From positions 1 to 34,553 of the forward strand of contig JALEGE010000104.1 of assembly GCA_022760335.1 (NCBI GenBank): 34,553 bases of DNA. Reading direction: 5' to 3'. Numbering within the stretch: position 1 is the stretch's first letter; each line of letters begins with the position of its first letter. A program made the position numbers and the translations under genes. This document shows positions 1 through 34,553 of the stretch, in pieces. The notes beneath the pieces are model-generated. The model was not told the origin of the DNA. It did no database searches and was given only the letters and a program-made list of their open reading frames with translations. This stretch comes from Hyphomonadaceae bacterium (GTDB taxonomy: Bacteria > Pseudomonadota > Alphaproteobacteria > Caulobacterales > Hyphomonadaceae).

Positions 1-2
1 GC

Positions 3-131
3 GATATGGTTGCGCGCGGCAATTATTATTCCGCCATGTGCCATCTGCGCCAGCTGATGGTGCTTGAGGCAGAACTCTTGCGCCGTGCCAAGCCTAAGCC
101 TGAGCCGGTTCTGCAGGCCGCTGCGGGCTAA
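3..131 (+). CDS. C-terminal end of a FlbT-like flagellin regulator (partial)
   Basis: This is an open frame running in from the left edge to a TAA, with 42 codons visible. The segment contains ARGNYYSAM followed by a helix ending in EAELL. It resembles, from memory, the last helix of FlbT, where an AREYYKAL-like segment is followed by a charged helix. FlbT controls flagellin mRNA translation and decay in alphaproteobacteria and typically lies beside flaF and DUF1217 genes, which fits the next gene starting 5 nt downstream. The N-terminal two thirds are outside the window, so identity rests on a short stretch plus context. It could also be another small helical flagellar protein. Confidence 0.5.
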   Translation, partial: DMVARGNYYSAMCHLRQLMVLEAELLRRAKPKPEPVLQAAAG

Positions 132-136
132 GCCAC

Positions 137-967
137 ATGTTCCAGCCGGCGATTCCTGTCTCAGGGTATGGAGGATGGAAATTCCTCCAGACCACCTATT
201 CCAGCCAGCTGGAGAACTTCGCCGATGCGCCGCAGATCAAGAATGATCGGGCCTATCTGGAAGAGAAGCTCGCCGATCCCATCTCCACCGAGGATTTCCT
301 CAACGACCGGCGCTTGCTGCGCATCACGCTGACAGCGTTTGATCTCGGCGGGGAGGAGTGGAAGCGCGGCTTTATCGACAAGGTGCTGGAAGAAGCCGCA
401 GACCCCGAGAGCACCTTCCTGGCGCGCCTCAACAACCCGGCTTATTCGGCTTTCGCGGAGGCTTTCACGCCGCTGGCTGGCCATATCACTGTGCTTTCCG
501 ATGGCATTGCTGAGCTTGGCGATAAGTTCGAGACGGCTTCATTTCGTCAGGCCGTCGGTGAAGTCGACAACAATATGCGCCTCAGCCTGAACTATCAGAG
601 CCGGATTGTGGATCTGGTCGGTGCGGCGACGAATGAAGAGGCCGTGCTCTATCGCCTGCTTGGCGATGTGCCGGTGCGCACGGTGCTGGAAACGGCGATG
701 AACCTGCCGACCGATATGCGCAAGCTGCCGATCGAACAGCAGGCCGGGATCTTGAAGGACCGGCTGGGCAGCACGCTGGGCATTCATGATCTCAGTGACC
801 TGACCAGCCTGGACCGTATCGATCGCGTCTTGCAGCGTTTTCACGCCATGGACGCGATCAATCAAGGCGTGACGGCCAATTCCCCCGGTGCAACAGCACT
901 GACCCTGCTGGGCAATGCCATCGGCGCCAGTGCGAGCCAGAACCTGTTTCTCAGCCAATTCATTTAG
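137..967 (+). CDS. DUF1217 family flagellar-cluster protein
   Basis: The protein has 276 residues and no signal peptide or membrane segment. It starts with ATG 5 nt after the upstream stop, suggesting a shared transcript. The N terminus (SGYGGWKFL, then a DRAYLEEKL segment) and the repeated 'F..D.RLLRITLTAFDL' and 'FLARLNNPAYSAFAEAF' helices match DUF1217 proteins. These are soluble, mostly helical and encoded in alphaproteobacterial flagellar loci next to flaF/flbT. Their exact role is not established; a part in flagellar assembly or regulation is inferred from location. The gene is convergent with fliI, and the two stop codons overlap by 3 to 4 nt (TTAG at 964-967), so no separate terminator lies between them. 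Confidence 0.85.
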   Translation: MFQPAIPVSGYGGWKFLQTTYSSQLENFADAPQIKNDRAYLEEKLADPISTEDFLNDRRLLRITLTAFDLGGEEWKRGFIDKVLEEAADPESTFLARLNNPAYSAFAEAFTPLAGHITVLSDGIAELGDKFETASFRQAVGEVDNNMRLSLNYQSRIVDLVGAATNEEAVLYRLLGDVPVRTVLETAMNLPTDMRKLPIEQQAGILKDRLGSTLGIHDLSDLTSLDRIDRVLQRFHAMDAINQGVTANSPGATALTLLGNAIGASASQNLFLSQFI

Positions 968-2289
968 ACGATCTGCGCGGCCGTTTCTTCCTGTGCCGGC
1001 ATCAAGATCGCCCGCATCTGCTCAAACGCCGCTGCAATGCCATCCGGGCTGCGCGTGCTGACCAGCCCATCCAGCAGCGCATACAGCGCGATTGCCCGGT
1101 CTGTCTCGGCATCCTTGCCGGCTTCATAGAGATTGGCGCGCAGCATGGGGGCGACCTCCTCATAAAGCGCGACAAGCCGGCGATATTCGCTGAGTAACAC
1201 GTTCTCTTCCGGTGTGGCCGCGTCCGGCAGGCTGCGTGAAATGCTGCGCAGCACGTCGACCGCCGGATAGCGTCCGCGCTCGGCAATCTCGCGCGAGAGG
1301 ATGATATGCCCGTCCAGGATTCCGCGGATCATATCGGCCACGGGTTCTTCCATGTCAGAGCCAGCCACCAGCACCGAATAGATCGCGGTGATGTCGCCGG
1401 TGCCATCCGTGCCCGGGCCAGCACGCTCGCACAGCTCGGCGATCACACGCACGGTTGAGGGCGGGAAGGCATTGAGCGCCGGGGTTTCGCCCGCCATCAG
1501 TGCGGTTTCGCGGTGGGCCTCGGCAAAGCGGGTGATGGAATCGAAGACCAGGAGAACTTGATGGCCCTGGTCACGGAAGTGTTCCGCCGCCGCCATGGCG
1601 CAATAGGCGGCGCGCTTTTTCGCGCCCGGCGGCTCGCTGGATGTTGCGGTGACAACCACGGTTTTCGGCAGGGTTTCAGCCGGCAGTTTCGAGCGCAGGA
1701 AGTCATTCACCTCGCGCGAGCGCTCCCCGATCAAACCAATCACGACCCGGTCAGCCTCCAGCCCGGCCGCCAACGAGGCGAGAAAGGTCGACTTGCCAAT
1801 GCCCGAGCCAGCAAAAAGGCCCAGCCGCTGGCCCTGGCAGATCGGCAGCAGCGTATCGGTCACCATCCAGCCGGATGCCATGCGCGCGCCCAGCTGGCGG
1901 CGGGCATGGGCGGGCAGCGGCGCGGCCTGCAAGGCGCGGCTGGAACTGTGGGTCAGGTCCGGAGTAACGCCGCCGCCGGCCACCTCGCCGCGATAATCCA
2001 CCACCTGGCCGAGCCAATGGTCGCCTGGTTCGACGCGCGCTTCAGGCTCGATCGAGACGCGGTCGCCGATGCGCAGGCTCTCGCATGGGGAAAAGAGCAG
2101 GGCGGTGACGCTGTCTTCGGAAACGCGCAGGATTTCGCCATGGGCGGTCAGCCCCGGTTTCTCGATCAGGATCTCATTGCCCACGCCCGCAAGTTCGCTG
2201 ACGCCTGCTATTTTCACGACTCCGGGGGCGACACCGGTAATCGTTCCCCAGAGCTGGTAGAGGCGGTTTGTGCGCGAGGCGTGGGTCAT
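964..2289 (-). CDS. fliI: Flagellar type III export ATPase FliI
   Basis: FliI is the cytoplasmic ATPase that unfolds and delivers rod, hook and filament subunits to the flagellar export gate. With the ATG at 2289 it has 441 residues, normal for the family. The Walker A motif GSGIGKST is near residues 161-168. The Walker B strand VLLVFDSITRFAEAHRE and the conserved PPSTVRVIAELCERAG segment follow. The N-terminal beta-barrel (about 15-85) and C-terminal helical domain are present. An upstream TTG/GTG extension of 23 residues is open but does not look like a FliI N terminus and would run into the divergent promoter. The gene is transcribed away from flgB and shares the intergenic region 2290-2380 with it. 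Confidence 0.95.
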   Translation of the reverse strand: MTHASRTNRLYQLWGTITGVAPGVVKIAGVSELAGVGNEILIEKPGLTAHGEILRVSEDSVTALLFSPCESLRIGDRVSIEPEARVEPGDHWLGQVVDYRGEVAGGGVTPDLTHSSSRALQAAPLPAHARRQLGARMASGWMVTDTLLPICQGQRLGLFAGSGIGKSTFLASLAAGLEADRVVIGLIGERSREVNDFLRSKLPAETLPKTVVVTATSSEPPGAKKRAAYCAMAAAEHFRDQGHQVLLVFDSITRFAEAHRETALMAGETPALNAFPPSTVRVIAELCERAGPGTDGTGDITAIYSVLVAGSDMEEPVADMIRGILDGHIILSREIAERGRYPAVDVLRSISRSLPDAATPEENVLLSEYRRLVALYEEVAPMLRANLYEAGKDAETDRAIALYALLDGLVSTRSPDGIAAAFEQMRAILMPAQEETAAQIV

Positions 2290-2318
2290 GTTCACCAACT
2301 GCGATGCGTGAATCAGCG

Positions 2319-2333
2319 TTAATCTTTTGTTTA
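2319..2333. promoter_or_regulatory. Candidate CtrA box between fliI and flgB
   Basis: The 91-nt divergent spacer holds TTAA-N7-TTTA, one mismatch from the alphaproteobacterial CtrA consensus TTAA-N7-TTAA. A second, less regular pair (GTTTACC and GTTTAACC on the minus strand) lies at about 2361-2376. CtrA activates early flagellar operons in Caulobacter-type bacteria, so a site here makes biological sense. The match is by eye and such AT-rich words can occur by chance in spacers. Confidence 0.4.
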
Positions 2334-2380
2334 GCCTATCGCAGCATTTCTTGTGCAAAGGTTAAACAAGGTAAACAGAA

Positions 2381-2740
2381 GTGTCCTCTGGGTTTACTCT
2401 TATGCAGATTTACGGCGCCATGGCCCGCCATGCTGCCGAGTCCCAGCGCGTGAGTGCGGCCAATGTCGCGCGCGCCAATGAGCCGGGTTACCGCGCGCAG
2501 GAGCTGGAATCCTTCCAGGAATTTCTCGCCCGCGCCGTGGATGGGCATGTCCCCGGCGACCTCGAAGGTGCCTTCAAAACCCGCCAGTCCAACACCCCGG
2601 TCGCGCCCAATGGCAACAGTGTCAGCCTGGAGATGGAAGCTTTCAAATCGGCCGAGGCCATGGGCGAACATACGCTGGCAATGACAGTTTACGGCAAATC
2701 GCTTGATCTGTTGCGCACCGCGCTCGGCAAGGCACGCTAA
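2381..2740 (+). CDS. flgB: Flagellar basal-body rod protein FlgB
   Basis: FlgB is a proximal rod subunit. The 119-residue product carries the rod-protein N-terminal signature, here ANVARANEPGYRA in place of the usual ANNIANADTPGYKA. It lacks a cleaved signal peptide, as expected for a type III export substrate. The GTG at 2381 is chosen over the ATG at 2402 because AAGG lies 9 nt upstream and because the resulting distance to the signature matches alphaproteobacterial FlgB. It opens the flgB-flgC-fliE-fliQ-flhA-fliR-flhB operon. The signature is somewhat diverged (NEPGY instead of DTPGY) but the context makes the call firm. Confidence 0.93.
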   Translation: MSSGFTLMQIYGAMARHAAESQRVSAANVARANEPGYRAQELESFQEFLARAVDGHVPGDLEGAFKTRQSNTPVAPNGNSVSLEMEAFKSAEAMGEHTLAMTVYGKSLDLLRTALGKAR

Positions 2741-2754
2741 AGGAGGGCTGATCC

Positions 2755-3135
2755 ATGAACACGCTCAAGGCCACCATGTTGCAGGCGATTTCCGGTATGC
2801 AGGTGCAATCCCAGCGCATTGGTGTGACATCGGAGAATATCTCCAATGCCGATACGCCCGGCTATCAGCGCAAGGTGCTGACGGTCGAGCAGGGCACCGG
2901 CGCTGAGCAGTTTCAGTCGGTGCGTGTTTCCCTGGACGATGCACCCGGCGAGCAATTGTTCGATCCGAACCATCCGATGGCCGACGCGGAAGGCTATGTC
3001 ACCATGTCGAATGTCTCGCTGGTGACGGAAATGGCCGATATGCGCGATGCCAACCGCTCGTATGAGGCCAATCTGAATTCCTTCCAGCAGGCGCGCAGCA
3101 TGTATCGCTCGCTGCTGGATATCCTGCGGCGCTAA
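2755..3135 (+). CDS. flgC: Flagellar basal-body rod protein FlgC
   Basis: FlgC is a proximal rod protein exported by the flagellar type III machine. The 126-residue product has the canonical ENISNADTPGYQRK signature near residues 27-40. It also has the conserved C-terminal 'NVSLVTEMADMRDANRSYEAN' region that forms the coiled-coil rod core. A strong ribosome-binding site (AAAGGAGGG) precedes the ATG. It follows flgB by 14 nt. Confidence 0.97.
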   Translation: MNTLKATMLQAISGMQVQSQRIGVTSENISNADTPGYQRKVLTVEQGTGAEQFQSVRVSLDDAPGEQLFDPNHPMADAEGYVTMSNVSLVTEMADMRDANRSYEANLNSFQQARSMYRSLLDILRR

Positions 3136-3149
3136 GAGGAGGTGGCGAC

Positions 3150-3452
3150 ATGTCCGTGACGATCAATCCCTACACGACCCTGACAACACCCAAGCCGGCC
3201 GATGCCGCCAAGGCTGCCGACACGGCAAAGGGTGCTGGGACCGGCGGCAATCCGGTCGCCGATGGCATTTCCGAGTTCAAGCAGGCCATGGAAGCGGCCG
3301 AGCAGGCCGCGGTGAAGACTGCGGTGACCGGAGCCGATCCGCACGCCATGGTCGAGGCGTTGGCGAATGCGGAAATGATGCTCGATACCGCCGTCACGAT
3401 CCGTGACAAGGTCGTCGAAGCCTATCAGGAATTGCTGCGGATGCCGGTCTAA
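3150..3452 (+). CDS. fliE: Flagellar hook-basal body complex protein FliE
   Basis: FliE connects the MS ring/export gate to the rod. The protein has 100 residues: a low-complexity Ala/Lys N-terminal stretch, then the conserved helices with DPHAMVEALANAEMMLDTAVTIRDKVVEAYQELLRMPV, the FliE C-terminal hallmark ending in MPV. GAGGAGGT lies 6-12 nt before the ATG. It is 14 nt downstream of flgC and 74 nt upstream of fliQ. Confidence 0.96.
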   Translation: MSVTINPYTTLTTPKPADAAKAADTAKGAGTGGNPVADGISEFKQAMEAAEQAAVKTAVTGADPHAMVEALANAEMMLDTAVTIRDKVVEAYQELLRMPV

Positions 3453-3526
3453 TCCTTCAGACGGCGCCCACGGTTTGAAAACAAGGGTCCCCGGCCAGAA
3501 GGCCTTTAGACGTGGGGAAGGCGGTG

Positions 3527-3790
3527 ATGTCGGAAGCGGAAATCTTTGAAGTCGTGCGCATGCATATCTGGGGTGCGGTGATGATGGGCCTGCCGATCCT
3601 GGCGACGACGCTGGTGATCGGCTTTGTTATTGGCCTGCTGCAGGCGCTGACCTCGATCCAGGAAATGACGCTGACCTTTATTCCGAAGATCCTCGGCGTG
3701 GTCGCGGTCTTCCTGCTCTCTCTCGGCTATATGGCGAGCATTGCGCTGGATCTCTTCAACAACACGGTTCTGCCGTTGATTGCCGGATAG
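3527..3790 (+). CDS. fliQ: Flagellar export gate protein FliQ
   Basis: FliQ is a two-helix inner-membrane subunit of the FliPQR export gate. With ATG at 3527 it has 87 residues, the usual length. The purine-rich GGGGAAGG just upstream supports this start over an in-frame GTG at 3512. Two hydrophobic segments (about 15-40 and 55-78) flank the conserved QALTSIQEMTLTFIPKI loop. fliP, fliN and fliG are not in the window, so the cluster is split. Confidence 0.95.
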   Translation: MSEAEIFEVVRMHIWGAVMMGLPILATTLVIGFVIGLLQALTSIQEMTLTFIPKILGVVAVFLLSLGYMASIALDLFNNTVLPLIAG

Positions 3791-3800
3791 GGGCCCCGCG

Positions 3801-5879
3801 ATGCCGACGATACGATTGCTCGATCTCTCCAGGCCTACTTCGCTTCTGGCGATCGGCCTTATGCTGGTGATCCTGATCATGGTGCTGCCCGTGCCGGCCT
3901 GGGTGATGGATATCGGCCTGACCGCCTCTTTCGCTTTCGCCATCCTGATCTTCACCACATCGATCTTCATCGAAAAGCCGCTGGATTTTTCCTCCTTTCC
4001 GAGTGTGTTGCTTGCCTCGCTGATCCTGCGTCTGGCGCTGAATGTGTCTTCCACCAAGCTGATCATTGGTGAGGGACATTCAGGAACGGGCGCGGCGGGC
4101 CAGGTGATCGAGGGCTTCGCCATGTTCATCATGGGCGGGAACCTGTTTGTCGGTCTGGTCGTGTTTGCCGTTCTGGTGATCGTGAACTTCATGGTCATCA
4201 CCAAGGGCGCGGGCCGTATGGCCGAGGTCGGCGCGCGCTTCGCCCTGGATGCCATGCCCGGCAAGCAGTTGGCCATCGATAGCGATCTTGCGGTTGGCGC
4301 GATCAGCCATGAAGAAGCCAAGATCCGCCGTCAACGCGAGCAGGAAGAAGCCTCCTTTCTTGGCTCCCTCGATGGTGCCTCGAAATTCGTGAAGGGCGAT
4401 GCGATTGCAGGCCTGATCATCACCGCGCTGAACCTGGTCGCAGGTGTCGGGTTTGGCCTCACTGTGCACGATCTCAGCTTCGGCGAGGCGCTGGCGAACT
4501 ATTCCATCCTCACCGTGGGTGATGGCCTGGTTTCGCAGATCCCGGCCGTGATCGTATCCGTATCTGCCGCGCTGTTGCTGTCGAAGGGCCGCGATGAGGG
4601 CGCAATTGACCAGGCACTTGGCGCGCAGCTGGGCGGCAACGCCGTCGCGCTCTTGATCGTGGCGGGCATCCTGGCGGTTTTCGCGCTGTTCCCGGGCCTG
4701 CCTTTCATCCCCTTCATGGCGGCCTCGGCGGCCTTTGGCGCTACAGCCTGGTTCATACACCAGCAGAAGGAAACCGAGGCCCAGAAGGCGACAGAGGACC
4801 CAGCGGAGGAGGCGCCGAAGGAACGCACCCTTGGCGATTCCATCCATGCTGATGAAATCCATCTGGAGGTTTCGCCAGATCTCGTGAACATGGTGCTGAC
4901 GGGCGAAAATGGCTTTGAGAGCCGGATCGACAAGATCCGGCGTTATATCGCCGAGGAGTATGGCTTTGTCCTGCCGGCGATCCGGATGACCGACAATCCC
5001 ACCCTCGAGCGCAATGAGTATCGCCTGCGCATTCAGGGCGTGAAGGTGGATTCCGGCTTCCTGCGTCCGGGCAATGTGCTCGCCCTGATGGAGGATGACC
5101 AGCTGCCCCACCTGCAGGGCGAGAAGGTGCGCGAGCCGGTCTACAAGGCTGCGGCGCGCTGGGTGACGACCAATCGCAAGCAGGAGCTGGCCGCCGCCGG
5201 CATACCTGCCGTCGAGCCCATGGAAGTGCTGGCCACCCATGTCCTGGAGATTATCCAGTCGAACTTCTCGCTGGTCTTCACGCGCATGGTGATGATGGAC
5301 ACGCTTGACGCCTTCACCCAGGTCAGCGAGCCGGACCGCGCGGCCGCCAATCAGCGTTTCCTGGACGAATATATCCCCGGCAAGGTGACGCCGGAAATGT
5401 TGCTTTCAGTGTTGCGCTCGCTGCTGGAAGAGCGGGTCTCCATCCGCAATCTTTTCCTGATTGTCGAGACCGTCGCTGAGGTGAAGGCCACCGCGCAAGG
5501 TGTGCCGCGCATTGTCGAATTGGTGCGCCAGCGTCTTTCCTTCCAGATTGTCGATCGATTGCAGGATGATCAGGGCCGCCTGCCACTGGTCCAGCTGTCG
5601 AGCGAGTGGGAACAGCGCTTTTCCCAGTATGAGATCAATAATGACACCGGCGGGTCGGACATCGCCCTGCCGCCGGAACTGTTCGGCGAGCTGACAAAGT
5701 CGGTACAGTCCAAGCTCAACGAGGTGGCCAAGAAAGGCATTGTGGCGGCGATCGCCACCTCCTCACGGCGTCGTCGCTTCCTGCGCACGGTGCTGGCCGG
5801 GAACGGCATTCGCAATGCGGTTCTGGCCTATGAGGAGATCGGCGCGAAGACCAAGCCCTATATTATCGGCGTTGTCTGA
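3801..5879 (+). CDS. flhA: Flagellar biosynthesis protein FlhA
   Basis: FlhA is the large export-gate subunit: a nonameric membrane ring with a cytoplasmic docking platform for chaperone-substrate complexes and proton-coupled export activity. The 692-residue product has about eight membrane helices in the first 330 residues. It shows the FHIPEP family segments RLALNVSSTKLI (about 77-88) and KGAGRMAEVGARFALDAMPGK (about 135-155). An acidic linker near 335-355 is followed by the cytoplasmic domain to the C terminus. The ATG at 3801 has an AGGGG 8-12 nt upstream; an in-frame TTG at 3780 would overlap fliQ and is less likely. The stop overlaps the fliR start (TGATG), implying translational coupling. 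Confidence 0.97.
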   Translation: MPTIRLLDLSRPTSLLAIGLMLVILIMVLPVPAWVMDIGLTASFAFAILIFTTSIFIEKPLDFSSFPSVLLASLILRLALNVSSTKLIIGEGHSGTGAAGQVIEGFAMFIMGGNLFVGLVVFAVLVIVNFMVITKGAGRMAEVGARFALDAMPGKQLAIDSDLAVGAISHEEAKIRRQREQEEASFLGSLDGASKFVKGDAIAGLIITALNLVAGVGFGLTVHDLSFGEALANYSILTVGDGLVSQIPAVIVSVSAALLLSKGRDEGAIDQALGAQLGGNAVALLIVAGILAVFALFPGLPFIPFMAASAAFGATAWFIHQQKETEAQKATEDPAEEAPKERTLGDSIHADEIHLEVSPDLVNMVLTGENGFESRIDKIRRYIAEEYGFVLPAIRMTDNPTLERNEYRLRIQGVKVDSGFLRPGNVLALMEDDQLPHLQGEKVREPVYKAAARWVTTNRKQELAAAGIPAVEPMEVLATHVLEIIQSNFSLVFTRMVMMDTLDAFTQVSEPDRAAANQRFLDEYIPGKVTPEMLLSVLRSLLEERVSIRNLFLIVETVAEVKATAQGVPRIVELVRQRLSFQIVDRLQDDQGRLPLVQLSSEWEQRFSQYEINNDTGGSDIALPPELFGELTKSVQSKLNEVAKKGIVAAIATSSRRRRFLRTVLAGNGIRNAVLAYEEIGAKTKPYIIGVV

Positions 5880-6634
5880 TGGTCGAGCTGTTCTACCTCT
5901 CCGGTGATCTGACCGGGTGGGCGGCCTTGTTTGTAACCGTTGTGGCGCGGCTATCCTTCATCATCTTCTTCATGCCGGGGATTGGCGAGCAGGTGATCCC
6001 GATGCGCGTGCGCCTGGCCGTGCTGTTCGCGATTTCCACGCTGCTGGCGTCCCATGGCATCGTCACCGCGCCGGCTTTCACGCCTTTGTCAGGGTTTTTC
6101 CAGGTGCTGGCCGGCGAGGTGGCGATCGGGTTTTTCTTCGGCGTCTCCCTGCGCCTGATGATCTGGATGCTCTCGATCGCCGGCACGGTGATCGCCCAGG
6201 CCATCGGCTTGTCGCAGATTCTCGGCGTTGCGGCCGACACCGAGGCCCAGGCCATGACGGCCAATATGCTGTCCATGGCCGGGGCGGCGGTGCTCTTGTC
6301 GGCGAATTTCCATATCGTCGTGGTCGCCGCCATGGTGCGGATCTATACCGAGGTGCCGCTGGGCGCACTGGCCTCGGTGAACCGGGAAATGCTGGTTGGC
6401 GGGTTTTTCGACGCGTTCAATTTCGCGCTGCTGCTCGCCTGGCCCTTTGTGGCGATCAACCTGCTCTACAATCTGTGTCTCGGCTTCATCAACAAGGCGT
6501 TGCCGCAGTTGATGGTGGCCTTTGTCGGGGCGCCTTTTATGGTTGGCGCGGGCGCTGCCTTGTTCGCGCTGACGATTTCAGGTCTCTTGTTTGTCTGGAA
6601 GGAGCGCATCTTCCAACTGGTCGGTTGGCTCTAG
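5879..6634 (+). CDS. fliR: Flagellar export gate protein FliR
   Basis: FliR is the third core subunit of the FliPQR export channel. The 251-residue protein has at least six hydrophobic helices. It shows the family pattern of an N-terminal 'ARLSFIIFFMPGIGEQVIPMRVRL' segment, the conserved GEVAIGFFFG helix, and 'QAIGLSQILG' before a long C-terminal membrane region. The ATG overlaps the flhA stop by one base. The gene is followed not by an immediate flhB start but by a 136-nt spacer with a large palindrome. Confidence 0.96.
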   Translation: MVELFYLSGDLTGWAALFVTVVARLSFIIFFMPGIGEQVIPMRVRLAVLFAISTLLASHGIVTAPAFTPLSGFFQVLAGEVAIGFFFGVSLRLMIWMLSIAGTVIAQAIGLSQILGVAADTEAQAMTANMLSMAGAAVLLSANFHIVVVAAMVRIYTEVPLGALASVNREMLVGGFFDAFNFALLLAWPFVAINLLYNLCLGFINKALPQLMVAFVGAPFMVGAGAALFALTISGLLFVWKERIFQLVGWL

Positions 6635-6657
6635 GAGTGAGTTGTATTTGTCATGAT

Positions 6658-6727
6658 CCGCCCTCTCCCCCTCCCAACCGCTCCAATGGTGCGACCCTGC
6701 GGGCTGCCCAAGAGGGGGAGAGGGCGG
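6658..6727. repeat. REP-like intergenic palindrome inside the flagellar operon
   Basis: The arms 6658-6673 (CCGCCCTCTCCCCCTC) and 6712-6727 are perfect 16-nt reverse complements around a 38-nt centre. The centre carries its own short CCC-TGC-GGG stem. This pyrimidine-rich/purine-rich form with a GC-rich core resembles the dispersed palindromic intergenic elements common in proteobacterial genomes. It lies between two co-directional operon genes (fliR and flhB). It could therefore form a very stable hairpin in the mRNA and modulate flhB expression or decay. Dispersal in this genome cannot be seen from one window. Confidence 0.7.
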
Positions 6728-6729
6728 GC

Positions 6730-6750
6730 GCGCTGAACCTTGTTCAGCGC
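6730..6750 (+). other. Short hairpin just upstream of flhB
   Basis: GCGCTGAAC and GTTCAGCGC form a perfect 9-bp stem with a 3-nt CTT loop, ending about 10 nt before the flhB Shine-Dalgarno (AGGAG at 6760-6764). There is no following T-run, so it is not an ordinary terminator. It stacks next to the larger palindrome and may influence translation or mRNA stability. Confidence 0.5.
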
Positions 6751-6770
6751 ATCACGTCTAGGAGATCTCC

Positions 6771-7859
6771 ATGGCCGAAGAGAATGAGGACAGTGGCGAA
6801 AAGGAACTCGAGGCTTCTGAACAGAAGCTTCGGCGTTCGCGCGAGCAGGGCGATGTGCCCCAGTCACGCGAGACCAATACGCTCGCCCTCATTATCGGCA
6901 TCATGGCCGCGACCTATCTGCTAAAATCTTCCGCCGGAATGGGTGTGTTCAGCGACTTTTCCGCGTTGCTCTACCATGGCGATGCCTTCGCGCATGACAT
7001 TTTCGAATCCGATGGGCGGGCCACGCGCGGCTGGCTGGTTGGCGCGCTGCTGAAGTTTCTGCCCGTGCTGCTTGTCCTCGTGGCGGCCGTCCTTGTTGCG
7101 TTGATCGTGCAGCGCTCGGTCACCTTCTCGATGGACAAGATCAAGCCGAAGCTGAAAAATCTCTCGCCGGCGGAAAACCTGAAGAAAAAATACGGTCCGC
7201 GCGGCATCACCGACTTCCTCAAGGACACGGTGAAGCTGATCTTTTCCGGCATTATTGCGGCGGTCTTCCTGTTCCAGTTTACACGCGACTTCTATGCTTT
7301 CAGCGCGGCTCAGGGCGGGCAGTTTGCCGAGTTCACCTTCCGCCAGGTGCTGAACCTGATCTTATATTTCTGCATCTTCCAGCTGGTGCTGGCCGTCATC
7401 GACCTGCCGCTTCAGAGGCAACTCCACGCCAATCGCCTGCGCATGACGCGCGAGGAGATGAAGAAGGAGATGAAACAGTCCGAGGGCGATCCGCATCTGA
7501 AACAGCAGCGCCGGGAAAAGGGCCGCCAGATCTCGCGTGGGGAAATGCTGCAAAACGTCAAGGACGCCACGCTGGTGATGGTGAACCCGGAGCACTATGC
7601 CGTGGCGCTGAAATGGGATCCTGATGGCGACACTGCCCCGATCTGTGTCGCCAAGGGCGTGGACCACCTCGCCGCGCGTATCCGCGAGGTCGCCATCGCC
7701 CATAATGTGCCGATCCATCGCGACCCGCCGGCCACGCGGTCGATCTATCGCCTGGTCGAGGTGGATGAGGAAATCCATCGCGAGCATTTCGCCGCCGTGG
7801 CCGCCGCCATCCAGTTTGTCGAGCGCGTGCGCAAGCAGATGGGGCCAGGTGATGCGTGA
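6771..7859 (+). CDS. flhB: Flagellar export specificity switch protein FlhB
   Basis: FlhB is the export-gate protein whose autocleavage switches export from rod/hook to filament substrates. The 362-residue product has a charged N terminus (EKELEASEQKLRRSREQGDVPQS is the standard FlhB start), four membrane helices between about 35 and 215, and a cytoplasmic domain with 'RMTREEMKKEMKQSEGDPHLK'. The cleavage motif, normally NPTH, reads N272-P273-E274-H275. The Asn-Pro pair that performs cleavage is intact, so the protein should still process. AGGAG lies 7 nt before the ATG. The stop overlaps the next gene by 8 nt. Confidence 0.96.
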   Translation: MAEENEDSGEKELEASEQKLRRSREQGDVPQSRETNTLALIIGIMAATYLLKSSAGMGVFSDFSALLYHGDAFAHDIFESDGRATRGWLVGALLKFLPVLLVLVAAVLVALIVQRSVTFSMDKIKPKLKNLSPAENLKKKYGPRGITDFLKDTVKLIFSGIIAAVFLFQFTRDFYAFSAAQGGQFAEFTFRQVLNLILYFCIFQLVLAVIDLPLQRQLHANRLRMTREEMKKEMKQSEGDPHLKQQRREKGRQISRGEMLQNVKDATLVMVNPEHYAVALKWDPDGDTAPICVAKGVDHLAARIREVAIAHNVPIHRDPPATRSIYRLVEVDEEIHREHFAAVAAAIQFVERVRKQMGPGDA

Positions 7860-8181
7860 TCCGGATGCGCAGTTGAAAAAACTGGTCGCGCTGAAACGGC
7901 AAAAGGCCGAGCAGCGCGTGCTGGCCCTGCAGCAGGTGTGCGGCCGGGCTGAGATGGCGCTCGCCGAGGCGAAGGCCAATTTGCGCGCGGCAGACAATCC
8001 CGAGCTTGATTTTACCGCACGCAGCCTGGCCCTGCAGGGTGGGCGGGTCGAGGGCCTGATCGCGCAGGTGCGTGCGCGCGAGAGCGCGGTCAGCGCGGCA
8101 GCGAAGGATCTCGCCGAGGCGCGCGAAGCCTTGAAATGGGTGCTTTATTCCGAAGATCGGCTGGACGATCTTTCAGGTTGA
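7852..8181 (+). CDS. Small coiled-coil protein, possible FliJ-like export factor
   Basis: The product has 109 residues. The ATG lies inside the end of flhB (8-nt overlap), so the gene is very probably co-translated as the last member of the flagellar operon. It consists of two long charged amphipathic helices (about 5-45 and 55-105) rich in Ala, Lys, Arg and Glu, with no signal peptide or membrane segment. FliJ, the coiled-coil stalk and chaperone-escort of FliI, has this shape but is usually about 140 residues. Since fliI here lacks an adjacent fliJ, a FliJ role is plausible but unproven by residue matches. Confidence 0.6.
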   Translation: MRDPDAQLKKLVALKRQKAEQRVLALQQVCGRAEMALAEAKANLRAADNPELDFTARSLALQGGRVEGLIAQVRARESAVSAAAKDLAEAREALKWVLYSEDRLDDLSG

Positions 8182-8234
8182 AACCCCGTGCCTCACAAGA
8201 TCGGGACTAGCGCCGCGCGCGAAAGCCGCGCTAA

Positions 8235-8246
8235 GATAGCGCTATC
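8235..8246. promoter_or_regulatory. LacI-type operator palindrome upstream of the esterase
   Basis: GATAGCGCTATC is a perfect 12-nt palindrome with the central CG and TAGCGCTA core seen in operators of LacI-family sugar repressors, such as those controlling polysaccharide-utilisation genes in Caulobacter-like and Xanthomonas-like bacteria. It lies 42 nt before the start of the secreted esterase, within promoter range. The regulator itself is not in the window. Confidence 0.55.
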
Positions 8247-8288
8247 AATCGGGACGCAAGCAGCCCGATCCGAGAAAGGGAGAGGTCC

Positions 8289-10214
8289 ATGCGCCACTAT
8301 CTGTTCGCCATTGCTGCCGCACTTGTCTTGCCGGGTTTCTGTCTGGCACAGCCCACTCTGGATGGACCGCTGACAGATCATGGTGTCTTGCAGCAGGGCC
8401 GCGAGATTGCGCTTTCAGGTCGGGCCGTCCCCGGCGAAATGCTGGAACTGCGCCTTGGCGATATTCGCGTTGATGCAGTCGTCGACGCGACCGGTCACTG
8501 GACCGCCGAGTTGCCAGCCATGTCGCCTGGCGGGCCGCATCTGCTATCACTGACGGATTCCAGCGGAACGACACAGCTGGAAGATCTGTTAGTCGGTGAT
8601 GTGTGGCTCTGCTCTGGGCAGTCAAACATGGCATACCCGGTCTATCGCGCGCTGAATCCGGATCGCGAGATTGCCGGCCCGCATAGCGCGCAGATCCGCC
8701 TCCTGACCGTGCCGCAATCGGCCAGCCCTGTGCCACTGACAAGTTTCCCGAATGCGCCGGAGTGGACCCATGCCACACCGGAGACGGTGCGGGATTTCTC
8801 CGCCGTTTGCTATTTCACCGGGCGCGAGTTGCACGAGACTCTGGACGTACCTGTTGGCCTGGTGAACGCCTCCTGGGGTGGCTCTCAGATTGAGGCCTGG
8901 TTACCTGCAGAGACGCTTCGCGAAGTGGGAGGCTTTGAGGACCAGCTGGAATTGCTGGACCTCTATGCCCAGGACCCCGGAGCGGCCATGGCCGCGTTCG
9001 GCGCGCACTGGGAGGCCTGGTGGACGGGCCATTTCGGCTCCCAGCCCTGGAACGGGAGCGGCGCTGAGCCGGGCTGGCGCGCGGCGCCAGAAGAGATGGC
9101 CGACTGGAAGACCTATGATGACCCGGAGGCAGATGGACATATGGGGCGTGCCTGGTTCGCTCTGGAATTTTTCCTGACGCCGGACCAGGCCGCCCAGAGC
9201 GGTATGCTCTCCCTTGGCGCATTTGATGATGTCGATGCGACCTGGCTGAACGGAGAATTTCTGGGATCGACTTTCGGTTGGGGCGATGCACGCTTTTACG
9301 ATGTGCAACTTCGCGCGCTGAAGCCTGGTGCGAACACGATCTATATCAATGTCCTGAACACCTGGGGCCTTGGTGGCATGCTGGGCCCGAAGGAAGAGGT
9401 GAAGCTGGTGCTGGATGATGGCAGTGAAGTGCCGCTTGGCCTGGGCTGGCGCTATTCCATCGTGGCGAATGAAGGTCAGGGCGATGGACCGCGCGTGCCC
9501 TGGGAATCGATTGGCGGTTTTACCAGCCTCTACAATGCGATGATGGCGCCGCTTGGCGACTATCCCATGCATGGCGGGATTTGGTATCAGGGCGAAACGA
9601 ATGCCGGTCGCGGGGAGGTGTATGCGCCCCTGCTGGCCGGGCTGACCGCAGACTGGCGCGCGCGCCATGGCGCGGATCTGCCGGTTGTCGTCGTACAGCT
9701 GCCGAACTTTGGGGCACTGACTGAAGCGGCTGGCGCCGAAGGTTGGGCCGTGCTGCGCGAGGCCCAGCGGCAGGTTGCATTGGCTGAAGACCTGACAGGC
9801 CTGGCTGTTACGATCGACGCTGGTGACCGTATGGATATCCACCCGCCGAACAAACAGTTGGTCGCCCAGCGTGTGGCTGATGTGGCACTAGGGCTGATGG
9901 GACAAGCAGAGGGCCCGCTGGACGGCGTCGCGCCGCTGGGCGTGCTACGCGAGGGCACTGGCCTGCGCATCACCATGCCAACGGATGAGTTGAAGACGAT
10001 CAGTGCAGCGGTGCCCACGGCTATGGCCTTGTGTGATACCGAAGGTGTCTGCGCCTGGGCGGATGCTGTAATCGCTGGCGCGGATATTCTCGTTCGCTCC
10101 GGCGAGATATCAGTTCCCAGCGAGGTGCGCTATTGCTGGGGGGATGCGCCGATTTGCAATCTCTACACATCCGAGGACCTGCCCGTCGCGCCGTTCCGCC
10201 TGGCGGTGGAGTGA
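8289..10214 (+). CDS. Secreted sialate O-acetylesterase / CE20-like carbohydrate esterase
   Basis: The 641-residue protein has a Sec signal peptide (cleavage after about CLA-20). The SGNH-type esterase blocks of the SASA family are GQSNM (catalytic Ser near 112), GGSQIEAW, GGIWYQGETNAG (about 430-440) and DIHPPNK (about 516-522, catalytic Asp/His). Residues about 270-390 look like an inserted beta-sandwich with the glycosidase-2-like 'WLNGEFLGST' signature, as in CE20 xyloglucan/xylan acetylesterases. It probably removes acetyl groups from plant or algal hemicellulose or sialic-acid-like sugars in the periplasm or outside; the substrate cannot be read from sequence. AAGGGAGAGG precedes the ATG. 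It stands alone downstream of a LacI-type operator and is convergent with the next gene. Confidence 0.87.
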   Translation: MRHYLFAIAAALVLPGFCLAQPTLDGPLTDHGVLQQGREIALSGRAVPGEMLELRLGDIRVDAVVDATGHWTAELPAMSPGGPHLLSLTDSSGTTQLEDLLVGDVWLCSGQSNMAYPVYRALNPDREIAGPHSAQIRLLTVPQSASPVPLTSFPNAPEWTHATPETVRDFSAVCYFTGRELHETLDVPVGLVNASWGGSQIEAWLPAETLREVGGFEDQLELLDLYAQDPGAAMAAFGAHWEAWWTGHFGSQPWNGSGAEPGWRAAPEEMADWKTYDDPEADGHMGRAWFALEFFLTPDQAAQSGMLSLGAFDDVDATWLNGEFLGSTFGWGDARFYDVQLRALKPGANTIYINVLNTWGLGGMLGPKEEVKLVLDDGSEVPLGLGWRYSIVANEGQGDGPRVPWESIGGFTSLYNAMMAPLGDYPMHGGIWYQGETNAGRGEVYAPLLAGLTADWRARHGADLPVVVVQLPNFGALTEAAGAEGWAVLREAQRQVALAEDLTGLAVTIDAGDRMDIHPPNKQLVAQRVADVALGLMGQAEGPLDGVAPLGVLREGTGLRITMPTDELKTISAAVPTAMALCDTEGVCAWADAVIAGADILVRSGEISVPSEVRYCWGDAPICNLYTSEDLPVAPFRLAVE

Positions 10215-10241
10215 CTGGGCAGGTCGAGATGATTTGGCGGT

Positions 10242-11099
10242 CTAGTCCGCGGTGGTGAGAACCACGGTCGAGGACGCCACGGTCAGGGCTGACTGGTCCG
10301 CATCCAGCGTCTCAGGGCGCAGAGCGCTCGGATAGGCCGCAGCCAGCAGGTCCAGGGCCGCACGAATGGCCATGGCTGCATCCGGATTGCTTGCCTCAAT
10401 CCCGGTTTCTTCAGCGGCGAATGCTGCAGCGGCCGCCTGGTAAAAGCCATAGCCATCCAGATAGGGCTCATATCGGTCGGTTTCTGCGGCGGCGCGATAC
10501 ATGTCTGTTGCGCGCTCGATCTGGTCGGCGGTAACCCCTGCAGCAATCTCTGCTGGTGTGGAGCCATTATCGGGCGCCTTGGCGGCCGCGGCATCCAGTG
10601 CGGTGAGGATGTCATCTGTGCGCGCGGAAATCTGTTGGACATTCTCCCCTTCGAAGATGGCGCCCGACGTATCGATCAGAAGATGATTGAAGTCCTCAAC
10701 GCCCTGGGCTTCGAAGATCGGCGCCATGTCGGCCAGCACTTCGCTCACCGGGTGGGCATACATTTCTGCCGCCGCTTCGCTTTCACCCTCGATAAAGGCG
10801 TCGCGTGCGGCATAGACATGGGCCTTGGTGATGGCGATCGCCGAACCATAGACGATCGGATCATAAGCTGCAGCGGCAATGGACACACCGCCTTCTCCTT
10901 CCCCGCCTTCACCTTCACCCGGGCCGCCGCCTTCCCCCTCGCCCGCAACCGCAGCTGGTGCAGGGACAGCCTGCGGCGCTTCTGCACTGGGTTCAGGTGT
11001 ATCTGCAGACTCTGTGGGGCTGCAGGCCGTCAGCACGGTCGACGTGGCCAGAGCTGCACCGAGGCCAAGGCCGACCCAGCGTTTATAGGTGACGTCCAT
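10242..11099 (-). CDS. Iron-regulated lipoprotein with Gly/Glu-rich linker, function unknown
   Basis: The 285-residue product begins at the ATG at 11099, which has GGAAGGA just upstream; a longer start at 11123 lacks a ribosome site. A lipobox ends at Cys26 (VLTAC), predicting a lipid-anchored envelope protein. After a Pro/Ala stretch comes an acidic low-complexity run of Gly-Glu repeats (about 55-75), then a helical domain to the C terminus. No catalytic motif is recognised. The overall plan (lipoprotein, acidic linker, all-helical domain with conserved 'EAAAEMYAHPVSEVLADM' and 'FNHLL') vaguely recalls imelysin/EfeO-type iron proteins, but the defining GxHxxE motif is not seen. It is divergent from piuC across a Fur box, so a role in iron uptake or storage is inferred. 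Confidence 0.7.
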   Translation of the reverse strand: MDVTYKRWVGLGLGAALATSTVLTACSPTESADTPEPSAEAPQAVPAPAAVAGEGEGGGPGEGEGGEGEGGVSIAAAAYDPIVYGSAIAITKAHVYAARDAFIEGESEAAAEMYAHPVSEVLADMAPIFEAQGVEDFNHLLIDTSGAIFEGENVQQISARTDDILTALDAAAAKAPDNGSTPAEIAAGVTADQIERATDMYRAAAETDRYEPYLDGYGFYQAAAAAFAAEETGIEASNPDAAMAIRAALDLLAAAYPSALRPETLDADQSALTVASSTVVLTTAD

Positions 11100-11148
11100 C
11101 TTAGGTCCTTCCAGGGAATTCATCTATTCGCTAAACCTGTTAGTACGA

Positions 11149-11161
11149 AATGATAATCATT
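11149..11161. promoter_or_regulatory. Fur box between the lipoprotein gene and piuC
   Basis: AATGATAATCATT is an odd palindrome (AATGAT-A-ATCATT) identical to the core of the Fur consensus. It lies 16 nt upstream of the piuC ATG and 50 nt upstream of the lipoprotein ATG. It is positioned to repress both divergent genes when iron is plentiful. Confidence 0.75.
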
Positions 11162-11177
11162 CGCAAGTGGGTGTGTG

Positions 11178-11852
11178 ATGAGCTTGTTGATTGCCGAAGT
11201 CCTGGATGCGGAAGAGCTGCGCGAAGCGCGCGAGCTTACCGCCACGCTTGCGTGGCGCGATGGCGCGAAGACAGCCGGTGCGACGGCGCGGGCCGTAAAG
11301 CGGAACCTGCAGGCCGATCTTTCCTCACGCACCGGCGCGAAGCTGCGCGATATGCTCGATGAAGCGATTGCTTCCCATCCTGTGCTTCGCGCGGCAGCCC
11401 AGCCGAAACGGTTTTCGAATCTTCTGGTCAGCAAGACCGAGGCGGGCGGGGGCTATGGCCTGCATGTCGACAATGCCTTCATGGGGCGCGGCGAGGCGCG
11501 TCTTCGCACGGATCTTTCCTTTACGCTCTTCCTGTCTGCGCCGGAGACCTATTCCGGCGGCGAACTGATGGTAGAGCTAGCCGGCATGCAGCAGAGCTTC
11601 AAACCAGCCGCCGGCGACCTGGTGCTTTATCCCTCCACCAGCCTGCATCAGGTTATGCCGGTGACCGAAGGCGTGCGGCTCGTCTGCGTGGGTTGGATCG
11701 AGAGCGCGGTCCCCGATGCGGCCGCGCGCGATATCCTGTTCGACCTGGAGAATTTGCGCGCCAGTCTTGCGATGCGTCATGAGGCGCAGTCGCCGGAAAT
11801 GCTGACGCTCGCCAAGGCGATTTCGAACCTGTTGCGCCGCTTTGGGCGCTAG
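11178..11852 (+). CDS. piuC: PKHD-type Fe(II)/2-oxoglutarate hydroxylase PiuC
   Basis: PiuC/YbiX family dioxygenases are encoded next to siderophore-receptor or iron-uptake genes and are Fur-regulated; their substrate is not settled. The 224-residue protein has the double-stranded beta-helix iron triad H96-x-D98 (GLHVDNAF) and H157 (SLHQVMPV), and the 2-oxoglutarate-binding Arg167 in GVRLVCVGW. ATG at 11178 is used; the preceding GTG codon gives only one more residue. The C-terminal helical extension (about 180-224) is typical. No TonB-dependent receptor is adjacent, which is slightly unusual for this family. Confidence 0.92.
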   Translation: MSLLIAEVLDAEELREARELTATLAWRDGAKTAGATARAVKRNLQADLSSRTGAKLRDMLDEAIASHPVLRAAAQPKRFSNLLVSKTEAGGGYGLHVDNAFMGRGEARLRTDLSFTLFLSAPETYSGGELMVELAGMQQSFKPAAGDLVLYPSTSLHQVMPVTEGVRLVCVGWIESAVPDAAARDILFDLENLRASLAMRHEAQSPEMLTLAKAISNLLRRFGR

Positions 11853-11876
11853 GCCGGGCCCTACGGATAAATACGA

Positions 11877-11905
11877 TTGCATCACGCCGCGCGCGGCCTT
11901 ATGTC
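11877..11905 (+). promoter_or_regulatory. Possible promoter of tRNA-Cys
   Basis: TTGCAT, a 17-nt gap and TATGTC lie 20 nt before the tRNA. Spacing fits a housekeeping promoter but the -10 is a weak match, so this is tentative. Confidence 0.3.
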
Positions 11906-11925
11906 TGCTCGCTCACCGCTGGGAA

Positions 11926-11999
11926 GGCCCTGTGGCGGAGTGGTGACGCAGCGGATTGCAAATCCGTGTACGCCGGTTCGATTCCGGCCGGGGCCTCCA
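11926..11999 (+). tRNA. tRNA-Cys (GCA)
   Basis: The 74-nt gene includes an encoded CCA. The acceptor stem pairs GGCCCTG with CGGGGCC (one G-U). The anticodon arm is CGGAT-TTGCAAA-type with anticodon GCA, and the T arm contains GGTTCGATTCC. It stands alone between piuC and the hairpin repeats. Confidence 0.97.
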
Positions 12000-12005
12000 T
12001 TTTAG

Positions 12006-12095
12006 CTTGATCTCCGCTTCGCTTTGCTGCGCGATAGATCGGGCTCAGGGCTGTTCTTGCTTGTCTCCGTATCGCTTTCGCTCACATGAGACGGG
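12006..12095 (+). repeat. Two tandem stem-loop repeats with paired sequence changes
   Basis: Two direct repeats of about 54 nt follow tRNA-Cys. Copy A pairs CTTGATCT (12006-12013) with AGATCGGG (12036-12043). Copy B pairs CTTGTCTC (12060-12067) with GAGACGGG (12088-12095). Each is followed by GGGCTCA(G/A)GGCTGTT, which overlaps the stem's 3' end. The four inner pairs differ between copies yet still pair, so the fold has been kept while the sequence drifted. No coding frame is credible here. They may be part of the tRNA-Cys 3' trailer, a processing or termination element, or a small structured RNA. Confidence 0.5.
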
Positions 12096-12271
12096 CTCAA
12101 GGCTGTTTGCACCGCGATCTGTTACAGCCTCATGGTGAGCGGAGACGAACCATGGGGCGATGAGCACAAGCCGCCTGAATTCCCCAAACCCTAATATCCG
12201 CCGCCAGTCCGGCAACCCTTCGCGCGAATTGCGCAATGCCTGATTCACCGACCCAAATTTTTCGTTAAGCC

Positions 12272-12304
12272 TTTACCCCATGTTAACCATCTTCGCGCGA
12301 TACA
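12272..12304 (+). promoter_or_regulatory. Candidate CtrA-activated promoter for a small RNA
   Basis: TTTA-N7-TTAA (12272-12286), continuing as TTAACCAT, is one mismatch from a full CtrA box. It sits where the -35 would be for GATACA at 12299-12304, the arrangement of CtrA-activated promoters. Transcription would begin near 12311, only about 67 nt before a strong terminator. Confidence 0.4.
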
Positions 12305-12310
12305 GGGCAT

Positions 12311-12378
12311 GTCTTCTCCTTTGGAGACACCCACCATCACCCAACGCCTCGGCGGAAGCTCCGGCTTCCGCCTTTTTT
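12311..12378 (+). ncRNA. Candidate small RNA with 5' hairpin and intrinsic terminator
   Basis: The predicted RNA of about 68 nt starts with a hairpin TCTCC-TTT-GGAGA (12315-12327). A C-rich single-stranded stretch (12328-12350, ACCCACCATCACCC) follows, and it ends in the 9-bp terminator stem and six T. The shape (5' stem, C-rich unpaired loop able to meet Shine-Dalgarno-like purines, terminator) is that of trans-acting sRNAs. A short open frame (12309-12407) runs through the terminator and is not credible as a gene. Existence of the transcript is inferred from promoter and terminator only. Confidence 0.45.
12351..12378 (+). terminator. Strong Rho-independent terminator
   Basis: GGCGGAAGC and GCTTCCGCC form a perfect 9-bp stem with a TCCG loop, followed directly by six T (12373-12378). 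No protein gene ends upstream, so it terminates either the proposed small RNA or the tRNA-Cys transcript. Confidence 0.9.
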
Positions 12379-12403
12379 CTGTGTCGGGGTGTGTATTTGG
12401 GCT

Positions 12404-12431
12404 TTGACAGGCGAGCGCGTTTTGCTATCAG
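12404..12431 (+). promoter_or_regulatory. Promoter of tRNA-Asn
   Basis: A perfect -35 (TTGACA, 12404-12409), a 16-nt spacer and TATCAG (12426-12431) lie 19 nt before the tRNA, giving a short leader. Confidence 0.6.
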
Positions 12432-12450
12432 GCGCGCTTACCTCTGGTGA

Positions 12451-12526
12451 TCCGCGATAGCTCAGTTGGTAGAGCAGGCGACTGTTAATCGCCCGGTCGT
12501 AGGTTCGAGTCCTACTCGCGGAGCCA
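12451..12526 (+). tRNA. tRNA-Asn (GTT)
   Basis: The 76-nt gene includes CCA. Acceptor arms TCCGCGA/TCGCGGA pair perfectly. The D arm has AGCTCAGTTGGTAGAGC. The anticodon stem GGCGA/TCGCC encloses CTGTTAA with anticodon GTT, and the T arm contains GGTTCGAGTCC. Confidence 0.98.
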
Positions 12527-12630
12527 GCCAAAAAGCCTCAGCCCATGAACGCCATTTAAGGCTGCTAGGTTTTCAGGCTTCGTGGGACTCGTTAGTTCGC
12601 TTTGCTGCATCTGATATGTCTCGCGGGCGA

Positions 12631-13629
12631 TTACTCGCGTTTTTCAGACAAGATCACCTTGTGGTCGGTTTTCTCCACTTGGAGACCATACATGTCTGCC
12701 ACAGTCGTGACGAAGGCATCGACTTCATTGATGCGTACGACCCCCGTGATCCGACGGTCGGCCGCGTCATTGGCGGTTAATGAAATTGGTGTTCGGGAGT
12801 AGCGATTGACTTCCTCGACAGCTTCAGAGAGAGCGGTCTCGTCGAAATAGATGTCGCCCTTGCGCCAAGCTGTTACGACTTCGAGAACCGGGCGATCGAT
12901 ATCGACCTCGTTACCTGCTTCCTCTGGCGAGTTGGCCTTGGTGTCGCGCAATCTTTCTCCGGGTTCCAGAAGAACAGACTGTTGGGTGCTACCGCTCCCC
13001 TGGCTCACCCGGACAACCCCTGAAAGTAGGGTCACTTCAATGCCCTGCAGATCATTTCGGACGATGAAAGAAGTTCCAAGTGCTTCCACAACTTGATCTT
13101 GGGTCTTCACAATGAAAGGGCGGTCGGCGTCATGGGTCACGCCGAACATGGCCTCACCGCGCTCCAGTGATACACGGCGCAAAGAGTCATCGTAGCGTAC
13201 ATCAAGTTTGGAGTTGGTGTTCAGGATGATGTTTGTGCCGTCTTCCAGTTGAACGGTTCTTTGCTCGCCAATCTCGGTTGAGTAGCTGGTCGTGTCTGGG
13301 CCAATAAGATTGGCCAAGAGAACAACAAATGCCGCGCAGGCCGCCAGGGCCACCACTTGAGAGGCCCGGGCCCAGGCGAAGCGACTATTCTGTTCAGGCT
13401 CCTCAAGGCGGAGCGCGCCCTCCAAATCTTCCCAAACCAGCAGGCCGTTCGCGAGAGCTTCGATGTCTTCTTCGCTGTCAAATTGACAGTGATCTGGGAA
13501 AGTCAGCGCCTCATCATCATGCGCACTCAGAGCATGACTCATGAGCGCCTGCTCTGCTGCAGACAGGCTGGAATCGGACACTTCAGTTTGTGGGAACCTG
13601 AAAAATCTCTTCACGATCCTTCCATCCAT
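12631..13629 (-). CDS. FecR-family anti-sigma factor / sigma regulator
   Basis: FecR proteins span the inner membrane and relay a periplasmic signal to a FecI-type sigma factor. The 332-residue product has an acidic cytoplasmic N-terminal part (1-85), one membrane helix (about 90-110), a FecR beta domain (about 118-210, with 'VQLEDGTNIILNTNSKLDVRY' and 'GEAMFGVTHDADRPFIVKT'), and the conserved W-x-KG-x-IYFDETALSEAVEEVNRYS block. It ends in an STN-like segment (267-332). The start overlaps the sigma gene's end by 19 nt, so they are coupled. The C-terminal 66 residues have the same length and closing motif (EKR) as the STN tail of the giant exoprotein encoded in the same locus. Confidence 0.93.
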   Translation of the reverse strand: MDGRIVKRFFRFPQTEVSDSSLSAAEQALMSHALSAHDDEALTFPDHCQFDSEEDIEALANGLLVWEDLEGALRLEEPEQNSRFAWARASQVVALAACAAFVVLLANLIGPDTTSYSTEIGEQRTVQLEDGTNIILNTNSKLDVRYDDSLRRVSLERGEAMFGVTHDADRPFIVKTQDQVVEALGTSFIVRNDLQGIEVTLLSGVVRVSQGSGSTQQSVLLEPGERLRDTKANSPEEAGNEVDIDRPVLEVVTAWRKGDIYFDETALSEAVEEVNRYSRTPISLTANDAADRRITGVVRINEVDAFVTTVADMYGLQVEKTDHKVILSEKRE

Positions 13630-14093
13630 TCAATCAAAAATGCCAATCCCTTGGCCATGCGTTTTTCAACGGCGCTCACACTTAATCCGAGCCTTTCGGC
13701 GATAGCCTTCATTTTCAGCCCTTCCAGCCTGCGGGCCTTGATGATTTCTGCAGTCAGCGGATCAAGCTGTTTAAAACCTTCATTCAATATGTATAGACGT
13801 TGCTTGGTGGCAAAAACCTCATCCGGCTGCGGAGAATCGTCTGCAATCGCATAATCTTCTACCGGGTCTGGCGCGAACTCAACCTTCGCCCGTTTACGGT
13901 GATGGTCGATCATGAGGTTCAATGCAACGCGCACAAGAAAAGCGCTTTCGTTTTCAACGGTTTGTTTCTTTTGGTATTTCTCAAGTCTCACCAAGGCATC
14001 CTGAATGATGTCTTCGGCTTCGAACTCGGCAAGGCCTCGTCGCATCAAGACCTTCTTTAAATGCTCCGTGTTGGCACGCAATGAGGAGGTCAT
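13611..14093 (-). CDS. FecI-like ECF RNA polymerase sigma factor
   Basis: The 160-residue product has sigma region 2 (about 8-75: 'EFEAEDIIQDALVRLEKY', then 'ESAFLVRVALNLMIDHHRKRAK') and region 4 (about 100-155: 'LDPLTAEIIKARRLEGLKMKAIAERLGLSVSAVEKRMAKGLAFL'), with no region 3. This is the ECF plan and is closest to FecI-type factors paired with FecR. The ATG at 14093 is preferred; the longer frame opens only with TTG and adds 23 residues lacking sigma features. It is divergent from the secretion operon, which is its likely target along with its own promoter. Confidence 0.93.
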   Translation of the reverse strand: MTSSLRANTEHLKKVLMRRGLAEFEAEDIIQDALVRLEKYQKKQTVENESAFLVRVALNLMIDHHRKRAKVEFAPDPVEDYAIADDSPQPDEVFATKQRLYILNEGFKQLDPLTAEIIKARRLEGLKMKAIAERLGLSVSAVEKRMAKGLAFLIEWMEGS

Positions 14094-14155
14094 CTTCGCT
14101 CGGCCCGCATTTTGAAGCACTTTCCGAAACAAGTGGCGCACACATCCAAGCGGGT

Positions 14156-14169
14156 TTGACAAATGTCAA
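14156..14169. promoter_or_regulatory. Inverted repeat upstream of the sigma gene
   Basis: TTGACA and TGTCAA are perfect arms around AA, 62 nt before the sigma start. The minus strand reads GTTGACATTTGTCAAAC. This shares ACATTT and GTCAA with a sequence upstream of the divergent tpsB gene (14674-14690). It may be the sigma factor's own promoter element or an operator. Confidence 0.35.
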
Positions 14170-14591
14170 CTCTTCCACTGGTGAGGCGCTGGCGGGCGTA
14201 TTTCCGCGATCTTGAGAGTCAGCGGGCCTAGTCGAATATGCCTCGGGGGCGAAATCGTCCGCGAAAGGCCCCTTGTGTGCAGATGCTGCGAAGCAGTTTT
14301 TGGCGCATACCCTGCTGCATCCGGTGTGTTGAGAGTTTTCCGAACCTGAGATGCAATCATTCCAACACAGAGATTGGATCTGCAGCGGTTTGAAAAACAA
14401 CAGAAAAGCAATTTTGTGAAAAAAAGTCTCCTCTCCCGATGCGGATTTCCGGTCCGCTGTCGTCAATCAGGGTGTCGGGCTGATTAGGCGCCCGCATGAA
14501 AGCAAGACTATCGGATTGCCGCTGCTAATCGTGCCGCAAAGCGTTGCGCGATGAGCGGTGAAGTAAAAAATCAATATAAAACTTTATTTGG
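14170..14591. other. Intergenic stretch without a recognisable gene
   Basis: About 420 nt separate the sigma promoter region from the hairpin upstream of tpsB. Open frames here are short or lack ribosome sites. The right part (from about 14390) becomes AT-rich with A-runs, unlike the flanking coding DNA. I see no tRNA, repeat array or insertion-sequence end. Confidence 0.5.
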
Positions 14592-14624
14592 CGCGCTCAA
14601 TATATGAATTGAGCGCGATTTTTT
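14592..14624 (+). terminator. Intrinsic terminator or attenuator upstream of tpsB
   Basis: CGCGCTCAAT and ATTGAGCGCG form a perfect 10-bp stem with a 6-nt loop, followed by ATTTTTT (six T at 14619-14624). It points toward tpsB, but no plus-strand gene ends upstream. It therefore ends an unseen plus-strand transcript, insulates the operon, or attenuates a long leader. Its T-run is on the plus strand only. Confidence 0.75.
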
Positions 14625-14672
14625 GATTTTAATTTATGTGAAGTAAATAAAAATAGCGTTTAAGTCAGTATA

Positions 14673-14700
14673 TGTAACATTTCTGTCAAGTAATACTGCT
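14673..14700 (+). promoter_or_regulatory. Candidate sigma-dependent promoter of the tpsB-to-tpsA operon
   Basis: An AT-rich stretch after the terminator contains TGTAACATTT then CTGTCAAG, 80-110 nt before the tpsB start. ECF sigma factors commonly read an AAC-containing -35, and TGTAAC fits that pattern. Part of the sequence (ACATTT...GTCAA) recurs upstream of the divergent sigma gene. No certain -10 is visible. Confidence 0.3.
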
Positions 14701-14780
14701 AGACGCCTCCCTGACCGGATTTTCATGAGCTTCGCCCTCTCGGACATGGCGCGAAGCGCAACTCTGCAAGGATGGCGTGG

Positions 14781-16439
14781 ATGCGTACGAATGCGTTGCA
14801 ATGTGTTAGCTTCTGTGTGCTGGGGATTTCCCTGGCTTTTTCTGCTCAAGCACAAGAACCAGAAGCTGCGGTCGCGGCTGAAGAAGAAGCGCGCCTGGAC
14901 ATCTTGATCTATCGCATTGTTGGGAACTCCGTGCTCGACCGGATTGATGTTGAGCGTGCGGTGATGCCGTATCTTGGTCCCGACCGGCCTGTCTCGGATG
15001 TTGAGAACGCGCGCCAGGCCTTGGTGTCTGCCTATCGCGAAAAAGGCTATGAGACGGTGGATATTCGCCTGCCGGCGCAGGATGTGCGTGGCGGTGTCAT
15101 TCGCTTCGAGGTGGTCGAGTTCGAGATCGGACGTCTGCGTGTTGAGGGCGCACGCTACTACTCTCCCGAGGACATCATGGAGCGTCTGCCTTCGCTGAAG
15201 GAGGGGCGTGTTCCAAACTACTCCGATGTCTCCCGCGAAATCGCTCAGATCAATCAGTCCACAGATCGTCTGATCACGCCCAGTCTGCGTGCCGGGGCAA
15301 CGCCCGGTACCGTGGATGTCGACTTGTTTGTGGAGGACACGCTGCCGGTGCACGGCTCTGTCGAGCTGAATGACCGGGCATCTGCCCGGACTGAGCGTTT
15401 GCGCCTGTCTGCGGCGGTAAACTACAACAATCTCTTCCAACTTGATCACAGTGTTAACCTACAGGCCCAGATCACGCCGCAGGATCTGGAGCAGGCTTGG
15501 GTGGTGTCTGCATCCTATGTGGCGCCCGTGCGCAACACCCCCTTCACGCTGGTCGGGTATGCGGTTCATTCCGACAGTGATGTGGCGGCGATCGGTGGGA
15601 TCAATGTTCTCGGGTCCGGCGATATTGTCGGCCTGCGTGGGATCATGACCCGGATCACTGGAGTGGGTAATGCGGCGCTGGTTCATCAGGTCACGGCCGG
15701 TATCGATTACAAATCCTTCGAAGAGGATTTGAGCCTTGGCGGCGGTGTCACAACCGAAACGCCCATCGATTATGTGCCGCTGTCTTTGCGCTACTCGCTT
15801 GCAAATCGACAGCCCGAGCAAAGCATTGATTTTGGTGTCGGCCTTAATTTTGGGGTTCGTGGCCTTGATGCTGACAATCAGGAATTTCAGGACAAGCGCT
15901 TCGGCGCAAGTGCCAGCTGGGTCACCTTGAAAGGTGATTTCGGGTATTCCCGCACCTTCGCAGGAGATTGGCGCGCGCGTCTGGATGGTGCCTTTCAGTA
16001 TGCCGGAAAGCCGGTGATTTCCAACGAGCAGTTCTCTGCCGGCGGTCTGGACAGTGTGCGGGCCTATTATGAGGGGCAAATCGTCGGCGATGACGGCATC
16101 GCCACTCAGTTCCAGCTCGAAGCTCCCTCGCTCTTTGATGGCAGTCTGTTCAATGAGTTCCGGCCATTTGCTTTCGCCGATGGTGCGACCCTGCGCGTGC
16201 ATCAGCCGCTGGCGGGGCAGGATGAGACCGACGAAATCGCCAGTGTCGGGTTGGGCTTGAGGGCGCAGGCATTCGAGCGGTTGAACGCATCTGTTTTGGT
16301 TTCCCATGCCCTGGTTGAGCGCAATGAGTTTGTGGCTGCCTCGGATGATCCAAATGCGGAATTGATCGAGCGCGACACACTGCTGCGGGATGTCGGTGAT
16401 GACCTGCGCATTCAATTCCGTCTGTGGGCGGATTTCTAG
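14781..16439 (+). CDS. TpsB two-partner secretion outer-membrane transporter (ShlB/FhaC/HecB family)
   Basis: TpsB proteins recognise the TPS domain of their TpsA partner in the periplasm and pass it through a 16-strand outer-membrane barrel. The 552-residue product has a signal peptide (cleavage near SAQA-25), POTRA1 (about 40-114), POTRA2 (about 116-187, ending 'RAGATPGTVDVDLFVEDTLPV') and the barrel. The barrel opens with the family motif HGSVELNDRASARTERLRL. The loop-6 lid motif, normally VRGY, reads V426-R-A-Y429 within GGLDSVRAYYEG. AAGGA lies 8 nt before this ATG; an ATG three codons earlier overlaps that site. It is the first gene of the operon that ends with its apparent substrate 5 kb downstream, an unusual separation. 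Confidence 0.93.
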   Translation: MRTNALQCVSFCVLGISLAFSAQAQEPEAAVAAEEEARLDILIYRIVGNSVLDRIDVERAVMPYLGPDRPVSDVENARQALVSAYREKGYETVDIRLPAQDVRGGVIRFEVVEFEIGRLRVEGARYYSPEDIMERLPSLKEGRVPNYSDVSREIAQINQSTDRLITPSLRAGATPGTVDVDLFVEDTLPVHGSVELNDRASARTERLRLSAAVNYNNLFQLDHSVNLQAQITPQDLEQAWVVSASYVAPVRNTPFTLVGYAVHSDSDVAAIGGINVLGSGDIVGLRGIMTRITGVGNAALVHQVTAGIDYKSFEEDLSLGGGVTTETPIDYVPLSLRYSLANRQPEQSIDFGVGLNFGVRGLDADNQEFQDKRFGASASWVTLKGDFGYSRTFAGDWRARLDGAFQYAGKPVISNEQFSAGGLDSVRAYYEGQIVGDDGIATQFQLEAPSLFDGSLFNEFRPFAFADGATLRVHQPLAGQDETDEIASVGLGLRAQAFERLNASVLVSHALVERNEFVAASDDPNAELIERDTLLRDVGDDLRIQFRLWADF

Positions 16440-16475
16440 GGCCCGGGACACACTGTGAAAGACAAGGTAAATTCA

Positions 16476-18284
16476 ATGAGTATAAGAGCGTATGTGTCCG
16501 CGATGCTGCTGACCATGGTGCCGGCGCAGGCTTTTGCGGATGATGCAGATCTGAAAGCGGCCGCAGAAAATAGCGTCTTCGAGAAATCCTTCCGTGAGCG
16601 GAGAGTGGTTCAACTCGATGCGGCAGAAGTTCCGGAGCTGACCGAAGAAGTTACAGGCGCACCGGTACTTGTTCGTCTGCACAGCGGTGTATTCGATTTC
16701 TCCAAAGCTGCGCCGGATGGGTCCGATCTTCGCTTTGTCTCGTCTGACGGAACCCCGCTGGATTATCATATTGAGCGCTTCGATCCAGTTGCTTCTCTCG
16801 CCCTGATCTGGGTGCAGATCCCCTCTGTAGAACCGGCGGTTTCGCAGCAGGTCTGGCTGTATTACAGCGATGATACCGCAATGCGGATGGACGATTCCCG
16901 TGCGGTTTATGATGGGGAGTTCGCCTACGTCCTCAATATGAATGAGGATGCGAGTGTTCCCGTCGATCAAACGGCAAATGAAAATCGGTTTGCTGCAAGC
17001 GGGATAACGCCCACTTTGGGCGGAATGGTTGCTGGTGGCATGGAGCTGCGTGCTGACAGCACGATCCGGGCGACAGCAGATAGAGCTCTGAATGTCGAAG
17101 CAGGCACCGGTCAGCTGACCTGGTCGGCCTGGATCAATCCACAGCCGGTGGACGCTGAGTCTGGTGTGGCGGCAGATGGCCTTATCTATACCAAGCTGAG
17201 TACGGCAGGAGAAACAGGTGCATCCAGACTTGAGCTTGGTATCCGTGATGGTGAGCTTTATGCCGCTCTCGGCGAGGCCGAGCTTGTTGCGGACATGTCG
17301 CTTGCAGCCGACCTCTGGACGCATGTTGCAGTGGTTGCCGATGGCCAGACGCTGCGCCTTCTTGCCAACGGTGCTGTATTGGATGAGGCCCCGGCAGCGA
17401 TGCCAGAGCTGGGCGGTGAAGACGTCATTGGTGCCGTAGGCGAAGCGCCAGGATTTGTGGGGCGTATTGATGAGGTGCGCCGTTCCAATACTGCGCGGTC
17501 TCCTTCATTCATTGCGCTGGGCGCGAGAACAGAAGGGCGCAACGCGAACTTTGTGCGTGTGGCACCTGATGGCGAGGCGACCAGGGCGGGAGAGCACAAC
17601 TATTTCGCAATCTTGTTCAATGCGCTGACGCCTGATGCCTGGGCTGTCATCGTCATTTTGGCGGTGATGTCGGCGATCTCGTGGCTGATCATGTTCTCCA
17701 AGGCGGGCCTTTTGGGGCGCACCCGGAAAGCCAACCGCGCCTTCTATAATGCATATCAAGATGCCACGCATGGTGAGCATGCTGAAATCACTCTGACCGA
17801 TACTGAATTTGGAGCGAAGTACCCTCGAGCTTCGCTCGCCCGTTTGTTTCGGGTCGGTCAGAGTGAGCTTCTGATGCGCAATCAAGGAACCGAGGTGGTC
17901 TCACCTGAGGAGGTTGCGTCCATCCGTTCCGCGCTCGACGCTGCGCAGGCGCGAGAAGAGCAGTATCTCGGAAAGCGCATGGTCTTGTTGACCATCGCAA
18001 TTTCGGGCGGGCCCTTCCTGGGGCTGCTTGGAACTGTGCTGGGCGTGATGATCACCTTTGCAGGCGTTGCGGCAGCAGGGGAGGTGAATGTTACGGCCAT
18101 CGCGCCTGGCATTGCCGCCGCGCTGTTGGCGACGGTTGCTGGTCTTGCCGTCGCGATCCCGGCTCTGTTTGGGTACAACTACCTGAATGGTCAGCTTGAG
18201 CGTCTGCTGACGGACAATCTCACATTCGTGGACCAGCTCGAAAAGCGCATCGCTGAAACCTATCGCCCGTCGCGGCGGACATAG
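16476..18284 (+). CDS. DUF2341-LamG-ExbB fusion: motor proton channel with periplasmic sensor or binding domains
   Basis: The 602-residue protein has a signal peptide (cleavage near AFA-21), a DUF2341 domain (about 55-145, 'VLVRLHSGVFDFSKA...LRFVSSDG', 'WVQIPSV...QVWLYYSD') and a LamG/concanavalin-like jelly roll (about 180-345, with 'TWSAWINPQP', 'WTHVAVVADG', 'GRIDEVRRSNTARS'). A membrane helix at about 388-410 is followed by the MotA/TolQ/ExbB channel with GPFLGLLGTVLGVMITF (about 505-525) and a third helix. ExbB normally forms the pentameric proton channel with ExbD. Here about 380 extra residues project into the periplasm and could bind a glycan, peptidoglycan or the exoprotein. ATG at 16476 has AAGG 9 nt upstream. 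exbD follows after 9 nt. Confidence 0.92.
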   Translation: MSIRAYVSAMLLTMVPAQAFADDADLKAAAENSVFEKSFRERRVVQLDAAEVPELTEEVTGAPVLVRLHSGVFDFSKAAPDGSDLRFVSSDGTPLDYHIERFDPVASLALIWVQIPSVEPAVSQQVWLYYSDDTAMRMDDSRAVYDGEFAYVLNMNEDASVPVDQTANENRFAASGITPTLGGMVAGGMELRADSTIRATADRALNVEAGTGQLTWSAWINPQPVDAESGVAADGLIYTKLSTAGETGASRLELGIRDGELYAALGEAELVADMSLAADLWTHVAVVADGQTLRLLANGAVLDEAPAAMPELGGEDVIGAVGEAPGFVGRIDEVRRSNTARSPSFIALGARTEGRNANFVRVAPDGEATRAGEHNYFAILFNALTPDAWAVIVILAVMSAISWLIMFSKAGLLGRTRKANRAFYNAYQDATHGEHAEITLTDTEFGAKYPRASLARLFRVGQSELLMRNQGTEVVSPEEVASIRSALDAAQAREEQYLGKRMVLLTIAISGGPFLGLLGTVLGVMITFAGVAAAGEVNVTAIAPGIAAALLATVAGLAVAIPALFGYNYLNGQLERLLTDNLTFVDQLEKRIAETYRPSRRT

Positions 18285-18293
18285 GGGGCGATT

Positions 18294-18698
18294 ATGCAAA
18301 CGCACCAAAAGCGCAAGCCTTATGACGAGATCAACATCACGCCGATGGTCGACCTGACTTTTGTGCTGTTGGTGATCTTCATCCTGATGACCACCGCTTC
18401 GGTGCAGGGGATCAAGGTCAATCTGCCCAAGGCCAGTTCGGCCGCCAGCCTGGCCAAGCCCACGACGCGGGCCATCACGGTAGACAGCCGCGGGCAAATC
18501 TATCTCGACACGTTTCCGGTGACGATCGAACAGCTGGAACGCGAGCTGCGCACATACAAGGCGACAAACCCGGAGTTTCCGGTCGTCATCAAGGGCGATC
18601 AGGTGACTCAGTATGGCCGCATCATGGAAGCGCTGGATGCATGCGCGCGCGTCGGGTTGACCCAGATTGGTCTGGTTAGCGAGCGTCCGCGGAGTTGA
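18294..18698 (+). CDS. exbD: ExbD/TolR family biopolymer transport protein
   Basis: ExbD forms the peptidoglycan-anchored stator dimer inside the ExbB pentamer and carries the proton-accepting Asp. The 134-residue product has one N-terminal membrane helix with that Asp (NITPMVDLTFVLLVIF, Asp20) and a periplasmic domain with 'RAITVDSRGQIYLDTFPV' and 'VVIKGDQVTQYGRIMEALDACARVGLTQIGLV'. A GGGGG purine run precedes the ATG. It sits tightly between the ExbB fusion and TonB, so the three form a dedicated energy module. Confidence 0.95.
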   Translation: MQTHQKRKPYDEINITPMVDLTFVLLVIFILMTTASVQGIKVNLPKASSAASLAKPTTRAITVDSRGQIYLDTFPVTIEQLERELRTYKATNPEFPVVIKGDQVTQYGRIMEALDACARVGLTQIGLVSERPRS

Positions 18699-18704
18699 TG
18701 TGTG

Positions 18705-19412
18705 ATGCTTGAACCGCCCAAGTCCAGCATCTGGGATAATCTGCCGGCAATCTTGCTGGGGACGGTTTTCCTTGGCCTGCTCGTGGCTCTCTTCGTCTGG
18801 CTCTTCGGTACAGCCAAGGGGCCGGCGGAGGGGCGAATGGTTCACACGGTGACCATTGATGCACCGCCGCCTGAACCCGAGCCGGAGCCTGAACCCGAGC
18901 CAGAACCTGAGCCGGAGCCAGAACCCGAACCAGAGCCAGAGCCCGAACCACAGCCTGTTGTCGAGCCGATTGAGCAAGTTCAGCCTGTCGCAGAGCCAAC
19001 TGTCAGCGATACACCCAGCGAGGCTCCAGCTGAGCCAACCAACCAATTGGCGGGTCTTGATCGTCTCGCGGATGCCGGGTCGGACAGCTTCCGGCTCAGC
19101 GCGGGCGGCGGCGGCGGATTGTTCGGCCGCGGTACTGGCGGGGGCACATCCTGGACGTCTGCAGTCTTCGTTCATATCCAGCGCGCGCTGCAGCGCGATG
19201 ATCGAACGAAGAGCGCCGAGGGAAGCATAAAAGTCTCTGTGCGGATAAATTCGCGCGGTGAATTTTACAGCGTGAAGTTGCTCTCCACCACAGGCGATGA
19301 AGACCTCGATGAGGCCATTCGGAATGTTCTCTCGAGCCTGTCGCCAATGAGAAGTGCGCCACCACCCAGTGCGCCTGATCCACTCGTCATGAACATCAAC
19401 ATCAAGCGGTAA
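18705..19412 (+). CDS. tonB: TonB-family energy transducer with Glu-Pro spacer
   Basis: TonB carries the ExbBD force across the periplasm to outer-membrane partners. The 235-residue product has one membrane helix (about 14-36), a periplasm-spanning Glu-Pro repeat (about 54-82), a Gly-rich hinge (GGGGGLFGRGTGGG, about 132-146) and a C-terminal TonB domain. In that domain 'IKVSVRINSRGEFYSVKLLSTTGDEDLDEAIRNVLSSL' is the classic strand-helix signature. The initiation ATG is the second codon of a longer GTG frame. It lies 6 nt after exbD. No TonB-dependent receptor is encoded in the window, so its partner may be the TpsB, the porin or the exoprotein's STN tail. Confidence 0.93.
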   Translation: MLEPPKSSIWDNLPAILLGTVFLGLLVALFVWLFGTAKGPAEGRMVHTVTIDAPPPEPEPEPEPEPEPEPEPEPEPEPEPEPQPVVEPIEQVQPVAEPTVSDTPSEAPAEPTNQLAGLDRLADAGSDSFRLSAGGGGGLFGRGTGGGTSWTSAVFVHIQRALQRDDRTKSAEGSIKVSVRINSRGEFYSVKLLSTTGDEDLDEAIRNVLSSLSPMRSAPPPSAPDPLVMNINIKR

Positions 19413-19492
19413 TGTGGGGGATTAAGATGTTGAAAAACAAGAAAAATATTGAACTTTCGAAACTAATTCTGCTCCGAAAAGGGAACTCTGGA

Positions 19493-21064
19493 ATGTCTCT
19501 GCAAAGAAATCTCATGGCGGGTGTTGCGGCCGTCTCGGCCCTGACGGTCGTTGCGCCTTCTGCAGCCGCGCAATCGTCGGATCTGGAAGTCGAGATCCTG
19601 CAATTGTTGGTTGATGAGGGGGTGATCCCCTTTGACAAAGCCCAGGCGATCCTCGAAAGGGCTCGCCAGCAGCAGCAGGAAAAAGCTGCTGCGGAGGCGG
19701 CTGAAAATGCTCCTGATACGATCGATGTTCCCTATATCCCGCAGACGGTGCGTGAGGAAATCGAAAACAATGTTCGCGCAGACGTTATCGAAACGGCCAA
19801 GACCGAAGGCTGGGTTGCTCCCAATGTAATCCCGGACTGGGTGAACAAGGTCAAAATCAGCGGCGATTTCCGCGCACGCTATCAGCGTGAGGATTATCCT
19901 GAATCTGTGCTCGGCCCGAATGGTGAGCTGATCGATGGAAACTTCCCGTATTTTCCTGACGCAGCGGAAATCAATCGTCTGGGCGGTGTGACGGATGCGG
20001 ATGGTTTTCCGCTCATCAACTCCACAGAAGACTCGTCGCGGCCGAATTATCGTGCCCGCATCAAGTTCGAGGCCGGCATTGGCGACAATGTCACCGTCGG
20101 ACTTCGCCTGGCATCGGGTGACAATGATGGCGCCGTATCCACCAATTCGACTTTTGGTGACTATTACTACAAAAAGTCGATCTGGATCGATCAGGCCTAT
20201 GTTGATGTCTCGCCGCTTGAGGGTGTGAATCTCATCGCGGGCCGGATGCCCAATCCGTTCTTCTCCACAAACATGCTCTGGGATGAAGATGTAAATCCTG
20301 AGGGCCTCGCCCTCGCCGCTGATTATGAGATCAATGACAGTGTGAGCGTGTTCGGTGTTGGCGGCGTTTTCCCGCTGCAACAGCGCGACTTCTTCGACGA
20401 CAGCTATCTTTATGCCGGCCAGATTGGCGCCAAGGGCCTTTTCGCTGAGCGGCTCGAGATCGAGGGCGCGGTTGCCTATTACATGTTCGACAATGTGCAG
20501 AGCATGAAGAACCCGGATGATGGGTCGCGGATCAATGACTGGAGTGCGCCGACCTACCTGGCCAATGGCAACTCGCTGTTCAATATCCGCACCGATGGTC
20601 TGACCACGCTTGCTGGCCTGGCGGCTGAGTATGAGCTGATGGCGGCAACCCTGCGCATGGCGCTCCGCGATGGCGATCGTCGTTATGGCCTGATCGGCGA
20701 AGTGGTGAAAAATGACGCGCTGGATGAGGATGAGATCACCGCGCTTCGTGGAGAACCTGGCGTTGAGCCGGGCGATACTGGTTGGCACGTCAAGGGATTT
20801 GCTGGGTATCCCGTGATTTCCGAACGTGGCCAGTGGCGCGTTGAGGCGGGGTACCGACATGTCGAGACCGATGCCGTGCTCGATATCTTCACGGATTCCG
20901 ACTTTGCCCTCGGTGGCACGGATGTCGAGGGCTACATCCTCAAAGGCGATGTTGGCATCTATGAGAATACCAGCATCGGTGCGGCCTATCTGTCTTCGGA
21001 CGCGATCAATCGCCCGCCATTCTCGCTCGACATCTTCCAAGTCAATCTCAACGTCCATTTCTGA
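19493..21064 (+). CDS. Putative outer-membrane porin with N-terminal coiled coil
   Basis: The 523-residue product starts at the ATG at 19493, which has AAAAGGGAA upstream and gives a clean signal peptide (cleavage near SAAA-Q). A longer frame opens with an ATG overlapping the tonB stop (TAATG at 19411-19414) and adds 27 residues. After the signal come an alpha-helical Gln/Ala/Glu-rich coiled coil (about 28-70) and then a beta-barrel with alternating aromatic strands ending in the C-terminal Phe (VNLNVHF). It belongs to the putative-porin type found with ExbBD/TonB operons. The coiled coil may contact peptidoglycan or a periplasmic partner. It has no TonB plug domain, so it is not a standard TonB-dependent receptor. 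Confidence 0.85.
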   Translation: MSLQRNLMAGVAAVSALTVVAPSAAAQSSDLEVEILQLLVDEGVIPFDKAQAILERARQQQQEKAAAEAAENAPDTIDVPYIPQTVREEIENNVRADVIETAKTEGWVAPNVIPDWVNKVKISGDFRARYQREDYPESVLGPNGELIDGNFPYFPDAAEINRLGGVTDADGFPLINSTEDSSRPNYRARIKFEAGIGDNVTVGLRLASGDNDGAVSTNSTFGDYYYKKSIWIDQAYVDVSPLEGVNLIAGRMPNPFFSTNMLWDEDVNPEGLALAADYEINDSVSVFGVGGVFPLQQRDFFDDSYLYAGQIGAKGLFAERLEIEGAVAYYMFDNVQSMKNPDDGSRINDWSAPTYLANGNSLFNIRTDGLTTLAGLAAEYELMAATLRMALRDGDRRYGLIGEVVKNDALDEDEITALRGEPGVEPGDTGWHVKGFAGYPVISERGQWRVEAGYRHVETDAVLDIFTDSDFALGGTDVEGYILKGDVGIYENTSIGAAYLSSDAINRPPFSLDIFQVNLNVHF

Positions 21065-21079
21065 TCGCGGGGGTCACTC

Positions 21080-21589
21080 ATGTTCAAGTCAATGCAAGGA
21101 CTTTGTGCCGGTCTCGCCTTTGCGATTGCGTTCCCGGCTGTTGCTCAAACTCCCGATGGGGGCGCCTCAGGCGCCTCCACATCAGGCGCAGTTGTTCAGG
21201 ACTGTCCGCCTTTGGGCGAAGCACGAATCGACTGCCTTGAGTATCGTCTGGCGCGGCAAACTCAAATGGCGACGAATGCGCGCCAGCAAATGGAAGCCTT
21301 GCGTCAGGAGACGACGCTCAAGGATGAGATGATTGCGCTTGGCATTGAGCGCAACGCCGAGCTCTATTCCATCGCCAGTGAGATCGTTGAAAAGGGCATC
21401 TCCCCGCGCTCGATGGAGCCGTTTCTCCAGTTTCGCCGCGTTGAGATGGAAAATCTCATGCAATCCTATGAGGACCGGCTCCGGCAGGCGCGAATTTATC
21501 CGTCCACACTCCCACCCAGCGTTCAAAAACGCATGGATGAGGAATTGTCCCAACAACAAGGCTCACACGCGGAAGGCGGCGGATCCTAA
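21080..21589 (+). CDS. Small periplasmic coiled-coil protein of unknown function
   Basis: The 169-residue product has a signal peptide (cleavage near AVA-22), a Gly/Ser/Ala linker, a short Cys pair (C-PPLGEARID-C) and then a long charged helix (about 55-150). It ends in a Gln/Gly-rich tail. No domain is recognised. It lies 15 nt after the porin and 52 nt before tpsA. By position it may be a periplasmic chaperone for the giant exoprotein or an adaptor between TonB and the outer-membrane proteins; nothing in its residues settles this. Confidence 0.8.
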   Translation: MFKSMQGLCAGLAFAIAFPAVAQTPDGGASGASTSGAVVQDCPPLGEARIDCLEYRLARQTQMATNARQQMEALRQETTLKDEMIALGIERNAELYSIASEIVEKGISPRSMEPFLQFRRVEMENLMQSYEDRLRQARIYPSTLPPSVQKRMDEELSQQQGSHAEGGGS

Positions 21590-21641
21590 GCGCTCCGCCT
21601 CGTCCTATTCGTTGTCTGTATAGAATCCAGGAAATCTTCCC

Positions 21642-24600
21642 ATGACCCGTTCGATCCTTCCGGCCTGTGATATTCACAAGTCTGCTATGAAACTGATGAC
21701 GACTGTCAGTTTTGCGTCCCTGTCGCTGGCGCTCAGCTTCAACTCTTCCGCTGTTGCTCAGGAACAACCCTTTGGGACAATGGTTGGGATGCAGAATGGC
21801 ACGGTTACATTGCCGAATGGCCAACTCTCGCAATGGACGGGCGCGAACGCTCCGATGATCGGCTTGGACGAGGACGGACGTCCTCTGATGACCATCGAGC
21901 AGACAGAGTCCAAAGCGCTTTTGGACTGGGAAGATTTCCGTCTACAGACAAATGAGGTGCTGGAATTTCAGCAGCAGTCGGAGAACTGGATCGCGGTCAA
22001 CCGTGTCCATGGCAATCAGGCGGCTGAAATCCATGGCGAATTGCGTGCGCCAGGCAAGGTTTTTATCTTCAATGATAATGGCGTGCTCATTGGTGAGGAT
22101 GCTATTATCAGTACCCGTACGCTCGTCACCGGGCAGGGCGTTTCCGACGTCAATATCGACGGCAATGTCACGACAATCACACAAAGTCAGGAGCGCGCCA
22201 TCCTGAATTGGTCGGACATGTCCACCCAGGCTGGCGAACTGATGAAGTTTGACCAGGAGCGGACCGACTGGATCGCGCTCAACCGCTCCCTGTCGGAAAA
22301 CCCGACCCGTTTGGCTGGCGACATCGAGGCGGATGGTCATGTCTATCTTGTTGCGCCTGAGGGGCTTGGCATCGCGGGCGATGTAACAGCCCAGCAGGTT
22401 ATCGCCTCTCAACTGGATATTGTGGATGAGCAATTCCTGGAAGGGTTCAGCAAGGTCATCGAGCTCGGCGGTGTATCGGCACACTTCAGCAACTCTTGGC
22501 AGAGAGAGCCGGACCCGCGCCGAAGCAGTGACATTCCGATATCGGAGTATCTGGAAACGCTTGAAGGTGGGCCTCGACGCCTGGATCCAAACGATCCGCT
22601 GCGAGATCAGCTGCGCATCGAGTCGGGGGCAACCATCACCACCGGCAATAAGGGCGCGATCGTTCTGATCGGGAATGCCGTAACCAATGAGGGTACGCTC
22701 AGCATTCAAGACGAAGGGCAAGTCGTTCTGGCGGCTGGCGAGCATGTATGGCTAACGCCCGAGGAAGATGATCAGAGCAATGAGCGCTTTGAGGCTGTAA
22801 GCGGTTTTTGGAACAGTGTTCGCTTTGGTGAGAATGGCGCCCAACGCATATATGACCAGTTTGTTGTTATCGACAGCGCCGCCGAACTGGAGGTCATTGA
22901 GGGCGCGACTGGGCTCGATTATGAGATGGGAGACACAATCTCCTATAATGAATGGTACGGGTATGGCGGGTTCGAGCCACTCTTCGCTGCCGTCGGAAAG
23001 TATCTTGAAGCCAGAGCTGACGCCGTCGCAATTCAAAATGATCATGTTGCGCGCAATACGGGTTCCATACTTTCAAGCGGAGGTGGCCGTGTAGACTTCC
23101 GTGGTATGCAGCTTGAACAGCTCGGTGTGATTGACTTGCAGTCTACGGCAAACTTCCGCGCCGGCGTGGACATGGAAGCACGCCTGTACTCCTATCTTCA
23201 AAATCGTGAAGACAATGAAGATGGTCCAACTCTTGGCAATAACGGCACGGTCATCTTCGGTGAAAATAGCTTAACGCAGATCACGCCGGATCCGGATGCC
23301 ATTGATACCATCGCGCTCTCGGAAGGGGCGCAATCGATCGGCTCGTTGGAGATCAACGCCTTCCGTGTGCACATGGAAGACAATTCCATCATTCACATGC
23401 CCAGCGGCAGGGTAAGCATCTGGTTGGATGAAGGTAGCAAATTCAAAGGGATATCGAGCCAGGCCGGGGGCGTGGACAATGAGTCCGGCACCCGTTTCAT
23501 GATGGAAGACGGGGCCCTGATCGATCTTTCCGGTTGGGACCAGACTGTCCTGCCCATGTCGTATCATGTCGTCAAAGGCCGGGCTTATGCCGCGCAGCTT
23601 GCGAATTCGCCACTGCAGCGAGATGGCGTACTTTACCGCCAGGAAATCGCAGTTGATCGCCGCTACGGCACTGACATTGTCGACTGGGAATCCTTTGACA
23701 ATCTGACCCAGGGCACGCTCGAGCAGTTTCTGACAAACGGCGGCACTTTCGCGCTGAATGGCGACAACGACTTCATCATGAAGAGTGGGTCGGTCATTGA
23801 TGTGTCCGGCGGGGTCACGACTTATGAAGACGGCTATGTCACGACGACCCATTTGCGCCGTCTCGACGGAACGCTGATCGATATTCGGGAAGCCGATCCT
23901 GACGAGCTCTATATGGGTCTGGCCAATGAGTGGGTCACCTATGATCTGAAATGGGGCCAGCAGACCAAGTATAATGTGCCTTTGGTGTCTTCCATCCAGC
24001 GGCTCTATGAGAGCTCCTATCAGGAGGGTGGTGATGCCGGCGTTATCGACATCCTGTCTCCCGACGCTATTTTGCAGGGCACGATGCGGGGCGAAGTTGT
24101 TGTTGGCCGGTATCAGCGGCTCAACATGCCGGAAATGGGCCAGTTCCTCATCGGCACCGCTGGGGAAGGCGACAAGGAGTTCAACGCCAACAACATCCTC
24201 ATCGAAGCGATGGACAGGCTCGTAGAGGCCAATTTCGGTCTTACCGACAATCTGGAAGATCAGTTCGGTGGTTTGTTCGGAGTCGAGTTTGACGAAGCCC
24301 TGAATGAGACCGGCGAAAACGCTGAATCCGGAACAGTTACAAGCGATAACACACTTCTGATCTCGGGCGATTTCTTCAGCCGGTCGAGCATGGGGAGCTA
24401 CACGATTGGGCAATCCACGGTCACGCTTGATGCTGAAGGCGCGCGTGTCCCGTACTCAATCATCGTGGAGGATGGGGTTGATATCGATCTGTCTGGCGGG
24501 GCATCGCTCAACCTCTTCGCCGATAATACTGGTGGCATCTATTTTGGCGGCGATGTCCGGACCGAAGGCGGCGATATTTCCATCACCGGCGGCAGCCTCG

Positions 24601-27600
24601 TTTTTGCCGATGATGTGGTTCTCGACACCAGCGCGGGTTGGTACAATGAGTATGAGTCCAGGGATGCTCTGACGCTCGGACTTCAGAAGCCTCGTCCCCT
24701 GCGTTACGATATCCGCATTGATGCCGGCGACATCACGCTGGGACAAAATCTGTTCTCACGCTCGCGCGAAGATTCTGCGCTTGTCCTGCCTGAGACCATG
24801 GTGCTGAAGCTCGCCGGCGGCGGTTGGGCAAATCGTGATGGCGAGGTTGTCGGTGGACGTGGCGGCACGCTCAGCGTGAACGCGTATACGAACAACAATG
24901 TCGATCTTTCGGCAATCTATAATGCCGAAATCCTTGGCCTGGGCGGAAATGGCGGCTTTGCACTCGCCTCGCCGCTCACTTTCTATATCGGTGATGGCCC
25001 TGGCGAGTTCCCGGCGCTTCCCGTCACCGAAGACATGGCTATGGGTGAAGATGACCCCATCGACATGCCGATCGAAGTGGAGGAGCCGGAAACGGAAGAC
25101 TATATCCTGATCTCACCAGATCTGTTCTCTGAGAATGGATACTCTTCTGTTGCCATCACGGGCGACCGCATCATGGTCACGGATGGCACGATCATTAATG
25201 CGGCAACCAAAACCCTGGGGCTGCGCCCGGCGAGCCTCGATGGCGGTCTTGCGCCCTGGATTTTGGCGGATACTGGCGCAGATATTTCCCAGCTGATCGA
25301 AGTAACAGACATTCCTTTGGGCTTCCGGGCTGAAGGACTCAGCCGGGGTGTGGACATCACATTCTCAACACAGGGCGATCTGGATACTATCAGCGAGGCC
25401 AGCGGTACTATCGTCATGGGCGAAGGCAGCCTGGTTCGCACCGATGTCGGCGGATCCATCTCTGTGCTTGGCAGCGGCATGAACCCGATCCACATTCTGG
25501 GTACGCTTGAAGCCAATGGCGGACGCATAGACATCATCGGCAGCGAGGGTGCAGCGCCCACGCAAGCAGGAACCGTCATTCTGGGCGAGAATGCTGTTCT
25601 GCGCTCTCAAGGCGCGGCTGTCATCACCGAGCGTAACACCTCGCCGCAAGGCGAGTCCTGGCAGGATGGCTATGTCGCAGATGGTGGCGAGATCACGCTT
25701 GCAGCCAATCAGGTGACTTTCGAAGATGGTGCGCTGCTGGATGTCCGCGGCGGACAGGGACAGTTCGACATCCGCCCGGAGAGTGGTGAAACCAATACGC
25801 GTGTTCGCAAGACATTTTCCTCCAATGGCGGCCGTGTCGAAATCTCCGCTCAGGTGCTGGATATTGGTGGCGGGAGTTACCTCGCTCAGGCTGGTGGCGA
25901 AGATGCGCGAGGCGGCACATTCGCGCTCAACTATCTCAGCAGCTACACCGGTGCACCCGAAGGGCTGGATCCATCGCGCTATGAGGCGCTTGTCACAAGA
26001 ATGGAGCTGTATGACCGGGTAGGATTGTACAGAAATTCCTCCTTCCAGTCCGTGCCTTTGTACGGCACCGATTTGAGCGAGCTTGCACTGGTTGTGTCGA
26101 CACCGGTCAATATCCAGGAAAGTCTGGTTTTCGCCGACAGGTCGGAGCTGATCGCGTATCTGCAAACGCTGGATGTGCCCGCCGCTGGCCCGCCACCGAT
26201 CTTGGTCATCGGAGATCCGGAAGTCGATCTGGGGCTTGATGCATTTGGCGCTGGAGGAGGTATTGGCGATCCTGGGTTCATTGAAATGCTCGCCGGAATT
26301 CGTTTCCGCTATGAGCTGCTCCCGGCGTATGATGGTCCCGAGCGCGTGGCCTACTTGTCGATCGATGCGATCAATGCCGGTGGATTTGCCAATCTTGATC
26401 TGGATATCGCACCAGCAGTCGTGTTTGCTGGAGACGTCAGCCTTGGCGGTATGACGGATTCTGGGACCTATGCCTTCGATACCGTATCCATCACCTCACC
26501 GAACCTGATGGCGGCCGATGGCGCGAATGTGTCTCTGGACGCCCAGGTCCTGAACTTTGCGACACTCACCGACGCGAGCTTCAACCAGAATGCTTTCGAC
26601 ATAGCTATGGCCCAGGCCAATGTTGGCACGCCAGGGTCCGAGGCCGTCTTCACGGCCAAGAGTGGCACGATCACGGATATCGTCGATGCGAACTTCCGCG
26701 GTTTCGATACCGTAAATCTGTCAAGTGACGGCGATATCCGATTGCGCGGGTACGAGATTACCCCCTTCCAGTCCAATAATGGTCTCGACACACAGCTTTA
26801 TGGCGCGTTGAAAACAAGCGGCGATCTCAACCTGAAAGCGGATCAGGTCTATGCTGCGACTGGACGTGAATTCACGGTCCAGGCCGGAGGCGATCTCACA
26901 ATCTTTGCCCAGGATGAAGGGCAGGCCCTCAATGGCACGCCGCTGGAAGCGGCCGCCAGACTGATCCTTGAAGCTGAGAACATCACCCAGGGTGGCATTG
27001 TTCGCTCACCACTTGGCGAAATCGTACTGCGCGCCACGGGAGAGGATGGCACAGTCACCTTCCTGGATGGCAGCATTACCTCTGCCTCCTCGGACGGCAA
27101 TGTGGTGCCATATGGTGAGCTCAACAATGGCGATACCTGGATCGATCCGACCGCCCAGGGGGCCCTTGCAGAGGAACGCGAGCTGCGTGTTCTGCCGGAA
27201 CGCCGTGTTTCAATCTCCGGCGACAATATTGATTTGCAGGACGGCGCGCTGGTCGATCTGTCGGGGGGCGGCGATCTCATCGCGAGCGAATTCACTCCCG
27301 GTTTCGGCGGTACAGTGAACTGGCTGACTGGTTACTACGACAAGTCTTACGAATGGGTCGAAGCGCCCGGTGAGATTTATGCCATCATTCCGGATTTTGA
27401 AGGCAATGTCGCACCACTCGGCCTCACCGATGCGGGGCCACAGGTTGGTGAGCGGATTTACTTGTCTGGCGGCAGCGGCCTTCCGGAAGGCTACTACACT
27501 CTGTTGCCGGCCGAGTTTGCCTTGCTGCCCGGCGCGTATCGCGTGACGGCGCAGCATCATTATGATGGTGATTATAGCGGTGTTTCGCTTGGGACATCTG

Positions 27601-30600
27601 CTTCCCTGCTGGATGGGTCCTCATTGCAGGCAGGGTATCGTTTTGTGGGTGATGAAAGGTTGCGTGACCCGCGCACGACGGCCTTTTTGGTGATGCCGCG
27701 CGAAACGCTGTTCCTGCGCTCAAGTTATAATCTGCAACAGGCAACCTCTTTCTTCCAGTCTTCCGAATTCCTCGAGAAGACGCTGCGCAGAAACCAGCCG
27801 CTCCCTGAAGCGCCACGCTCGCCGCTTGATGGTGGCAGCATTGTCCTGGCTGCAACGCAGTCCATGATTTTGAATGGCGACCTCGACATGCGCGCTGTGG
27901 AAGGTGGACGCGGTGGTCTAGCTGACATTCAGGCGGACAGCATCCTTGTGGCTGGAGCAGAAACCGATCTGTCAGCCTATGATGGCTATCTGGTTCTTCA
28001 GAGTGAACAGCTTTCGGAGTTTGGTGCCTCCAGTCTTCTGTTCGGTGGCTATCGCCAGCAGGGTGATCTCAATCTGGAACTGACGGTCGGTGCATCCGAC
28101 ATCGTGGTCGACAATGCAGGTTCCAGCTTAACAGGTGAGGAGTTCCTGTTTGCCTCGCGTGGTGCGGTCACAGTCAAGGCAGACAGCACCATTGAGACGA
28201 CGGGTGAAAGTTCCGGCAATGCGTCAGACCTGCAGGTTATCCCTGTTGCGGAGCGCCTTGTTGATGACAAGGGAACGGAAGATGTCGCAGACGATGAGCC
28301 GATCCATGGCGTAATCGACTATGGCTCTGTTCTGCGGGTATCGGCGAATGGCCAGATTGATGTTCTGCGTGATGGATTGGGTGTGGAAAATTATGCTGCA
28401 CTCTCGGCCAATCCTTTGCAGCTGGAACAGGTTAACCAGGTCCGGGCCTCGTTCGGTCTTCCCCCGCTGCGCACCGATGATCTCACGGGGCTGATCAATA
28501 TCGAAACAGGCGCAAGTCTGACAGCTTCCGGCTCCTTGTTGCTTGATGCGACGCGCAATTCGATAATTGATGCAGGGGCAGTTGTGTCCGCGCCGCAGAT
28601 CGGTGCGGCGGCTTCTCGTGTGAGCATCGGTGCGGTGCCCGGCGATGTGGAAGGCCTCGTCTTCTCCGGTGGATCGCTGGGACAACTTGCCGATGCCCAG
28701 GATATCGCCCTTCGCAGTTATGGCGCGATCGATTTCTATGGCGGCATTACACTGGCTGCGTCTGACAGCTTGTCTCTGGATGCTTCAGAGTTGCGTATCC
28801 TAGAAGGAGATGGCGAGACCGTTCGTGTGACGGCTTCCACGCTGACCTTGACCAATACATCGGGCGGTTCCGGCGAGGCGACACAAGGTGATGCTGCGCT
28901 TCGCCTGGAGGCTGACAACATCTACCTTGCCGGTGCCGACAAGTGGGTTTCGGGTGTTGATACTGTCCAGATGATTGCAGGTGAACGTGTCGTTGGCCGA
29001 GACTTTGGTGGCTTGTTTGTCCCGGGCGCACTGTCGATCGACGCAGCGTCAATCACGGCCGAAAGCGGTGGCTCGGTGACATTTGATGCGCAAGGCGATG
29101 TCAGATTGCTGGCAAATGGGACTGTGCTGGACCCTCTCGCCACATTTGGTGCCACGCTGAATGTCCTTGGGGCGAGCCTGACAAGTGAGGCGCAGTTTGC
29201 CCTGACAGGTGGCGCGGTGAACCTGCGCGCCCGTTCCGGCGACCTTGTGCTCACTGGCGGTGAGATTGATGTAACGAGCGCCGAAGTTGAAATCTTTGAC
29301 CGGCTGATCGGTGTTGGAGGAGGCTCTGTTTCGCTGATATCCGACACGGCAGACATTGTCGTTGGCGAGGGTGTAACGGTCGATGTTTCCGGTGCTGGAG
29401 CGGCTGGTGATGCTGGGCGGATCAGCCTTGATGCCGGGTTGGGCCAGATTCTGCTGAACGGATCCCTGATCGGCAACGCGCCCGAGGGCGGTCGATCGGG
29501 GACTGTTGAGTTCATCGGTCAGGAACTGACGGGTATAGGCGAACTCAACCAGGCTCTTGATGCGGGCGGCTTCCTCGAAGCGCGCCGTTTTGTGAGCCGG
29601 CAGGGTGACATTACGCTAGATGGCACTGTGACAGCGCGGAATGTCTCGGTCGTAACCAATGATGGCGACATCACCGTTACAGGCACTGTTGAGACTGTGG
29701 GTGAAGGTAGGGGCGAGATTCAACTCGCTGCCTCTGACAATTTGAATCTGACCAGCACTGGCCGGCTTTATGCCCGGACAGGCGCCCAGGGCGGGGCCGT
29801 GCTGCTCGAAACACGCGGTGCCAACAATGGACAGATCATTCTGGCTTCAGGCTCTGTAATCGATGTTGGCGGCGGTGCTGAAGATGGCGGGATCGTGCGC
29901 TTGCGGGCTCCACAGGTGGGTGGCAATGATGTCGCCATCGGCGCGGTTGATGCCGAGATTGTCGGTGCGCAGTCCGTGCTCGCGGAAGCTTTCCGCAGCT
30001 ATGACAATGTGTCGGTCATTGATGATGCCGTTATCACCGCGGTGATCGCGGATGCCGACGCATTCATGGTCAACTCCCCGGCAAATACTGCCCGTTTTGG
30101 CGGGATTGAGATTACACCGGGCATTGAGCTTCGCAATGATGGTGACATGGAACTGGTGAGCGACTGGGACTTGTCGTCAACACGCTATAATGGCTTGCCA
30201 GGGGTGCTCACTCTGCGTGCGGCTGGTGATCTCCTGGTCAATGCCAACCTGTCAGATGGCTTCGATGGCACCACGCCGGATGCGGCCTTGCTCAGCGGTC
30301 CGAGCTGGTCTTTGAACCTGGTTGGTGGAGCCGATCTCTCCAGCCCGAATTCGCTTGCTGTTCTGCCGGTTGGTCTTCTCGATCAAGATCGTGGGTCCGT
30401 CATTATCGGCGGCACCCCGGATACAATAGAATATTATCTGCGCGCAGATACGGGGGCGAGCCGTCTTTATCTCCTGGGCGAGGATGGCCGCTTCCTGAAC
30501 AGTTTGCCGACCGGGCTTGGAGCCTCCACGCAAGCCTATAATCCGGCTTATTTCTTCGAGTTGGATCGGGATGTTGACGGTGATTATCTCCATCCGGTCA

Positions 30601-33600
30601 CCGGGGATAAGATCCTCATTGATCCGGCAACGGGTGACTATGTTGATACCGCGCTCTTTGCCCGGCGTCCGTTACCCTGGGTGGCGCTGGACAGCAGCCT
30701 GAGCAACATACCAAATCAGGATCTCTCCAGCATTGGAACGCTACTGATTTCGAGCCGAGATCCACAAAACTATCTCTCGGCCGTTGTTGGGTATCTGCAG
30801 TGGGATAACAGCACAGGCTATTCCGTGAGGACCGGTACAGGAGACATCAATGTCGCCAGTGGCCGTGACTTCGTTCTCCAGGAAAAACCCTCGGTGCTCT
30901 ATACGGCTGGTGAAACTGCAGACCCCATAGATGGCTTCATCCCTGCAATCAGCGGCTACACGCCAACCAATGGGGGTGACATCACGATCCGAGTGGCCGG
31001 TGATGTTCATGGCAGCGCGAGCTGGCAACTGCCTTCCGCGTGGCTGCGGCAGGCTGGGGTTGTCCGCGATGGTGCCTTCCTTGAAGATGATGGTTTCTCG
31101 GGCGGTCTTCCCGGCACCTTCCATCAAACCAACTGGTTTATCGATTTTGGCCAGTATCAAGCCGGAGTTGGCGCGCTTGGAGGCGGTAATGTCATTGTCG
31201 ATGCCGATGGCGACATTCTTGATCTGACGGTCAATATTCCAACAACCGGTCGTGTGGCCGGTGGGCGCACCCCGGAAGAACCGACAAGCTTCCACCAGAC
31301 GGGTGGAGGTGACCTCATCGTCAATGCGGGCGGCGACATACGCGCCGGGGTCTTTTATGTTGGCGATGGTGAAGGCAAGATCTCGGCCGGAGGCTCGATC
31401 ATTGGACGAGAAGATGCGGTTGCCCGTATCGATACCTTCGCACGAAGCGCAGATACCCAAGGCTGCCTCACCGGCAATGCGGTATCGCCATGCTATGTGC
31501 ATGCGGATCCATCCGAGTTCAGCCGCTATCAGGACCTGTACACGATCTTCTACACATCTGGCGGCCAGCTCGATGTTCGTGCTGGGGGTGACATCAATGT
31601 GGATGCCGTTCTCGATCCTTTGGCGCCGGAATATTTTGAAGATGCAGATGTGCTGCTGAGCTATACCGATGATGCCTCAGTGTCGTTCTTCTCAGCGGGC
31701 GGTGACATCAAGCTGTGGAACAATTCGCTCAACATTGCCGCGCTTCGAGAACTGGGTGCCGTGATGGAGCGCGCCACGTACTTCGAAAGCGTCCAGGGCG
31801 AGAGCTCTATCAACTTCGAGACCGGTCTGGATGTGGAACTCTGGCCTGCCACAGTTCTGGCAACTGCAGCAGCAGGGGACATTTACAGCTATGGCGGTCT
31901 CTTTTTGGCGCCTTCGCCCACCGGAAACCTGGAGCTTATCGCACGTGACAATGTCCAGATCGGCCTGTTTGCGGAGCCCGGATTGAGCTTGAATGCGCTG
32001 GAACGCCAGCGGGCAAACTATCTCAGTGCCACCGATGGTATCTTCATGAGCCAGGCGCTTGCGGAGTTTGTGCCGTCACCGGACAATCCGCGTGCAAGCG
32101 GCGGGCGTTTGAACAGTGTTGGCTTGAGATGGGCCGGAGGGCTGCCGCAGCTCTTCTCCGCGGAAATCCCACCAATCCTGCATCTCGGCGATTCCGACCC
32201 GGCACGGTTCTATGCCGGAAGAGGCGATGTGATCTTCTCGGATATCGTCACCTTGCCGAAAGAGCTGGAAGTGCGCGCTGGGCGGCACATTTACTTCCCG
32301 CAACTGCGTATACAGCATAACAATCCAGATGATCTCTCGCTGTTCAAGTCAGGCGGAGGAGTCTACTTCGACCCCGATTCCTTCGTTGATCTCCAGGGTG
32401 ACGGGCGCCTCGAATTTGAGGTTGGTACGGATTTCTGGATGCCAGCTTATCGGTTCTCCAATCTTGGTGGCACAAGTCCGGTGCGGGCAACGCAATATGC
32501 CACCTGGAATGAGCGCTTCGGGATCGTTACCCGCCGGCCTGTTATTGGTGGATACTCCATCACGCCTGCTGAAGAGTGGCAGCCCAACTCCGATGTCGCG
32601 GATATCTCGATTATGGTCGGCCTTGAACAAGAGCCAAATTATGAAGGCTTTGCCGACTGGCTCTTCAACCCGGAAGCCGTTGATACGCCTGACTATGCGC
32701 TGGTCGATGCTGGCAATGGTCAGCGCCTGTCTATGTATCTGTTCGACCGCCTCAATCCGCGTGCGGATCGTGGCGTCGACCCAGTCCTGATCGAGAGCGC
32801 AGAGCTGGCACAAGGCTTTGTGAACTATGTCCGCGAGCAGCAGGGACTGAATCCGCTCGCTACCGAAGCTGCACAGCAGGCCTATCTGGATGAGGCGTGG
32901 GGCTACTGGCTGACCATTCCGGAAGGACAGGCGACGCCCTATGACAGCTTGCTCCCGCGTGGAGAGGCTGCGCTCGGTGCCCGACCGGAGTTCTATCTGC
33001 CGGAAAAATCCGAAGGCCTTGTCAACTATGTTCGCCGGATGAGCGGGCTTGCTCCGCTTGCCACCCAGGATGAGCAACTGGCTTATCTGGATGAAGCCTG
33101 GGCGCTGTGGAACGAGATGGATGTCAAGAACAAGACACCCTTCTTCCGCGACACGCTCTATCATGAATTGCGCACGACTGGGCGTGAAGGCAATGATCCC
33201 GGAAGTGAGCGCTATACCACCACATTCCGGGGCTATGATGCGATCGCGAAACTGTTCCCGGGCGCACAGCTCGCCTCCGATGAGGAGCTGGGCGATGGTG
33301 AAGTTCGCTGGGACGGTGACTTCCAGGCCTATGCTGGACGAGTGCTGTCCCGCGGCGGCGATGGCAATATCGAGATCATGGTTCCCGGCGGCCAGTTGGT
33401 ACTTGCCAATATTGCAGCCACACCTGGGCAGACGGGCCAGAACGTTGCGACCGATTCCGGTGTCATCACGGAGAGTGGAGGAGCAATCAGCCTGTTTACG
33501 CATGACAGCATTTCCCTGAATGCTTCGCGCGTCATGACAGCGAAAGGCGGCAACATTCTCGGTTGGTCGTCCTGGGGCGATATTGCGGCTGGGCGGGGCG

Positions 33601-34397
33601 CCAAGACGTCCATTTCTCCGCCAGGGTATGCGTATGATTATAATGCCTGGTTCGATCTCGAGCGCGTCTCCGCCGGTCTGCCGACAGGGGCAGGGATCTC
33701 GACCCTGGCGACGGTGTCTGGTGCGCCGACCGCCGATGTTGATCTCATCGCTCCAGCGGGTGTGATTGACGCAGGCGATGCCGGCATTACCGTTTCAGGT
33801 AACTTCAACGTCTTTGCTGTCGAAATCCTTGGTGCCGACAATATCGATGTTTCGGGTGTGTCCACGGGCCTGCCGACACCGCCGACGGCTCCTCCAACTT
33901 CGCTCGATATCGATACCAACGACAAGAATGAGGTTGTGAACAAGGTGCTCGATGACGCCATCAATCTGGTCCAGCAGGACCGCTTGGTGACCTCTCCATC
34001 CCTGATCGATGTGCAGATCGTCGATGATCCATGTGCAAGTGGTGGAGCTGGCGATCAGGCGTGTCTGTCAGACGCTCCAGCTGAATCCGGAGATGGGTTG
34101 CAAGACACGGCACCGGTCGCGGATGAAGCGGCCTCGCCTGTGGCTTCGATCGACGACCCACTTCCTGAGATCGCTTTCAACATGCCGGCTCAGCCGCTTG
34201 AGCGGGCGGTTCGGCAAGTTGGGGATCAGGCAAAGATCACGGTCCTGTATGACGCAGAGGCTCTCGATGGGATCTATACCCGGGCTTTCAGTGGCGTCAT
34301 GGCACCAGATCAGGCGCTGTTGCAGATGCTTTCTGCCGAGGCAGTTACCGTGAAGCGGACGGGGCCGCGCGCGCTTCTGCTTGAAAAACGCAACTAG
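21642..34397 (+). CDS. Giant TpsA filamentous-haemagglutinin exoprotein with C-terminal STN domain
   Basis: The 4251-residue protein starts at the ATG at 21642 with AGGA 9 nt upstream. It has a long signal region (1-40, extended n-region before the hydrophobic core). Two TPS secretion modules follow (about 83-165 and 177-260). The body is a beta-helix of Gly/Asp/Asn-rich coils (about 280-3700). A helical 67-residue tandem repeat (3725-3826) is followed by a DUF3739-like region (about 3900-4080, 'AGRGAKT', 'DLIAPAGVIDAGDAGI'). The C terminus has a Cys-x9-Cys loop (4131-4141), an acidic Pro/Ala linker and an STN domain (4176-4251). Only five Cys occur: one in the signal region and two close pairs (3275/3284 and 4131/4141). 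It is probably a surface adhesin or matrix protein. The STN tail is unusual for TpsA and links it to the local FecR/sigma and TonB genes. Confidence 0.93.
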   Translation: MTRSILPACDIHKSAMKLMTTVSFASLSLALSFNSSAVAQEQPFGTMVGMQNGTVTLPNGQLSQWTGANAPMIGLDEDGRPLMTIEQTESKALLDWEDFRLQTNEVLEFQQQSENWIAVNRVHGNQAAEIHGELRAPGKVFIFNDNGVLIGEDAIISTRTLVTGQGVSDVNIDGNVTTITQSQERAILNWSDMSTQAGELMKFDQERTDWIALNRSLSENPTRLAGDIEADGHVYLVAPEGLGIAGDVTAQQVIASQLDIVDEQFLEGFSKVIELGGVSAHFSNSWQREPDPRRSSDIPISEYLETLEGGPRRLDPNDPLRDQLRIESGATITTGNKGAIVLIGNAVTNEGTLSIQDEGQVVLAAGEHVWLTPEEDDQSNERFEAVSGFWNSVRFGENGAQRIYDQFVVIDSAAELEVIEGATGLDYEMGDTISYNEWYGYGGFEPLFAAVGKYLEARADAVAIQNDHVARNTGSILSSGGGRVDFRGMQLEQLGVIDLQSTANFRAGVDMEARLYSYLQNREDNEDGPTLGNNGTVIFGENSLTQITPDPDAIDTIALSEGAQSIGSLEINAFRVHMEDNSIIHMPSGRVSIWLDEGSKFKGISSQAGGVDNESGTRFMMEDGALIDLSGWDQTVLPMSYHVVKGRAYAAQLANSPLQRDGVLYRQEIAVDRRYGTDIVDWESFDNLTQGTLEQFLTNGGTFALNGDNDFIMKSGSVIDVSGGVTTYEDGYVTTTHLRRLDGTLIDIREADPDELYMGLANEWVTYDLKWGQQTKYNVPLVSSIQRLYESSYQEGGDAGVIDILSPDAILQGTMRGEVVVGRYQRLNMPEMGQFLIGTAGEGDKEFNANNILIEAMDRLVEANFGLTDNLEDQFGGLFGVEFDEALNETGENAESGTVTSDNTLLISGDFFSRSSMGSYTIGQSTVTLDAEGARVPYSIIVEDGVDIDLSGGASLNLFADNTGGIYFGGDVRTEGGDISITGGSLVFADDVVLDTSAGWYNEYESRDALTLGLQKPRPLRYDIRIDAGDITLGQNLFSRSREDSALVLPETMVLKLAGGGWANRDGEVVGGRGGTLSVNAYTNNNVDLSAIYNAEILGLGGNGGFALASPLTFYIGDGPGEFPALPVTEDMAMGEDDPIDMPIEVEEPETEDYILISPDLFSENGYSSVAITGDRIMVTDGTIINAATKTLGLRPASLDGGLAPWILADTGADISQLIEVTDIPLGFRAEGLSRGVDITFSTQGDLDTISEASGTIVMGEGSLVRTDVGGSISVLGSGMNPIHILGTLEANGGRIDIIGSEGAAPTQAGTVILGENAVLRSQGAAVITERNTSPQGESWQDGYVADGGEITLAANQVTFEDGALLDVRGGQGQFDIRPESGETNTRVRKTFSSNGGRVEISAQVLDIGGGSYLAQAGGEDARGGTFALNYLSSYTGAPEGLDPSRYEALVTRMELYDRVGLYRNSSFQSVPLYGTDLSELALVVSTPVNIQESLVFADRSELIAYLQTLDVPAAGPPPILVIGDPEVDLGLDAFGAGGGIGDPGFIEMLAGIRFRYELLPAYDGPERVAYLSIDAINAGGFANLDLDIAPAVVFAGDVSLGGMTDSGTYAFDTVSITSPNLMAADGANVSLDAQVLNFATLTDASFNQNAFDIAMAQANVGTPGSEAVFTAKSGTITDIVDANFRGFDTVNLSSDGDIRLRGYEITPFQSNNGLDTQLYGALKTSGDLNLKADQVYAATGREFTVQAGGDLTIFAQDEGQALNGTPLEAAARLILEAENITQGGIVRSPLGEIVLRATGEDGTVTFLDGSITSASSDGNVVPYGELNNGDTWIDPTAQGALAEERELRVLPERRVSISGDNIDLQDGALVDLSGGGDLIASEFTPGFGGTVNWLTGYYDKSYEWVEAPGEIYAIIPDFEGNVAPLGLTDAGPQVGERIYLSGGSGLPEGYYTLLPAEFALLPGAYRVTAQHHYDGDYSGVSLGTSASLLDGSSLQAGYRFVGDERLRDPRTTAFLVMPRETLFLRSSYNLQQATSFFQSSEFLEKTLRRNQPLPEAPRSPLDGGSIVLAATQSMILNGDLDMRAVEGGRGGLADIQADSILVAGAETDLSAYDGYLVLQSEQLSEFGASSLLFGGYRQQGDLNLELTVGASDIVVDNAGSSLTGEEFLFASRGAVTVKADSTIETTGESSGNASDLQVIPVAERLVDDKGTEDVADDEPIHGVIDYGSVLRVSANGQIDVLRDGLGVENYAALSANPLQLEQVNQVRASFGLPPLRTDDLTGLINIETGASLTASGSLLLDATRNSIIDAGAVVSAPQIGAAASRVSIGAVPGDVEGLVFSGGSLGQLADAQDIALRSYGAIDFYGGITLAASDSLSLDASELRILEGDGETVRVTASTLTLTNTSGGSGEATQGDAALRLEADNIYLAGADKWVSGVDTVQMIAGERVVGRDFGGLFVPGALSIDAASITAESGGSVTFDAQGDVRLLANGTVLDPLATFGATLNVLGASLTSEAQFALTGGAVNLRARSGDLVLTGGEIDVTSAEVEIFDRLIGVGGGSVSLISDTADIVVGEGVTVDVSGAGAAGDAGRISLDAGLGQILLNGSLIGNAPEGGRSGTVEFIGQELTGIGELNQALDAGGFLEARRFVSRQGDITLDGTVTARNVSVVTNDGDITVTGTVETVGEGRGEIQLAASDNLNLTSTGRLYARTGAQGGAVLLETRGANNGQIILASGSVIDVGGGAEDGGIVRLRAPQVGGNDVAIGAVDAEIVGAQSVLAEAFRSYDNVSVIDDAVITAVIADADAFMVNSPANTARFGGIEITPGIELRNDGDMELVSDWDLSSTRYNGLPGVLTLRAAGDLLVNANLSDGFDGTTPDAALLSGPSWSLNLVGGADLSSPNSLAVLPVGLLDQDRGSVIIGGTPDTIEYYLRADTGASRLYLLGEDGRFLNSLPTGLGASTQAYNPAYFFELDRDVDGDYLHPVTGDKILIDPATGDYVDTALFARRPLPWVALDSSLSNIPNQDLSSIGTLLISSRDPQNYLSAVVGYLQWDNSTGYSVRTGTGDINVASGRDFVLQEKPSVLYTAGETADPIDGFIPAISGYTPTNGGDITIRVAGDVHGSASWQLPSAWLRQAGVVRDGAFLEDDGFSGGLPGTFHQTNWFIDFGQYQAGVGALGGGNVIVDADGDILDLTVNIPTTGRVAGGRTPEEPTSFHQTGGGDLIVNAGGDIRAGVFYVGDGEGKISAGGSIIGREDAVARIDTFARSADTQGCLTGNAVSPCYVHADPSEFSRYQDLYTIFYTSGGQLDVRAGGDINVDAVLDPLAPEYFEDADVLLSYTDDASVSFFSAGGDIKLWNNSLNIAALRELGAVMERATYFESVQGESSINFETGLDVELWPATVLATAAAGDIYSYGGLFLAPSPTGNLELIARDNVQIGLFAEPGLSLNALERQRANYLSATDGIFMSQALAEFVPSPDNPRASGGRLNSVGLRWAGGLPQLFSAEIPPILHLGDSDPARFYAGRGDVIFSDIVTLPKELEVRAGRHIYFPQLRIQHNNPDDLSLFKSGGGVYFDPDSFVDLQGDGRLEFEVGTDFWMPAYRFSNLGGTSPVRATQYATWNERFGIVTRRPVIGGYSITPAEEWQPNSDVADISIMVGLEQEPNYEGFADWLFNPEAVDTPDYALVDAGNGQRLSMYLFDRLNPRADRGVDPVLIESAELAQGFVNYVREQQGLNPLATEAAQQAYLDEAWGYWLTIPEGQATPYDSLLPRGEAALGARPEFYLPEKSEGLVNYVRRMSGLAPLATQDEQLAYLDEAWALWNEMDVKNKTPFFRDTLYHELRTTGREGNDPGSERYTTTFRGYDAIAKLFPGAQLASDEELGDGEVRWDGDFQAYAGRVLSRGGDGNIEIMVPGGQLVLANIAATPGQTGQNVATDSGVITESGGAISLFTHDSISLNASRVMTAKGGNILGWSSWGDIAAGRGAKTSISPPGYAYDYNAWFDLERVSAGLPTGAGISTLATVSGAPTADVDLIAPAGVIDAGDAGITVSGNFNVFAVEILGADNIDVSGVSTGLPTPPTAPPTSLDIDTNDKNEVVNKVLDDAINLVQQDRLVTSPSLIDVQIVDDPCASGGAGDQACLSDAPAESGDGLQDTAPVADEAASPVASIDDPLPEIAFNMPAQPLERAVRQVGDQAKITVLYDAEALDGIYTRAFSGVMAPDQALLQMLSAEAVTVKRTGPRALLLEKRN
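21888..22415 (+). repeat. Tandem duplication of the TPS secretion module inside TpsA
   Basis: Residues 83-164 and 177-258 share one pattern with a constant 94-residue offset. This is seen at W96/W190, W116/W210 and N120-R121/N214-R215. The pattern is the TPS-domain core: 'ALLDWEDF' then 'VLEFQ', 'W.AVNR' and 'GKVFIFNDNGVLIG'. The second copy has diverged in the normally invariant NPNG turn (VAPEGLGI). Confidence 0.7.
32814..33119 (+). repeat. 67-residue tandem helical repeat in TpsA
   Basis: Residues 3725-3760 and 3792-3826 both read G(F/L)VNYVR....GL.PLAT...Q.AYLDEAW..W. The unit recurs once after 67 residues, interrupting the beta-helix with an alpha-helical module near the C-terminal end. 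Confidence 0.75.
34167..34394 (+). other. STN domain coding segment at the extreme 3' end of tpsA
   Basis: Residues 4176-4251 match the STN (secretin and TonB N-terminus short) domain: 'FNMPAQPLERAVRQVGDQAKITVLYD', then 'FSGVMAPDQALLQMLSAEAVTVKR', ending LLEKRN. STN domains are known from FpvA/FecA-type signalling receptors, where they contact FecR-type regulators, and from secretins. An acidic, Pro/Ala-rich linker separates it from the Cys loop. Confidence 0.85.
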
Positions 34398-34413
34398 TTC
34401 GCTGGGTGCAAAG

Positions 34414-34449
34414 GCCGGTGGCATTCGAATTTATGAGAATGCCACCGGC
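34414..34449. terminator. Stem-loop at the end of the TpsA operon
   Basis: GCCGGTGGCATTC and GAATGCCACCGGC form a perfect 13-bp stem around a 10-nt loop, 16 nt after the tpsA stop. No T-run follows, so it is either a weak or Rho-assisted terminator or a 3'-end stabilising structure. Confidence 0.6.
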
Positions 34450-34475
34450 ATGCGCACAGCTTGAGGAAATCAGTC

Positions 34476-34553
34476 ATGGATGACTCACTTTCCACTTTGG
34501 CTGCGGCGTATGCTTTGGGCGCCGCCATGACGATAGGCGCCATTGTCTTCTCC
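34476..34553 (+). CDS. N-terminal start of a small membrane protein (partial)
   Basis: An ATG with GAGGAAA about 8 nt upstream opens 26 codons that run off the right edge. The start MDDSLSTLAAAYALGAAMTI continues with a hydrophobic helix and no stop. It suggests a membrane protein or signal anchor but cannot be identified from so few residues. Confidence 0.45.
   Translation, partial: MDDSLSTLAAAYALGAAMTIGAIVFS

Follow-up and report, generated by a model that had tools for sequence, protein, structure and literature searches.

The window, which is the whole stretch of 34,553 nucleotides analyzed here, constitutes an entire contig of a draft genome that is 97% complete (G000:C29). Positions 12631–34397 carry two genes on the minus strand, encoding a sigma factor and a FecR protein, and a divergently oriented plus-strand series that runs from tpsB to tpsA with short gaps between the genes. 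Gene set, coordinates and strands given in a preliminary description of this DNA were borne out, and Pfam backs the named families.

The FecR-type anti-sigma regulator comprises 332 amino acids (13629–12631, minus strand; Pfam FecR, 2.8e-23) and is preceded by the gene for a FecI-like ECF sigma factor (14093–13611, minus strand; Pfam Sigma70_r2 and r4, NCBIfam sigma70-ECF), which overlaps the start of fecR by 19 bases. The open reading frame of the sigma factor opens at a TTG at 14162, while its relatives start at the equivalent of an internal ATG at 14093; judging from this comparison, the latter is probably the true start and corrects the former. FecR consists of a cytosolic part, one transmembrane helix and a periplasmic solenoid followed by a C-terminal STN-like domain. 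When modeled with AlphaFold, the periplasmic part proves to match PupR (6ovk_R; E 3.3e-18, TMt 0.88). In several VreA-type loci described below (L065, L089, L095, L125), a twin-arginine-like RR...GG stretch precedes the transmembrane helix of FecR; the FecR of the window does not have it.

The plus-strand series starts with the outer-membrane transporter TpsB (14772–16439; Pfam ShlB, 5.4e-20, and POTRA_2, 3.9e-12), followed by a DUF2341-LamG-ExbB fusion of 609 amino acids, a proton channel with a large periplasmic N-terminal part (16455–18284; MotA_ExbB, 7.4e-27; DUF2341, 4.4e-15; Laminin_G_3, 5.7e-14), ExbD (18294–18698; 1.8e-30) and a TonB-family protein (18702–19412; TonB_2, 4.5e-7). Next come an outer-membrane protein of the Porin_5 family (19412–21064; 5.8e-124), the counterpart of Pseudomonas aeruginosa PA0696, which has been described as a putative outer membrane porin (PMC7035377), and a small exported protein recognized from its translation (21080–21589), the middle part of which is predicted to be helical and which has homologs at the equivalent position in the tailed loci described below. 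The series ends with the TpsA exoprotein of 4251 amino acids (21642–34397), bearing a TPS secretion domain at residues 83–175 (21888–22166; Pfam, 1.2e-19) and a DUF3739 domain at residues 3969–4079 (33546–33878; Pfam, 3.3e-27). TpsA, with its N-terminal TPS domain, and the linked TpsB, which combines POTRA with a ShlB-type barrel, together make up a two-partner secretion (type Vb) system.

Genes for tRNA-Cys and tRNA-Asn lie just before the locus (11926–11999 and 12451–12526), and the GC content drops from about 0.62 to about 0.55 at these genes. Both features suggest an acquired island beside a tRNA gene; the contig, whose end lies 156 bases past tpsA, yielded no tRNA-derived repeat that would mark an integration site. 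Flagellar genes flank the locus at 137–7859 and encode a flagellar rod protein, FlhA, FliR, FlhB, a T3SS/flagellar-type ATPase and a DUF1217 protein.

An STN Domain at the C-Terminus of TpsA

According to the preliminary description, TpsA ends in an STN domain, and this assignment holds. Pfam makes no STN call in full-length TpsA, and on the isolated tail the STN model reaches 18.7 bits (E 0.0015), below the cut-off of 28.4. On the other hand, with the tail as query, the N-termini of TonB-dependent receptors of about 1000 amino acids were matched in relatives with E-values up to 2.8e-8, and NCBIfam aligned the tail with residues 28–101 of FecA (E 7e-5). An AlphaFold model of the tail, built from three sequences only, is of fair confidence for just the last ~80 residues, in which the order of strands and helices is that of the STN topology. 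The best match of this model in the PDB, as determined by Foldseek, is FpvA (E 5.5e-6, 32% identity, 1.5 Å over 73 columns). The signaling domains of PupB (TMt 0.81) and FecA (TMt 0.78) were also retrieved, and signaling domains of transducers rank above secretin N0 domains. The possibility that the STN call was mistaken was rejected on the basis of the AlphaFold fold, the Foldseek matches and the NCBIfam alignment with FecA.

The tail is kept in 14 further TpsA copies, and its dN/dS of ~0.04–0.29 in four related pairs indicates purifying selection, so it is not a product of chance. By sequence comparison and structure prediction, the last ~80 residues of TpsA (34149–34394, plus strand) are thus confirmed as an STN signaling domain of the transducer type. 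FecR and the tail moreover match the two chains of one crystal complex, since PupR is the partner chain of PupB therein. The domain does not occupy its usual place at the N-terminus of a plug-and-barrel receptor. It terminates TpsA, in an operon without a receptor gene. The authors of the PupR structure knew all other STN domains from positions N-terminal to further domains (PMC7186176), which makes a C-terminal STN domain on an exoprotein an unusual architecture.

Between DUF3739 and the STN domain, the strand PSLIDVQIVDD (33996–34028) is the counterpart of a strand S[IV][IF]TV[EQR]VLGFG, e.g., SIITVEVLGFG, that is situated near the C-terminus in 71 of the 78 TpsA proteins without tail that were checked (e.g., L053–L129). 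Carriers of the latter are mostly accompanied by a TonB system of their own, and the strand could be a TonB contact. To the eye, the sequence in the window resembles a TonB box.

Tailed Loci and Their VreA-Type Relatives

TpsA proteins with a DUF3739 domain are uncommon in the class, occurring in three out of 289 genomes upon even sampling. A contig scan with a single C-terminal sequence as query yielded no matches; a query in the form of an alignment succeeded. The scan of the genome collection provided 80 named loci, among which only two, from a Sphingomonas MAG and from Asticcacaulis endophyticus, feature the STN tail, and the tailed set was enlarged by searching the families of these two genomes. 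Including the window, 15 tailed TpsA copies were obtained, eight from Sphingomonadaceae and seven from Caulobacterales, the latter order being inferred from named matches. They include an incomplete case in which the tailed TpsA resides on a 4.3-kb contig (G683). In G831 (L253, L254, L273), a tailed TpsA fragment consists of a 794-residue frame with no operon in the 31 kb upstream, and is either broken or misassembled.

Genes for a sigma factor and FecR adjoin the operon in all 13 tailed loci with readable upstream DNA, the window among them and one of them (G619a) read across its contig ends, and in none of the 13 is a VreA-type or other STN gene present beside this pair. Among loci without tail, a VreA-type gene adjoins the sigma-FecR pair in every distinct case that has the pair (45/45; 46 loci counted as 45, as G529 and G916 appear to represent the same species). 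The VreA-type proteins have 216–327 residues and combine STN with a C-terminal TonB domain that is recognizable in nearly all of them (for one of them, Pfam STN 2e-11 and TonB_2 2e-4). In the fetched range of ten further untailed loci, which does not contain sigma-FecR genes, an STN gene was not found either. The complementarity yields a Fisher p of 3e-13, calculated for a single configuration and ignoring shared descent. The tailed loci were collected through the tail, which is thus a selected feature; no such selection acted on the occurrence of sigma-FecR or on the lack of VreA. The refuting condition named in the preliminary description, namely that homologous loci usually lack the sigma/FecR pair or the STN tail, had a divided outcome: most homologous TPS loci do not have the STN tail, but those that do are always accompanied by the sigma-FecR pair (13/13).

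HMM matches establish that TpsB, ExbB, ExbD, TonB and the porin are homologous between tailed and VreA-type loci, and complete loci of this TpsA family nearly always possess a dedicated ExbB-ExbD-TonB motor, whether or not TpsA is tailed. One genome, G744, contains a locus of either kind. In most untailed alphaproteobacterial loci from Caulobacterales and Sphingomonadaceae, a second short TonB_C protein is encoded beside the VreA-type gene (L038:6675–7313 and equivalents); it is absent from tailed loci. Several betaproteobacterial loci (L052, L056, L063, L074, L099, L103, L115, L118, L129) have a sigma-like open reading frame directly after tpsA (~10.9 kb), with neither an adjoining FecR nor an STN gene.

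A single clade (support 99) unites the 13 tailed loci in the ExbB tree; it is the sister group of the alphaproteobacterial VreA-type loci and is nested within the VreA-type loci as a whole. The tailed arrangement therefore arose once within this kind of locus and was then spread or inherited across two orders, and with a single event behind all tailed loci, the complementarity with VreA amounts to effectively one evolutionary replacement. In the best trees, the tailed FecR proteins likewise form a single clade (98), located among receptor-associated FecRs and apart from the VreR clade (99); tailed sigma factors and FecRs group with receptor-type FecIR pairs and not with VreIR, although a joint clade with the latter is not rejected (AU p ~0.085). 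Exchange of the entire sigma-FecR-STN cassette is favored by these trees, albeit not proven. The tail from the window scores 74 bits against STN domains of receptors and 53 bits against those of VreA, but many members of the receptor set were retrieved through their likeness to the tail, so these scores do not settle derivation from VreA or from a receptor.

Two genomes harbor two tailed loci each (G619 and G1076; L237–L239, L242–L245, L271). In G619, TpsB, ExbB and the porin are 100% identical between the two copies, while identity is 61% for the sigma factor, 43% for FecR and 53% for STN. In G1076, ExbB and ExbD are 98 and 100% identical, as opposed to 43% for the sigma factor, 39% for FecR and 34% for STN. 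Such near-identity of the motor genes next to diverged signaling and exoprotein genes gives the impression of gene conversion or of a motor block that was copied recently. An unchanged motor combined with diverged signaling parts is what would be expected if each TpsA pairs with its own FecR, the pairs being insulated from one another while using a common motor. Once motor, TpsB and porin are corrected for, STN distances across 12 loci track those of sigma factor and FecR (partial Mantel p 0.0005–0.048), with p-values of 0.0005 for the cytosolic part of FecR, 0.0045 for the sigma factor and 0.033 for periplasmic FecR. DUF3739 co-varies with STN as well (p 0.0045). The correlation is thus in part due to co-inheritance, and we regard the Mantel result as supportive only.

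Relation to PUMA3 and Other Known Systems

The preliminary description knew of no characterized system with this combination of genes. That statement has to be withdrawn, because PUMA3 of P. aeruginosa has nearly the same gene set. PUMA3 comprises VreA, a protein with an STN and a TonB/TolA-like domain, the sigma factor VreI and the FecR-type regulator VreR; the cluster contains vreA-vreI-vreR, pdtA, pdtB, exbB2, exbD2, tonB4 and PA0696–PA0701, and the system controls pdtA, pdtB, exbB2, exbD2, tonB4, the putative porin gene PA0696 and others (PMC2729926, PMC4971064, PMC7035377). Llamas and coworkers had noted in 2009 that PUMA3 clusters elsewhere accompany genes for TPS, ExbBD and PA0696 (PMC2729926). 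As in PUMA3, an ECF sigma factor and a FecR-type regulator are found in the window by a large TpsA/TpsB pair, an ExbB-ExbD-TonB motor, a porin, a small exported protein and an STN domain within the system. Control of the operon by VreI is a feature of PUMA3, whereas control by the sigma factor of the window locus is presumed; regulation by phosphate and PhoB likewise belongs to PUMA3 (PMC2729926, PMC4971064, PMC7035377). The main difference resides in the STN domain: in PUMA3 it is part of a separate periplasmic protein, VreA, with its TonB/TolA-like C-terminal domain, whereas the window locus is devoid of VreA and STN ends TpsA. In addition, sigma factor and FecR from the window do not lie close to the VreI and VreR clades in the best trees, although a joint clade is not rejected. 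None of the Pseudomonas TpsA proteins in the scan of the genome collection has an STN tail. The locus appears to belong, in variant form, to the cell-surface signaling loci of the PUMA3 (Vre) type, which control two-partner secretion with a dedicated motor; the new element is the location of STN on TpsA itself. No description of an STN-tailed TpsA was found in the open-access literature on two-partner secretion and the STN domain.

With signaling by TonB-dependent transducers (FecA-FecR-FecI, FpvA-FpvR, PupB-PupR, FoxA-FoxR), the locus shares an STN domain of the transducer fold, a PupR-type periplasmic domain in FecR, an ECF sigma factor and a TonB system. It differs in that STN is carried by a secreted TpsA rather than a 22-stranded receptor, is C-terminal instead of N-terminal and does not imply uptake of a siderophore-type ligand. 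Bordetella FhaB/FhaC offers a parallel of another kind, a large TpsA with a TPS domain secreted by its TpsB. Two-thirds of FhaB are threaded through the transporter from the N- to the C-terminus while the C-terminal prodomain stays in the periplasm (PMC8263021). A regulatory role of this periplasmic part has been shown for FhaB and is presumed for the TpsA of the window, but FhaB, as far as described, has neither an STN tail nor a linked FecR or sigma factor and is controlled by the proteases DegP and CtpA (PMC8263021).

Secretion-coupled control of a sigma factor is realized by FlgM-FliA in flagella. As in that system, export of a protein would serve as the signal for transcription, but the machinery differs, and contact with the membrane-bound anti-sigma factor would be made by a domain of the secreted product itself.

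TpsA as a Putative Partner of FecR

TpsA is very probably the STN partner of FecR, as indicated by sequence comparison and structural models. The preliminary description had gone further and cast the exoprotein as the signal-carrying partner, such that sigma activity would depend on its state of secretion or on surface contact. The 13/13 versus 45/45 complementarity and the match of tail and FecR to two chains of one signaling complex support the partnership well, while the reading as a whole finds only partial support. We consider it fairly likely that TpsA acts as its own FecR-signaling partner, with its secretion state setting sigma activity, within a PUMA3-type locus. The gene set, the folds of STN and FecR, the complementary distribution with VreA, the single origin and the divergence of the signaling parts in duplicated loci have been shown above; docking of the tail on FecR, sensing of the secretion state, the direction in which regulation works, the part played by TonB and transcription of the operon by the sigma factor are what we infer.

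In the usual form of such a locus, FecR is paired with the separate periplasmic STN-TonB_C protein VreA; here, its place would be taken by the extreme C-terminus of TpsA. TpsA would enter the periplasm via Sec and leave through TpsB N-terminus first, so that the STN tail would be the last part left inside and could dock on the STN-like half of FecR. Once TpsA has been fully secreted, released or clipped, or once the locus-encoded TonB pulls on the strand preceding STN, the tail would be removed or reoriented, whereupon FecR would become exposed to proteolysis, the sigma factor would be freed and the operon transcribed. Contact between STN and FecR shields the anti-sigma factor from proteolysis, the transducer protecting it as long as the signal is absent (PMC11637429), and it is from this protection and from the retention of the FhaB prodomain that occupancy of FecR by the tail is extrapolated. 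This full version, in which the secreted exoprotein is the transducer, its C-terminal STN informs FecR about completion or stalling of the passage through TpsB, and the dedicated TonB motor acts on the strand before STN, is put forward tentatively, at somewhat less than even chances. Deletion of vreA in P. aeruginosa left VreI-dependent expression and virulence unchanged (PMC4971064, PMC7035377), and sigma activity in this best-studied relative may hence not require the STN partner.

A convincing sigma-dependent promoter motif was not detected in the window by motif search. Motifs returned by Gibbs sampling were dismissed as AT-rich blocks. Sites resembling AGAGTC-N8-GTAA occur in five tailed loci, all from sphingomonads, 65–192 bases before the first gene of the operon, whichever gene leads; about 0.008 such sites are expected per region, the motif having been found post hoc.

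The same partnership might operate with the opposite sign, the docked and retained tail activating the sigma factor such that stalled or anchored TpsA raises expression. This would conform to the classical activating view of FecA-FecR summarized in PMC11637429, but the protection of the anti-sigma factor by the transducer in the absence of a signal, reported in the same source, speaks against it; the present data do not decide the sign, and we hold this variant to be unlikely, though worth serious consideration. Alternatively, the tail could serve mechanics or stability by holding TpsA back or letting it go, either as an anchor in the periplasm or as a handle for the locus-encoded TonB, with no signaling to FecR. 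The presence of the motor in nearly all complete loci irrespective of the tail would fit such a role, as would the finding that the extreme C-terminus of FhaB governs prodomain processing without any sigma factor (PMC8263021). It would, however, leave unexplained why sigma-FecR genes accompany the tail in every readable locus, where the tail replaces the separate STN gene of all the others, and why the tail is nearer to signaling domains of transducers than to secretin N0 domains, and we judge it improbable. That FecR answers to another transducer encoded elsewhere, STN being a redundant or decaying add-on, agrees with the grouping of the tailed sigma factors and FecRs with receptor-type pairs but is very improbable given that the tail is under purifying selection, that no other STN domain in the draft genome of the window matches it (the Pfam STN scan there being too insensitive to decide), and that no TonB-dependent receptor gene adjoins sigma-FecR in tailed loci, the sole nearby receptor-type pairs (G1076b, G831) being separate.

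Since STN and the secreted protein form one polypeptide, removal of ~80 residues would put the idea that the exoprotein is read by the regulator to a direct test. Two-partner secretion is regarded as independent of TonB, and an STN domain borne by TpsA offers a possible reason why this TpsA family possesses a TonB motor of its own. If signaling by the exoprotein as outlined above proved true, it would represent a checkpoint for completion of type Vb secretion. For PUMA3, it would provide a candidate for the signal that induces the anti-sigma factor (PMC4971064, PMC7035377), by suggesting that VreR, too, responds to the secretion state of TpsA.

Follow-up and report, generated by a model that had tools for sequence, protein, structure and literature searches.

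The locus described here raises the question of what a signalling domain of the kind carried by TonB-dependent receptors does at the very end of a secreted exoprotein. The window, i.e. the whole stretch of 34,553 nucleotides analysed on contig JALEGE010000104.1 of a Hyphomonadaceae bacterium, holds an operon for TpsB, ExbB, ExbD, TonB, a porin and TpsA, which is adjoined by an ECF sigma factor gene and a gene for a FecR-type regulator, the pair that characterizes cell-surface signalling (Table 1). In FecR/ECF signalling, TonB-dependent receptors are the known outer part. The TpsA of the window is a two-partner secretion (TPS) exoprotein, with an N-terminal PF05860 domain and a linked TpsB carrying ShlB and POTRA_2, and it departs from a TonB-dependent transducer in that its signalling domain is C-terminal and the Pfam scan of its 4251 residues reveals neither plug nor beta-barrel. 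Residues 114-328 of the FecR protein (12646-13290) can be aligned with periplasmic domains from two anti-sigma factors of known structure, PupR being one of them. Besides, the gene of the 169-aa protein stands immediately 5' of tpsA in the loci with an STN-bearing TpsA (fused type) that extend that far.

Table 1. Features of the tps operon and the neighbouring sigma/FecR pair in the window
Feature	Position	Strand	Remarks
FecR-type membrane anti-sigma factor, 332 aa	12631..13629	-	only FecR match of the genome
ECF sigma factor	13611..14162	-	overlaps fecR start; divergent from tps operon
TpsB outer-membrane transporter	14772..16439	+	POTRA_2, ShlB
ExbB-type proton channel	16455..18284	+	N-terminal DUF2341 and Laminin_G_3 domains
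ExbD	18294..18698	+	
TonB-like protein	18702..19412	+	TonB_2 C-terminal domain
Porin_5 outer-membrane porin	19412..21064	+	PF16930, E=5.8e-124
169-aa protein	21080..21589	+	Pfam: nothing above chance
TpsA exoprotein, 4251 aa	21642..34397	+	signal-like N terminus, TPS domain, DUF3739, Cys pair, C-terminal STN; one open frame
TPS secretion domain of TpsA, residues 83-175	21888..22166	+	PF05860, E=1.2e-19
DUF3739 of TpsA, residues 3969-4079	33546..33878	+	PF12545, E=3.3e-27
Cys4131 and Cys4141 (CX9C) of TpsA	34032..34064	+	candidate disulfide anchor
STN signalling domain of TpsA, residues 4176-4251	34167..34394	+	ends at stop codon

The last ~80 residues of TpsA are confirmed as an STN domain of the TonB-dependent transducer type (HasR, FpvA, FecA, PupB), and the claim of the earlier note, which had placed such a domain at the extreme C terminus from the sequence alone, is thereby borne out. 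Within 4251 residues the signal is too weak for whole-protein Pfam and NCBIfam scans: the Pfam scan of the full protein returned TPS and DUF3739 only, with no STN match at E<=1, and a PF07660 search of the genome had no match at the TpsA tail. The sole PF07660 match in that genome (E=0.245, 13.6 bits) was taken as false, the frames listed there showing a thioredoxin-like gene. Taken alone, the last 170 residues of TpsA match Pfam STN with E=0.002 and 18.3 bits, the Pfam cut-off being 28.4, and the last 84 residues match with E=4.4e-4 and 20.4 bits, likewise below the curated cut-off. The assignment became unambiguous because relatives were added, namely the TpsA proteins with a C-terminal STN of Woodsholea maritima, Sphingomonas gei, Sphingomonas sp. 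37zxx and ERG5, a Sphingomonas MAG, Asticcacaulis endophyticus and an Asticcacaulis MAG: PF07660 is matched by all eight aligned C termini (window and seven relatives; best E=6e-16), and a profile built from them finds in the PDB the signalling domain of HasR (7.6e-11), FpvA (1.7e-9), FecA (5.5e-6) and PupB (6.1e-6). In the same line, the AlphaFold2 model made from the eight sequences (pLDDT 87.1, pTM 0.76) displays the two beta-alpha-beta STN fold that the earlier note had proposed as a check, and Foldseek relates it to FpvA (E=1e-6) and to the PupB chain of the PupR-PupB complex (1.5e-6). VIA-align places the model closest to FoxA, FpvA and PupB (Z 11-12.7), with the N0 domains of secretins lower (Z 7-9). 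That the match would have arisen by chance or from misassembly is suggested by the single-sequence Pfam score under the curated cut-off; this idea is refuted by the profile and structure matches, by the identical place of the STN boundary and stop codon in eight genomes and by purifying selection on the STN-bearing TpsAs (dN/dS about 0.1 in two close pairs), and its probability is negligible.

The frequency of the domain among large TpsAs, also asked for in the earlier note, was counted in several samples. In the phylum sample, DUF3739 occurs in 14 of 398 genomes, with 20 TpsAs, one of which, that of the window, has an STN. The order sample, queried with the window tail, gave eight DUF3739-bearing places in 6 of 299 genomes, two with an STN, and the class sample ten places in 5 of 385 genomes, the only STN being again that of the window. 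Among the named genomes, 7 of 14 loci carry it, a share biased upward by scan patterns derived from the window and Woodsholea. A plasmid search gave DUF3739-type matches in 14 records, all of which cover less than 80% of the query.

What lies just before the domain bears on where it may end up during secretion. A Cys pair precedes the STN in all eight fused tails, 102-120 residues from the end, compared with 7 of 31 unfused ones and 3 of 13 in a further unfused set, two of these repeating earlier ones; in the STN-less sister proteins L088 and L089, the pair lies inside the last 17 residues. The linker between DUF3739 and STN varies among the fused TpsAs. An AlphaFold model of the 283-aa tail has pLDDT below 50 over residues 1-199, so that neither DUF3739 nor the Cys pair or the linker is usefully modelled; the STN part again lies well above 50. 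According to PMC5422565 and PMC8151025, TpsAs of the HMW1/HxuA type, which share TPS secretion and a Cys pair near the C terminus with the window protein, keep their C terminus in the periplasm by means of a C-terminal disulfide. They differ from the window TpsA, which has about 100 more residues after the Cys pair, mostly signalling domain, and is linked to a dedicated Ton complex and to sigma/FecR. By analogy, we infer that the C terminus of TpsA is held in the periplasm together with its STN, an idea put forward in the earlier note, whose interpretation is supported, and now strengthened by the conserved Cys pair, an argument that the note lacked; the pair sits where HMW1/HxuA-type TpsAs carry their anchoring disulfide. 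Alternatively, the Cys loop could slip through TpsB. The STN might also reach the cell surface along with the remainder of TpsA and have an extracellular role. Some TpsAs are indeed released into the milieu (PMC5422565), but the partners of STN domains named in PMC11637429 are periplasmic and the Cys pair argues for retention, making a surface role very improbable.

A retained domain could also serve secretion or anchoring only, as a folded knob unable to pass TpsB or as a binder of POTRA or another STN-like partner, thereby fixing TpsA at the surface, FecR being regulated otherwise. The position of the STN after the Cys pair suits such a plug, and some TpsAs are kept at the cell by C-terminal disulfide-bonded parts (PMC5422565). 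This explanation nevertheless does not account for the likeness of the TpsA STN to receptor signalling domains above all others, nor for the observation, detailed below, that the fused STN was encountered solely in loci that have sigma/FecR and lack VreA; in addition, the STN-less sisters with a Cys pair would be anchored already. We therefore regard it as rather unlikely, though the least so of the alternatives.

The distribution of STN sources across 45 TpsA loci speaks to the partner of the domain. Sigma/FecR is found in 33 of them, and each of these has one kind of STN source, never both: a TpsA-fused STN in 7 and a free VreA-like protein in 26, the latter thus occurring in 26/26 unfused and 0/7 fused sigma/FecR loci. 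The 12 loci without sigma/FecR have neither source, as judged on the fetched sequence, which in loci with a recognized TpsB covers about 6 to 16 kb in front of that gene; in some loci no TpsB was found within it. By locus, the alternation has a Fisher p of 3.5e-11, and of 1.6e-8 with same-kind loci merged per genome, values which overstate it because the loci are related. Sigma/FecR adjoins TpsB in 7/7 fused loci whose contigs extend that far, and in G393, G302, G094 and G130 the vreA-sigma-fecR genes lie 11-13 kb before tpsA, not adjacent to it. The count treats as fused with sigma/FecR the Asticcacaulis UBA2476 locus, whose TpsA is on one contig and sigma/FecR/TpsB/ExbB on another, and as one VreA-type locus ERG5 C57 and C14, which span two contig ends. 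It covers neither ERG5 C34 (fused; contig starting 201 bases before TpsB), G481 C70 and Exilibacterium C108 (contig ends) and Inquilinus MP06 (short contig), nor nine class-sample TpsAs and the plasmid hits, whose surroundings were not fetched. In the window's own genome (G000), which has a single FecR, no other STN protein was found by PF07660 and VreA profile searches, and VreA profile A2 at E<0.001 retrieved the TpsA tail and the TonB protein of the operon only, hence no VreA-like protein with a free STN and a TonB/TolA-like part. Contact of the TpsA STN with FecR is thus strongly suggested, since this FecR is unique in its genome, no other STN protein was found there and all 33 sigma/FecR loci have exactly one kind of STN source.

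That FecR-type signalling can be coupled to TPS is already known from the PUMA3 system of Pseudomonas aeruginosa (VreA-VreI-VreR; PdtA/PdtB, ExbB2-ExbD2-TonB4, PA0696); the direct STN-TpsA fusion is the new part. As described in PMC2729926 and PMC7035377, an ECF sigma factor and a membrane anti-sigma regulator control a TPS locus whose further products include ExbBD/TonB and a putative porin, and an STN-type domain occurs without receptor barrel; there, however, it belongs to VreA, a separate STN and TolA/TonB-like protein, whereas that of the window is fused to the TpsA C terminus. The secreted TpsA under PUMA3 control has a gene that contact with human cells induces, and PMC7035377 leaves both the input signal of PUMA3 and the role of VreA unexplained. 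Deletion of vreA left the sigma-VreI regulon under phosphate starvation and zebrafish virulence unchanged (PMC4971064, PMC7035377), so that an STN protein beside FecR may be without consequence under a particular condition. Free VreA-like STN proteins, carried by most related loci, had been overlooked in the earlier reading.

VreA-type loci also differ from the fused type in their FecR and STN lineages. In the FecR tree, the fused-type FecRs cluster (89/83) among receptor-type FecRs, separate from VreA-type FecRs (100/100); the STN tree, built on few columns, sets the TpsA STNs apart from the VreA STNs, with one long receptor row among the former. Descent of the fused STN from VreA is unsupported by this tree: as the TpsA STNs do not group with those of VreA, the domain does not appear to be simply a fused VreA. 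FpvA, FoxA, FecA, PupB and HasR share with it the STN fold and sequence profile as well as a paired ECF sigma and FecR, but carry the STN N-terminally on a plug/barrel receptor, whereas in the window it is C-terminal on a secreted exoprotein. In PupR/FecR periplasmic domains with a C-terminal STN, the carrier is an anti-sigma factor instead of an exoprotein.

Taken together, it is probable that TpsA itself is the cell-surface-signalling transducer for FecR, in a variant of the PUMA3 (VreA) arrangement with STN and TpsA directly fused, and with STN-FecR binding, periplasmic retention and the signal itself as presumed steps. TpsA would exit via TpsB, N terminus first, until its C-terminal disulfide loop is halted inside the TpsB pore or beneath it, and the STN would consequently remain periplasmic and dock on the FecR periplasmic domain, as the FoxA and PupB signalling domains do on FoxR and PupR. 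The fit would depend on the state of TpsA, whether fully exported, surface-bound, pulled or shed; an altered contact would expose FecR to proteolysis or shield it, thereby freeing or holding the sigma factor, and the co-encoded Ton complex may provide the force for this change. In related loci, the separate VreA-like protein would do the same job. The sigma factor is expected to drive the tpsB-exbBD-tonB-porin-tpsA operon. No promoter motif linking the two was found in the window; the 8-mer CGTCCTTG, spotted on visual inspection in front of TpsB in 4 of 7 fused-type loci, including two near-copies, is absent there in the window, A. endophyticus and ERG5, and a dyad search (3 of 6 vs 2 in shuffles; AT-rich) was not used.

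The variable linker between STN and DUF3739 would also suit a C-terminal prodomain removed by cleavage, comparable to the FhaB prodomain, which stays intracellular according to a title cited in PMC5422565, and the FoxA signalling domain does undergo cleavage (PMC11637429). Such a prodomain would delay folding or hold TpsA at the pore until proteolysis, signalling being a by-product or absent. The co-occurrence of the fused STN with FecR and its exclusion of VreA stand against this explanation, which we consider unlikely; it is, however, compatible with TpsA acting as transducer, since cleavage may be the switch.

The fusion makes TpsA a second kind of C-terminal STN protein, besides FecR-type regulators, and suggests that TpsA reports its own state to the genome via its STN and the adjacent sigma/FecR switch. 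As a natural fusion of STN and exoprotein, it points to the exoprotein as input of FecR/ECF signalling. There is about an even chance that a sigma/anti-sigma pathway can take its outer input from an exported exoprotein, with TpsA sensing contact, pull or its export state and reporting it to FecR through its periplasmic C-terminal STN. If true, most DUF3739-type TPS loci would be self-sensing systems, the so far unexplained VreA would gain a role, and self-sensing would have been solved twice independently, by a free adaptor (VreA) and by direct fusion.

The window makes up one entire contig (C29) of a 3.5-Mb genome, and the STN signalling domain that the earlier note had placed at the C terminus of its TpsA exoprotein is real. 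The domain takes up the last ~80 residues. Against the Pfam STN family (PF07660), the window's protein taken as a single sequence matches weakly and below the curated cut-off, with E=0.002 for its last 170 residues and E=4.4e-4 for its last 84, the NCBIfam FecA model also matching the STN stretch (1.5e-4). With seven relatives whose TpsAs end like the window's, PF07660 is matched in 8/8 tails including the window, with a best value of 6e-16. Searched against the PDB, a profile of these eight tails picks up the signalling domains of receptors (best 7.6e-11), and structure prediction agrees with the proposed fold, the nearest structures to the AlphaFold model (pLDDT 87.1) being the signalling domains of FoxA, FpvA and PupB, the latter from its solved complex with PupR, an anti-sigma factor. 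In addition, the STN codons display a dN/dS of about 0.1 in two close species pairs (dN 0.017 and 0.048; dS 0.161 and 0.449).

As to how often large TpsAs carry this domain, which the note had left to be counted, STN was detected in one of the 20 DUF3739 TpsAs of a phylum sample, namely the window's own. Besides the window, the carriers are Woodsholea maritima (G612; of the same order as the window, Maricaulales at NCBI), Sphingomonas gei, Sphingomonas sp. 37zxx, Sphingomonas sp. ERG5, a Sphingomonas MAG, Asticcacaulis endophyticus and an Asticcacaulis MAG. Taken together, the sample and this list indicate that the fused STN is a minority form of patchy spread. The nearest TpsAs devoid of STN, from Peristeroidobacter soli and a Solimonas MAG (58 and 59% identity over the shared tail), end directly after a cysteine pair.

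The genes upstream of TpsA were read in 45 loci, 7 with the fused STN and 38 without. In each of the 7 fused loci, sigma and FecR genes adjoin tpsB and no VreA-like protein is encoded. STN is absent from all 38 unfused tails read; sigma and FecR genes occur in 26 of these loci, with a VreA-like STN protein near them in 26/26, the vreA-sigma-fecR set lying 11-13 kb before tpsA in four. Within the stretch read, neither sigma/FecR nor VreA was found in the remaining 12 (Peristeroidobacter 2, Solimonas 2, Inquilinus 2, Exilibacterium 1, and 5 others). Fisher p values for this rule overstate the case because the loci are related. Two genomes serve as internal controls: of two loci in S. gei, the fused one lacks VreA and the unfused one has it, and a second genome (G155) has one locus with sigma, FecR and VreA and one with none of these. 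Both types are present in S. gei (L095, L106) and in Sphingomonas sp. ERG5 (L099, L107, L108), which makes these genomes natural material on cross-talk between the fused and VreA types. Each of the five DUF3739 TpsAs of Bradyrhizobium sp. LHD-71 (L113-L117) has its own VreA-sigma-FecR set. The three VreA-like proteins scanned all combine an STN with a TonB-like C-terminal domain, matching the make-up described for VreA in the part of the source available (PMC2729926).

In the window, the tps operon reads tpsB, exbB, exbD, tonB, a Porin_5 gene, the gene of a 169-aa protein, and tpsA. The periplasmic part of its FecR aligns with PupR (5.5e-15) and with a second solved anti-sigma factor. A PF04773 search retrieves this FecR as the only one in the genome, and no free VreA-like protein was found there, the VreA-like profile having no matches at E<0.001 beyond the TpsA tail (1.2e-9) and the operon's TonB protein. 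By elimination, the STN available to this FecR would be the TpsA tail, no other having been seen apart from FecR's own STN-like part, although a gene may have been missed since the genome is 97.09% complete.

Features of the window
Feature	Position	Strand	Description
Flagellar genes	137-10214		contig start; DUF1217, export ATPase family, rod protein, FliE, FHIPEP, Bac_export_1 and 2
Sialate-esterase-family gene	8289-10214		SASA
sigma-fecR pair	14162-12631	-	divergent from tps operon
Gap before tpsB	14163-14771		
ExbB-type channel	16455-18284		DUF2341 and Laminin_G_3 precede the MotA/TolQ/ExbB part; unusual extension
169-aa protein	21080-21589		no Pfam match
TpsA open frame	21642-34397	+	4251 aa; signal-like N terminus, TPS domain, DUF3739
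Second Cys pair of TpsA	31464-31493		residues 3275 and 3284, some 900-980 residues from the end

ExbB-type proteins of like length recur in related loci. The 169-aa protein is encoded before tpsA in the fused-type loci reaching that far and in the STN-less sister loci, with weak matches in two further loci. Upstream of tpsB, CGTCCTTG, which may resemble a FecI-type -10 element, is present in 4/7 fused-type loci (L051, L095, L097, L098) and absent from the window's corresponding gap.

In the FecR tree, proteins from VreA-type loci make up one group (100/100) and those of the fused loci another (89/83), among receptor-type FecRs; the STN tree divides the two types likewise, with weaker support. 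Gene placement also differs, vreA-sigma-fecR standing immediately before tpsA in roughly half the VreA-type loci and sigma-fecR before tpsB in the fused ones. TPS loci therefore appear, from trees of few sequences, to have acquired a tie to FecR signalling on two occasions, in one case via a free adaptor and in the other by fusion.

TpsA proteins are exported starting from their N-terminal TPS domain. According to the available parts of two papers, HMW1 and HxuA have, close to the C terminus, a disulfide-bonded loop that remains periplasmic and locks the protein in TpsB (PMC5422565, PMC8151025). The window's TpsA has a comparable candidate disulfide, Cys4131 and Cys4141, between DUF3739 and STN, with the difference that the STN follows it. 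The pair recurs at the matching position in 8/8 fused tails and near the very end of both STN-less sisters; among unfused tails, a cysteine pair is present in 7/31 plus 3/13 further ones (two repeat earlier ones). Since the window's pair precedes the STN, the domain would, by analogy, lie beyond the supposed lock, on the periplasmic side. The second pair stands at a like spacing from the end in all seven fused-type TpsAs whose sequence was read to this point, and is absent from the sister L088.

In the Fox system, as far as the accessible text goes, the signalling domain of the receptor binds to the anti-sigma factor when no signal is present, shielding it against proteolysis (PMC11637429); the PupR periplasmic domain is described as unstable without the PupB domain in the portion available (PMC7186176). 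By analogy, a periplasmic TpsA STN may hold FecR, and a surface event, or the completion, failure or shedding of export, would alter this hold. Caution comes from PUMA3, where deletion of vreA left both the low-phosphate regulon (PMC4971064) and zebrafish virulence (PMC7035377) unaltered, according to the sections available of both papers.

In the literature searched, outside which most subscription papers lie, no report of an STN in a TpsA was found, but only PUMA3, reviews and unrelated work. According to the available part of a 2020 paper, STN domains in SMART precede the other domains of their proteins, and the C-terminal position of the STN in PupR is a new arrangement (PMC7186176). What would be new here is cell-surface signalling with a secreted exoprotein as the proposed transducer.
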